Assembly: GCF_032854445.1 (NCBI RefSeq)
Contig: NC_088295.1
Span: 70,956,028-71,020,027, forward strand
DNA length: 64,000 bases
Origin: Liolophura sinensis
Taxonomy: Eukaryota > Mollusca > Polyplacophora > Chitonida > Chitonidae
Direction of reading: 5' to 3'
The notes beneath the pieces are model-generated. The model saw only the letters and a program-made list of their open reading frames with translations. It made no database searches and was not told the origin of the DNA. Below, piece by piece: positions 1 through 64,000 of this stretch (position 1 is its first letter; each line of letters starts with the position of its first letter). Both the position numbers and the translations under genes were made by a program.

Positions 1-1146
1 GTATGCACTGTATATATGTATGTACTGTATATGTGTACCTTTCTCACATATAAAAAGAGACAACCTTAAAATATGGGAATCTGATGACAGGTACATGTAC
101 ACTGAACCAGATGCCTGTGATTGTAACACACCCTCAAGTATAATCACAACATAGATACAGACTGGTAGTAACAGACTGCTGTCAGACCTGGAGAGAAGGA
201 CTAGGATAGGTCCTGGGACTTCAGTGTAAAAGATGGTGTCTCGTTACCCAAAACCAACATGTACATTTGCAATCATCTATCAACACATTAAAGTATTAAT
301 TAAGTTGGTGAGAACAACCATTTAAGGACTTTAACAATAAAAAATATAAAAAATCCCCATGGAATCCACTGACCTGCAGTGAAACATACATACCAGTATA
401 CCTGTACATGTAGGCCTCATTTTTTTTTTCAGAAATTATACAAGACGACATATACAAAATGTTATCTTTGTATTGGTTATTACTTATTTTATTTAAGTCA
501 TATCAATAATTTTATCCAATATTTTACAGATTCCTGACATGAAAATTAAAAACCTCTACATGGATGCTATCCTATCTGTGAAAACAACACCATGCCCACA
601 GGTTACTTGTATATGTATGACAGGATCACAGTTATATGTAAGTGATGCCACATGGTCCAACCCCAAATGAAACTGAAGATACATGTAGAACACAGGTTAT
701 GGCCTGCTCTAACACTTTCATATTTATGAAAATTCCCAACTTCATGGTATTAACAAGATTATCACATGCCAAATATCTACATTCAAGATACTCCCATAAG
801 ATAACAAAGACACAGACACGTATACATATATCCATGTGCATGTAATGTAAATGTAGATTAACTCTAGAAAAAGCAACAGCCTTAAAAGATAATGAAACAG
901 CCACAAAAAAAAACTCTTAACAAAAAGCACTCCTCATGGCACACTGTAAGATACTTTCAATGATTAATAGCTTTCAAGCACCATACATGTATGTTGTATA
1001 CATACATGTATATGTACATGTACAGTATGTCTGCATATGCATGTCAATAGCTATACAAAAAAAACAATCTGAGAGACCAAAAACTGCTTACATTTGACAT
1101 TACATTTCGATAGACACATTTTGTAAATGTGTGTACAGGTACTTAC

Positions 1147-1238
1147 TCATTGTGGGGTAGCTTAGGGACATTCCCAGCCCTATCCATGTCAAACTCCTCT
1201 ATCTCCTCAGCCAGCTCCAGGGGCATTGTGTCATCCAT
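1147..1238 (-). CDS. Putative first coding exon of an unrecognised leftward gene
   Basis: On the minus strand an ATG at 1238-1236 opens 30 codons that end at a good splice donor (GA|GTAAGT, GT at 1146-1145). The peptide begins MDDTMPLELAEEIEEF and continues with DMDRAGNVPKLPHNE, which is acidic and protein-like and is free of stops. The DMDRAG stretch faintly recalls an EF-hand calcium loop, but the spacing is wrong for a canonical loop, so I do not assign a family. The rest of the gene would lie to the left of the window. The start context (AACAATGG) is favourable. Confidence 0.45.
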
Positions 1239-1649
1239 TGTTATAAATTAGTTTTTCAACTGATGAACTTCTAACCAAATAATTAATCAGCAAGGATCAC
1301 AGTATTAACAATACATAGTATCCTGTGAGATATTGCAAGCTATCAAATTCACCAAGAGAAAAAGTGCTCATTTAAATCATGCAACAAGTTAAAGTGCACT
1401 TTCCGACCTGAAATAGTTTAGCCCACACACAGGCCAAACTAAGGGGGAGGGGCACTATGGAGAAATCGTTAGAGAATATCAGTATCACTCCTCCCAAAGG
1501 TACCCCGTGTCAACATCTGCAAGCAATGCTTCAACACTTTCTCATGAGGACAATACAACTAATAAAACCTCTTCAGTACTACACAACATTAGTAAGGAGA
1601 GCACTCAAGTACCACTTGACCATACTATAGAGAAGCCATATGGCATGAA

Positions 1650-1769
1650 TACTGTTGAGTGGTGATAGAGGCTAAATGTATTATGTGCACTGTAAGATTT
1701 CCATCCCTGTACTGTTGAATGGAGATAGAGACTACATGTATTATGTGAACTGTAAGATTTCCATCCCTG
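1650..1769. repeat. 60-bp tandem duplication, two copies
   Basis: Two adjacent 60-bp units (1650-1709 and 1710-1769) both begin tactgttga and end ccatccctg. They differ at only a few positions, so the duplication is fairly recent. Confidence 0.85.
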
Positions 1770-2237
1770 TCCTACATGCACATGAACTTATCCAGAATAC
1801 CACCCTAATAAGCACTGTAAATATACCACAAGTGAGGGCCTAATGTTAAACTTTGCCCAGGGTGACATAACGCTACATGTATGTGAGGGCAACATTAAAC
1901 CAATGATGGTGAACAATATCAGGTTTGGGTCTGTCCAAACTGTCCCACCCAGGCCTAACAACTTGACCACGGTACATGTATGTCATAAACACCTCTCTCA
2001 AACATGTCCATATCACCAGATTCATGTACCTCCATAAGTGTTGTACACAACATAACTCTTTTTCATGAACTTACCTCATAATTGCCAGCCAGGATCCTAC
2101 AACCTATATTAAATGTTTCAAACAGCCTAGTCTAAGACAAACCACAAACTGTCTTAACAAATACCTACTCTTTGTAAGCCATCTATTGTGTTATATTATT
2201 AACCTGTTCTGTCTTGACGGTGGGTTTTTTTTTTTAC

Positions 2238-3149
2238 GATAAAAGGTCTTAACAGAAACATGACTGAATAGTTGACAGTATGTGACTGTTTAATTTATCA
2301 ACCAGCCACAGTCATCAGGTTATCAAAGTGAAGAATGTGCATTTCTATCTTACTGATAACACACAGGATTAATCATGCTCAAAAAACTACACCATAAAGA
2401 ATGTTGTCAGTGGCCATAAAGTGATGGTAACTACATGTAAAGATATTTTTTTCTTTTAAATAATACACTGCTGATGAGCTTTTGAACAATGAACAATTGT
2501 GATACAAATACATGTATTTTATTCCTACCTCATGCTAACCTGTTATCAATTTCTAAAATACACTGTACATCTTGTTGAAATTGGTTAGCTTTTTAACAAT
2601 ATATCAATACTTGTGTATTAAGTACACTGGCACATATCTTTCAGGCATATATATTAGAACATGTACATATGCCAGGCAAAAATATAACCAGAGAAAGAGA
2701 CATGTAATCTTATTTGCTATGACAATAATTGGGCCTAATCTGCTCCTGCAGAAATCATTTCCTTTCACTGACAGATGTAGGGGAACCATAAACATGTACA
2801 TGTGGCCCACATCATGATCCGAAAGTGTCATATGACAAAGATGAGGCTAAAGCGCTTAACCGCTTTTGAAGACCTGCATATTTATAAGAATGTACAAATG
2901 AATTCACATGCAAAAACTGAAAACAACTGCAGATATCGTACGTACAAGTACAGGTATACGTATACAGTAAATTTTAGCTTTTCGGCCATTATGAAATAAC
3001 TCTCGTCCACATCTGCAATAAAATGAGGAAACCCAGATTACTACATCACATGTAGACCGTCAATGATGCTGAAAAAAAGGCTGGTTGATAAATTAAACAG
3101 TCACATACTGTCAACTATTCAGTCATGTTTCTGTTACAGACCTTTTATC
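2238..3149. repeat. Pair of near-identical 70-bp inverted repeats, 771 bp apart
   Basis: The left arm (2238-2307, starting gataaaaggtc) matches the reverse complement of the right arm (3079-3149, ending ccttttatc) with a single one-base insertion as the only difference. Homology stops sharply at both arm ends. The spacer has no transposase-like open frame. It could be a non-autonomous DNA element, a recent inverted duplication, or a source of long hairpin RNA. Confidence 0.85.
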
Positions 3150-3730
3150 AGCATCAGTGTTACCATTCATTTATCAGATATGCAGACTTTAATCTATTAT
3201 AGTGTCAAAGTTGTCACTTCAAATTGTTTTATAATGCTGACCTGTGCAATCTGAAGAAAAAAGGTTGGCACAAATTAAACAGAAACAGAAATCCTTTTCA
3301 CTACCATTTTCTAAATTAAGCTTTTTACACTGCCCACTAAATAAAGCCTAAGCCTACTGTACAGTACATGTACATACATTTGGTAGGTTATTATAACATA
3401 CTGCAGAGTACGTGTTTGTTAACATCAGGGGCTAATATATTCCCCTTGTTTGATGAGAGTTATTTCCCTTGATCTACATATAACTGCATACACTTTTAAT
3501 ACATATATCATTATACCAGTAGACTTAAATTGTGGTGTACTTTAAAGAGCTCTAAGAGTAATACCCAAGAATTGAACAGCATTATGATATGCATGCATTT
3601 CACAAACCCAAATTATAAAAATGATCCACGCACATGAACCCATGACACTTGAGCCTGAACAGTTAAAATACATCACCTTTAGCACACTGTCACTATGTGC
3701 CTATACAAAGGTACGTATACACCATTCTGA

Positions 3731-3766
3731 TTATATATATATATATACATATAAAATATATATATA
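3731..3766. repeat. TA microsatellite
   Basis: Runs of (TA)n interrupted by catataaaa. Confidence 0.85.
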
Positions 3767-5701
3767 CTTATTTGATTGCTGTTTCATTCAGAAAAATAAA
3801 TATGTATCCACAGGACAGTGAAGCAAAGTACATGTATAATTTCTTCAAGGCTGAAGTCTGCACGAAGCACAGACCCTTGTCTAGGAATATATGCTGTAAG
3901 GGCAGGATACTAATATGCACTTCAAATACAGATCACAGTGGCATTTCAAACCACACACACGCCATGTACATCTATTAACACTCTGTCTGGGCACATGTGC
4001 CAAAGCACCATGCCTCAGAATTTCTATTTAAATGTTGATTCATTGAGATGAATTGGAGTGTTCCTATTTGTCAACATTCAGTAAATAAGTCATCCACTTA
4101 AGGCAATAAAATACAGAAGTTAAACAATGCATGAAAGGAACTCAAAAAGTAACATTTTGATGTGAAGGAAAACAAACAAAAGTTATGCCAAAACAAATTC
4201 AGGCTTATTTCACATCTTAAAAAAAAAACTTCCATTTTAGGCATTTTCCATCAATGGGCGGAACTTTTTGGAAATAACATCATTAAAGAACATACTAGTA
4301 ATGCAGGACAATATTAGGGTCAATCAACTCATATACTTCACCACCACCACCACCCTATTTTTATGCCCCAATTAGGACACATTCTAAACTGCATGTTAAT
4401 AAAAAAGCATTTATTGTGCATGTGTCCTTTAAATGCAACATTAGTTCCAAAATCAATAATGCAGTTAACCTGCCAAATCATTCTTTTAAATAACCATTCC
4501 ATGTACATGTATGAATAAGAGTTGCTGCAACAGGTCAGCTGATGTCTTATTTAATAAGACCATGCAAGTACACTGCAGAACAGAGGCAGCAAAAGCATGG
4601 GGGACAGAGATTTTATTTGTATGGGACAGTACTGTACACATCATTTATTTTCTCCATGAAAGCTTTTGCAAAATTGTGTGAAAAAGTATGAAAAAGTATA
4701 AAAACAAAAAGTATGAGCCATAACAGTTTAATACCCACGATACAATTAACCAAGATGTAAAATCTTTATAGTGTTATGATATTTCAGAGTGATAATCATG
4801 TGTTATATAAAAGGGCTTAGCATTTCAAAGCTTATTTATTCCTTAGCATTGTACAAAAAAACATGTAATTCAGTATAATCTAAATCTTAATAACAAAGAG
4901 CTGCCTTTGTTAAACAAACAAAAAAAAATGTAATAGACCATCGCAATAACTTCCATCAGTGTTATACAATCATGAGTAACATATTTAATCTACCAGTGTG
5001 TAAACATATGGAAAGACATAGCCAAGTGACATCATGCATACCAACATTTTGTTCATACAAACATCACAATGTTATAGTCTGAGACATGATTTATCACTCA
5101 CATAAACATGCCACCAATCAAGGTGTGCCAGATAGCACTGAATTGTATCTGAATGCATGCTTTAGGAACTATAATGGGGAGAACACCTAGAGAAGGGAGA
5201 ACAAAGTTACAGTGCCTCCCAACATGCAAGCAGTTTGCACTCTATGCTGATCACTTTCAGAAATTCCCAAGTAGCACTGACTGAAAATACATGTACCAAC
5301 AAAGAGACATATTAAATGACAAGATAGTAAATTATATGCCCTAAAAATGCATAACCGGTACCAAACCATTACACTGTAAATTACAGTAATCATTTCCCCT
5401 TCATGTTTCATCAATTTTTTTTAATTTTTTTCTATTCATATCTTGTGATCATGGCAAAGGGATTATATAACCAGTGTATAACAGATGTGCCAGAGGTTGA
5501 ATGAAAGTGGAGACGCAACATTCGTTCCAATTTCCTTTTCTGAAAACCAAAGCTACACATATCTGAAATATGACACCAAAGATAAATGACTGATGAATCA
5601 TGCAGCATCACTGATACTGATAAGAAACAGCAGGAAATCAGTGCATGTTTAATTATTTTCACAACTGTTTTAATACACGTTTTAATACAGAACCTCTTAC
5701 C

Positions 5702-6161
5702 TGCCAAAGTCATTACACTGCCTTCTCCCTCTGTCTGTTCACCTCAGATCCATGTCAACAACTGATTTTGCATACCTACGATACATGGTTAATTATGATG
5801 TTAACAAGCTGGTGTCTGAGGGAATTAAGGTACCGGGTGGAAGAAAAAATGGTCAGCGAAGAGCGCCACCTGGTAGAGAAAGTGATGTCTCGTACCTTGC
5901 TTTCGTATACAAAATTAATCATATACAATGTACGAGTGAACCACTTCTGATAATAAGAGAATCTTCTCTGTTCGTGAGTGAGAAACGATGACTTGTTTGT
6001 CGAAACCACGGTGATTAGATGGACACGATTCATGATGGAGACATTACTTAGCGATGCTCATAACGGAAGGACAATATCATGGGCAATTGGAAGGGCGTGT
6101 GTCTGTGAAAAGCTCAAGCAGGTTGATGCCATCGCTGTTTGACGTTTCTCAGTGAGCGAAA
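5702..6161. promoter_or_regulatory. Candidate divergent promoter / 5' UTR of the SH3BP5 homologue
   Basis: This stretch just upstream of the SH3BP5 start has more CpG dinucleotides than the AT-rich DNA on both sides. On the minus strand a strong donor (GGCAG|GTAAGAG, GT at 5700-5699) could end an untranslated first exon of the leftward gene, which would make this a shared divergent promoter. The plus-strand part nearest the ATG would be the 5' UTR of SH3BP5. I see no clear TATA box. This is inference from composition and one splice signal. Confidence 0.3.
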
Positions 6162-9100
6162 ATGGCCGACGTTCATGGTCACTGCCAAACCAGAGAAAAT
6201 GTAGAACTTGATTTCCAGCGATCCAGAGCAAGACACATTTCTTCTGGAAGTGGTAACGAAATAGAAGACGAAGCCCTTGATCCAAGAGTTCAGGTGATAA
6301 TAATTAATATCTTCGATATTGTTTGTACTACACTGATAATCACTTAACTCATACTCAGTCAAGACTGGTAATTTTCAAATATAACGAATCAACAAATTGG
6401 GTGTATTTTGTTTAAAATCCTATATATTCCGCACCAGATGTTCTAAAATGACCCATTTTGTTAGGTATGGTTGTTGATTCGAATAAGTAATAGACTTAAT
6501 GTAATCCCAGTTTCTCAGAGGGATACATGTACTTCGTTATTACCCTATGTCTTCTAATTTTTGGGATACCTGGTCTTGGGACACCATATTCTCAGCACTT
6601 TTAACATGCAAGAGATAGGAAAAAAAATGTTATCTGGGCACCCTGCTATAACAAAATATTCTTTCTATTATACGTCCATGATAACTGATGAAATCATTGC
6701 TAAAGTTGTCATTTAAGACTGGTTGCGTGATCTTGTCTTGTTAGGTTGATTTTCGTATCTTTTTGGTGCGCAGATTTAAGACTTAAGTACACCCGACTCG
6801 CCATGCCAGCACAAAGTTATTTTGCCGACAGCGACAGAAATACTTCTGTGGATTTCATCAACATTTTGACTCGAGAATGGATTAAGACTTGCAGGAGTGG
6901 TAATAAAGGTCACATTGTCTTTAATGTACACCAGAAATTGACATGTGCCGATGTTTTAAAGTGGATTTACAGGCCCACTTTGTTCCACAATCGAGTTTTT
7001 GAGTTGAACAATTAAACAGTGAGGCAGGTAAATGTCAGAAATTGTTGAAAATAGACCACATTGTTTAAGTTAATTCAATCAGCTAACTTCTTGGTTCATC
7101 TCCAGCCCTTTGGCTGGATACAGTACTATGATGCTGATGAACAAAGATGTGGAAGCTACACATATTGGGTGGTTCCAGACTTTGGCCCTTACTTTTGTTT
7201 GATTTCTTTCAGTAGCTCTCTCGATATCAGGACATAAAGTACATGTAGGAGAGTTGCAGCACAGTGTCAAAGTTAAACCGTCGAAAAGATTTTGGCATAA
7301 CCCAACCCTATCAGAAACACTAGTTGTGGTAAACCAGTTACATTTGGATCCTCAGGATGCATGTTACATGGAGAGCATGTGTCTCTGTAATGTTCTTCTG
7401 TCAATTTGAGGATGGATTATGCATGCAAATGCTTGTACATGCCCTGCAGTTTCTTTTGACCTGAACGTTGATAGGAAGTGCGGGTCTGAAGTAAAGTCTA
7501 CATAAAAATAGACATACATGTATATCCTGATTTTTCATTGTTGTACATTACTAAATGAAAGTGAATTATGATAACAGTAACTTGACAAATATGACTGCAG
7601 GTTTACATGCATAAATAAGTTGTTTTTTTTTAACCTTATTTATCTGATAATAGCCCATGAGTTAAATGTCATTAATTATTAGGATTTCTAATGACATTTT
7701 CTGCTGATTACTTACAACTATTTCAGACATTGACAATGAGGCTAGTTTAAAATGAAATAATTTGGGCCAGCATTTTGGAGGGAGGAAGTCATGTGGAGTC
7801 CACTGGAAAGCCCATGACTATCCACAGATTACTGACAGTCCATCTCACATACGATCAGAGAGGAAGCCAACATGAGCTCAACTTGAACTCAAAACCCATT
7901 ACATTAGTGATACACATTTTTGTACTCTTTAATCACAGTTTTGGTAAATTATTTTAACAGGAGGAACTGGAAAAGTTAAATCATGGCTCAGACGATATCA
8001 ACAGGCTGGAACTGGAGTTGGATGTAAGCATAACTATTGTCTTTCTTTAATTGCTTTTCCATGTTGTACATTACCAATCAGAAAGCTATACTTTTTCAGA
8101 CTCTAAACACATCACTGTTCAAGCTAATGATTCTCATTAATTTTGCAAACACCCTAATGATACAATAAAGAGTGCTTACTGCTATAGAGAGAGTGTATGG
8201 TTTTTGTGAGTAGAAGTGCATGCACATGCCAATGTACTTTAGGCAGTGGAAAACTAGCTCATTTCTTTTTATTCATCCTTTCTCATTTCTGTACTATGTT
8301 TACATTTTAAACATGTAAATTACATATAAATTTAAGAATTTTTGTGTAACATTGCCTATTTTTCTGTTTCAGGATGCAAGGTCCACTTTTCGGCAAACAT
8401 TGTCGGATTCTACTCAGAAGTTAAACACCTTGACAAAGAAGTTGGGATCATGCATAGAAAAAGCAAGGCCATATTACGATGCAAAGGATGCGAGCAAAGG
8501 AGGTATACACTGTACATATTCATATGAAATATTACTGATGATGTTTGTTAACACCTGTTAAACCCACCTTGGTATAACATGTATTTATATCATATCCCAC
8601 GTTAGCATGAAATTCATGCATGCTTTCTATTTTCTTTTACAGTAAAATGGTATATTTTTAGGTGATATTACTTAAAATGACCCTGTATGTGAATTGTATT
8701 TTTGCATAGTTTGATTATATCAGTCTTTCAAATATCACAATCATTCGCCCTTACCCTTGTTGTTTCAAGGCACAAGTAGAGACTCAGCGTGCAGCCTTGA
8801 GGTTTGAGAGGGCTATGAGCATGCATGAGGCAGCCAAGGAGATGGTGCAGTTAGCAGAGCAAGGTTATATGAACAAAGGCGAGCCCTTTGACCCAGCCTG
8901 GCAGGAAATGCTGAATCATGCCACAATGAAGGTAGACAATGCCAACAGATAAACATATATCTCTCTTTTTGATCACAAGGGTTTTTTTGCTTTGAGACTC
9001 CAGGAAATATAGCTGTTCAGGTCTTTTTTTTTTGATGTTTTATTTAAAGTGACCCTTCTTACACTTACCAAATTACAAATATCATCCACTGCAACTAACC

Positions 9101-12100
9101 CATGGGTAGAATCTTCATTATATAACATGTATCTCTTAGACATATCAGTTTCTTTTAGCAGAGCTCCAGAAATTCAAATGTCGTACATCCAAAGTCTCAT
9201 TGTGGTTAGTGTGTAAACCTATGATGAACATATAGAAACTTGTTTGGGTTTTCTCCAATTCTCCTTTTTTCCATTCAGTGGCTGGCATAATACAGTCAAA
9301 AGCTGGCTGTCAGCCAGGACCTGATTAATTAGGTAAATTGCAGCACATCTAGCAATGATCCTAAATGTACATCTATACATTAAAGGTGAAACATTCAGAT
9401 TACTCCAGTGTTATAACATTCTTGGCAAGGATTCCCTTGACCAGATGTGTTGACAGTATGTATGTATAAGCTGTTGTGATTTAGGTGAATGAAGCTGAGA
9501 AGGAGAGAATAGAGAGTGAACAGGAACATCAGCTCACGGCCAAGTTCTATAATGAAGCTGATCAAAGAGTGCAATTCCTACAAAAAGAGCTGAAGAGAGC
9601 GATCACAAAGTCCAGGTATGTTTATGGCATGTGTGTTGAGAATCATAAGCTAGAGCATTTGCATAAGGAAAGGCAACACAAAGTGGGCTAAGCTCATTGT
9701 GAAGGAATAACTACACTGAAGAAAATTGGATACTTGCACATTTGATATATAGCATAATAAAGAACAGTGCACCGTCTCACATTAAGTGTGTTATCTGCTA
9801 AAAGCACATGCAAGCACAAGCACATGGGGAATTATTTTGTCTGTTCTGTTGATACTTTACATAATATTGATGTGGTTAAGCTAAACTTGTGCTCTAGAAA
9901 CAAGCTGGAATGCCATGATAAATTAACAGTTAATAAATATTGTCTAATCATTGATGGTCACCATTTAGATATGACAGCTTGTGTTATTTGCTGTTTTCGT
10001 ACCTCTAACTATTCTTCAGTGTTGAAGCAGTTGTTGCAAAACATAGCTACATGTGAGACTTCTGTTGTCCTGCTAGTAGTGTGTTACTGCTCATTTATAT
10101 TGGCGCAATCCCATTCCTAGTTGCTCTCATATATCCCATACCTGCAGGTCTCCCTTTTTACCCTTGTCTCTTGTTTTTTTTTTTACTCCCCTTTTTATTA
10201 TTTTTAACTTTTTTGAACACCTCTGATAATCATTATAAGTATTTATTTATACAGCTGCATGGGGTGCCATGGTTAGACAAAACTGCACAAGTATGCATGT
10301 GTGGATTAAATGGGGTGAAGGTTAATGATTCCTGGTGATTGACACTCAATTTTCACGATACTTTTTGATAGCCTACTACGCACTCACTAATAATTGACAC
10401 TGGTAATTAAACACAGTGCATGTATATTTATAATTGAATGACACTAGTACAAACTATTTGCCAGTTTATTGCCAGGGTTAAACAGGTTAAAACGGCGGCT
10501 GTCAAACATGAATTCAGCCTGCTGCTAGTATTGACCTTTCCAGAAACTAAATCTTCTCCTGATCACTTTTCTTTGTTCACAAACTATTACATTGTCTCTA
10601 AGCAAGGACACTCTGCTGTATATGACCTAGAAGGTACTGCCAAAATGCAAAATGATTTATGACAATAGTTTGATTTCTGTATCGTTGAAAGACAGTGATA
10701 TAATATATTAAGTTGACAGAAACTTAACTTACGTGAAATACAGAAGTTAGACATAGTAATTTCTTAAATACGGCTGGCACAAGTTTTTGTCGGTTTACTC
10801 CGGGCTCTGCCTGTTTTCACACCACAATGCCGGCCCCCATCATGTAAGTGAAATACTGTTGAGTAGGGCATAATCAATTCAATAAATAAATAAATTTTTC
10901 ACATAAAGCATTGTTCTCCTGTCGGTACAAGTACTTATAGCACTTCAGCCGTGACCAGAGTGCTATGATAATAAATGTTGCTGGTCATACATGTAAAAGT
11001 TTGCTCCACTGATTTCCAAACAGGCTCTTACTGTTTGTGAGACGTGGGTGACAGTCGACAGTGATCATGTAGCTGGTTGCACAGTCTAATGTTCCTTGAA
11101 GATTACTTGCTGTGCACATACGTAGTACATGTGAAAGTTTGTCAAGCATTTAGCCTGTGTGCTCCGGTTTTTGTCACCCATAAAGCTAGCTGCCATCATA
11201 TAAGGGAGAAAAAAACTTGAGGTATTAAGCAGTAAAGAAATAAATTAAATTGTTACCAAAGACAGATTTAGGCAGTACTGTACTGGTTATCACTTACAAA
11301 ATTTGCAGAGATTAAACTGAAAAGAAGCTATGAAGTTATCACTGGTTTATAACAAGATTTTATACATGTCTTGCATTTTACATTCTTTTATACATTAAAA
11401 TCAAGCAGTAAAATTGCTGATCTCCTTTTACCAGAAGCTGCTTTTTACATAAAGTGGAATTATCATCTTATTTGCCAGATCATATTAAATATTTCTGTTG
11501 CATTTGCAAATGTTTACATTTCAAACCTGTTGTACCCAAGCTATCTTTGAGAATTGACTTTATACCCTCTGATGACATATCATGTGAATTGTTTCTACTC
11601 ACAGTCTGATAGTCTGTTTGTCTATGAATGATCTCTGAATGATCTCTGCATCAGTGGTTTTTCAGATATACAGCAACATATCCATGTATCAGAATGAAAG
11701 CCTGAGCACCTCCACCAAATGGATGTTCTTTCTTTAGTGGCACAATCTGTTAATGCACCGGAGAAAAGGCTATACTAAAGATGTTACAAAGGGTGGTGGT
11801 CTTGCCTTGTAAATATCCCCCTCGCTGAGTTTAGATCATTATAGCTAGTCATCTGGTTGTGTTTTAATACAAGATTCACTTATAATTACTCTCATCATTA
11901 TTGTACCAGATTACTTTTTGGGATATGACATAACGACAACAGAGTGACATCCGGTAGAGACGTGACACCATTGCTTTATGACATGGTAAAGTCAGTCTGA
12001 TTGATATTTACAGTATGGAAGACTTATTAAACAAGATATATAAATAATATTTTGAATGAGATTCACAGGTTGGTTTGGTTGTCAAATGTAGCGAAAATGA

Positions 12101-15100
12101 TGACATTGTGCACAAAGTTTTATCTACATCTGTGTGGTGCAGAGAAATACTTTGCATAGTGTCATGAAGCTTGCATCTTTATTGACACAAACAAATCATT
12201 TTTAATATTATTTTCATAACAATTATATGCTTAAATTCCTCTGCAAAATGGGCTTTGGTGGTTGAAACGGTTAAGGATTTACAGTAAATGGAAACACTTT
12301 CATGTTAAAAGCTACATGTAGGCCAGTGGCCCTAACATGCTATATGTCTGATATCATTGTGTTCAGGATGTCACTACAAGTATGTTGTAATGATGTAACT
12401 CGAAAACAATGAAAACTTTGTGTCATGGGTAGTCATTATGATTCAACCTATTTCATAACATTTGGATAGCTGTACTTTTTGTGCTTGTGTGAAATCAATA
12501 ATGAAACAGATTTAAGCTTCTTACATGTACATGTTTTGATTATGTGCAAACATAAAATGAAAAAATAGGTTGGACAGCCTTGCTTTCTTTTATATATTAT
12601 GCTTTTATTTACCAGTATTTATATATGTTTTTGTAATCTTGTGGCTTTTGTACATCACATTATTTCATGGCCAAACTTATTTCTATCTTATCACACATGT
12701 TAAATTCATTTTTATATATACTCCATTTAATACTGGAAAACCTGGATAAATTTATTCCTATCCATATGAAAATTTGAGTTAAATAACTGATCAATTGAAA
12801 ATCTTCATTTGCGGTAACAATGATTATGTAACTTTATCAGAAACATTGCTCTTCTGACCTGCTAATCCAGATTTTCCATTTTGCTTTCTGGCTAGTTACT
12901 CAACACGCAGCAGTTTACTTCAACTCAATAACATTGTCAACCAACATCGATTAGAAATCCTGTAAGTAAACTGTATTCTTGAAATTCTAGTGGTATCTGT
13001 CACCTTCTGCACTAACCTAGATGTACCTAATATGGTGATATCTGAGCCCACCCTATATCACAATCAGTTACTCGTATCTGTTGTATACATTTATTCCACA
13101 GCAACAACACACTTGTACATGCTCCGTTTGTGACATTGAAACTGCATGCACATCATGGAAAAGAAATGTACTTCATGCTATGTTTTAAAGGAAGAGAAAA
13201 CATTAGTAGTGCAAACTTCTTATGAAAAGCTATGTGTACATGTATGTTTTACAATTTTTTGGATTTAATTCTCTAAGAGAAATGGGCATTTGAAAAGAAA
13301 CTGGGTGCAATGCATGTCTAACAAACATAGGTATACCAAAGTTTGGTGTTTCTCTTATGAAAAGTGTTAAACCAGGATTTTAATCATTTTTCATTACATA
13401 ATCAGTATATTCATATAAATGTACATGTATGTTGTTTGAATTCATATTTAACGCATGTTAAATATACATTTAAATAAAATAGCATGTATTTAGACATGCA
13501 TCGCATCCTGATTTTGAGCATATGATAAGTCAGATGTCCATTATATCTGAGGGGTAATTCTAACATCCACCACACAAAAACTGTTGTTAATTGTCATTTT
13601 CTCCTGTACGAAACCTTCAAGAAAAAAATTCTCAGAGGCCATATTTTTAAATAACTTAAGTTTCCTTCACCCAGAATCAGGTTTTGACACCGTTAACACA
13701 GAGAAATTCAGGCTGGAAATTGTAAAAATAAACACATTATTGCCAAAAACCACAATCATAAGCCTCTAATGCATGCTAACTTGAGAATAAATAACTACAC
13801 TTGAGGTGTACATGCCATTACACAAAGTATAGTGCTATACATTGTATGCGTTGCTTATATCAGTTCTTTTATCCATTCAGAAACAAGACTTCTTTGACAA
13901 GTTTGACAAATCAAAATACATGTGAATATTTATTCAATGTTTGTCTGTTTTGGTTGCAAATATGAAGTTAGACATAAAGTATTAATGTCAGTTCTGTTGA
14001 CTTTTACAGTCATTGCTGCTGCAGCTTGGTAGAGCACATTCATGTACATCATTCAGTTTGTCTAATACGTAAAGTGTGTCTTTATCCTTTTCAGGCCATA
14101 TTTTGAAATGAAAGGGAAATTTAATCAACTAATGGAGGTAAGCAGGTCGCTATTTATATCTCATGTCAGTAATTTATTTAAATAATATATATTGTTTCTT
14201 GTGACTTATTCTCTTCTTGTAAGTACGATCCCCTTGATTTTATAATATTTAAACACATATACTTAAACTTCCTGAAAAGTTAAATGTACCGCTTCAAGTA
14301 GTAAAACTGAATGAGAATTTCTTTCAGAGGTGAAAATAACAGTTGAAAACTATGTTTATAATATTATTACATTTTTACCATTTGAGTCAGTTAGCGTGCT
14401 AGTGCAGTGACCCAGAAGCCTCTCACCAATGTGGTCGCTGTGAGTTCAGCTCATACTGGCTTCCTCTCTGGCTGTAAGTGGGAAGGTCTGTCAGCAACCT
14501 GCAGATGGTTATGGGTTTCCCTCACAACCATCCATTGGTTTCATGGAAGTGTTTTACACACCACAGCAAGTTCACTTCTAATGAGTGAGATCACAGACTT
14601 GAATCCAGCTCTTGCTGGTTTGACTGCAGAGTTGACAGGTACCTGGCAGTGGTGCTGAAAGATGCCTGCTTTCCACCAAAAATAAGCCTGACCACGTACA
14701 CACAAGCACATACATTCTTTAGTACGACATGAGATTTCAAATAAATAAGTAAATTGACAGGATATTCCAGTTGACTATTTGATTGCCAGTTTAATAATGT
14801 ACTTTAATGTTTCTCTTTGAAGGAACAGAAACAGTATGTGGCCAAGCTGGAGGCTCAGGTTGTGGCCGCCAAATCCATGTACTCAGAGGCACTGAGGAAC
14901 CTGGAGTCTATTAGTGATGACATTCACAGGCAGCGGATGGAGAGACGCAAACACAAAGAGCTTGGCATCAGGAGTGCTGGTGTCGGGGCAGAATCCCCGG
15001 CCCCTCCCCCAATGAGGGAAGGTGGTGTTATGATTGAGGGCAGTGACAAAACTCATCCAGACACTCAGATGGACTCCCCAGAAATCAAGACAGGTAGTCA

Positions 15101-16011
15101 CGAGGATGGGGACATGCTCTCCCCTGTCTTATATCGTTCACCTGAGAGTGCTAGAAACAACAGTTATCGTCAGGCAATAGATGCCAGTATGTCCAAGTCT
15201 CCCACATATGAGAGCATCAACTCAGCTGATTATGATGAAAACTTTGATGTCCCTAGCTTAGAGGACGAATACATGGCACTGCCTCCTACTCAAACCTCCC
15301 AGGGGAAATCAGTTGTCCAATCTTTCCCCAAGACTGTTGGTTCCATTCCTGAAGAAAATGACAGTGTGTTCCCCAGTTCACCAAATACGCGCGCAGCACC
15401 ATCAAAAGACTATGTTTCAGATGTTCGCAGCTCTAGCCCATCTTCCTCTATGGGCTCCCCATCTGGGACTAGGAAAGCAAAGCTCCAAGGAATTATTCTT
15501 AAAATTGATTCCAGTATGGACGGAGGCCTGAGGCATCCAAGTTTTAAACCCCCAAAGAACTCAGTCGATGTATGCTACTGCTCCTCATTACTACAAAGGG
15601 CTCAGCAATAATGTCAGCCAAAAAACCTGTAGGGAATGGTGTCACAAGGCATCCTCTGTCACGACCAATGAATGGTTCACTGTGTCACCTATACTTAACA
15701 ATGGCCGCCCCTCAGGAGTTGGTGAAAAGGCGACGACAGAGAATCCAGCTGTGATGGCTGGGGTAACGGCCAGTCCTGTCAAGAAACAGGCCACCTTGTG
15801 CCTACCCCGCCCAGCCAGTTCGCAGGATCTGGAAGATAACTCGGACACTGAGAGTATTGCAAGTACAGGACCCATGCTGGACGATGAGCTGGTGGAGATG
15901 GCAACATTGGAACTGCCAGACGAGGAAGAGCTCGCACAGGAGGAGAATGAGTTCAGGCAGAGGTTCAAAAGAGATTCTTGGAGGCGTCCGCAGCCTGCCG
16001 CCTCACCTTAG
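6162..16011 (+). CDS. SH3BP5: SH3 domain-binding protein 5 homologue (Rab11 GEF family)
   Basis: Exons read from splice sites: 6162-6293, 7961-8023, 8373-8502, 8770-8931, 9485-9615, 14095-14137 and 14823 to about 16011. SH3BP5-family proteins are coiled-coil guanine-nucleotide exchange factors for Rab11 and also bind the SH3 domain of Btk. Visible family signatures are DPRVQ-EELEKLN, DDINRLELELDDAR, ARPYYDAKDASK, AWQEMLNHAT, KRAITKSR-PYFEMK, EALRNLESISDDIH and SAGVGAE, in the family order and almost all helical. The tail after about residue 250 is long, Ser/Pro-rich and acidic, and ends with SDTESIASTGPMLDDELVEM. The ATG at 6162 has a good context (aaaATGGC). Two oddities: the 8502 donor leaves one extra base relative to the phase-0 acceptor at 8770, and the tail changes reading frame between about 15565 and 15720. 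About 615 codons would be longer than the vertebrate protein because of the tail. Confidence 0.88.
7765..7912 (-). mobile_element. Diverged tRNA-SINE copy
   Basis: Matches the middle of the SINE seen in full at 41810-42074 (blocks gaggaagccaacatgagct and cttgaactca are recognisable) but is heavily mutated. It lies in SH3BP5 intron 1. Confidence 0.6.
10790..10901 (+). mobile_element. SINE 3' part
   Basis: Resembles the SINE tail: tccgggctctgcctg, caccacaatgccggc, gtaagtgaaatactgttgag, then (aata)n. Confidence 0.65.
11160..11250 (+). mobile_element. Degenerate SINE 3' part
   Basis: ctccggtttttgtcaccca, gctgccatcatataag and an A-rich aaataaatt tail parallel the 10790 copy with many changes. 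Confidence 0.4.
12896..12961 (+). CDS. SH3BP5: Candidate 22-codon cassette exon of SH3BP5
   Basis: A 66-bp segment lies between an acceptor (ctggctag|t) and a consensus donor (ct|gtaagt). The flanking exons join in phase 2 (AG at 9615, then G at 14095). This exon enters with T to give AGT and leaves with CT to give CTG, so it can be inserted without shifting the frame. It encodes YSTRSSLLQLNNIVNQHRLE followed by Ile and Leu, with no stop, between KS and PYFEMK. The direct junction KSR-PYFE is what the conserved family shows, so this exon would be optional and would lengthen the coiled coil by 22 residues. A chance open segment is the alternative. Confidence 0.45.
14386..14755 (+). mobile_element. 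SINE copy immediately before the last SH3BP5 exon
   Basis: The tRNA-like head (ttagcgtgctagtgcagtg, cctctcaccaatgtggtcgc), body (gggaaggtctgtcagcaacc, atgggtttccctc) and A-rich tail (aaataaataagtaaatt) are in SINE order. The middle is diverged or interrupted. The element ends only about 70 bp before the 14823 exon. Confidence 0.75.
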
Positions 16012-19000
16012 CTACTTGGCCAACTACTTACCACAGCAACCCGGGGATAGTGCTAGCCTAGAATCTCTACCAGAACGCCACTAAGGTGGAGGACTCTGAC
16101 AATAGATTGACACAGGAGAAATTAGGTCTCTCCTCAGAACCTGTAGAATCCTCAGGAGGGATGAAGCAGAAAAAGTTTTGTGTATGAGTGTATTTTTGTG
16201 TGATTGTTATTTTTTTTACTTTACCAAATTCTTTTTAAAATTTTTATCATGCAGAATATTAAATTCATTTTTAGTTTCGTCAGTCATAGTTTTTATCAAT
16301 CATTGTTTCATATTATTTTTTTTTCCTTTGGAATGTACAATTGCCTGTAGTAGTTTTACACAGATTCTTATGGCAGTGTTGATCCTTAGTGACAGTTTTA
16401 GCATCTTTGGTCAAGGTGTGACTACTAGAGCTCTGTGATATTGTCATGTATGGTATCACTTGTATCTCCTTATTAGTGTTGATTGATGACATAGAACTAC
16501 AAGGCACAGGTGCCTGTGTGTTATACTGTATCTAACCTTGTATAAAATTTTAAAATGATATGTTTTCTATGATGATAGAACTGATTTAGAATATGTTTAC
16601 GTACACAAAACTCAAGCTACTAATTAGAAATATGTAGATAACTTAGTAAAGAGATATGGTCATATTTTTAAACAACTGCACAATTCTAGTCAGTTTTAGC
16701 AGTATGCCTAATTATTTTTAATCCACTTAAAGGATTAGTGTCCAGATTTAGCTACTTAACATAACAATATGTTACCAGGAGGGCCTCTGAGAAACGTAAT
16801 TAGGGCTTTAAATCCTTCAAAACAATAGATTTACTGCCCTAGCCGATCTCCAGCCGAAGCTTAGTTTTGGATTGTTTTCTGTTTTAATCGTCTGTAGCCG
16901 GTCTGAAACCACTAGCATTGGCGTAGCTGTCAAACGGCCATTGCGTTGTTGCACACAGTTCACAAGTTGTTAGAAGGCCACTCATTGGCTCACATGAGAG
17001 TCATGGCGAATGGGATAGCATATATCAATTGGAAGCCATCACGTGGTAGTATCTACTTTACTTTCACTTTACAGGCAACTGAAGATTGATCAAACCAATG
17101 ACGAATGAATTCTGCTTTGTTTTACACCCATTAAGTCCTATCACCAGAGTTTATATACATATGTTTAAAGCCGGGTTTTTCCTCCCTGCTGTTAAAATTT
17201 AGCTGCCTGCCAGGATTTCTTATCCCAACTCCTGCCAGCCCGACAGAGATTTGGCTGTGTTTGGTGGGTATCAAACCATTCTGTCTTATGCCGTGAAAAA
17301 AATGCATAAACCAAGCCTCATTATCTCATGATTTTAATGCCAGATTACTGTACTTTTTTGGCAATATTTTTTAATATGTGCAGGGGTAACTAATTATGAA
17401 TAAATAACCATTCTGGACTGTAATCCTTTAACTTAGACCATGATATAGTCCTCTCTAATGCATACAGACACAACAAATAAGACTGCGCAAAGTAGCATCG
17501 TTCTTAAGTACCGGTACTGTTGTTGGACATCTGTGCTCGATCATTATATCAAGTGATAATATAAGCATCAAATTTAAATGAAGTTTTATGGGGAGACTGA
17601 ACGGAAGGTTACAAAAGTAACACTAACATTTCTATGCACAACCTGCATATCAGTCAGTTGTCTCAGTTTACTTCCATAGTGTTTGTATCCAGGCATTTGT
17701 GTGAAAACATTTGTTTAGTTCATGATGGCCTTGGTAACTGGCCCAGCATTAGAATAACATTAAACGTTTATCCATGGTGGACCGAGATGGTGTCTCGTTC
17801 AGGTCAGGAGGTCAATACAGAACACACGTGGACAGGCTTTCTGAAGAACCCTTTGAGTATAGCCCATTCTGACAAGAATTAGCCTAAAAAACCAGTACAT
17901 GTATTTGTGGGAAGTCTCAAGTTGTCTGTATTGAGCTCAGGCATATTTCTCATGTTGAAAAAATGACCAGATCTTTCCTGGTAAAATATATATTTTTTTA
18001 GTGGTAGTGTATCAGTTTTAGTGTCTTTTAAAGTCACCAGCGTCCGTTGTCCCAATTGTTAACTTGCACAGACTGTTCTGGGTATCAGTGAATACGTGTA
18101 TTAGGTTCTTTTACGTCATTACTGTTATGAAGACAATGGGGTATTATAGAACAATATCCTTGGACTTTTACCATATTTTTGCCTTTTGAGTTATAATGTA
18201 TGCTACATTGTTTTTGTTTTTGGCTTTCGCATGGGGGATGGAAGGGGTCTTTCTGTGGTATGTCTGCACTGTGGTATTGCCATTTATGAAGATGTTGTGA
18301 ATGGCGCCTGTAAGTTATGGAAAGTTCTTACACTTGAGGTTTTATTTCAGTAAAAGTCTTCAGATTCTAACTTTTTGTTGTTTTATTCCCTCTTTTAGCT
18401 CATTGTGATTGGAGTGAGTGCTAGTTAACTGTGAATAATTATTGAGTACAAGCGTGTTCAAACTGAATGCCAGTAATCTGAAAGAGAATTCTGTCGCTGT
18501 TTAACCTAATTGTAATTCCGGAATATACATGTAGGGGCACGTTGTGAACTGCTTTGTTATAAAGCCATAATTTCTGACTACCTGTAAATATGACAAGCTA
18601 CACGTTTAGGATCACTCTATCCTGAAATTGTTGCATTCTTTAAAGTGATACGGAGTAGATTTTGATTGGCTGGAGTGAGAGATAGGAAAGTCCAGACTAA
18701 CCATTGCCTAAGCTGAATTGTAGGTGTGGTACATTTTTTCAAGCGTAACCAAGGCTGCAAGTTTTGACTCCAGGAACCCTATCTCAACCGTCAGCCAGTC
18801 AGCGTCGATTCTGTAAAATGATCACCCAACGACGGCTTAGATGTCGCATAAGGTTCAGTAATTTGTGTTGGAGACAAAACTGTGATATTGTCAAATAAAA
18901 TGCACTGAAGGCAGCAAAAAATCACAACAATAACTGACAAATATCAGACTCGTACCTGTACTGCGGTGGTAAAGCGAATCTAATGAAAAAAAGTTACAAT

Positions 19001-19219
19001 GCCACTAATCATTAATCTTTGCTAATGATTATGTCCTGTGACGAATGTGATGTTCACACACGTATATACCAGTATAAGAAAGTCAGGCAAAACCGCGTAT
19101 GTTTTGTCTGGCCACTTTAACCAGTCATGGTATAATCCATATATCGATCAGATGAGACCTGCCGTTTCAGCCCATTCTCAAAGGAATTGTCTAGATTCCC
19201 CGTGTTTTCACTGTTCTCT

Positions 19220-19351
19220 GGGGTCAGTTTCATGAAGCATACTTAGTGTTAAGCACAGGCTTTAGTTAAGTGCACTTCATATCTCTACAACACATGATGA
19301 CATGGTAGTTAAGGGCTTACCTAGGTAAGTGAGCTTCGTGAAACCGGCCCC
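19220..19351. mobile_element. 132-bp MITE-like foldback
   Basis: It begins ggggtcagtttcatgaagc and ends gcttcgtgaaaccggcccc, which are imperfect inverted repeats of each other. Inside, the left half mirrors the right (gttaagcac against gtagttaagggcttacc). This is typical of small non-autonomous elements. Confidence 0.7.
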
Positions 19352-19515
19352 TGGTGAAAATTGAGGGTCGATTGTGTCCTCTTGTGTGGTGTTGCACGGA
19401 CGTCGCTAGGGATAACGGTCCATCCAGTGTAACACGTCTCGTAGGTCCCTGTATATGTAGCTCTTAATATATATAGAAATGAAACCCAATTCAAATTTGG
19501 GACTCGTAAATCCGT

Positions 19516-19516
19516 G

Positions 19517-19554
<38 letters not shown>

Positions 19555-19556
19555 GC
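19516..19556. repeat. TA microsatellite
   Basis: (AT)n with one cat interruption. Confidence 0.9.
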
Positions 19557-20035
19557 TAATCATAATCAGAGCATTCCTCAGCGACAAAAGCTTCCTTTCA
19601 CGTACATGTACCTTGGCGTCTCTTTAATTTATTCAATGATGATTTGATCATAATTTTATCAAATTGAAGGAAATTGAAAAAACATATTTCATCAAAAAGC
19701 TACATTAATTATGGTGCATGGCGTTTTTTCCGGATTGGTCGGTTCTCTGATATAATAGAGCTTAAGGTCAGAATCTTTCCACATTGACACAGGGACACTG
19801 TGACAACATATAGTACAAGACCTCACTAAGTCCAGATGGCGTCCTATGTGTTTGAGTACTTATATTATTTAGCTTTTTTATTGTGGAAGACAAAAACGGC
19901 CAGATTTAAAGACTTCATTCCATGTCTTAGAGAAAAATGTACCTTAAAGTGCTTAAATATCGCTTTAATCTATTGGACATTCTAAGATGTATGTATACGT
20001 TTAATTTGGCAGGGCTAAATCATTCACATTTTTAT

Positions 20036-20092
20036 CATATTAAGTGAAATATTCTTGAGTACGGCGTAAAACACCAATCAAATCAATTTTTT
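20036..20092 (+). mobile_element. SINE tail fragment
   Basis: taagtgaaatattcttgagt followed by acggcgtaaaacaccaatca is an almost exact SINE 3' end. Confidence 0.8.
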
Positions 20093-20329
20093 ATCGTTAA
20101 TATTTTTTACTGTCAGAAATGGTGCGCACTCGTTCTGTTACACTTAGCGATGTACGTTTTCTGATTTATAACATAAAATCTTATATGCATTACAAGGGGG
20201 GAGGAAGCAAGTGAGAAGTTAGGGGGTGGGGGGGTCGGGGATCGGGTTACTATCCCAACCAATCAGCCGAGGGTCCAAGACCCGCCAAGGCGTCAGAAGC
20301 TCTTGGATCCGGTATAGACTTGCACGCGT

Positions 20330-20815
20330 TTGAGCGCATTTAAAGTAAAAGACAACTAAAACGATGAAGTAAGCTTCATCGGACAGACAACTGAAAACTA
20401 TAGTTTTAAAATACAGTCATTTATCTTTTTAGATGTTTTGTCCCCAAGACGTTCAAATCTTTGAATCCTATGAGGGGCGTTATGGGCCATACTGACAGTT
20501 TTTTAGGAACTCTGACGTCACATCACAGTTTTTGCCTTATACGTTCACCAGAAGGAAGGTATTGTTGAGAACATTATTTTAGTAATACTTTACGCTTGTG
20601 GCAAAATATTCTATTCCAACAATATATGTCGTGGTTAGAGTTGAAAAACCTCAAGTGAGGTCAGAGTTCCTGAACATTGCTAGTAGGGTCCATAAATCCC
20701 ATCTTAAAATTTGAACGCTTTTAACTCTCTTGAACAAAATCCTAACAAATAATGATTGTATCTTTACGCATAGTTTTAAGTTGTCTAGTGATGCCTACTT
20801 TTGAGCATTTTTTTT
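20330..20815. mobile_element. Foldback element, copy A
   Basis: The left half reads inward through gacaactgaaaactat, tttttagatgttttg, cgttcaaat and aggaactctgacgtcac. The right half carries the imperfect reverse complement in mirrored order (gaggtcagagttcct, atttgaacgc, caaaatccta, atagttttaagttgtc). The arms are roughly 190 bp with a central non-palindromic part. No coding frame is present. Exact ends are approximate. Confidence 0.7.
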
Positions 20816-21194
20816 TTTTTGTTCTTTTTACTTTTTTTTTTCCTTTAAGAGAAAAAATATTCATCTATCCTAAAGGTTGTGATTAAATATACTGCATGTT
20901 TTGGCACAAATTTAGTTATCGGATCGCTTACATATTTTACATAAATGTGCTTACTTTCCGTCAAAATCCGCGCCATACCATGCACTTGTAAACTATTCAA
21001 ATACGGCATGCGGATTAACTGAAGAATGTCAGTTCTACATTGGCAAGGGTAACCATGCACGTATAGTAAGCGGGATGGTGAGGCGGTGGGATCGTATAAA
21101 GGCAAGCGAAACTACCCCATCTAAGTAGGCGAGGTCCAGGGGCCACCCGGCCCCGAAAGCTCTGAGATTCCTGACGTACGGGGGCATACAAATA

Positions 21195-21700
21195 GATATA
21201 TGGAGCCTTTAAAGGAAAAAACCTCTAAAAATCGAAGTAGACATCACTAAATAGACCACTTAAAACAATGCACAAATATACTTTCCTTCATTCTTTTAGA
21301 TTTTTGTGAAAGGAGTTAAAGGCGCTCAAACACTTGATTTCTATAAGGTGGGCTTAATGGACCACACTATCTGAGTTTAGGAACTCCGAGGTCACAGGAA
21401 GTTCTTCCAACCCTAATCACGACACTGAATGTTGAAATAACTCTTTATATCCAGGGGTAAAAGATTATTATAAAAATGTTCCGAAAAATTTCTTCATTCT
21501 GGTTATGGTCAGGAAAAAAAAGGTGATGTGACGTCAGAGTTCCTAGATAACATCAGTATGGCTCATAAAGCCCACCACAGTATTCAAATATTTGAATGCC
21601 TTTCAACACTCTTTTAAAAAATCTGGAAAGCCTAAGCGAAAGTATTTTACGCATAATTTTCAGCTGTCTACTTGATGAGCCTTACTTCATATCTTAATTT
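21195..21700. mobile_element. Foldback element, copy B
   Basis: Same architecture as copy A about 400 bp downstream: left arm with aggaactccgaggtcac, right arm with gtgacgtcagagttccta and the mirrored gcataattttcagctgtct. A G-rich leader before each copy also looks related (ccaagacccgccaaggcgtc against ccaggggccacccggccccg), so the repeat unit may be longer than the palindrome. Confidence 0.7.
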
Positions 21701-22221
21701 TCTTTTACTTTACTTGAAAATTGTTGAAAATTTGTATGCAAAGTTGGAGCTCATCTCAACGGGGAGGGGGCAGCCGCAAAATCACAAAAGGGAATTCCAA
21801 TAAGCATTATGATAAAAACAAATGTAAACTCGATATTCTAGCGTTTTGTATGATGGTAAACATGCAGGCAGACATGCATGGCTTCAAAACCACCAGCTTA
21901 GTAAGTGTTATAGCCTTTGCTGAAAATATATATGCCATAAAATAAACACACAAAACAAAAACACTTGTGGTGTATGAGCACAAACTTGTGTTTGATTTCA
22001 AAAAACACACGTGCTGTGTGTGTATAGGGCAAATACTGTATAGATTTGCTGGCGGCTGGATGATAAGGCGCGTTTGGAAGGAATTGAAGTACATGTTTGA
22101 ATGATAAGTTACATAGCCCGGTTTTGCACATTGCAAAATTTCAGATATCAGTTTTCAACAACGACATGATCACTTTACCCCAGGATAAAAAAACAAAATT
22201 AAGAAATGTTTTAAGTCATTT

Positions 22222-22352
22222 GTTTGATTGGTGATTTACGCCGTACTCAAGAATATTTCACTTATATGACAACGGCTAGCATTATGGTGGGAGGAAACTA
22301 GGCAGTGCCCCGGGTAAACCACGACCATCCGCAGGTTGCTGAAAGACCTTCG
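22222..22352 (-). mobile_element. SINE 3' half
   Basis: Contains gccgtactcaagaatatttc, gcattatggtgggaggaaac and gaccatccgcaggttgctg. Confidence 0.85.
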
Positions 22353-23011
22353 AAATGTTTTAATAATTGGATCAAAACAATGAAGGAAAGCACTTAACAT
22401 TCATTGTTTTGTATTTTTATTATATAAATGGATTGAAGAGTGGGGTGGCCTGAGTTGGCTCTCTCGCTTTGGAAAGTGCGGGGGCACTCCACCCATCCCC
22501 TTGTCCCCTACGCCTCTGTATTAGCGAGAAAAGAAGGAACGATTTCACACAGCAAACTTGCTGACTTGTAGCTTGAGGCGGTGTATAGTCAGTGATGTTA
22601 TAAGTTTTAAGCTCTCTTTATTTTTGGCCTTTTGGGTTTTACTTGGAATTTGTACGACCACGTCTTTCTCTTTTTTTTACTTTTGAAATAAGAGTACATG
22701 AACATTGAAACCCTGGCCTAATTCAAAATACACTCCAGGCACACAACCCTACAGTTGGGTGTTATATGAGGCTAAGCATTTCATATAAACCTGACGAGCT
22801 TCAAATGGCGAAGCTTTATTCCATGTTTTCCAAATATCCCTCTCAACTGTCACTCGACACTCGTGCTGTGCTGTCATGTTTGCCTTACCTACTTTACTCT
22901 GTCTGTAGGTGGACGCGTGCGTATACACACACGACAACCGATTCTTGCTAGTGAAAATACTATACATACATAAACACGCCATGTTCTTAAGGCCACACAT
23001 AACATTTCGCA

Positions 23012-23209
23012 TTTGGCCGCGGTGTTAGCGTGCCAGCGCGGAACAATGACCCATGAGCCTCTCACAAAGGCCTACCAGCAAGCTGCGGATAGTCGTGGGT
23101 TTCCCCGACCTCTGTCCGTTTTCCTCGCACCATAATGCTGGTGGACGTCGTATAAGTAAAATATTCTTGAGTACTGTGTAAAACACCAATCAAGTAAATA
23201 AACAAATAA
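23012..23209 (+). mobile_element. SINE copy with internal deletion
   Basis: The tRNA-like head (gtgttagcgtgccagcgcgg, cctctcac) runs directly into ctaccagcaagctgcggata, then to the tail (gtaaaacaccaatcaagtaa). The box B region is missing. Confidence 0.85.
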
Positions 23210-24174
23210 CATTTGGCTTGGGTTATACCAAAATGCAATGATAATACTACGTTTTAGGAGCTAGTTCATAGTAGCCTTCAGGAATTCTTTGTTATTATAA
23301 AAATTAGATTTATTTTGTTATTAATATTATTGTGCAGGTATGAAGGTGATGGAAGTTTGTTCTTGTACAGGTACTCAGTCTTTGGCATAAAGCATGTATT
23401 TGGAAAACGTGAAGCTCGTCCACATAAAAACAACAAACAAACAAAAAATAACAAAAAAAGGCACGCACGCACAATACAGTTTCAAATAAGACTTTTATCT
23501 GGGTTAAGGAAGTAATGTCTTTGTGTCTCTGTTAATGCCTTGATTTGGATGAAATTTTGTGTATGCACAAAAGATCGGACCAAGGAACGATTCTTCACCA
23601 CGGTCAGGTAGGACCCACATGCACATTTTATCAATACTTGTAGATTTTTTTCATTATTGTGTTGCCTCCATAGAACAAGTCTTAAGGTTGCACGTGCGAA
23701 ATTGATGCAATTGGGATTTGCCTCCTAGCTGAAGCATTTTGGACACAAAAGAAAGCGCTTTGCCTAGTGTTATTAACCACTTTGTCTACATAAATAGTAA
23801 AGAAAATTGATGTGCTCTTGTAACCTTAGGGATGTTAAGTGTACAGTGTTAAGTCCCCTGTATGGATCCTCATGCAGACAATGCTTTCCCCTGGCTGAAG
23901 GGACCGTGTATCGACTTGACTATATTAAGCACCTAGAGTGCTTACTATAGTTAAGAAAACATATATCTCGTGAATTATCGTTGAGCAAAATGTCTAGATC
24001 TGGCAACATAACTTTAACTTGCAATTAACACTTGCAACTACTGACTTTATGATGACGATGAAAAGGTCACGGATTGCTGCTTGGCCTATGGCCATGCTGT
24101 ACAAAAAGTTTCATCCAAATAATGTAATACCCTTTTTGTAAAGTTGCTGACCGACAGACAGAGAGATTTTATAT

Positions 24175-24393
24175 ATTTATTTATTTGATTGATGTTTTAC
24201 GCCGTACTGAATAATATTTCACTTATACGACGGAGGCCAGCATTATGACGGGAGGAAACCGGGCAGAGCCCGGAGGAAACCCAGGACCATCCGCAGGTTG
24301 CTGCTAGCAGACCTTCCCACGTGCGGCCGGAGAGGAAGCTTGAACATACAGCGACCGCATTGGTGAGAGGCTCCTGGGCCACGGAGGCCCCGA
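24175..24393 (-). mobile_element. SINE copy with shortened head
   Basis: Nearly full length, from tttatttgattgatgtttta to acggaggccccg. The head lacks the segment between ctcctgggcc and acggaggcccc, so box A is lost. Confidence 0.9.
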
Positions 24394-24461
24394 CAGAGAG
24401 AGACAGCGAGAGAAAACTAATCAACAGGCAGACAGGAGACAACTAATCGACATGTATAGTT

Positions 24462-24695
24462 TGTTTGTTTGACTGATTCGTGTTTTACGCCGTACTCAAG
24501 AATATTTCGCTTAAACGACCTCGGCCAGCGTTATGACGGGAGGAAACCGGGCACAGACCGCTGGAAACCTACGGCCATCCGCAGGTTGCTGACAGACCTT
24601 ACCACATGCGGCCGGAGAGGAAGCCACCATGAGCTGGACCTGAACCCACAAAGACCGCATTGGTGAGAGGCTTCTGGGTCATTACGCTGCGCTAT
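24462..24695 (-). mobile_element. SINE copy
   Basis: Runs from tttgactgattcgtgtttta to cattacgctgcgctat. It is a tandem neighbour of the 24175 copy in the same orientation. Confidence 0.9.
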
Positions 24696-26694
24696 GTATA
24701 GTTTGTGATTGGGTGCCTGACATTTGAGGTCGTTGGTTTGTGATTGGAAGCCTGGGATTTGAGGTCGTTGGTTTGAAACTCTGAGTTGTCTTGACCCTAA
24801 AATGTGTACCCAGAAGAGTATTTCCAAATAACCACAATTCTGTTGAATTACAGTTCAATTAATTCATTATTTGAATTTCGGCTTCCCCACTGTATATCTA
24901 CTGTCATTATAACGAGAAGAAAAGCACCCTGTCTCAACGTTATAGTTACATGTATATGCATATGTTTACACACGGATTCCTGCGTGTAGTTGTTCAGCAT
25001 TCCCAGCTTCTATATAGTGAACTATGTCACAGTGCCCGTCTATATAATATCCCTATGCAATGCTGCGTGTCAAGAATGGAAAAATTCGTGTGTAGAGAGA
25101 TGTATTTCAAAGCAGCAAAAAGAGATAATACAACGCAGGATCGTGTTACTGACTGGAGCTTATGATTGTCAGCTTAAGCAAACATTTAGTGGAAGTCTTA
25201 CACCGTACCATTTCTTATACGACATCAGCCAGGGTATATACCCCGCGATGCCTGTCTATCATTTTTGTTGCTGGGTTTCGATGATTGTTGACACACATAT
25301 TGGGCTTATCTAAGATTTCAGCTACCTCTGACTGCATTTCTGGAGACTGCGCTTGTGGAAGGCAGTGCCTCCTGTAGGTCATCTATCTGAAGTCACACCT
25401 GAGAGTAAGTATACGAATTATCCACACCGATTTCTGTCCCTAGCTCCTCGTGACGTTTTCTGATATCGTCCAAAAAAGAAAGGAACTGTAGTTATTATCT
25501 GCAAACTGTGAGAAGACCGTAAATTTAAATAATATGATACTTTATCCGAAAACAAAGGCGCGTGGTGTTGGCACAGGGTGGTAATATGAACATCCATTTG
25601 TGACTTCACTATTGACTTCGTTTTACTATAGCTCGTAAAACACAACTCCTGTACGATAACATGTAAAACTTACGACATACGGCCGTTTCAAAAATTCATA
25701 CTATATGCACCTGCTCGCCTGTACTAATTGCAGGCATAACTTATGCCATGCCCAGAGCATTAACGTCTTCGTCGAATAACACTTAAAGCAATGTTAAAGT
25801 CATTTTTTAATGATGGTACCTTACAAAGCACTCACGTTTGAGCTCAGGTTTTACATACAAGTAAAACACAACGATACGAGTGGCGGGGGTGGGAGGGGAG
25901 GGGCTGGAGGTTTTATAATCAATGTTAAGGCAAAAATATCACAGAATCCATATTAAGGTAAATGTTTAAGAACCTTATGAGTTCAGGTAAAGTTTTGTAT
26001 TGATGTGTCTCCTACAGGAATCTTCTTTTGTATCTTCGCTACCAAATCTATTTTTATGAACCAACATGTAAAGTTTACAACCCACGCATTTCTTTCACTT
26101 GTGAATTTCCTTTTTGCTGAAGGACGAAGGGAACGGGTAAAGCCATCAAAGATCTCGCGATCTACATGCATAAGAAGATAGCTCACTATCGTCCTTGTCG
26201 TGCAATCAATAATATGAACTTCCGATAAATTTCTATCAGATAAATCTGTGTAAAAGAAAAACAGTGGAGACAAATTGTATCGCTAAGTGCTACCACTATG
26301 CGTTCATTGTATGTAGGCCTATATATCTGGGAATTCATCTCAGATAAAGCATAAATGCCTGGTGTATGTACGACATCCTTTGAAATATTCCTGAAGGGAT
26401 AAACTTTTTAAATAAGAATAAAAACATATTTACCATTTCAGGAAGAAGACTGGCGCAATTCTGAGTTTTACAGAGATAATAAATCCAGTCAAACGTTAAC
26501 TGCGTGTCGACAATTATTTTGTTCAGAAATATTGATTTTGTGTAGAATGTCGTCACTGAATTCGACATCATTATTAAAGCCGATATAGCGAAGTTCGGCT
26601 ATTATCAATTATCCGATATGCCCATGTGTTCGTTCTCTTGAAGCCATAGATGGTCGATTGAGTGTCGGGTGACTGAGGGGAATCAGTCAGGACA

Positions 26695-26840
26695 ATGACG
26701 TTCTCTACTGGACTGAGCTGGTTACACAGGTTCAGCCTTTTCACCTTTGCCCTGTGTATTTTGGGTTGTCCCATGGACCATTTCTCCCAGGAATCACCAA
26801 AAGATGTAAGCCCCATCCCCACTGTGTTCCAGACTAGCAG
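26695..26840 (+). CDS. Exon 1 of the giant gene: signal peptide
   Basis: The ATG at 26695 opens 48 codons plus two bases (AG|gtaaat). The peptide has a short N-region ([12 protein letters not shown]), a hydrophobic core ([13 protein letters not shown]) and a polar region after it, typical of a secretory signal. Its last residues, VFQTSR, match the module-junction pattern seen three more times downstream (IFRTDR, LFETDK, VFMTHK, each followed by LP). The phase-2 end fits the exon at 28322 exactly. This motif match identifies the exon although it is too short to stand out as an open frame. Confidence 0.82.
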
Positions 26841-29800
26841 GTAAATATTGTTGACACATTCTGCATTGGTTTGTCCAACTTTTAGTTGTGGATTAATTAG
26901 AAATGTGTACTACTATACCGCTTTGATAAATGGTATGGAATTAACACTTTATAGCAACAGTGAGTACATGCATTTTACGAGCGGACATATTGCTCGATGA
27001 AGCATTTGGTACTGAAACTACTGAATGAAACTTTTTCTTAACTTTGTGCACAATCTCTCGTTTTATAGCCATAAGTATATGCGTGCTAGGCTACAGGTAC
27101 AAGAAAAGCTTCAGTATGATTGCAAACAGCAGTAAAAGTATATGCACTATTCCATAATCGGGTGAACACAGCACTGTATGTTCGTCTTGACCTAAGGCAT
27201 GCTTGCTCACATAAGGCTATACCAAAGGGCAAAATTACAAGTTCGCGTTGACATATTCATGTTTGCTGAGTAAGAAAAACGATACCACTTTCACCAACCA
27301 ATCCTTTGGTTGGTGAAAGTGGTATCCAGATAATCCTCCTCTGGAGAACAACATATTGATCAGATTGTTTACAGGACATACATGTAGACTCAGTCTGTTG
27401 TGCTCACCAGTTACTCACTCTGTTGTGCTCACCAGTTTCTCACTCTGTTGTGCTCATCAGTTGTGCTGTCTGGTTATCTCCTCATGCATTCATGATCTCA
27501 ACCATTTCTCAACACAGCATGTATAAACAAATCGCCCTGCAGGCAGAAAGGGTGCATTCAACTTATGGATATGGCATAGTGACTGCTTGAGATTGAACCC
27601 ATCAAGACCATCACCTTGCGATGGTGCTTGTACTTTAATCCGCGCTTAATGGTGCTACCAGTTGGTAAACGGGCTTTGTATGTATTTCCCCTTAGCATGA
27701 TAGATACGTGTTACCGATGAAGTTTAATACAAACCAGACTGAACTAGAATTGTCGTCTTGGTGGAAAGATCATCATAGAAGATATTAAAGAGCCATATAA
27801 TTACAAATAGGAGAATTCATGGAAATTTGATTTAATTTCCATTTGATTTAGTTTCGGTGTTCATTATGAAAATTTGTTTGAAAACACTGAGGGTCATTGC
27901 AGGATTTTCATAAGGTTAATTCAAACCTGCATAAAAATAAGACGTTTTTGAAGACTGATATTTGTAGAACCCGAACATCCAGTGGATGACTTGAACGTGC
28001 CAGAAGTAATGTAATCTTTTAAATCAGCATGGTTGATCAATGGCAACAACATTTAAATTTCTCAGTTACCACTTCCAAACAACCTTTCAAGCATGATTGT
28101 TGTTAGGGTTGTTGTTTTGAAAATTGTTGCTTTTTGTAACTATGGAGATTTACTTTGTATTGATGGCGGGTATGTATTCGGATCTGGATTAAACAGGAAA
28201 AAGCACTAATATTTTTACTGGAGCAAGCAGGTCTGTAATATGGATTGTCTGTGCACGCCTGTGTCAATCCAGGATTTGACCAAATTTCGTAGGTATATGT
28301 TCTTTTTTTGTCACATTCCAGGCTTCCTCACGATAACTCTACGAATGGCATTGACTTCCGGTACATGGCATCTGTTGGGAACGGCCATTTAGCAACAGTT
28401 GTCTACAGCGACACTATTTACGTGAATGGACTGTACAATGGTGTATTGGGTGAGTAGGCCTACAGTAGAACCAGCTCATGCAACATTTGCGTTTAACAAC
28501 CGTTTTCATTTAATTACAAATAGAAAACAGATTTGAATCACCAAGACCTATCTTACACGTGGTTAACACACATATATATACATAAACCAGAATGCCGTGA
28601 AGTGCAAGCTCCAGTTCCAGCGTCAGATTTTCTGTATTGTGTGCACATATTTTCAGGATGGAGTCACCGTGCACGAATCCCTTCCACGCAGGCAATCCGT
28701 ATCCAGGTGGCAGGTAAACAGTGCAATACGACCAGAGAATACAGCTTGGACGTCGCCAGAGGTAAAAACTTGATTGTTTCAGTACTAAAACTTACCAAAT
28801 CTTTTTTGGTACCATGTACATCGTAGTGATACGCGGAGTTTGATTGGGCGAGCATGCATGTGCACAAGTTGCTGTTAACATACATGTATAATAATCATAT
28901 GTAACACTCATTGGGTATATCTGAACAACAATGAAAACGTAGTTTAGTGTGTTGTCAATGATTATGCATGGTATAGTCTATAGCCTATATAGATATTATT
29001 AGTAGACCTATGCACAGTATCGCTGGTAAATTCCATGTAAGCTACTGTTTTGAATCCGCAATAGATTCTGACTGTAGTGCCGTAATGTGATCCAGCTCTC
29101 ACTGGCATGCCTATGACATTCCATAGTGGGGAGGTTGTCCGGAATCTGGTGATGTATAATGCTTTCTCCAAGACTTTGGTTATTTCCTTTGTCCATTAAC
29201 CTGTGGGAAAGCTGTTATATACTTAATCAGTGAAACTATCGTGAAAATTGTAAGCTTAAAATGCATGTATTTTAAAAAAAAATCTACTTGTAGGTGTTTT
29301 TGAGGAAGTGTTAGCTGTAGACGGTATGGGGGGTCGGGTAGTCCAGCGGACGTACGCTCATCAGCGCTTTACACGCCTCCTGATCACAGAGGTTATGGTG
29401 GACAGACAATCAACCACGGGTCAGCCCTTCGTCATAGAGCTGCGTAACTACCCTGGCAAAGAGAGTACCGACATTAAGTTCTCGGAACAAGTCGATTTCG
29501 TCAACAACATCTGGTAAAGAGAATCGCATGCTTGTTATTTAGAATTACCGATGTGGAAAACTTCCAAAGGTCTATAAAGAAGTGGTATATTGTGCTTGTA
29601 TGTTTGGTAAATCTCTCAGTTTAAGTGTTTGTGTAAAGGATGTATAGTAATTCCTGCTATTCATCTACCAAGAAGATGAGTATAGTGGAAAAGCATAGAT
29701 ACTTCGCCAAATACACTCAGCATATTGTATATTTGACGGGCCCTGGAAATGACCTATGTAATTTTGTCGAAAACTGAAACTTCATGTATGCGACTTCTCA

Positions 29801-32415
29801 GTTTTTGGGAGTATATATATGCTGTTACACTGTGCTAAATCCCGTTGTTAAAACACCGTTTTTGGTATTAACCTACAGGCCTTCCTACCAGCAGAATGGG
29901 ACGACGCTGGAGGCTGAGCTGAACATGACCACCGCTAGCGGAATCGGTTCGCAGTCACCAGATGATAACGAAGGCGTACTACAGACTGTTAATATGCTTT
30001 CTACAAAACTCCCCAACTCCCTCACCTTAGACTCACATCAACAGAAGGGACGGTGGATTTTCTTTACCTCAATTGACCTGAATTACACCTCGGCGAAAAC
30101 AGAGTTTCAGAATGGGTTGGATATTTTATCAAATGCGCCTGACTACTTGTACCAGAGTCATATAAAAGCTTGGGAATCCAGGTGGAACGGAGGGAGAATA
30201 GAGGTTTCCGGAAACCTTCAACTTCAAAAGCTAATTTATGGATCGTTTTATTATCTGCTCAGTTCTCTTCCATCCATGGAATCAAATCTTCCCGCCAACC
30301 AATTCTATGGTCTCAGCCCTGGCGGTCTGTCGAACGGAGCTAATGCCACAGACTATCAGGGTCACGTGTTCTGGGACATGGAGACATGGATGTATCCCAC
30401 AATGCTTATGTTCCACCCCAAACTGGCCAAGGAGATGCTGTCGTACAGAAATAACGGTATGGAATTTGCCTATGAACGGGCTCGGGACGGTGGTTATGCG
30501 GGACTGCGCTTTCCTTGGCAGAGTGCGCTTACTGGAGCAGAGTTGACAACAGTCTGTATTCCGTGCCGTGACAATGAACAGCATATCACGGGTGATATTG
30601 GATTTGCAGCAAGACAGTATCTGACAGCAACTCGGGACACAGACTGGCTAAAATCAGAACAAGGATATCAACTTATCAGAGATATCGCCTTTTTTTGGGC
30701 CACCAGGGCAACCTATAGTGCGGACAAAGATGCCTATGACATCGATGGTAATTAAACTGTGTACATTTACTTTTTCTGATCAAACCATTGTTAGTGTGAA
30801 GTTCTGCAGCAACTTGCATATGGTCCTTTTTTCAGAGCATAGTTTCCTCCCATCATACATATTACCTGTCCACAATTTCTGGGGCTCAGCTTCATAATAG
30901 TTTTTAATTCCGTTTAACCTGCATGGAACTAGGGGCTTAATATGCATTGTGTTCAGGAAAATAAGGATGCTTAGATTGACAGTTACAATTAAAGAGCAAT
31001 TGAGGTTCATGTGTTTAATTAGCAACACCTTAGAAATTAGCATGCATGGTACAAAGTTTGAGTACTGATTAAATTTGCGCACCTATACATGTATACAGAT
31101 CATTCCTTGTGTTTTTCCGACATCATTGAAAACTGTGGAATATTTCCTGTTATGTGACTTCGTTCAAATTTCTTATTCTATATACATTTAGTTTGGCTCG
31201 TCGGTGGTCTGCGTCAAACGTTGTTTTGGAAATTGTTCTTGAAATTTGTGAACTGAACATCCATTAATGCTTTTTATTTAACTCCGTTCTTTCCACGGCC
31301 ATGCATGGAGATGCCACCTATGACGAGTGAGCTCGGAGTTGAAAACTGACCATTGTCAATTATAGAATATTCAACCATGACTGAAGAAATCAAGTGATTT
31401 TACATCACCTATTTACGTTTGTTAATTGGTTTGTAAATGTCAACACTGTTGTCGCTGGTTTCATACATTTTGGTATACGGTCTTAATTTTGTGTCCAAAA
31501 ATGAAATATCTCACTCATTATGAAAACATCTGTATATTTTCCTCTAGAGCAAAGTATATAGCCGCCTTGGTAACAACAAACACGTACTCTACAGCTCTCA
31601 TACGCTAAGGCCATTTGGCGAGACTTACATTCTTCGACGACCGCTGGTCTTCCACCAGTGTGGCATGCAAGTGTACGCGAACAGTATAAACACCGTCGTA
31701 TATAATTCTTGAGTATGGCGTTGAACATCAAATCATTTAACCAACACTCAAAACCCACATGCAATGAACAGACCTGTCCGTAAAACTGGTTGTCCTCTGC
31801 AGATGGTATCTAACTTAAACGCGAATACTTCCAAAAGAAAAAAAACGTGTGAATTTCCACAAATAGTGTATATGTTAAACATAAATTTATACTTCTTGAA
31901 GATACCACCAACATCTAGAGTAAAATACATTTGTCCAAAAATTTATGGCGAATAATAGCCGCCAAATACAAATGCTTTCCATAAATAAAAGTTTCTGAAA
32001 GGACAATACATGTATAGTTTCACCCAAAGACATCTCACCTCTGATTTGCAGCTTGTGTCCATGCCCATGCTGTAAAAACTGTAATCCTGTAACAGTATGA
32101 ATTAGTGATAGAAAGTACGAAAATGACCACAAGTCCTAGAGATCACGAGTTTTTTGTCCGTATTTGAAGTTTGATTTTATAAGGCGAACTTTGGAGAGAA
32201 GAGATTTGATAATATATACTTGATAAACTTTTCGTTTCAGATAATTTAAAAATAAAATTGTTGTAAATATTAAGTTGTCAAATATCGGAAACACTATACC
32301 AGGCCCTATTATATTCCTGTTATAAAATTTGTAAACTTAACTATTACGACAGCACGGTAAGTTTTGAAGACACGTAAAACAAATGTATCGTTTATAGTAT
32401 ACGTATATGTAGGTG

Positions 32416-32473
<58 letters not shown>

Positions 32474-35400
32474 GTATACATACATACATGTATGTATAGG
32501 ACTAGATAGACTTGCAAGGCATGATTTTGTCTGTGCCTGCAGCTGTGCGTGTATTTTTATCTTTTAAGGTGTAATGCCACCAGATGAGTATGCACAGTCT
32601 GTGAACAATTCAGTGTACACAAACGTCCTCGCCAAGAAGAGCATCCTGTTTGCTAGATATGCCGCTTGTCTCAATGACCTGGATTACTCCAAAGAAATTA
32701 ACGATTCCCTCATTTCAAAAGCTGAAAACATCTTCATCCCATTTAACCAGTCATCCCGGTATCACCCAGAGTTTGAAGGGTACGAGAGTTATGACAATGG
32801 TAAGTCGCACCCTCAATATTTTTAATCCTGCTCAGCGATAGTGAAGGTTAGCGAGGAGAATGTTCACTTTCGGTGAATTCATTTAGCCTATATGGCGTAT
32901 ACATTATATTAAAGTTAAAAATGTCAACAGATTAAGTAAGTCTCAGTGGAAAGACCAACATGTTCTTACTCTATCCAAATCTACCTTTAATTGTGTATAT
33001 GTGAAGGCTTCCAATCTGAAATCTTGAAGCCTATATTGTTTTTGCTCAAACATTTAAAAACATATATTTGGACAGTGCTTTTTGACGTTTTTGTAGAAAA
33101 CTACAAATGGCAACTTCTTGAAATTTGGCAGCAAGATTATCTTTCAGGGTTCAGAAGTTTGTTCCTCTAGGTTCCGGGGTGTGGTGGCCATATTGTATTT
33201 CGCGAAAAACCTTTAAATATATTTCTCTCAAGGGCCACTGGGTGGATTTTTTTGAAGTTCTGTCGGGTGCAACTAGGCCTAATATCATAGTTTAAAGAAG
33301 ACTTTAAAATCCGTTAAAAACCGTAGAAGCTCGCCATTGGTCGAATATAGGGCACAGTAGACGTAGGCAAACAGAAAGTCTTGAAGAAGAAATAGATCTA
33401 AATGTTTGTAAAAGACGAAGTCTTACATGGAATCATCCGTTCCACATATTCTGGTGCTTTTTGTTGTTTTTTTTTTTTTAGATGCTCCCTTGCGAAAGTA
33501 ACCATGTTCTGTTGTAGTGGCGCGGGCTGTTTAATCTGGGGGACCCTCAGCAGTTGCAGACTGCGCATTTGTCCCAGTAAATCACGGCATGTTGTAGGTA
33601 CACATAAAGTGAAACAGGCAGACGTGATCCTGCTGGGGTATCCCCTTATGTACGACATGGATATAGATGTCCGTCGCAACGATCTGGAGAAGTATGAGAA
33701 AGTGACAGATGAGGGTGGCCCAGCCATGACATGGGGAATGTTCGCTATCGGCTGGCTAGAGCTGGGCGATGAACAGAGAGCTGCTGGGCTGTTCAACAAG
33801 TCACACTCACCGTACACCAGGGAACCTTTCAAAGTATTGACCTTACATACATATGTAGCAACTTTTTGTGCAATTTCAATGGACCAAGCTACGATTTTAA
33901 AAGATCGAAGTCATAGTACTTCTGTCAATTTGCATATATCTGCGCATAACAAGATAATGGGCGATGAAATTTAAATCTGATCTTGTGATTTTATTGTGAT
34001 GGTGTTGAACATTTCCTTTATATTAAATGCATAGTATGGGACATTTTTAAACAAAGCATGAAGTAATGTGTATAAAACCCGGTAGTTCATACGATGATCA
34101 CATGTCAGATGGGGAACTACATGTAGATGTGCAACGTGTCTATATTGAATGGTATTGTCATAGCCTATTGGTTTCACTTGTATTTGTGTTTTGTTTTTTT
34201 TTGTTTTTTATAATTGGAAAATGAAGTTCAGATCAACATAAGGCACATGTATGTATCCTTTCAGATCTGGACGGAAGATCATTATGGTCATGGAGCAGTG
34301 AACTTCATCACAGGGATGGGAGGATTTTTGCAAGCAGTATTTTTTGGTTATGGTGGTGTGCGGTTACAAGTCGAGCAGCTCACTTTTGACCCAAGACTTC
34401 CTCCAGGAACAGATGGCATGAAGCTTATAGATGTGGATTATCTGGGATCCAGATTTGATGTCATTATAAAGGCTGAAAGAGTTCAGATTAATGTGACAGA
34501 GGCCCCCCTGGGGTCAGAGTTGATCCTGACTGTTAGCTCAGATGGCTCACAGTTCCTCCTGACAAAAGGTACATGTACATCAGCATGTTTGTTTTATTAA
34601 CTGTTGCTTATTGTCAGCATTAAAAACGGAAAGGCAGTACTTCTGTATTAATACATCTAAATTCATTACTATCAAGCTTTTATTATGATAACAGGCATGG
34701 GAATAATCAGTGTATTGAATATGGATGTCAGGCCTTCTTATTTCGAACACTAATGAAACAGAAAACTTTCTATTACCATTACAAAATGCCTTAACTACCC
34801 TAATTGTTCTAATTTTTTGGACACCTGGTCTGCTCTTTTTCACCAATATAAATGTAATTGTAGGAGGAATATTTAGTTTCTTCTTTTCACATGGTCAGTA
34901 CATGTAATGACAAACATATTCATATCTTTACTCTCCCCAAAACTGAGAGAGATATGTAATTCTTTGCTTTCAGCACTATTTACATCTGTCCGAAAAATTA
35001 GAGGAAGTAGGGTAATATAAACTTGCAGTGTCAGGCAGTTTTTTTGGTAAGATGGCTGTGACAAGGCAATCCTGTTGAGGTTTGAACCAACAAGTTTTTG
35101 GTTTCATGATCAGGATTCTACCACTGGACGAACTTGAAATTCCCTCCAGACTGGAGGTACATGTAAATATAGCATTTAGATTCCACCCTGTTACATGGGA
35201 TTGTCAATAAGAATGAATATCATAATGATGTTTTAATACCTCCTTTCTTAGGTAGACTGATTGACATGGCCAGAGAAGCATTTTCCTTGAAAGGATCAGA
35301 AGAGACAGACTGTCCTGTGCCTGAAGGTGACATTTAGAACATTGCCCTCATGCCAGTCAGTGCTGAAAGTAGCAAATCCGTACCATGAGGTTAACGTTCT

Positions 35401-38400
35401 TATGACAGTGCTAACAATTTGCAGACGCTCTACAGTTTCCTTGTGCTGCATGATCAGTAGCACCAATTTTAGTTCAATTTTACAAATAACTCCAGCCCTT
35501 TATTTTTCATCATCTAACAAACCTAAAGTTAAATGTCAGAATTATTCAATATTGCCATGTTTTAGAATTCAGTTTGTCCAATATTACCCTGTATTTGCAG
35601 GAAGCTCATGTTCCCCTGGTGTCCCATGGTCAGATTTGTCACCCACGCCCAGTGTGAGTCCCAGCTCTGGGGTTCTTACTAACCCAGTCAACTACATAGT
35701 TCTCACCCACACACAAGGGAAAGGCTGTCATACAATGCTGGACTGTAAATATCAGGCCAGCAACTATTCGGTAAGTCTGCATTCAGACAAAAAAACATTT
35801 ACATCTTGCTAACCGAAATTTTTTTTCTAGATTTACTTGAAGGAATCACCATTTGAATCCTAATTTACCAGGACTTGAGATGAAATTGTGACAGGGATGG
35901 TCTTCAGCATGTTTCATCAGTAGGGGATCACTGTAAATATACCAGTCTTTGATGTGTCCTGCTATAAGGGGACACTTATGTCATGTAATAGAAATAGTGT
36001 TTTAAATGATCTAAAACCTGAAGTACAAAACAACCGAAAAAACTAAAAGTCTCCAATATATATATATACACCCTGTTCACCTGTAAAGAAGAATTTTCTG
36101 GAGAAGAATTATTTGTTACTTTGTGAAGAGACAGTGTCTTTACTACACCAGTGTCAAAGATTTCAGAATACTTGTAGAGTAACAGGTCATAATCTTCAGC
36201 CTTTGATACAACTATTTCACAGTTCTGGATCAGGTCATGTCATAAGCTTATATAGCTTCATTGTGTATGGAAAATGCCTGACAGTAATATAGTATAGACA
36301 GTAATCAGATAAAAGAATGGCTTATAGTGCAGGTAATGTAAGTGCATTGTTGATGTGTTGTTGGTTTCAGAATGACTACAACTACCTGGTTGGGGAGAAT
36401 GGTATAGCATATGAAGGTGTGGGCAGCAGGTTTACCAGCGGAGTGATGACCCAGTTGACTAACAGAGCTATTACTATAGCTGTCATGGGAGATTTCAAAT
36501 GTACTGCCCCTAACACTAAAGCATTTGCAGCAGTTAAGCGCATTGCCAAATGCCTGTTAGAAAGGTGGGTGCCAAATATTACTCAAGAAGTTTTATTTTG
36601 TCTGTGATGTTTTTGTGCCTGTGTTATCATCAATCATTTTATCTTATACAAATTCTACCTACTTCTGCCTACTTAAAAAAAAATTGTTATTTTTAATCCA
36701 GGTTGCGTCAATAAATAAGGTCACATTAAAGTTATGATGTTCAGGGCATGTAATAATAATTATAGAAACATACTAGTGCTTTGCAGAGTGTTTGCATGAC
36801 ACGCCTGAGAGCCTGGTTGAGGTATATTATGAAATTTGCATTCAAACTTGTCACTCTGATTCCTTACATTTGCCTGATTTATGAGTCATTAGTCCGCATG
36901 TTGTTTCTTTCATCATTTAAGTGTTATTGATAAAACTGTTTATCTTATTCCAGAAACATATATTGAATATTAATAATGACCATGGTTCATCTATATTATA
37001 ATATCCTCATTTCTTTTGTAATAGTATATACAAACCATGTTTAACACCAGCAGTTTTATTTTTTGGATCTACATGTACTTTTGTCTTTTTTTTGTGTTAA
37101 AAAAAATATATTTTTATATATTATTTTGGAACTGTGCAATATTCCAGTGGGAAATTGTCTAGGAATTACACTGTGCTGACACTAGAACAAGCTACTGACA
37201 GTGGATCCTCAACTGAGAGGGATGATGCTATGTTCTGTGTTATCAAACAGTGGAAACACTGGGTATGTAATTGGTATTATATTCTACAATCGAAAATTAC
37301 AGTTTTAAAAATTCTTAGTTTAACAAATAAAATATTTTGGCTACATTGTTAAGGTTCTTTGCTTTTACTATAACTGCATTTGTAGAGAGAATAAAACACT
37401 TGACTTTATATCCAATGTGACAGTTAACACATTGTTTCAAATACAAATATTCTGAAATACAGATATTAATGGGAAGAGTGTTTATTAGTGCCCCATCGGT
37501 CTGCCTGTTGGTCGGTCATTTCGCTATCTACACAACATGTTTATATTGGTATTGCGATTTTTACAGATATTCACATGGTACAGGTATCTGCATTGTTGAT
37601 AACTGAAAGCTTAGCATGACTTTATCATGTTTAGATACACAAGTTTGAAACTTACATGCATCTGGTTTTTTTAAAGTGAACAATGTTTCCAATATTCTTT
37701 TTATTACCTAATCACTGTAAGTACTTTAATGGGTGAATTGTGCCCAAGCTCAGCATGATATATGGACATCCATTTTAGATGCAATATGTTTGGAATGTTT
37801 GTTTCCTCAGCAGTCATTTCAGTCGTCAGGAGAGCTGAGGTACCCACGCTGTGATAGGCTGTGTGACAGAGAGACAGACTATACTTTTCAATCAGACGGG
37901 TTTACAGACCTGAGTGAGGAGCCTCATATATTCCGCACAGATAGGTGCGTTTACAACTAGTGTCTTGAACACTTACAACTAAACAGTAAAAAAATGATTC
38001 AAATCAAGAAAGTAAATATTGGCACAGTGTTTCAGCATTATGTTTTTCCACACAATTACGGCTCTGCAAAGCTCTGAACTACTAGTTTCGTTATTGTTTT
38101 GTAGCAAAGCAGCAGTTTTTTCAAAAAGAGCCTCAAGTAAAAATTCTATACTTCTCTGTTTTCAAGACTCCCCATGGTGGCGGGCAGCCAGTCAGTTGAC
38201 ACCAGATACATGCCCTCTGTTGGAAACGGGCATATAGCCACGGTGTTGTACAGCTCCTCTGTCTATATGAATGGATTGTTCAATGGATATAAAGGTATTG
38301 TGTACAGAAATCGATTGATTGGTTAACGATTAATGGCATGCTCAGGTGTATTTGACTTGTAAGGCAGCTGTCAGTGTCATTGGTGGAGGAAACAGGATTG

Positions 38401-41400
38401 CCTGGAGTAAACTTGTATGGTAAACATGTCTTCCACTGATAAAACTGACCTTTGTATAAGTGGAATGTTCTTGAGTATGACATTAACCAACATTCATGTA
38501 AATAAAATAAATGAAATCTTCCACAGTATATTTGGGGTGGTTTTTGTTTATAATACCATCTGAAGTGCCCTGCAATCTATATGTATGTCAATCCCATATT
38601 GCAAGCTAAGGGAGAGCAGATGTTGATGAGATGCTGATTTCTTGTTATGTGTACATTATGTAAATTTGACATCTGTGTTGTCCAAATGGTTGCTGGTTAT
38701 ATCAGAGTTCTTTAAATGATTGAGGTTGAGAGTCAGAGTATCAACATCCCTCCCAGTTTCAGTGGTCATTGCAGGAGCCCCAGCAGGCTTACTAATGTTT
38801 CTGAGTGGGAGCACTCAGAAACATTAGTATTCTTGAGCTTGTATAAAATATAAAAGGAAATCTAAAATTCACAGGGAGTACTGTAAGTAACGGAACATTT
38901 TAATTTCTTTGTTAGGTAACAGTCACAGAGCCCGAATTCCATCCCTGCATAACGTAAGAGCCTCCCTGACTGGAACTTCCGATCAGGAATCATGGTCGTA
39001 TTCTCTCGATGTGAAGAAAGGTAGGTGTGCACCAAATGGTGAAAGTGAATGTGCTATCTTAACCAATGCCTGAGAAACATTGTCAGCATTATGGAGACGG
39101 TTTTGCTCAATTTGGATGGGAGAGGCAACAGGGCACATTTCATAAAACTTATTTTTGTCACATCGTATTTGCCTGTTATTTAACATTTTGTCATTTAAGA
39201 CAGTGTACATGTACAATGTATCTACACATCATCATGATGCTGTGCCTTTTTCATACCGCAGGGGTGTTTGAAGAAAGACATGAAACTCCCAATGCCACTG
39301 TTCTTGTTAGGACCTATGCTCATCAGCATTACACCCAACTTCTGGTGACAGAGGTCAGAGTTCACAGGTCAGAAGGTCACAGGGGGAATGTTACAATACA
39401 GCTAGAAAACTTCCCTGGTAAGCCAAGTGCTGACATAGACTTCAGTCAACATCAACAATACTATGACAAAGAGAACAGGTAAGTTATTTGTAAGTGTCAT
39501 ACACAAGTGATCAGTTGAATGAATTTGATGTATTAAAAATCACAACAGATTACTTCAAACTTACAATTTGGAACAGCTCATTACAAGGTAAAATATAACT
39601 TGCTGTAAATGTAAGAAACAGTGTGTTGATTTGTTGTTTTCATTCTGATTAAGGAAATAATCACTCTGTTTACTCGCCGTACATGGGAAGGTCTGTCAGC
39701 AACCTGCGGATGTTTGTGGATCGTGCTCTGCCCAATTTCCTTCCACCATAATGATGGCTGCCGTCGTATATGTGAAATATTCTTGAGACTCCAATCAAAC
39801 TAACAAATCAAACAAATCTAAAACCCATCTTTGGTTGGTTTTATTCCTGTTTCTGAAGGCTAATAGAGGGATGTTTCTGGCGAAGAGGTGTAACAAAGCA
39901 GTCTGAGTGGAACACATCCTCAACACAGGAGGTGTACCAGTACTGGAAACGTCTGGACACAGAACTGGTACTGCTGGAGGCACAGGAGTCAGAGACGTGG
40001 ATTTACATATCTGCCTTAGACAGTGACAAGACAAGGGCAGCCACTGTGTTCCAGTCAGGCCTCTGGAGGATTGGGGATGGAAGTGATCGACTGTATCACA
40101 GCCATGCAGAGGCTTGGCGTCAGAAGTGGGATAATGGTCAGATAGAGCTTGAGGGAAGCACACACCTGTCCAAGTTAGCCCACAGTAGCCAGTATTACCT
40201 TCTTAGCTCCCTCCCTTCCTTAACTCCAAACTTCCCCAATGAACAGTTTTATGGGTTGTCTTCAGATACCTTGGCACGTGGTGGGAGTGGTCATGTTCAG
40301 TGGTACATGGATGCTGTGTTATTCCCACCTGTATTACTGTTCCATCCAGAGCTAGCGAAGGCCATTTTGTCATATCGCGGGCTCACAATGCCAGCAGCGT
40401 ATGAGCGAGGAGAAAGTGGTGGTCTGTGGTTTCCATGGGAAAGTGGAGTCACAGGGATGGACATCACCCCAGACATCTCATCCTGTACCACATGTGCTGA
40501 CTCCGCCAAACATGTCAGTGGAGACATCGCCATGGCAGCACATCAGTACCTTATCCTTACCCAGGATATAGACTGGTTGAAGGAGGAAGGATATAAATTG
40601 ATGAGAGACATTGCCAGGTTCTGGAAACAACAACTATTGTGGGATGATCAGAAACATGTGTATGTCATCAATAGTAAGTATAGTAGTTAGGCCCAACAAA
40701 TGCTTGGCTGTGAACTTCATGTATACCTGGACATTGTAACATTTGATTTTCTCATTAATTAAAATGTACATATGCAGGAGATGGACATATATAGGAGATG
40801 GACATATATAGGAGTTGATGATAATTTAATTGAGAAACACACTTGTAGAAGCTTCTTAGAACATGAAATATTGTTGGCTTTGATAATTTTTTTGCTAAAA
40901 GGTGATTTTGCTGAAGGGTTGCTCCCACTACAGCTTATCTGCATTTGACCAGTTAATCCATTGGTCATGTTGGTTTATTCCAACTCCCAATGGTTGGGTT
41001 ATGGCTGTAAGTCAGGAGGTATCTAACAACTTGAGGGTGATGACTTTCTCTCATCTCTGCCTGCTTTCTTCCGTCCATAAACTAACATAAATGCAGCAAA
41101 ATGAGGGAAATAGTCATGAGACACAATGTCTCAGAAACTAATTGTGGTTACAGCTTCCAAATCGTGCTCATACGTTCCCTTCAGCTTGCAGTTTTTATAA
41201 TAGCACCTTTTTGTCCTCATATTCTCTGACGTACATGAGCGCAGGTGTGAAATATACATGTACCATCAATTCTTCTAATTTTTATGACACCTGGTCTGCT
41301 GTTTTTAGACAGTACACATGTAATTGTATAAGGAATATTTAGTTTCTTTTTTTCTCACATGGTGAGACCATCTAATGAACAACATATTTATATCTTTACT

Positions 41401-44400
41401 TTTCCAAAGAACTGGGATAGAAATGTGATTCTTTGCTTTCAGAAATACTAATACCTGGCCTGAAATTTAAAAGAATGAGGTGAATTATTTTTCTCATTTT
41501 CTTTTTATCTTCATAGATGTAACCCCTCCAGATGAATTGGCAGGCAGTGTGAATAACTCTGCTTATACAAATTACCTGGCCAGACTAAATATTCATCAAA
41601 GTAGATACGCTGCTTGTATTAAAAGTAGAAACTATAAGAATGAAATAACAGATGAATGGCTGAAGATGGCTGATGGCATCTTTGTGCCGTTTGATTCTGT
41701 GAAGATGGGGAATTTGGAGTATGAAGGATTTACAGCAGTTGGTAAGTGTTAGGTAATTGACAGATGGTGCATGTACTTGTCTGACAATTTATACCATAAA
41801 ACAGGAAGAGAATTATTTATTTATTTGATTGGTGTTTTAATCCGTACTCAAGAATATTTCACTTACGATGGCAGCCACCATTATGGTGGGTGGAAACCGG
41901 GCACAGCCCGGGGGAAACCCACGACCATCCGCAGGTTGCTGCAGACCTTCCCACGTATGGCCGGAGAGGAAGCCAGCATGAGCTGGACTTGAACTCACAG
42001 CGATCCCATTGGTGAGAGACCCCTGGGTCATAACGCTGCGCTAGCGCGCTAACCAACTGAGCCACGGAGGCCCCAGGAAGAGAATATGTCTGACTTATCA
42101 TAACTTATCATCTTTCTTGTGTCAGATGTTTTTTCCAGAGCATGATTTCCCCATTTGTAAGAGCAGATGAAACATTACCTGAAAATATTAAAAATAAATT
42201 GACTAATGACTTGAATGTTTTAAATATTATGAAACTTTCCAATCACGAGTTTGTTTCATGCGGACTCTTTGTATTTCCCCATCAGACCTGAGTGCTGTGA
42301 AGCTACCAGATGTGATCCTGTTGAGTTATCCCCTGATGATGGCACTGAACGACAGTGTACTGAGGATTGAACTGGAGCGATACTCCAACCTCACACACTC
42401 AGACTCTGTTATGGCATGGGCTATGTTTGCCATCAACTGGCTTGAGCTGGGGGACTTACAACAAGCAGAAGATGCTTTCAAAAACAGCTACCTGTCCTTG
42501 GTGAAAGAGCCTTTCAAGGTGAATACTAGGTTTGGTTCAGTGTTTCCCTTCCGGATACTTCATGTTATTTATTTGTTTATTCATTTCATAGGGTGTTTTA
42601 TGCCGTACCCAGGAATAATTACCTTCCAAATGCCTGGTGGCATATAGGCTTGCAGGTCAGTAGAAAGATTTGACTGATAAACAGGAACCTTCTTCCTCGA
42701 CTCAGGGTACCTTGTGAATACCACGGACTGATGTATGTTTGGGTTAGTGTTAGGTTAAATGTGTTTAAAATTGAAATGTGATCAAATACCATTCATTGGT
42801 GAATGTTTTCTTCAGATGTCTTCAGTTGATGCCTATTTCATATAGGTAGATGCATGGGCCAAATAAGCAGGGAGAAAATTTGTTTGCATTTATTTGCAGT
42901 ATATGAGAGGAACAGTTTATAGTGAAAGTGTCTTGCATAATCTATGAATTGTTGTTATATGAATTACGCACAGTTTTGCTGTCTTACACATTACAGGCAC
43001 TGTTGTATAACAATGATGCCATCAGAGCTCTCAAGATGTTCTTATGGTATAGATTGTTCCCGTCTTGACATGTACATGTAACCAGTCATGGTTATGTTGT
43101 GTGTTTGTCACTGCATGTTGTAGGTGTGGCAGTCATCCCTATCAGATGTGGGGCATACCAACTCTCTTGTGGCCATGTCCAGCTTCCTTCAGGCTCTGAT
43201 ATTTGGTTATGGTGGAGTTCGGCTGAAAACTGACCACTTGGAGGTTAATCCCAAGCTACCATCTAACCTGACAGGCATGAAGATGAAGGACTTAGACTAC
43301 CTGGGTAACAGCATTGATATTGAAATCATGGAGGAGACAGTACGAGTGATGATCAGAAGAATGTCTGCAAAACAGCTGTATATATCCAGGGATATTGGAC
43401 AAAAGCTGGAGATAGTAGCCAAGCTTGAAGAAGGTATTTTAGAGGAACTGTTACCATAGTATTGAAATGTCATCCAGTGGTGTGAAGACACCAGACATGA
43501 TGCCATGTATATATTATCTTTAAACATAAGCATATTAACTATTACTAAAATATAAAGTACGTGTGTGTGTGTCTTTTTTTGTTTCAGATATCATTCCAAA
43601 ATATATGTTAACTAGTCTTATACATTTTAGCAAATTATGATCAAACTGCATGTATGCTTTCTTGTTTTTCTGGCTGTTGTTGATAGTTTTGAATATTGTT
43701 CCTTGTTTCAGGTGTAGAAATCATTCTGTCCAGAACCCGGTTTTACATTTTTACATCGAATGTGACAGAATGTCCTGTTTCTATGGGTATGTGATTAGAG
43801 TTGGTTACCATTGATATATTTCTTACATTTGGCGTTGTTCTTTCATCCTCTAATGATGTTTGTATATGATTCTACACAGAATCTGTTGCCATCCTGTTAA
43901 ATTTTGTTCATGATAGCTTAAGTTATTCTAAAAATCACTTTATCCTGATTTGCTAGAAATAAAATTTGTGTGAAACTCGCTGGGTTTTTTATTCAGGATG
44001 TTTGTTAGGTACCTGGCAATAAATGATTATGAATGGTCCCCAGATAGTCAGTTTTCCTCCACTGGCACTCATAAACCTGACCCTCTTTCTAGAAGTGAAA
44101 ATTCCTGAGTATACCAGTCAAATAAAGATAAATAATAAGTTTTCATGTATGAAGTATGTCAAATGAAAGAACATTTAACACTGTGAAATGAGAAACGCAG
44201 TTCCTTCAACCTAGTTAAATGCATTTGAAACTTTATATTCTTCAGTGGCCTTTTCTGACCACACAGTATTTTGTCTGAAGACGTCACATCAGGTTCTTGC
44301 ACCGTGCAGCATAATGGACAGCTAGATTTCATTGTTCAAAATGCATATATGCATGTATATGTTTGAATTTGATTTTTAAAAGAATTTTACTCAGTTGGAA

Positions 44401-47400
44401 AAATTCTAAAAAAATCAGACTACCGGTATTTTGCTCTTGGACAGTGTTTAATGATCTTTGATCTGATATGTACTTCATTTTACTGTTTTCTTTGCCTTTA
44501 AAACAGGAATCATTAGTAAAATGTTATTTCTTTTGACCCATTTTCAAGGACATACCATGGCTTTGGTAGGTTAGCTGTATTTTACCTTTGTTTTTTTTGT
44601 TTGCTTTGTCAGGAACATCCTATGTGCCTATGGTAATGAGATCTGAGTGGGGAGCTATGAGTCCACGATCTCCTGTCAGTGTTGTGAACCCAGCTGAGAG
44701 GGTGATTGTGTACCAGACAGCAGGTTCCAGGTGTACAGACAAGAGCGCTTGTATAAAGGAAGTCAACTCTCTGCAGGTAGTTCTCATTTCAGGAGAATGG
44801 CTATCTTTTTTTTTTGTCAGAGAACTTTTTGGTATTGCTGTTTACATATATGTACACATGTGCACATGTATATAAATATTTATTTTCTCAAAATAATTAT
44901 GGACCAGGTAAAGTGCTAAAATATTAAGATGATTTGATGACGATGTTGATGTTTTAATAGGCAGGTTAGTTTTACTTGTTTTTATCCCAAACATTTTATT
45001 TGATTGGTGTTAACTGGGGTACTCAAGAATATTTCACTTATCTGAGAGTGGTGAGGGAGGAAACCAGGCAGAGCCTGGGGAAACACACAACCATGCGACC
45101 ACAGTGCATGCCCAAACACTTAAATTTCTGGACAAGAGAGGTGGAGCATTACCTGCGCTGTTTGTATCTTAGTTTGACATTTTTTTACATTTATTGGTGT
45201 AGAAGTTAAAAATGAGAATTCTATTCTGCAGTATACATGTACATGGTATACATGTATACATGTATACATGTACATGGAAGTACAATATTAACAATAGCTA
45301 ATATGTTGATATTAATCATTGATAAAATCAGCGCAAGAAACATTCATTTCTTCATGCATGTTGTTTTCAGATGAAGGACATGAAGGATGGTAAGCTGTCT
45401 GATGTAGCGTACAACTTTTTGGTTGGGGAGGATGGTCGTGTGTATGAGGGTCGAGGCTGGGAAACCCTGGCTCACTTCCCCACCGGCTCTGCCATTGACA
45501 ACTTAGGTAAGCCATGCTTAGTCTAGGTGTACACTAGAATATACCAGCTGTTCACACTGTTTATGATAATTAGCGTGTACCATGTACATTTACGGTGTTG
45601 ATATGGTACTGAATTTGTATTAAGACCCCACTTATTTACATTGCTGTGTGAGAAACTTTTATGAGTGATTATCAAGTTGATTTTATTTATTTTTATTTTG
45701 ATTGGTGTTTTACACCGTTCTCAAGAATATTTCACTGATATGACAGCAGCCAACATTATGGTAAGGTGGTTTTAGAGCCTTCATGCACAAGTGTGTGAGA
45801 TTGTCGCTAAAAACTAACCTCTGTGAAGTCCTGTAACCTATCAGTGTCTCTATTCTACATACAGTTTCTCTGTTACATGAAGTCTGCATTATTGTGTACC
45901 TGGGGTTGTATTGTTACAAATATTGGAATTATGAGAGACTTCACTAGTTGAAGTCTTTGATAATGTTCTGTTACATGTTTGGCTATGTTGTTCCAGCTAT
46001 TGGAGTGATGGGAGACTTCATGTGTGAGTTCCCATCTGATCTGGCCATGGTTGCTCTCAGACAGTTGATTAAAAACGGAGTAGAGAGGTAAACATTTTGT
46101 TTGCTCTTAAAATTGCCCAAAATTGTACAATTACCTTGTTGCAGTAACAGTAACTGACCATATTCAGTGATATGTGTGGCTTGTTGTATAAATTAGCTTT
46201 TGTCTCCAGCAGATGGCATATTAAATTTGAATGAAGATCTGTATTTCAAATGCTGAGACTAGACCAGCATAAATGAATTCTGATAGTTTACTGTGAGTGG
46301 GTGTCATGTGACATGTTTTCTGTTGTAGGGGATATATTCATTGGAACTACACACTTCTTGGAGGACGGCAGTTAGATAATATACACAATCTCATTACAAC
46401 AGAGGATCGGCTTCTGTGTCAACTATCGAAATCTGTACACTGGGTAAGAGGGAAGTTTTAATTCTGATGTGTGAAAATCTGCATGCTTAGTATATTAAAA
46501 CTTTCAAGACGTATCTCTCAAAACCTCTCTGAGGGCTGGATATATGGTATAACTTTTAATATTAACAGTTACATAGAAATTTACTTTACATGAGTGTCAA
46601 CTGTTTAATTGTTTCACACACTGATGGTATTACAGCATTATCACAGTGTCAGTAATAACATGTGGACGATTTACAATACAGGAGCCATACCAGTATGGTG
46701 GGATGTTTGTGAAACCAAAGTGTGACAGGAAATGTGAACGACCATTTCAAACACCTGAAAGCCGCTTCCATGATATTAGTGAAAAGGCGACATTATTTGA
46801 AACAGACAAGTGAGTGAAATTATGTTTTATGTTTTTGCCTTTATTCAGGAAAGTTTTTCACTTAATTTCCTCATTTAATATTTGCTGATGTGACAGCACC
46901 TGGGCCATTTCTTTCCATGAGTGCATATGATAGACTTAAGGATGTTTCATAGATCTGAACAAACACGAAAAACATTCATGATTCAGCACTTTGAATGCTA
47001 CTTCAGGTTTCTGTGTTCCATTGTTCTTTTTAAACTTGTTTACACATACATGTACATGTAAGTGAGTGAGTGCTTGGGGTTTAGCACATGAACATATAAG
47101 TTCAGATTATATGTTTCTCGCTAATGTTTGTAAGTCTTTAATATGTGAGAACTGGAACGAGTACATGTATATGGTGTGTTGATCTGTTATACAGGCTGCC
47201 TACTCTCATGGACTCTGATGAAGTGGATTTCAACTACATGGCCTCTGTGGGGAATGGTCATTTGTCCACTGTTGTGTACAGCCCCACTGTGTATGTGAAT
47301 GGCCTGTACAATGGACCTACAGGTACATGTATTGACTTTATTCCTGTGTGAATAACTTACATGTAGGTGTATTAACAATGTAGTAAGTTATTGTTTAGCA

Positions 47401-50400
47401 AATCAACATAAACTTTCTTGTCATGGGGTGTACTATAAAACACTGATAGTTACTTACATATTCTCAAATTATCCATTTGTATTGTTATAGTGTAAAGACA
47501 ATCCCACTGGCTGGCCACAGTCAGTCCACAGTTAATTTTCCATTCCATTTCCATTCATATCAACAATGTTCCATGTTTGACTCTTCCTAGGCTGGAGTCA
47601 CCGTGCCCGGATACCCGCGCTCAATGCTATCCGTGTTAACTTCACTGATACCCCCGAAAATCATGTGAAAAGGAAATTTGCCCTTGATGTTGAGAGAGGT
47701 TAGTGGGCTGAGACTAGTTAATTCTTCATTGGTAGATTTAGCAAATGGCTGACCAGTATTGGTGTGAAGTCTAGAACTGCTTTTAGTGAGATTAGATTAG
47801 TGTTTTTACTTTTGTTGATCCATTTTTTTTTCCACACATAATCCTCTATGCTGTTAACTAAGCAAAATATTGAGTATGGCCAAAGAAACAAGTGAAATAT
47901 TGAGTATGGCCAGAGACCCAAGTGAAATCCTTGTTCACAGAAATATTGAGTATGGCCAAACACACAAGTGAAATCCTCGTTCACAGAAATATTGAGTATG
48001 GCCAAACACACAAGTGAAATCCTTGTTCACATAAATATTGAGTATGGCCAAACACACAAGTGAAATCCTTGTTCACATAAATATTGATTACAGCCAAACA
48101 TACAAGTGAAATCCTTGCTCACAGAAAAAATGAGTGCGGCCAAACACACAAGTGAAATCCTTGTACACAGAATAATGAACAACAGTGACAAATACATGTA
48201 TGTGTCAATCAGTACCGTAATTGTTGTTTCAGGTGCAATCTGACCAGGATATTGAACTAAATGCTCTTAATTTGGTTACGTGAGAGGGATGTGAAATTTG
48301 CGTTGTGTTGGCTTAATTTGCTCTTATGGGATCACTGCAATACTATAATGCCATTAATAATTGGCTGAGTCAGTTTTATATTTATTTAATTTTAATTTTT
48401 CAGTAATGTATCAAATTACTCTCACCTATTTGCTTTAAATTTCTAGCGGTGTTTGAAGAGAAAATCCTGTCCCCGAAGATCCATGTCTTACAAAGGACGT
48501 ACGCTCATCAATTTTACACTCGCCTCCTGATCACAGAGATACACGTCCAGAGACGCCCAGGTGTCCGGGGAGACGTGACTTTTGACCTGGACTTAAACAT
48601 AGGAGGAGCAAGCAAGGACATTACCTTTAATGCATTTGAGAACGTCACGAATGATCAGATAAAGGAGTGAGTCCGATTGAACTTTTTTGAGAACGGTCTG
48701 TGTTTCAATATCACTACAATCAGACCTAAAAAATTCCACCCCTATAGACCTATACTAGCCAGTGACTATCTAGATGTGTGAAAGTAGCTACTCCCAGCCC
48801 ATTGGATGATCTGCCTCAGGTGGTAGAGGTAAAGCCTTCCTACTGACAAGAGTTGTCATTTCATCAAACAAATGACTGAAAGAGCTGACTTGACTTCCCA
48901 AAACTATGGAAGTAAGAATTTGATTGATTCAACAGCAGAAGGGCTGAGAGTTGGTCTCCTTCAGATCTAGTGAGTGACAAGCCAATATGAGTGACTTCTA
49001 GGAATGACTTCCGTGAGATTAGTTTATAGTTGTACTGACCCAAGTTTTTTTCACCCATAATCTGTTGTCTGTTTTGTCATTGAGTATGGGAAAACAATCA
49101 CGCATGACGTGTTTACACCCAGGGAATTACATTCCATGTGCACTGTGCTTCAAGTGTATATGAAAATGATATATTTGTTGCAGATGTGATTGTGTCTATC
49201 ATCATGGGCGCACTAATGAGGCAGAGATAAATGGCACTGCCCTCCAGGACATTCACCTCTATTGGAACAAGCGTCCTGAGTCCGTGACCTTGCCGGCTGA
49301 CCTTGAAACATACGTGTGGATTTACCTGACAGCTATGGATCAGAATCGCGGAGTGGCCGAGGAATCCATGAAGGCTGGTTTGCATAGGCTGCGTGAAGGG
49401 GATCAGGTTCTCTTCGAGAAACATGTGCAGGCTTGGAAATTACGCTGGGATAGAGGTCGAATTGAAGTTGATGGCGATGTCTATCTTAGTAAGCGAATCT
49501 ACGGCTCTTTTTATTACCTCCTAAGTTTTCTCCCTGCGTCTGATCCATACATCACACCTAATCAGTTCTATGGTCTCAGTCCAGGTGGTCTGGCAAATGG
49601 TGCCAACTGGACAGACTATCAGGGTCACGTGTTCTGGGACATGGAGACCTGGATGTATCCCACAATGCTCATGTTCCACCCAGAACTTGCCAAGGAGATG
49701 CTGTCATACAGGATTCATGGGATGAAGTATGCAGAAATGAGGGCCAAAGAAGGGAACTATTCTGGTTTGAGGTTCCCCTGGGAGAGCGCTTTCACAGGAT
49801 ATGAACAGACGCCAGATATCTGTGTGCCATGCCGAGAAAACCAACTTCACATCACAGGAGACATCGCACTGGCTGCACGACAATACCTAACCTTGACACG
49901 TGACTTTCAGTGGCTCAAGCGAGAGAAAGGTTACGAGTTTATCCGTGGAATGGCTGACTTTTGGAGGTCACGACCCACATGGAATGCCACAAAACAGGCT
50001 TATGATGTGAATGGTAATGATTGGTCTTCGTTGTTTTAAAGCTGTAATCCTAATAAATACAGTACAGTAAATCACATATATTTTCATGGATTTTTTCTTC
50101 CACTAATGAACCAGCTATACTAAAAAAAAAAAAAAAACCTGGGTGGCAAATTTTATTTGATCATTAGCACTTCCACACTTTAAATTTTTTTCCCCAACTA
50201 ATCAACCCTCTGCACTACACAGCAGGATGATTAGTTCATGTTAAACAGGTAATAGCCGAATAAAGGTTAAAATAATCGTAGTAGTCTTTCTGTCTCTGGA
50301 TGTAATAATTGAAATATAATATTTTTCAAACTTGAAATATCTGCAACATCAAATAAACTGAAATTGAACTGAATCTGGCAGACTGAGTTATCATTTTGCC

Positions 50401-53400
50401 TACATATACAGGTGTGATGCCTCCAGATGAACATGCTCAGAGTATCAACAATTCAGTGTACACGAATGTTGGGGCAAAACTCAGTGTACACTTTGCCAGG
50501 TACGCAGCATGTCTCTTGGGGATGAATGCCACAGAGGAAGTGCCTGATGATTGGTTAGAAGTAGCAGATAAACTCTATTTGCCATTTAACAGTAAAGGCC
50601 AATATCACCCAGAGTTTGAAGGATTTGAACAGTGGACAGGTCAGTTCACTTTATTCTTCATTTTTCCAATATTGTTTTTCATGGTTGTTTCTGATTGCAT
50701 CAAACTTGAATCTTAATGGTTAACATTCACATGGTTTTCAGAGAAAAGATTTTAAAAACCATGTTTCCACCAGAGTTTAACCTTACAATTAATGTCAAAG
50801 CAAGTAATGATTTCTTACAAATTATTTTCTCCTCTGTGACAGTCTGTTGTGTTACCACATACTTATGAAATAAATACCTGTATAACAATTCTTTGTGACT
50901 TTAACTCGAACTACCACCTGAATTGAAATAACCATGAGAAATTTCTTTGCTGCTGTTTTCCAATGTTAATCTATCATGTATTCGACATACTAGATGAGAG
51001 AGGAATTAAACAAGCAGACGCCATCCTGCTGGGCTACCCTCAGATGTGGCCAATGAGTCCTGAGGTCAGAAGGAATGACCTTGAGATGTATGAGAAGATA
51101 ACAAACCCACTCGGGCCAGCCATGACCTGGGGAATGTATGCTATTGGTTGGCTGGAGTTAGGGGATGAGGCCAGAGCTAGAGAACTCTTCTGGAGGAGCT
51201 ACAAGCTTTACGTGCGAGAACCATTCAAGGTTTGTTCAGTTTCTTAACCTTTCATGTGAACATTCCTTTCTGTGCAAGACATGTAAACACAAAAATGGAA
51301 TAAGTATAAAGTTTAGAGATGAATGGGCTTAAAGCAGAGTTTGACAACACGGATTCAAAACAGGCAACTCAGGTTTGTTAGAACATGTACATATAATGTT
51401 TAGTATAATATGTGTTAGTTCTGGATGTAAATGTCAATATTTTGACTCCAGATTTTGGTGTTTAACACTGTAAACGTTACTAGTGCTTATGTTGTGGAAA
51501 ATGTGAATGAAATTCTGTTTTGACATAAATAGCCAATGGTTTTCCTAGAAATTTAATGGCATCGATCTCCATATTTCCAATCTTATATTTTTAAAGGAGA
51601 TACCCAAAAACTTTATTTTCACATTAAATGATGACTAGATCATAACAATATTTATGCTGTGTTAGTCTGTAAACTGCATTTAAAAATATATTATCTTGGC
51701 TAGTTCTATTTAAAAAATTCCATTAAAGTTGGACCATCTGCCTATCTTGTCGACCGCAGAGCGGTGGCCGACGACGTCATGCCAGTAACATCTGCCAGGA
51801 TTATGTATTGAAAAACCCTGCAAAGCATTACCAAATCCATGCATTAGGCTTACCTGCTGTGTGCTTTTCCAGAATTAGCCATTGTATAAATGAATCTATA
51901 GTTACCCCTACATGTACACCTCATAATTAGCACACTGAAAATCATATAAGTAGAACAGCTTTGCAGCAAATATTTTGAAAAATACAGAAGTTGTTGTAGA
52001 TCCTTGAAAAGCGTGTACACCATAGTGACTGGGTGATACGATGACCGATTTTCACTCACGTACCTGCCACTGTAGATAATGCAGCTGCAGTCCCATCTGG
52101 TTTGTCTGCCACAAATTGGACATGGACATCCCGTGGAGAATGTAGCATGGTTTCACGGTCCACAGTCTATAAATCTTTATAACCAAGTTGAGCTATAGAC
52201 CTACTGGTGGCAACATGAGGATTGACACGACGCAAGGATCCATGCTGTCAGACCAGTGGATTGTGAGTTGTAGTGACGAGATAGAAAAGTCTTTTGCTCA
52301 ACGCTGGTGAAAGTAACAATCGAGCTAATCTTTTATGTTTAACTTTGTATTGCCGACAAAAATCAATAAGGCTTGAACTATATTGAATGGAAACAGTGAT
52401 TGGTAAAGACATCTAAATGCCAACTTAAACTTAGTCTGAGTCCAGTTATGGGCATCACGGTACGGCATGCTGTGAGGTATCACGCCTGCGTGGTGTGAAC
52501 AGTAGGTTATTGGCTCCCTACAGTTCGTGTCACAGCCTGCTGCTTCAAACAAGCAAGTAACTAAACAGCTTCCATTGAAAATCCCGGCTTCTTTTCTTTT
52601 TCATTTGTCTTTTTGGGAGTTAAATCAGCCTTTTCTTTTAAAGGTAGAATTAACAAGTCTCAGACACGTACGACTACAATCGATCAAGGGTGTTCACGAT
52701 GAGACATCTGGTTCATATTTTCTCAGTCTGTGTCAGTTTAGACCATGTGAAACTTTACAGTATCCTGTGTTGTGTTACTGCAGGCGCAAGCCACACTTAG
52801 GCATGGATTGTACCGGTCACAAGGTCAAGGATGGCTTGATCATAGTGCTGTAGAGGTTTGATCACAAAATTCTACTGTTTTTCTTCCCTTTTCGACATTT
52901 TAAACAATCAAAATGGATTCAGGGGACAAACTATGTATAAGCAGTTTGGAAAGCCCAGCATTGGGGTTCTGCTTTAGGTCACTGACATTTTGCTGTGTCA
53001 TGGTGTCAGCAACATTTCGTTGGTTGCGTCACAATTCCCATGCGATGACACTACAGTCTTTGTGATGTCACCTTGCGCATCCATTTCAGTGTAATGAGAT
53101 TGGACCACAAGCATGGGTATTACTTTCATACATTAACATTGTCATATGTTGGCCGGCCGGGTCAGCACCATGTTGGAAGGGTATATATATATAATAAAGT
53201 ACATGTATTATCTCACCAGCAGCTGGACCTGGCATATAATACAGATAAACTAATTATAAACACCCATGAGTTAGTGTTTGTACAGTGATGATTTAACCCG
53301 TTGCTGTAGGTCAGTGTCTCGTAGTGATGAAATATCTTCAGCGTTATTCACCCATATTGTGTGCAGATCTGGACAGAGGTGAAGACTGGCCTAGGAGCAG

Positions 53401-56400
53401 TAAACTTTATCACAGGCATGGGAGGCTTCCTGCAGACTGTCTTCTTTGGTTACGGAGGCGCAAGGATACACGTAGAACATTTGTCCTTTGACCCCCGCGT
53501 GCCGCCAGGAAACACTGCTTTACGGTTTGTTGGAGTGGATTATCTGGAGAACTCTTTTGATATGGAAATCACCCATGATAGAGTGCGGATTCTGCCCACG
53601 AAAACCTCCCCCGACTACCCACTAGTACTCAGAATGACGATGTCTAGGGCAGAGTACAAGTTCATCAAAGGTAGGATGAAAGGATTATGTCATCTCTGTT
53701 TATGTAGTTTGAGGGTATAAACTTGCAAGGAACATTTAGCTTAAGCCTTACTTTTTGTTTTTTTTTATTAAATATGATTAAGATCATACAGCTGAGGCTT
53801 GAACTTAAATTTGTACTTGATTTTTTGGTCACAGACAAAGAGCTGTTGTTACCGAGGAAAGCATTTACCTTAAGGACATCTGTGGTGACAGACTGCCCTG
53901 TACCTGAAGGTAAGACCTCTACACTTGCATCTTGTAAACTGGTAGTGCATACTTTTCTCTTGTACATTCGTTTATATGTATTCTATTCTAGTCTATTGTT
54001 TGGTAGCGTTGATTTTGTTTATTTATTTTATCAATGTTTTACGCCATACTCAAGAATATTTCACTGATACGACGGCAGTCAGCATTATGGTGGGCGGAAA
54101 ATCGCTGTGTTTGCAAACAATACAGTAAACCATGCTTGTACATTGTGTGACATTAAGAAATGAAAATGTCCAAATTGTTCCCTTCCCCTCCCGTGGTGGT
54201 ATCTTCAGCTGTTGATATTTGAAATTGCCTGCATTACAATTCCAGGTAGTTCATGTCCCCTCGTTATAGAGCGTTCTTCTTGGGACACTGACCCTCCCAC
54301 CTGGTCAGCCTTAGCTCGCTCACACCCAGCCAAATACGTCATTCTTCATCACACCACCATGGCCAGGTGTTTTAACTACGGGGACTGTAAACAGCAAGCC
54401 AGACTGACAGAGGTCAGAAACTACAAAGCTTGTCTAACATTGGCATTAAATTATTACTACCTAGAGTTCAGACATATATGCTAAATAGCAAGGAATTTGA
54501 TTATATTTATATAATTTGTAATGTTGGTGAAATGCAGTTCTGTCCACATTGATGAACCTGAAACAGTCACTAACATGTAATTATTCTGTGTCATTATTTA
54601 GAGCTTATTACTATCAAGAGTTCAGTATGTGAAGAAATCATAGAATTATAACCTGCATGTTGCAGAACATTTTCTTACATGCCCATGTCTCTTCGTTGTT
54701 GTGACCTACACTGTTTTGTTTATGCATTTACCTATGTACAGATGTACCACAAGGCCTCTATCCCCCAAGGCTTAGGACTGTCAGATGTGGGGTACAGTTT
54801 TCTGGTCGGAGAAGATGGCAGTGTATTTGAGGGAAGGGGTTGGGATGCATCTCTGCCAGACATACTAGGGGACAAAAAGAATTCCATTGGTTTGTTGTGT
54901 TTAGCATACAGAACACAAAGATTACATAATTAGGAGTATAATTTCACAAAAAATGGAGACTTTTAATATTTTTCCTGTGGTAAATATGAACTTAACAGTT
55001 TTCCAAACAAGTTCAAATTTTTTTTGAAAGAAGGTTCCCATATTGAAAGATTAGTTCCTAGCACATTAACATATACTGCAGCCTACTGTGATGTTGAGAT
55101 CCTTTCTACATGACAATTCTTAAAGACTGTTTAATTCATTGTTCATTGCTGTGCTATGATTATTTCTTTGTTGTCTGTCACATTCAAGGCTGTATATTTA
55201 TTCCGACTTTCACATGGAACACAGTGGAGGAAAGCAGCATTTGTATTACATACAAGTACTTGTACAAGGTGTGAAGATATATGTCACACATGATTCATGC
55301 ATCTAAAGTTAGCCATCTCCGATTTCTCCTGGCAGGGATTGGTGCACTTGGGGACTTCTCCTGTGGTGAGCCCAGTGAGAAGTTTCTGGAGGCCATACAG
55401 AGACTGATCAAGTGTGGGGTGGAGAGGTGAGGCTAAAGTGCATCTAAACAATCTAGGCTATGTTTTCTGTATGTGTACATTTCCTACAATCCTGGGAATT
55501 AAGCTTTTAGAGGCATTCTGGCAATTTTCATGTGATTTTTGAATTTTTGCAAGTTGTGAAAGCAGGCCATTGGTTAAATATAGGATATCACAGAAAGATT
55601 TGATTTTTAAAACAAATTCTAAACGGCTCAGTATGTTTTGCTCTCCTTATTTCAAAACTGATCTCACTGTTTTCCTACATCATACTGTGTTGTTGCAAAT
55701 TGTGTTAAAAGTGCCAAAAAAAAATGACCTTGAAAATTTGTCACATTCTACCTGATTATGTTTAAACATTTAGCTGTGAATTGTGAGTTCCTATTGGCCA
55801 TCAAGGTTAAATGCTGGAATTCAGTTCAGTTGTTGCAGGTACACAGGTAGATTAGAAAGAGTTTAAATCCCAGTGATGGGTGATAGTGGAAATCGTGGTA
55901 CAAGGACTGAATTGTTTTGTCAAAGCTGAAAGTGATCGTGTCTCCTTGCAAATAAAACCAGAGATATGGGACTAACACATTCAATATTTCAGTACATGGA
56001 GACAAAACTGATTTAACTGGAAATTATGTAATTGCTACAGGAAAACACAGAAGCACAGAAATGCTGTTTTCTAATTGCTGTAATTTATACTTTGTCATGG
56101 TCAAGAATTTCAAGAAATTTTTCTTCCTCAAATCTTCATTTTGCAGGAAGAAGATTCATCCACATTATCGGGTGATTGGTTTTGATCAGATTCACCATAA
56201 TGATGTTCCGGCTGATCGGCTCCTTTGTGAGATCCAATCTTGGCCACAGTGGGTGAGTATCATGAGTGAAACAAAAGTCTGTGTATAAATGTTCTTACTG
56301 TATGTTTCATATTATGGGCTTATTATGTCTAATGTTACAAATACTGATTCTGTCAGTGGAGGAGAACATGGAAATCTCAGTTTTTCAGTCGCCACATAGA

Positions 56401-59400
56401 TCTGGCTACAGGAATGAAAGTCAGTGTGGCCATAAAACTACATTCAGATAATGAATAATTTGTAACATTTAATGCATATGTATGATGTATTTCTTATTCT
56501 CTTACTGCCTTTTCTTGTTTCAATCTCATCCTGTAACAGCTTTTTCCTGTTTCAGCCTGCAGCCTGTCTCTTCCTGATACAGCTTCATCCTGCAACAGCT
56601 AGCCTCTACCTGTTACAGCCTTCTTCCTGTTACAGCCTTCTTCCTGTTACAGCCTTCTTCCATTTGGCTTTATGTGGTGTCTGAGCCTCACTCCATCTAT
56701 TTACATCTTAATCCTTCTCCAGCTAACTCTAGAATCTACAAATAAATGATACTTGACATTTTACAGCATAATTTTGACACGGGAAAAATGATGGCAGGGC
56801 TAGACTGTGACAGTCCGTGTGATCCTACAGCACCCAGGACACTAGAGGGGGATGTCAAAGATGAGAGTCCCCACCCTACTGTTTTCATGACTCACAAGTG
56901 GGTGAAACATTTAGGGTTCACTTCGGTTTGTACAGTTAGTACAGTACAGTTTGAGAGAATTCCAGCCTATTGATGCAGAGATCTTGAAATGGCCAGGTCT
57001 TCCTTTTTTATGATGCGTCTGTGTTTGAACTGCATACATTACTATTTTGAGAATGTCACAGAACGATTTGTAACTTTCAAGCAAAGAAAGGTGGGGTGAA
57101 GGAAGTACATCATTAACACATAAACACATATGGACCAGCTATTCAATTTGGTATGTTCTCACATGATTAAACAACAGTGTGTCCTTAATATGAGGAGTAA
57201 TATGATGATAATGAGGTGTATATCTAATAATAATAATGCAATTATAGGTTAAAATACATGTAGATTGGAAAAACTGTTTGCTGGATATCGTACTTTAGCT
57301 GTGATTCTTCGCCTTCAGGTTACCAATGAAGAAAGGCAGTGAGGAGGTTGACTTTCGTTACATGGCATCTGTGGGTAACGGTCACCTAGCTACGACAGTC
57401 TACAGTGACACTGTCTATGTGAACGGCCTTTACAATGGACCCACAGGTACCTCCTCCACATAAAAGCAAGCTTTTGTTCCGTTTATTGTGAAATTTTTGA
57501 AAATAAATTTGAGATTTGTTTTTCTTTAAGTATATGGGTAAGGCGAGTATGTCATATCTATTGCCAGAAAAGTCATCCTTTTTCTCTTGGAATATACACT
57601 TGCAAGGGGATTATGCTGTCATATTGAATGGAAAACAACCTGACTGCTTGAAGCAATGCTGTTCATGTAGAATGAGTGTGCATTCAAACTTTAGCTGGCA
57701 CCTTACAGGCACAAACATGTATATCTGGGTGGCATAAGCAGGATGATGCTCCTGAGAGTTGATTCTTGTTTTATAGAATAAGTATGCAATTGTCACTCAT
57801 TGGTTATCAGCTGCTGTTAGAGTACATGTGTAAGACAATTTGTAAACACTGCAATTAGATAACTTTGGTACATCTGACTGGTAGTGACAAGTTTCTTCCC
57901 AGGCTGGACACACAGAGCTCGCATCCCATCTTACAATGCAATACGCTTACACGTCCAAGGGCAGCCAAGTGAAGCAGTCAAGAGGACATATGCTTTGGAT
58001 GTTGAAAGTGGTAGGTGGGCAAATAATCAAAACATAAACATGGATTTATGGATGTTGTTTCCAGTGTTGTTTAGAGAACAGCAAAATAGTGTACATTACT
58101 GCAACTGGAATTTGTCAGCATTTTTGCATGTTTATGCTCTGCCAAGTGTGGCATACAAATGGCATTTGCAGGACATGTGCATAAACTGAAGAAATTGTGC
58201 AATTTGTTAAGCACTGAATTTGACCAGTGCACTGGATACAGTTTGGGCTCTAAGATGATTTTGGTGAGTATGAATGAATTAAATCTGGTTGTACATAAAA
58301 ATACTGTAGATTGATCCAATCAGATCCAATTCTGATTGGAAAGTACACTAGACAGATATTCAAATCCTTAAGAATTGCTGTATGGTGTTTTTGTTTTCTT
58401 TAAGTCTGTCATTGTAGTTAAATTTGTCATTTTTGAGTTTTTAGTTAAATGATATGGATATTTTCTGCCATCACAAAAATGTGAATAATGATAGTTTGCT
58501 GATCAGAGAGAATTTGGATTATCCACATGCATTTATGCAGATGTTTCTGCCTATTTCCAGCCGTGTTTGAAGAGAGTATTATCTCCCCTTATGTGACCGT
58601 CAAACAGAGAACGTATGCACATCAGTATTATAACAGGCTGTTACTGACTGAGATCCTTGTAACAAGGCAGGGTGATACTGACATGGCTGTCGTGCTTACA
58701 GTGAAAAACAACAGGGGAAATGACAGTATAGATATCAGCTTTAAGCAGCCTGAAAATTACCAACGACCCGAAATGTGAGTTATGTGCAGCTCTATTGAAC
58801 ATATTTTAGGTGATGCTGGTCGGAAAATATAAAGTACTGTCCAGATGGAAACTGTCTTACTGATGATAAGAAGACCGTTACTTTTTCTGGGGTGCATTTT
58901 GAGTTCTTTCCCTTTTTATATGGTGTTTTCTAATGGCTAATATACATTAATGTACAGCTGTATTCATGGATCGTGGTGTTAAGGTACATCATTTCCTGTT
59001 ATTTTGTTACATTGCTGCTTATATTCTTTTCTTTATTTGATACCTGATGTCGCAGTTAAGAATGTATGTGACTTTCATCAGGTTTTAAATATTAGCTGAG
59101 AAGACTGGAGTGCAAAGAGTAAATTACAGCTCTTTTCCAGGTACTTGACAAACCACCTACCTTAATTAAAATTAAAGCCAAATCAGACAAGCTAATGTGA
59201 TCAGTCATATCGTTAAGACTTGTCCAGCATGTGTATAACCGCCTCATCGTAGGAGTTTAGGTCCATCATTTTTGTGAGTTTCACACATTGTTTCTAACGG
59301 TTATTGTGGTTCATTGGTTACAGCTGTCCTGATGGCTGTTCTCTGATGGAAGGTCAGACCCTGATTCCAGAGACAGAAACCAGCTCCCTACACCATATCA

Positions 59401-62400
59401 CAGTTGTCTGGAAGAACCTGCCTGCTAAGCTTCGCGTGGAGCCTGGTGTGAGTGAGGCACGCTGGCTGTTTGCCATGTCAGCTGACCAGAACAGGATTGC
59501 TGCAGAACAGACATTTGACGATGCACTGCGTCAGTGGACAGCTAACCATGACTACCTGTACAACATGCACGTTAAGGCCTGGGAGGAGAAGTGGAACAAA
59601 GGACGAATTGAAGTTGATGACAATCCACGTCTGTCCAAGCTCATTTATGGAAGTTTCTACTACATGTTATCGTTCTTGCCTTCCACAGACACATTTGTTC
59701 CAAATAACCAGTTCTATGGTCTCAGTCCAGGCGGTCTGGCAAATGGTGCCAACTGGACAGACTATCAGGGACACGTGTTCTGGGACATGGAGACCTGGAT
59801 GTATCCCACAATGCTCATGTTCCACCCAGAACTTGCCAAGGAGATGCTGTCTTATCGTATCTACAGTATGCCTCCCTCCCAGAAGCGTGCCGAGAGTGGA
59901 GGGTATTCAGGGCTGCGCTATCCATGGGAAGCTGCTTTCACCGGAGGGGAAGTAACTCCTGATATCTGTGTACCCTGTCGTGAAAACCAGCAGCACATTA
60001 CTGGTGATATAGCTTTTGCTGCCAGGCAATATCTAACTGCTACCCGAGACATACACTGGCTTAAATCAGAGAAAGGCTATGAGTTCATCAAAGGAATGGC
60101 AGAATTCTGGAAAACTCGGCCAGAATGGAATGAGAAGACCGGTTACTATGATATAAATGGTAGGTGCATTCTTGTACATGCACACACTAGTATTTGTATT
60201 TGTACTTAAAAGGAGCTATAGGTTTATCCCTTGTCTGTCTGTCAGTCCATCACAACATTTTGGACTTTTTTGTCCATTTGAGATGAAATTGTGTACGTTT
60301 TTGTCCTGTTGTGCATTTACAGACTTTTTCAAAAGAGTTCGTTAATCTGAAGTAAAACTTTATACGTGGTTTCACGGAGGCAAGTTAGAGATCAAGCTTG
60401 AACTTTGGGGTATTTTCATTCGTTTTCACAAATTCATAGCTGTTTTTGTTCTGTTGCGGTCTTAAACATTATTCTGACTGCTCAAACTGGTGCAGGACAT
60501 TGTAAAAGAATTACTTTCAAAATGCTTGCTTTCCTGATTTTTTAAGGGTCTACTTCAGTGGGCTGTCTTCATTTAAAGCAGTGCATGCAATAGCAGCAGT
60601 GGAATTTGTGAATAACACCATATTGATGTACCAGATCAGCTGCATCCATCCTTTCTATCAAGAATGACAAATACCTTTGTCAGCATATAACCTCTAAATC
60701 ATAAACACTAAGCTCAGCTTTCTCTACACCTGATGTGCTTTGTAGGAGTTATGCCCCCTGATGAGCATCAACTCAGCATCAACAACTCTGTTTACACCAA
60801 CATTGGTGCCAAGCTCAGTATTCACTTTGCTCGCTATGCTGCATGTTTGGTTGGGATGAAAGCCACAGAAGAAATCAGTGAGGACTGGTTGGAAGTTGCC
60901 AGAAAGATCTTCATTCCCTTTGATGATGAACGACAATATCACCCAGAATTCCAGGGCTATGGAAATGTGACGGGTTAGTAATTTATTGTTCTGTATGATT
61001 GTAAGCAGTCATTGAATATTGGGTACTTGATAGGCACTAATTCACATTGATTGTTTATCAGTGGCATTGTGAGTAGACATGTTAACCTGCATGCAGTGTT
61101 GTGTATTTATTGTTGTGGTCTTTTGCTCATAAATCTAAGGGTAATTATAATAACAATTTTATGAAATGACATTGTAAGCTACTCAAGCCTGGAAGGAATG
61201 CTTGCAATCTGTTATCATAGTAATCATTATATAAACTGTTCTTGTTGATTAAATGTGTGAATGGACTTTTTGTATGCATAACAAGATCTGAGTTTTTTGT
61301 AGGTGAAAAGAAAATTGTGAAACAGGCAGACGTCATCTTGGCTGGTTTCCCTCAGATGTGGCCCATGCCTGCCACTGTGCGGCAGAATGACCTTGAGGTC
61401 TACGAGATGGTTACCCACCCAGGAGGACCAGCCATGACATGGGGGATGTTTGCCATTGGTTGGCTGGAGCTGGGAAATGAGGAGAAAGCTGCAGACACAT
61501 TTCACAGGAGTTACTCTTTGTACACACGAGAACCATTCAAGGTGACCAATCATAAATGTGTTTCTATTATGCTGGAATTAAAAGGAACTCTTGAAATGCT
61601 AACTCTTATTAAATTGGGTCTATCTGCCCATCCATCTTCCTTGCCTTGATTAAATATTGTCCACTTTTTTTTCATGTATGTTAATTTTGTGTAGGCTCAA
61701 ATCATTTTGGAAAAAGACATCACTCATCCATGCATCACTTTTGCATATTTAGAATGGGATATAAATACTTTCAAGTTGCTTGTTTATATTGTCTTAATTT
61801 TGTTTTATAAATATGACATGAAATTCGTTGTTTTTACTATGGGTCGTTAGATCTGGACAGAGGCCCGATCTGGTATTGGTGCTGTTAACTTCATCACAGG
61901 AATGGGTGGATTCCTGCAGGCGGTATTTTTCGGTTATGGTGGAGCGCGATTACATGTAGAAAAATTGGACTTTGATCCGCGGCTGGTACCAGGGACGTCA
62001 GCAATGCGATTTAAGGGACTAAACTACCTGGGGAACTCTCTGGATGTGGAAATAAAACAGTACTCAGTTCAGGTGATTTGTAGACTTGAGTCCAGAAAAC
62101 ACCCTCTGATGCTGGAAAGTTTGGAGTCAGGTGTGCGTTATCATCTCAAACAAGGTAGGCCTAACTATAGTACAGATGTTCAGTCAACAGTTTAGTTGTT
62201 CTGTCAAATCATTGTGCAAGTAGAGCAGGAAGGAAACATTAGCATGTCAAAGTGGAATCACTTGAACTAGATGTGACTGTATGAGGATAAGAAATATCAT
62301 ACAAACTGTTGTAAAGTACCTGCCACTGGATAGTATTACCACAAAAAGTACATGTACATGTGTCAACTCTGGTTGTAGACTCTACATCTTTCTTGTTGCA

Positions 62401-63668
62401 TGTTTATATTTATTGCATTTACACCTGTTGTTAACATTTGTGTATTCATAACATTTGTGCCAGTCAGTAAAGTCTGTCAGTTTATTGCAGATTAAACTGT
62501 ATGACTTGTTACATTCAAGAGGATGTGTTAAAAACTTTCTACATGTATGTTTCAGACAAAGAATTAACATTTGGAAGAGAGCCTTTCACAGTTCGTGCTG
62601 TTGATGTCACTGATTGTCCACTGCCAGAAGGTATGTTTATACCATACGCTGTCGATCTTTTTGTGGTTATTTATCCATACAGCAATTTCCCAAAACACAA
62701 TTAGAGAATTAAATTACAAAATAGATGAAATGCCATGAAAAATTCTTGTTCTCCAGATGTTTCTAACAAATCCTTGTATAATGGCTATCTTCCAAATCCA
62801 ACATACATACTCATGTACTTACATCTCTCTGTACTGTAAGGTGGCTCTTGCCCTGAGATCATCTGGAGGAAGACCCCTACAATGGTTCCCAAGCCCAAGT
62901 ACAAGACAGTGGTTGTACGTCAGACAGGGGGTAACCGCTGCTTTGATCAGTCAGACTGTAAGAGTATTGTTGATCACAACCAGGTAGGACTTCTGATGGC
63001 ATACATGGAACTTTGGCACATCTGTGTGTAATATGTGTAGATATGTGATGTAGTACAAAGTTCTACCCCAGCTAAATGTTTCAGTTTCACACACCACAGA
63101 AAATACCTTGCGTTTTTAACCTTACTGTCGATGGCGAAGAAAAAAAATTCCTCATTCCGAATTTCATGGATTTGTCCTTGGCAGAAGGATGAGCTATGCA
63201 CAAAATTTAATCCAAATCCCTGCATAGCTTTTGCCATTAACTTGCTGACAGGCAAATTTGCTGACTCAGCAAAAAAAGTGCCCTCTTTTGGTAGTGGTAA
63301 TAAGCAAATGTGCATAATGTACACGAAGGGTTCAACTACATGTACCTGTGGGACATGAAAGTACGGGAATAATATAACCTACTACAGATGTGTCAAGAAT
63401 ATAGTTGGTGTTACTTTTTGTTGTTAATGATTTAAATGTGGTAAACAGTATTGTTTCAAAACATCCTGACTATGTACTATGGAGTTGTCAGACTTCATTT
63501 TTATGCCTTGTACTTGTGTCCAGATTGCTAACTTTTGCTGTCATTTTTGTGTTAGTTTAATTTGCTATTGTTCTCTCCAGACTTATGCAGGGTTTCACTT
63601 CTTGGTGGGGGATGATGGTAGGGTGTATGGAGGGGAGGGCTGGGACATTCCTACAGATGAAGCTTTGA
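26695..63668 (+). CDS. Giant secreted GH65 (PGGHG-like) + PGRP-like tandem-module gene, 3' end beyond window
   Basis: 49 exons in the window, all with AG...GT borders and joining in one frame (10,804 coding nt, about 3,600 residues). Exon 1 encodes a signal peptide; exons 2-13, 14-26, 27-39 and 40-49 are four tandem modules. Each module has an N-terminal sandwich, an alpha-barrel and a C-terminal part of a GH65 glucosidase (~720 aa, close to the 737 residues of human PGGHG), then a PGRP-like domain (~160 aa). Modules 1-3 end in a ~44-aa linker with C-x3-C. PGGHG removes glucose from glucosyl-galactosyl-hydroxylysine, and PGRPs bind bacterial peptidoglycan. No stop, ATG-signal exon or promoter-sized gap separates modules (junction introns 222, 385 and 421 bp), so I read one transcript rather than four genes. 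Function of the fusion is inferred. The gene continues past 64000. Confidence 0.87.
27281..27326. repeat. Perfect 20-bp inverted repeat, 6-bp loop
   Basis: gataccactttcaccaacca (27281-27300) is followed by six bases and its exact reverse complement (27307-27326). It lies in intron 1 of the giant gene. Confidence 0.95.
27394..27468. repeat. 25-bp tandem repeat, three copies
   Basis: Units start tctgttgtgctca at 27394, 27419 and 27444; the third decays at its end. Confidence 0.9.
28322..35326 (+). CDS. PGGHG-like: Module 1, GH65 PGGHG-like glucosidase domain
   Basis: Exons 28322-28449, 28657-28761, 29294-29513, 29879-30747, 32569-32799, 33598-33833, 34265-34568, 35252-35326. The N-terminal sandwich has [19 protein letters not shown] and GWSHRARIP. 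The barrel has [16 protein letters not shown] and [13 protein letters not shown], whose Asp (codon 30375) fits human PGGHG Asp301. MPPDEY (Glu codon 32586) fits the general acid Glu430, and EPFK-IWTE supplies the third carboxylate region (Glu574 by spacing). NNSVYTN and [13 protein letters not shown] are further family blocks. All active-site residues I can judge are present, so this domain is probably catalytic. Several N-x-S/T sites fit a secreted protein. Confidence 0.88.
31690..31738 (+). mobile_element. SINE tail fragment
   Basis: gtcgtatataattcttgagt then atggcgttgaacatcaaatc, a diverged SINE 3' end. Confidence 0.6.
32418..32500. repeat. TA microsatellite with TACATG-rich flank
   Basis: (TA)n to 32459, then TA repeats broken by tg, then tacatacatgtatgta. 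Confidence 0.95.
34780..34978. repeat. Interspersed repeat, copy 1 (intron of module 1)
   Basis: Blocks ttctaattttttggacacct, ggtctgctctttttcac, gaggaatatttagtttcttc and tctttgctttcagca recur in the same order at 41262-41452, in a different intron position of module 2. A shorter match lies near 6550. It is therefore a dispersed repeat, not intron homology. Confidence 0.65.
35601..37944 (+). CDS. Module 1, PGRP-like domain and Cys linker
   Basis: Exons 35601-35770, 36371-36564, 37148-37262, then linker exon 37811-37944. Family marks: a C-x5-C pair (CHTMLDC) after [18 protein letters not shown]...[25 protein letters not shown] and a final IKQWKHW. In amidase PGRPs the zinc is held by His (first of HHT), His (GHRQ) and Cys, with a catalytic Tyr. 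Here the first is Thr, GHRQ reads TLEQ, and the Cys is absent, so no hydrolysis is expected. The helix that normally precedes GYNFLVG is missing, and exon 36371-36564 lacks an intron present in modules 2 and 3. The linker contains YPRCDRLCD and ends HIFRTD before the next module. Confidence 0.8.
38167..43786 (+). CDS. PGGHG-like: Module 2, GH65 PGGHG-like domain, probably inactive
   Basis: Exons 38167-38294, 38916-39020, 39262-39478, 39859-40673, 41517-41741, 42286-42518, 43124-43433, 43712-43786. It aligns over its whole length with the other modules ([65 protein letters not shown]). The conserved [13 protein letters not shown] block reads [14 protein letters not shown], so the catalytic Asp is Tyr (codon 40304), and about seven residues are lost just before it. 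EPFK-IWTE becomes EPFK-VWQS. The PPDE glutamate remains. The frame is intact and the fold-level residues are kept, so it looks like a pseudoenzyme under selection rather than decay. Confidence 0.85.
38452..38512 (+). mobile_element. SINE tail fragment
   Basis: ttgtataagtggaatgttct, tgagtatgac and an aaataaaataaat end resemble the SINE 3' end. Confidence 0.5.
38790..38829. repeat. Perfect 18-bp inverted repeat, 4-bp loop
   Basis: tactaatgtttctgagtg (38790-38807), loop ggag, then its exact reverse complement (38812-38829), in an intron of module 2. Confidence 0.95.
39684..39805 (+). mobile_element. SINE 3' half
   Basis: tgggaaggtctgtcagcaac through ccaccataatgatggctgcc to gtgaaatattcttgaga, with the tail shortened. 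Confidence 0.85.
40774..40815. repeat. Short tandem repeat
   Basis: Units of ggagatggacatatata repeated about 2.5 times in an intron of module 2. Confidence 0.8.
41262..41452. repeat. Interspersed repeat, copy 2 (intron of module 2)
   Basis: Partner of the 34780-34978 repeat: ttctaatttttatgacacct, ggtctgctgtttttag, ggaatatttagtttct and tctttgctttcag in the same order. Confidence 0.65.
41810..42074 (-). mobile_element. Full-length tRNA-derived SINE (reference copy)
   Basis: Read on the minus strand it starts ggggcctccgtggctcagtt. It has a box A-like TGGCTCAGTTGG (42064-42053) and a box B-like GAGTTCAAGTCC (41996-41985), then a conserved body with gggtttcccccgggctgtgc, and ends in an (AAAT)n tail. 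These are the RNA polymerase III promoter boxes of a tRNA-derived SINE. It sits in an intron of module 2, opposite to the gene. Confidence 0.93.
44025..44135 (+). mobile_element. Degenerate SINE tail
   Basis: gttttcctccactggcactc, gaagtgaaaattcctgagta and ccagtcaaataaagataaat follow the SINE 3' order. Confidence 0.5.
44613..46809 (+). CDS. Module 2, PGRP-like domain and Cys linker
   Basis: Exons 44613-44776, 45371-45506, 45997-46087, 46329-46443, linker 46682-46809. This is the most PGRP-like of the four: [12 protein letters not shown], the C-x5-C pair [47 protein letters not shown] and a terminal SVHW. The catalytic Tyr of AYNF is kept. The first zinc His is Tyr (VIVYQTAG), the GHRQ His is Gly (GGRQ), and the third ligand Cys is absent, so it should bind rather than cut. 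The linker has KPKCDRKCE and ends LFETD. Confidence 0.86.
44990..45106 (-). mobile_element. SINE 3' part
   Basis: tttgattggtgttaactggg, gtactcaagaatatttcact and ggaggaaaccaggcagagcc. Confidence 0.75.
45230..45280. repeat. Palindromic TACATG array
   Basis: Repeated tacatgtac and tatacatgta words, self-complementary throughout. Confidence 0.8.
45690..45770 (-). mobile_element. SINE 3' fragment
   Basis: tttgattggtgttttacacc then ctcaagaatatttcactgat and agccaacattatgg. Confidence 0.8.
47195..53909 (+). CDS. PGGHG-like: Module 3, GH65 PGGHG-like glucosidase domain
   Basis: Exons 47195-47322, 47591-47698, 48447-48666, 49184-50013, 50412-50639, 50994-51229, 53367-53670, 53835-53909. It keeps [27 protein letters not shown], the segment from [16 protein letters not shown] to [13 protein letters not shown] (Asp codon 49638), [19 protein letters not shown] (Glu codon 50429), [20 protein letters not shown] and EPFK-IWTE. 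All three catalytic carboxylate positions are therefore present and the domain is probably active. The first barrel exon begins [12 protein letters not shown], more variable than the rest. A 143-bp patch around the Asp is almost identical in DNA to module 4. Confidence 0.9.
47865..48170. repeat. 46-bp minisatellite, about 6.7 units
   Basis: Units starting aaatattgagtatggcc occur at 47895, 47941, 47987, 48033, 48079 and 48125 (exact 46-bp period), with a truncated 30-bp unit at 47865. There is no unique sequence between units. It lies in an intron of module 3. Confidence 0.95.
51230..53366. other. 2.1-kb intron of module 3
   Basis: The longest intron after exon 2. No SINE consensus or other repeat is clear, and its short open frames have no recognisable similarity. 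Confidence 0.7.
54018..54104 (-). mobile_element. SINE 3' fragment
   Basis: tcaatgttttacgccatact, caagaatatttcactgatac and gtcagcattatggtgggcgg. Confidence 0.85.
54246..56897 (+). CDS. Module 3, PGRP-like domain and Cys linker
   Basis: Exons 54246-54412, 54742-54889, 55336-55426, 56147-56252, linker 56767-56897. It shows [20 protein letters not shown], the CFNYGDC pair, [38 protein letters not shown] and EIQSWPQW. It is the only PGRP domain here with the HHT histidine, and it also keeps the Tyr. The second zinc His is lost (GHRQ reads GFDQ) and the Cys ligand is absent, so amidase activity is unlikely. The linker carries GLDCDSPCD and ends VFMTH. Confidence 0.86.
56520..56665. repeat. 18-bp degenerate tandem repeat
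   Basis: Pyrimidine-rich units close to cctgttacagccttcttc; the last three are nearly perfect and the earlier ones drift. It lies in the intron before the module 3 linker exon. Confidence 0.85.
57319..62630 (+). CDS. PGGHG-like: Module 4, GH65 PGGHG-like glucosidase domain
   Basis: Exons 57319-57446, 57903-58010, 58561-58774, 59324-60159, 60746-60973, 61303-61541, 61851-62154, 62556-62630. It has [57 protein letters not shown] (Asp codon 59784), [19 protein letters not shown] (Glu codon 60763), [13 protein letters not shown] and EPFK-IWTE. The Asp-to-Glu spacing is 131 residues and the PPDE-to-EPFK Glu spacing is 146, against 129 and 144 between Asp301, Glu430 and Glu574 of human PGGHG. The domain is probably catalytic. 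The first barrel exon starts with CPDGC, giving a small local cysteine pair. Confidence 0.9.
62841..63668 (+). CDS. Module 4, PGRP-like domain (partial, runs off the window)
   Basis: Exons 62841-62983 and 63581-63668. It shows [25 protein letters not shown], the CFDQSDC pair and [17 protein letters not shown]. The HHT histidine is Arg (VRQT) and the catalytic Tyr is Phe (GFHF). Like module 1 it lacks the helix before the FLVG strand. The donor at 63669 (A|gtgagt) shows that the gene goes on; the second half of the domain and any later modules are outside the window. Confidence 0.82.
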
Positions 63669-64000
63669 GTGAGTATCTCAGATGTTCCAGCCACATGTAC
63701 ATGTATATGTAACCATAGCTAAGTTTGACCTCTTCGCTTGTTTGTTATTACCAAGTAATACTTATGGCTATATTCAAGTAAGAGTTCATTGACCAAACAA
63801 TTGACAGAATAAGATTTTTGACAAGTTATGCATTGTGGAATTTGGCCACTGCCAAGTTTCTATTCATTTTACTGCTGTAACATACATTCACCAACATGAA
63901 ATAACAGATGTGGTAATGAGAAAATTCTGAAATAAAACAGTCTTGTGTTTTGAGTGCCGATAATAAGGGATAATCCATCTAAATAAGGCCTCCGCTCCAT

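Follow-up and report, generated by a model that had tools for sequence, protein, structure and literature searches.

A predicted 65-exon gene with five GH65-PGRP modules

The stretch of DNA analysed here, which we refer to as the window, covers 64,000 nucleotides of a chiton genome (C1:70956028-71020027) and contains, on its forward strand, what is very probably a single gene in which GH65 and PGRP domains alternate. In our spliced model, 65 exons form an open frame of 4,657 residues that runs from an ATG at 26695 to a TAG at 81140 (such positions are window-based, counted from the first letter of the window and continued past its end). The whole gene occupies C1:70982722-71037169 (~54.4 kb); the window cuts it, and it extends 17 kb beyond the window end. 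A first-pass annotation had proposed 49 exons joining in frame from 26695 to 63668, arranged in four modules with at least four GH65 units. Our rebuilt model arrives at the same exon count (12, 13, 13 and 11 in successive modules) and the same end points. The tandem fusion stands; the number of modules rises to five once the downstream DNA is included, as the same contig continues past the window with one more GH65-PGRP module and a terminal exon, giving five of each domain. The predicted protein consists of a signal-peptide-like start, five repeats of GH65, PGRP and a Cys linker, a Pro/Thr stalk, and a hydrophobic end that resembles a GPI signal.

We pieced module 1 together manually, working from the sequence and from the start, end and exon number given by the first-pass annotation, with no exon list; modules 2 to 5 were found with a purpose-made spliced protein-to-DNA aligner applied to the region plus 40 kb downstream. 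A few exon edges were picked by eye among alternatives, and every exon of the final model was then checked. Each of the 64 introns has GT-AG ends, which by itself is no evidence, as the aligner admitted little else. Reading frames are intact throughout the five modules. The phases at exon ends (2,1,1,2,1,1,0,1,1,0,1,2,0) are identical across modules 2 to 5, and those of module 1 match them except that the intron separating exons 11 and 12 is missing. Every module has an exon of exactly 75 nt, and another exon measures 304 nt in four of the five and 310 nt in module 2. We infer that these exons are spliced into one mRNA.

Exon 1 (26695..26840) carries the ATG, the signal-peptide-like start and the beginning of the GH65 N-terminal region, and ends at a phase 2 donor, GTAAAT. 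The module 1 GH65 domain continues over 28322..35326 (exons 28322-28449, 28657-28761, 29294-29513, 29879-30747, 32569-32799, 33598-33833, 34265-34568 and 35252-35326), and the PGRP domain follows at 35601..37262 (exons 35601-35770, 36371-36564 and 37148-37262), ending with KQWKHW at a phase-0 donor. In module 2, the GH65 domain, predicted to be dead, lies at 38167..43786 (exons 38167-38294, 38916-39020, 39262-39478, 39859-40673, 41517-41741, 42286-42518, 43124-43433 and 43712-43786) and the PGRP domain at 44613..46443 (exons 44613-44776, 45371-45506, 45997-46087 and 46329-46443). Module 3 is made up of a GH65 domain at 47195..53909 (exons 47195-47322, 47591-47698, 48447-48666, 49184-50013, 50412-50639, 50994-51229, 53367-53670 and 53835-53909) and a PGRP domain at 54246..56252 (exons 54246-54412, 54742-54889, 55336-55426 and 56147-56252). 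The module 4 GH65 domain spans 57319..62630 (exons 57319-57446, 57903-58010, 58561-58774, 59324-60159, 60746-60973, 61303-61541, 61851-62154 and 62556-62630). Its PGRP partner occupies 62841..63668 within the window (exons 62841-62983 and 63581-63668) and is completed past it by exons 65282-65372 and 65981-66101; the window ends inside the intervening intron (63669..64000 for the window part). The module 5 domains, GH65 at 68898-77355 and PGRP at 78056-79934, both lie beyond the window. All of these features are on the forward strand.

Elsewhere in the window, a forward-strand frame at 14808-15611 matches SH3BP5 over 46 residues (Pfam, 1.3e-10) and probably belongs to a neighbouring gene. Dispersed SINE-like repeats with a shared core occur at 22215-22342, 24176-24303, 24464-24591, 41814-41941, 44992-45064, 45690-45762 and 54018-54145, four of these seven listed copies sitting in introns of the fusion gene, and a 46-bp tandem repeat is present in an intron of module 3 (47849-48216). 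Shortly after the stop codon, tandem repeats with AATAAA-like units begin (81167-82300), the first hexamer being at 81287.

Both domains are recognisable in all five modules

Pfam searches of the spliced modules place both domains above the curated cut-offs in five of five, which is the check that the first-pass annotation had suggested and which confirms the tandem GH65/PGRP fusion that it had observed. Glyco_hydro_65m was matched with E-values of 3e-50, 2.8e-40, 9.4e-46, 4.8e-48 and 3.2e-53 in modules 1 to 5, and Amidase_2 with 4.2e-10, 2.6e-8, 8.1e-15, 1.4e-6 and 1.9e-12, that of module 4 narrowly over the cut-off (29.1 vs 26 bits). Glyco_hydro_65C exceeds its cut-off in four modules (E 2.3e-6 in module 1) and falls under it in module 2 (19.9 vs 22 bits). 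Pfam searches of 10 raw stop-to-stop frames returned only GH65 fragments and chance matches, and a whole-genome Amidase_2 profile search detected none of this gene's PGRP domains among the 9 matches listed, because each domain is split over three or four exons.

A search of the PDB covered modules 2, 3 and 5. The GH65 domain of module 3 resembles PGGHG/ATHL1 over residues 4-686 of 697, with a best E-value of 2.9e-138 to entries 9sd4-9sd8, which, judging from residue positions, we take to be human PGGHG. The module 2 GH65 domain is similar over residues 2-643 of 690 (E 2e-93 to 9sd5), and part of that of module 5 also matches PGGHG structures. The module 3 PGRP domain is matched by animal PGRPs (5xz4 and 4z8i) over residues 9-178 of 178, with an E-value of 3.9e-32 to bumblebee PGRP-SA (5xz4). 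The linker of module 5 (58 residues) had no match in the PDB.

Module boundaries argue for one gene rather than five

The first-pass annotation had read the locus as one gene, and the open frame, the exon phases and the exons at the module boundaries support this. The exon that starts each of modules 2 to 5 follows a phase-0 acceptor and encodes, in a single open exon, a two-cysteine linker and GH65 N-terminal sequence. These exons lie at 37811..37944 (module 1 to 2; no Met, hydropathy maximum -0.26), 46682..46809 (module 2 to 3; preceding intron of 238 bp, one Met, maximum 0.01), 56767..56897 (module 3 to 4; three Met, maximum 0.42) and, beyond the window, 67238-67374 (module 4 to 5), all on the forward strand. 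None contains a hydrophobic stretch, their 11-residue hydropathy maxima ranging from -0.26 to 0.42 versus 2.47 in exon 1, which has an in-frame stop 7 codons upstream of its ATG. The terminal exon after module 5 (from 80966 to the stop at 81140-81142) opens with the same linker and continues into a Pro/Thr stretch and a hydrophobic end. Scored with a profile built on the four internal linkers, which themselves rank first by construction, the terminal exon reaches 35.5; of 4,520 open sites that follow an AG on either strand of 104 kb, no other scores above 7.0. Because the terminal exon shares it, the linker belongs to the region that follows a PGRP domain, and the internal linkers are joined to the next GH65. 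The presence of linker and GH65 together in every boundary exon is strong support for a single gene.

Could the locus instead hold five separate two-domain GH65-PGRP genes in tandem, joined only on paper? Per kilobase, the boundary introns contain about three times as many signal-peptide-like ATG stretches with a phase-0 GT at their end (8 in 2,436 bp, or 3.28/kb) as the remaining 60 introns do (37 in 38,038 bp, or 0.97/kb); four of the eight fall in the module 3-4 intron, and an internal start within boundary introns is possible. Poly(A)-type hexamers, too, are somewhat denser in boundary introns (2.05/kb) than elsewhere (1.58/kb). Retention of a boundary intron would give a stop after 29, 5, 11 or 1 residues, and the boundary exons of modules 3 and 4 offer an in-frame Met. 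Only one of the eight stretches has a donor that is near consensus by eye, and the 238-bp module 2-3 intron has no such stretch. Against five genes, all five PGRP-ending exons carry a donor in place of a stop at the same phase-0 position, the exons that open modules 2 to 5 have no hydrophobic stretch and carry a linker homologous to that of the terminal exon, the boundary introns are short (238 to 1,136 bp), a signal-peptide-like start is found only in the first exon of module 1, and a stop with a tail only after module 5. We give the five-gene arrangement little credence and hold the single-gene structure, predicted from these features, with high confidence. An assembly error joining separate loci is scarcely credible. 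Although the accessible text of the assembly paper (PMC11068029) tabulates 1,110 gaps, it describes a HiFi assembly, there is not one N in the 104 kb examined, and the low protein identity between modules (39 to 55%) makes collapse or false tandem joining unlikely.

At the termini, the composition of the signal-peptide-like start agrees with the earlier description of the protein as secreted. Free secretion is a different matter: the C-terminus reads ...SSVSTPLFTRTHTLVILTALITGLLL before the stop, has an 11-residue hydropathy of 2.58 and is GPI-like as judged by composition, and the protein may be tethered via this tail. By raw count, the chain contains 44 N-glycosylation sequons.

Four GH65 domains keep the catalytic carboxylates

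The essential carboxylates of human PGGHG are D301, E430 and E574 (PMC10077716, itself citing another paper). In our alignments, with residue numbers mapped by counting and chain positions one higher, the same Asp and two Glu are kept in modules 1, 3, 4 and 5, four of the five. Module 2 retains E430 and has Tyr in place of D301 and Ser in place of E574. The general-base Glu, which replaces the phosphate site of phosphorylases, lies in a WTE motif in modules 1, 3, 4 and 5 and is replaced in the WQS of module 2. Gln is present in deposited PGGHG chains at the E574 position in 9sd5 and at both E430 and E574 in 9sd6, as expected of catalytic mutants, which agrees with a catalytic role for these residues. 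We predict that the GH65 domain of module 2 is a dead enzyme. The first-pass annotation had treated the GH65 units alike as trimming enzymes, a view that does not extend to module 2, where two of three carboxylates are lost.

A bacterial alpha-1,2-glucosidase and kojibiose hydrolase, FjGH65A (7fe3), offers a second comparison: its general acid is E472 and its general base E616, and W391/E392 matter for kojibiose (residues as given in the accessible text of PMC8626586). Mapped by counting, the acid, the base and the Trp-Glu pair align with module 5. The recognition pair is Trp-Glu in modules 2 to 5 and Trp-Gln in module 1. FjGH65A is a bacterial single enzyme without a PGRP domain and is more distant than PGGHG (6e-68 with module 3).

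The zinc site is missing from all five PGRP domains

The zinc ligands of known amidase PGRPs are His, His and Cys. At these positions modules 1 to 5 carry T/L/E, Y/G/T, H/F/V, R/L/C and Y/E/C, thus keeping 0, 0, 1, 1 and 1 of the three. As a yardstick we used the other PGRP exons of the same genome (15 pieces from 8 loci). Among these standalone pieces, HHT is present in all six N-terminal pieces; of the six that reach the C-terminal ligands, five have the cysteine (CPG) and five the zinc His (four GHR and one GHQ), the sixth carrying GRR and SPG. With at most one of three zinc ligands per domain, no PGRP domain of the fusion gene should be an amidase, which bears out the earlier description of these domains as catalytically dead.

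Other parts of the fold have fared differently. The paired cysteines are kept in all five domains, as in animal PGRPs. The GAH motif is absent from all five (module 2 has LAH nearby), and GRGW is lost in modules 1 and 4. Peptidoglycan binding by these domains cannot be assumed given these losses, and we regard it as doubtful.

The modules probably derive from old tandem duplications

Protein identity among modules is 39 to 55%, and dS could not be computed in eight of the ten module pairs, which indicates that the duplications are old. In the remaining two pairs, dN/dS is 0.12 and 0.18, values that are rough because dS is near 3.5.

A search of the genome (609,464,459 bases in 632 contigs) with one module and with a GH65 profile found two further GH65 loci, both on C6. 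At C6:19244198-19252583 (+; L025-L027) lies a canonical-looking single-domain GH65 of PGGHG type with its catalytic motifs kept; it has several exons where the modules have one exon of 815-869 nt. The other, at C6 ~2,450,588-2,466,065 (-; L022-L024), is GH65-like and has lost catalytic motifs (GHVTGDQERW, PPGK), which adds another predicted dead GH65 to this genome besides that of module 2. Spliced searches with the five PGRP domains found no recognisable PGRP 3' of either gene, in 2.44-2.452 Mb (12 kb) and 19.252-19.26 Mb (8 kb): scores reached at most 122, as they did in four control stretches, compared with at least 219 for true cross-module matches.

In a GH65 tree, support of 100/100 sets the five modules apart from both C6 genes (one of which is only half complete); modules 3 and 4 group together (89/89), and module 2 forms a long branch. 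The PGRP tree is unresolved, so that co-duplication of both domains rests on exon structure and not on congruent trees. The simplest account is one ancestral GH65-PGRP module with fused exons, which was then duplicated in tandem.

Discussion

We propose a single origin of the GH65-PGRP module, from a GH65 of PGGHG type and a PGRP, followed long ago by tandem duplication. The chain would enter the secretory pathway and perhaps be retained at the membrane by a GPI anchor. Its four intact GH65 units would act as alpha-1,2-glucosidases of the PGGHG/kojibiose-hydrolase type, and the five PGRP folds without a zinc site would bind or space, holding the enzymes on a glycan-rich surface. The result would be a multivalent enzyme strip. 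Taking together one 65-exon gene, five modules, probable GPI-like anchoring, four alpha-1,2-glucosidases and binding or spacing PGRP folds, we lean modestly towards this joint reading. The sequence itself gives the gene model, the domain identities and the state of the catalytic residues; secretion, anchoring, enzyme activity, binding by the PGRP folds and the target are deduced from these. Our confidence in the mechanism is much lower than in the single-gene structure. Two details speak against this reading: in module 1 the recognition pair carries Gln at the Glu position, and module 2 is predicted to be dead.

The target may plausibly be either bacterial alpha-1,2-glucosides or, as for PGGHG, the animal's own Glc-Gal-hydroxylysine, and the roles in immunity, digestion or mucus that the first-pass annotation had raised would be conjectural. 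The link to PGRP slightly favours a bacterial target, and the loss of several PGRP motifs weakens that argument. If the target is the animal's own, the protein could be a matrix-processing enzyme, its GH65 units removing glucose from Glc-Gal-hydroxylysine in collagen-like proteins and its PGRP folds serving as spacers or protein binders with no bacterial link. PGGHG is the closest solved relative (the 2.9e-138 match with module 3) and, according to the accessible text of PMC8626586, is only one-fifth as active on kojibiose as on the collagen glycan; in addition, zinc ligands and further motifs are missing from the PGRP domains. Such a function leaves unexplained why each GH65 has a PGRP domain behind it and why this pairing survived the old duplications, and the single-domain GH65 gene with catalytic motifs at C6:19.25 Mb could do the same task. 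We therefore regard it as unlikely, if still a serious contender.

More doubtful is a membrane-tethered antibacterial or digestive strip, in which the five amidase-dead PGRP domains would dock on bacterial walls while the four GH65 units strip alpha-1,2-glucose (kojibiosyl) decorations, for example from lipoteichoic acid. We know of no earlier report of an effector of this kind. Enterococcal lipoteichoic acid carries kojibiose as a substituent, as stated in the accessible text of PMC7692742. Finally, a non-enzymatic multivalent lectin or scaffold, whose GH65 folds bind without cutting, would fit module 2, which lacks two of the three catalytic residues with its frame still intact, but is improbable given that the other four modules retain the three carboxylates together with the motifs around them.

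Returning to the tethered enzyme strip that we favour, both of its domains are known, and their fusion and five-fold tandem arrangement are unreported in the literature searched. A full-text search, with most subscription papers outside its scope, found no GH65-PGRP fusion, and the eukaryote sequence search covered this genome only; annotated models with the same architecture may exist. PGGHG is a single-domain protein (738-residue chain in 9sd4), whereas the chiton gene has five copies alternating with PGRP, a secretory-looking start and a GPI-like tail. Multi-domain PGRPs, with several PGRP domains per protein, likewise carry more than one such domain per chain, but to our knowledge never with an interposed glycoside hydrolase. 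In contrast to animal PGRPs such as 5xz4 and 4z8i, all five chiton domains are without the zinc site and GAH, and are fused to GH65.

If the model is right, a collagen-type glucosidase has been joined in an animal to a fold used for innate-immune recognition, and the pair has been multiplied to five copies within a single surface protein. This would provide a testable route for the reuse of PGRP folds that have lost amidase activity, and would point to a possible extracellular role for a GH65 family that is best known from collagen breakdown. The fusion would also be a marker that can be traced through chiton and other mollusc genomes.
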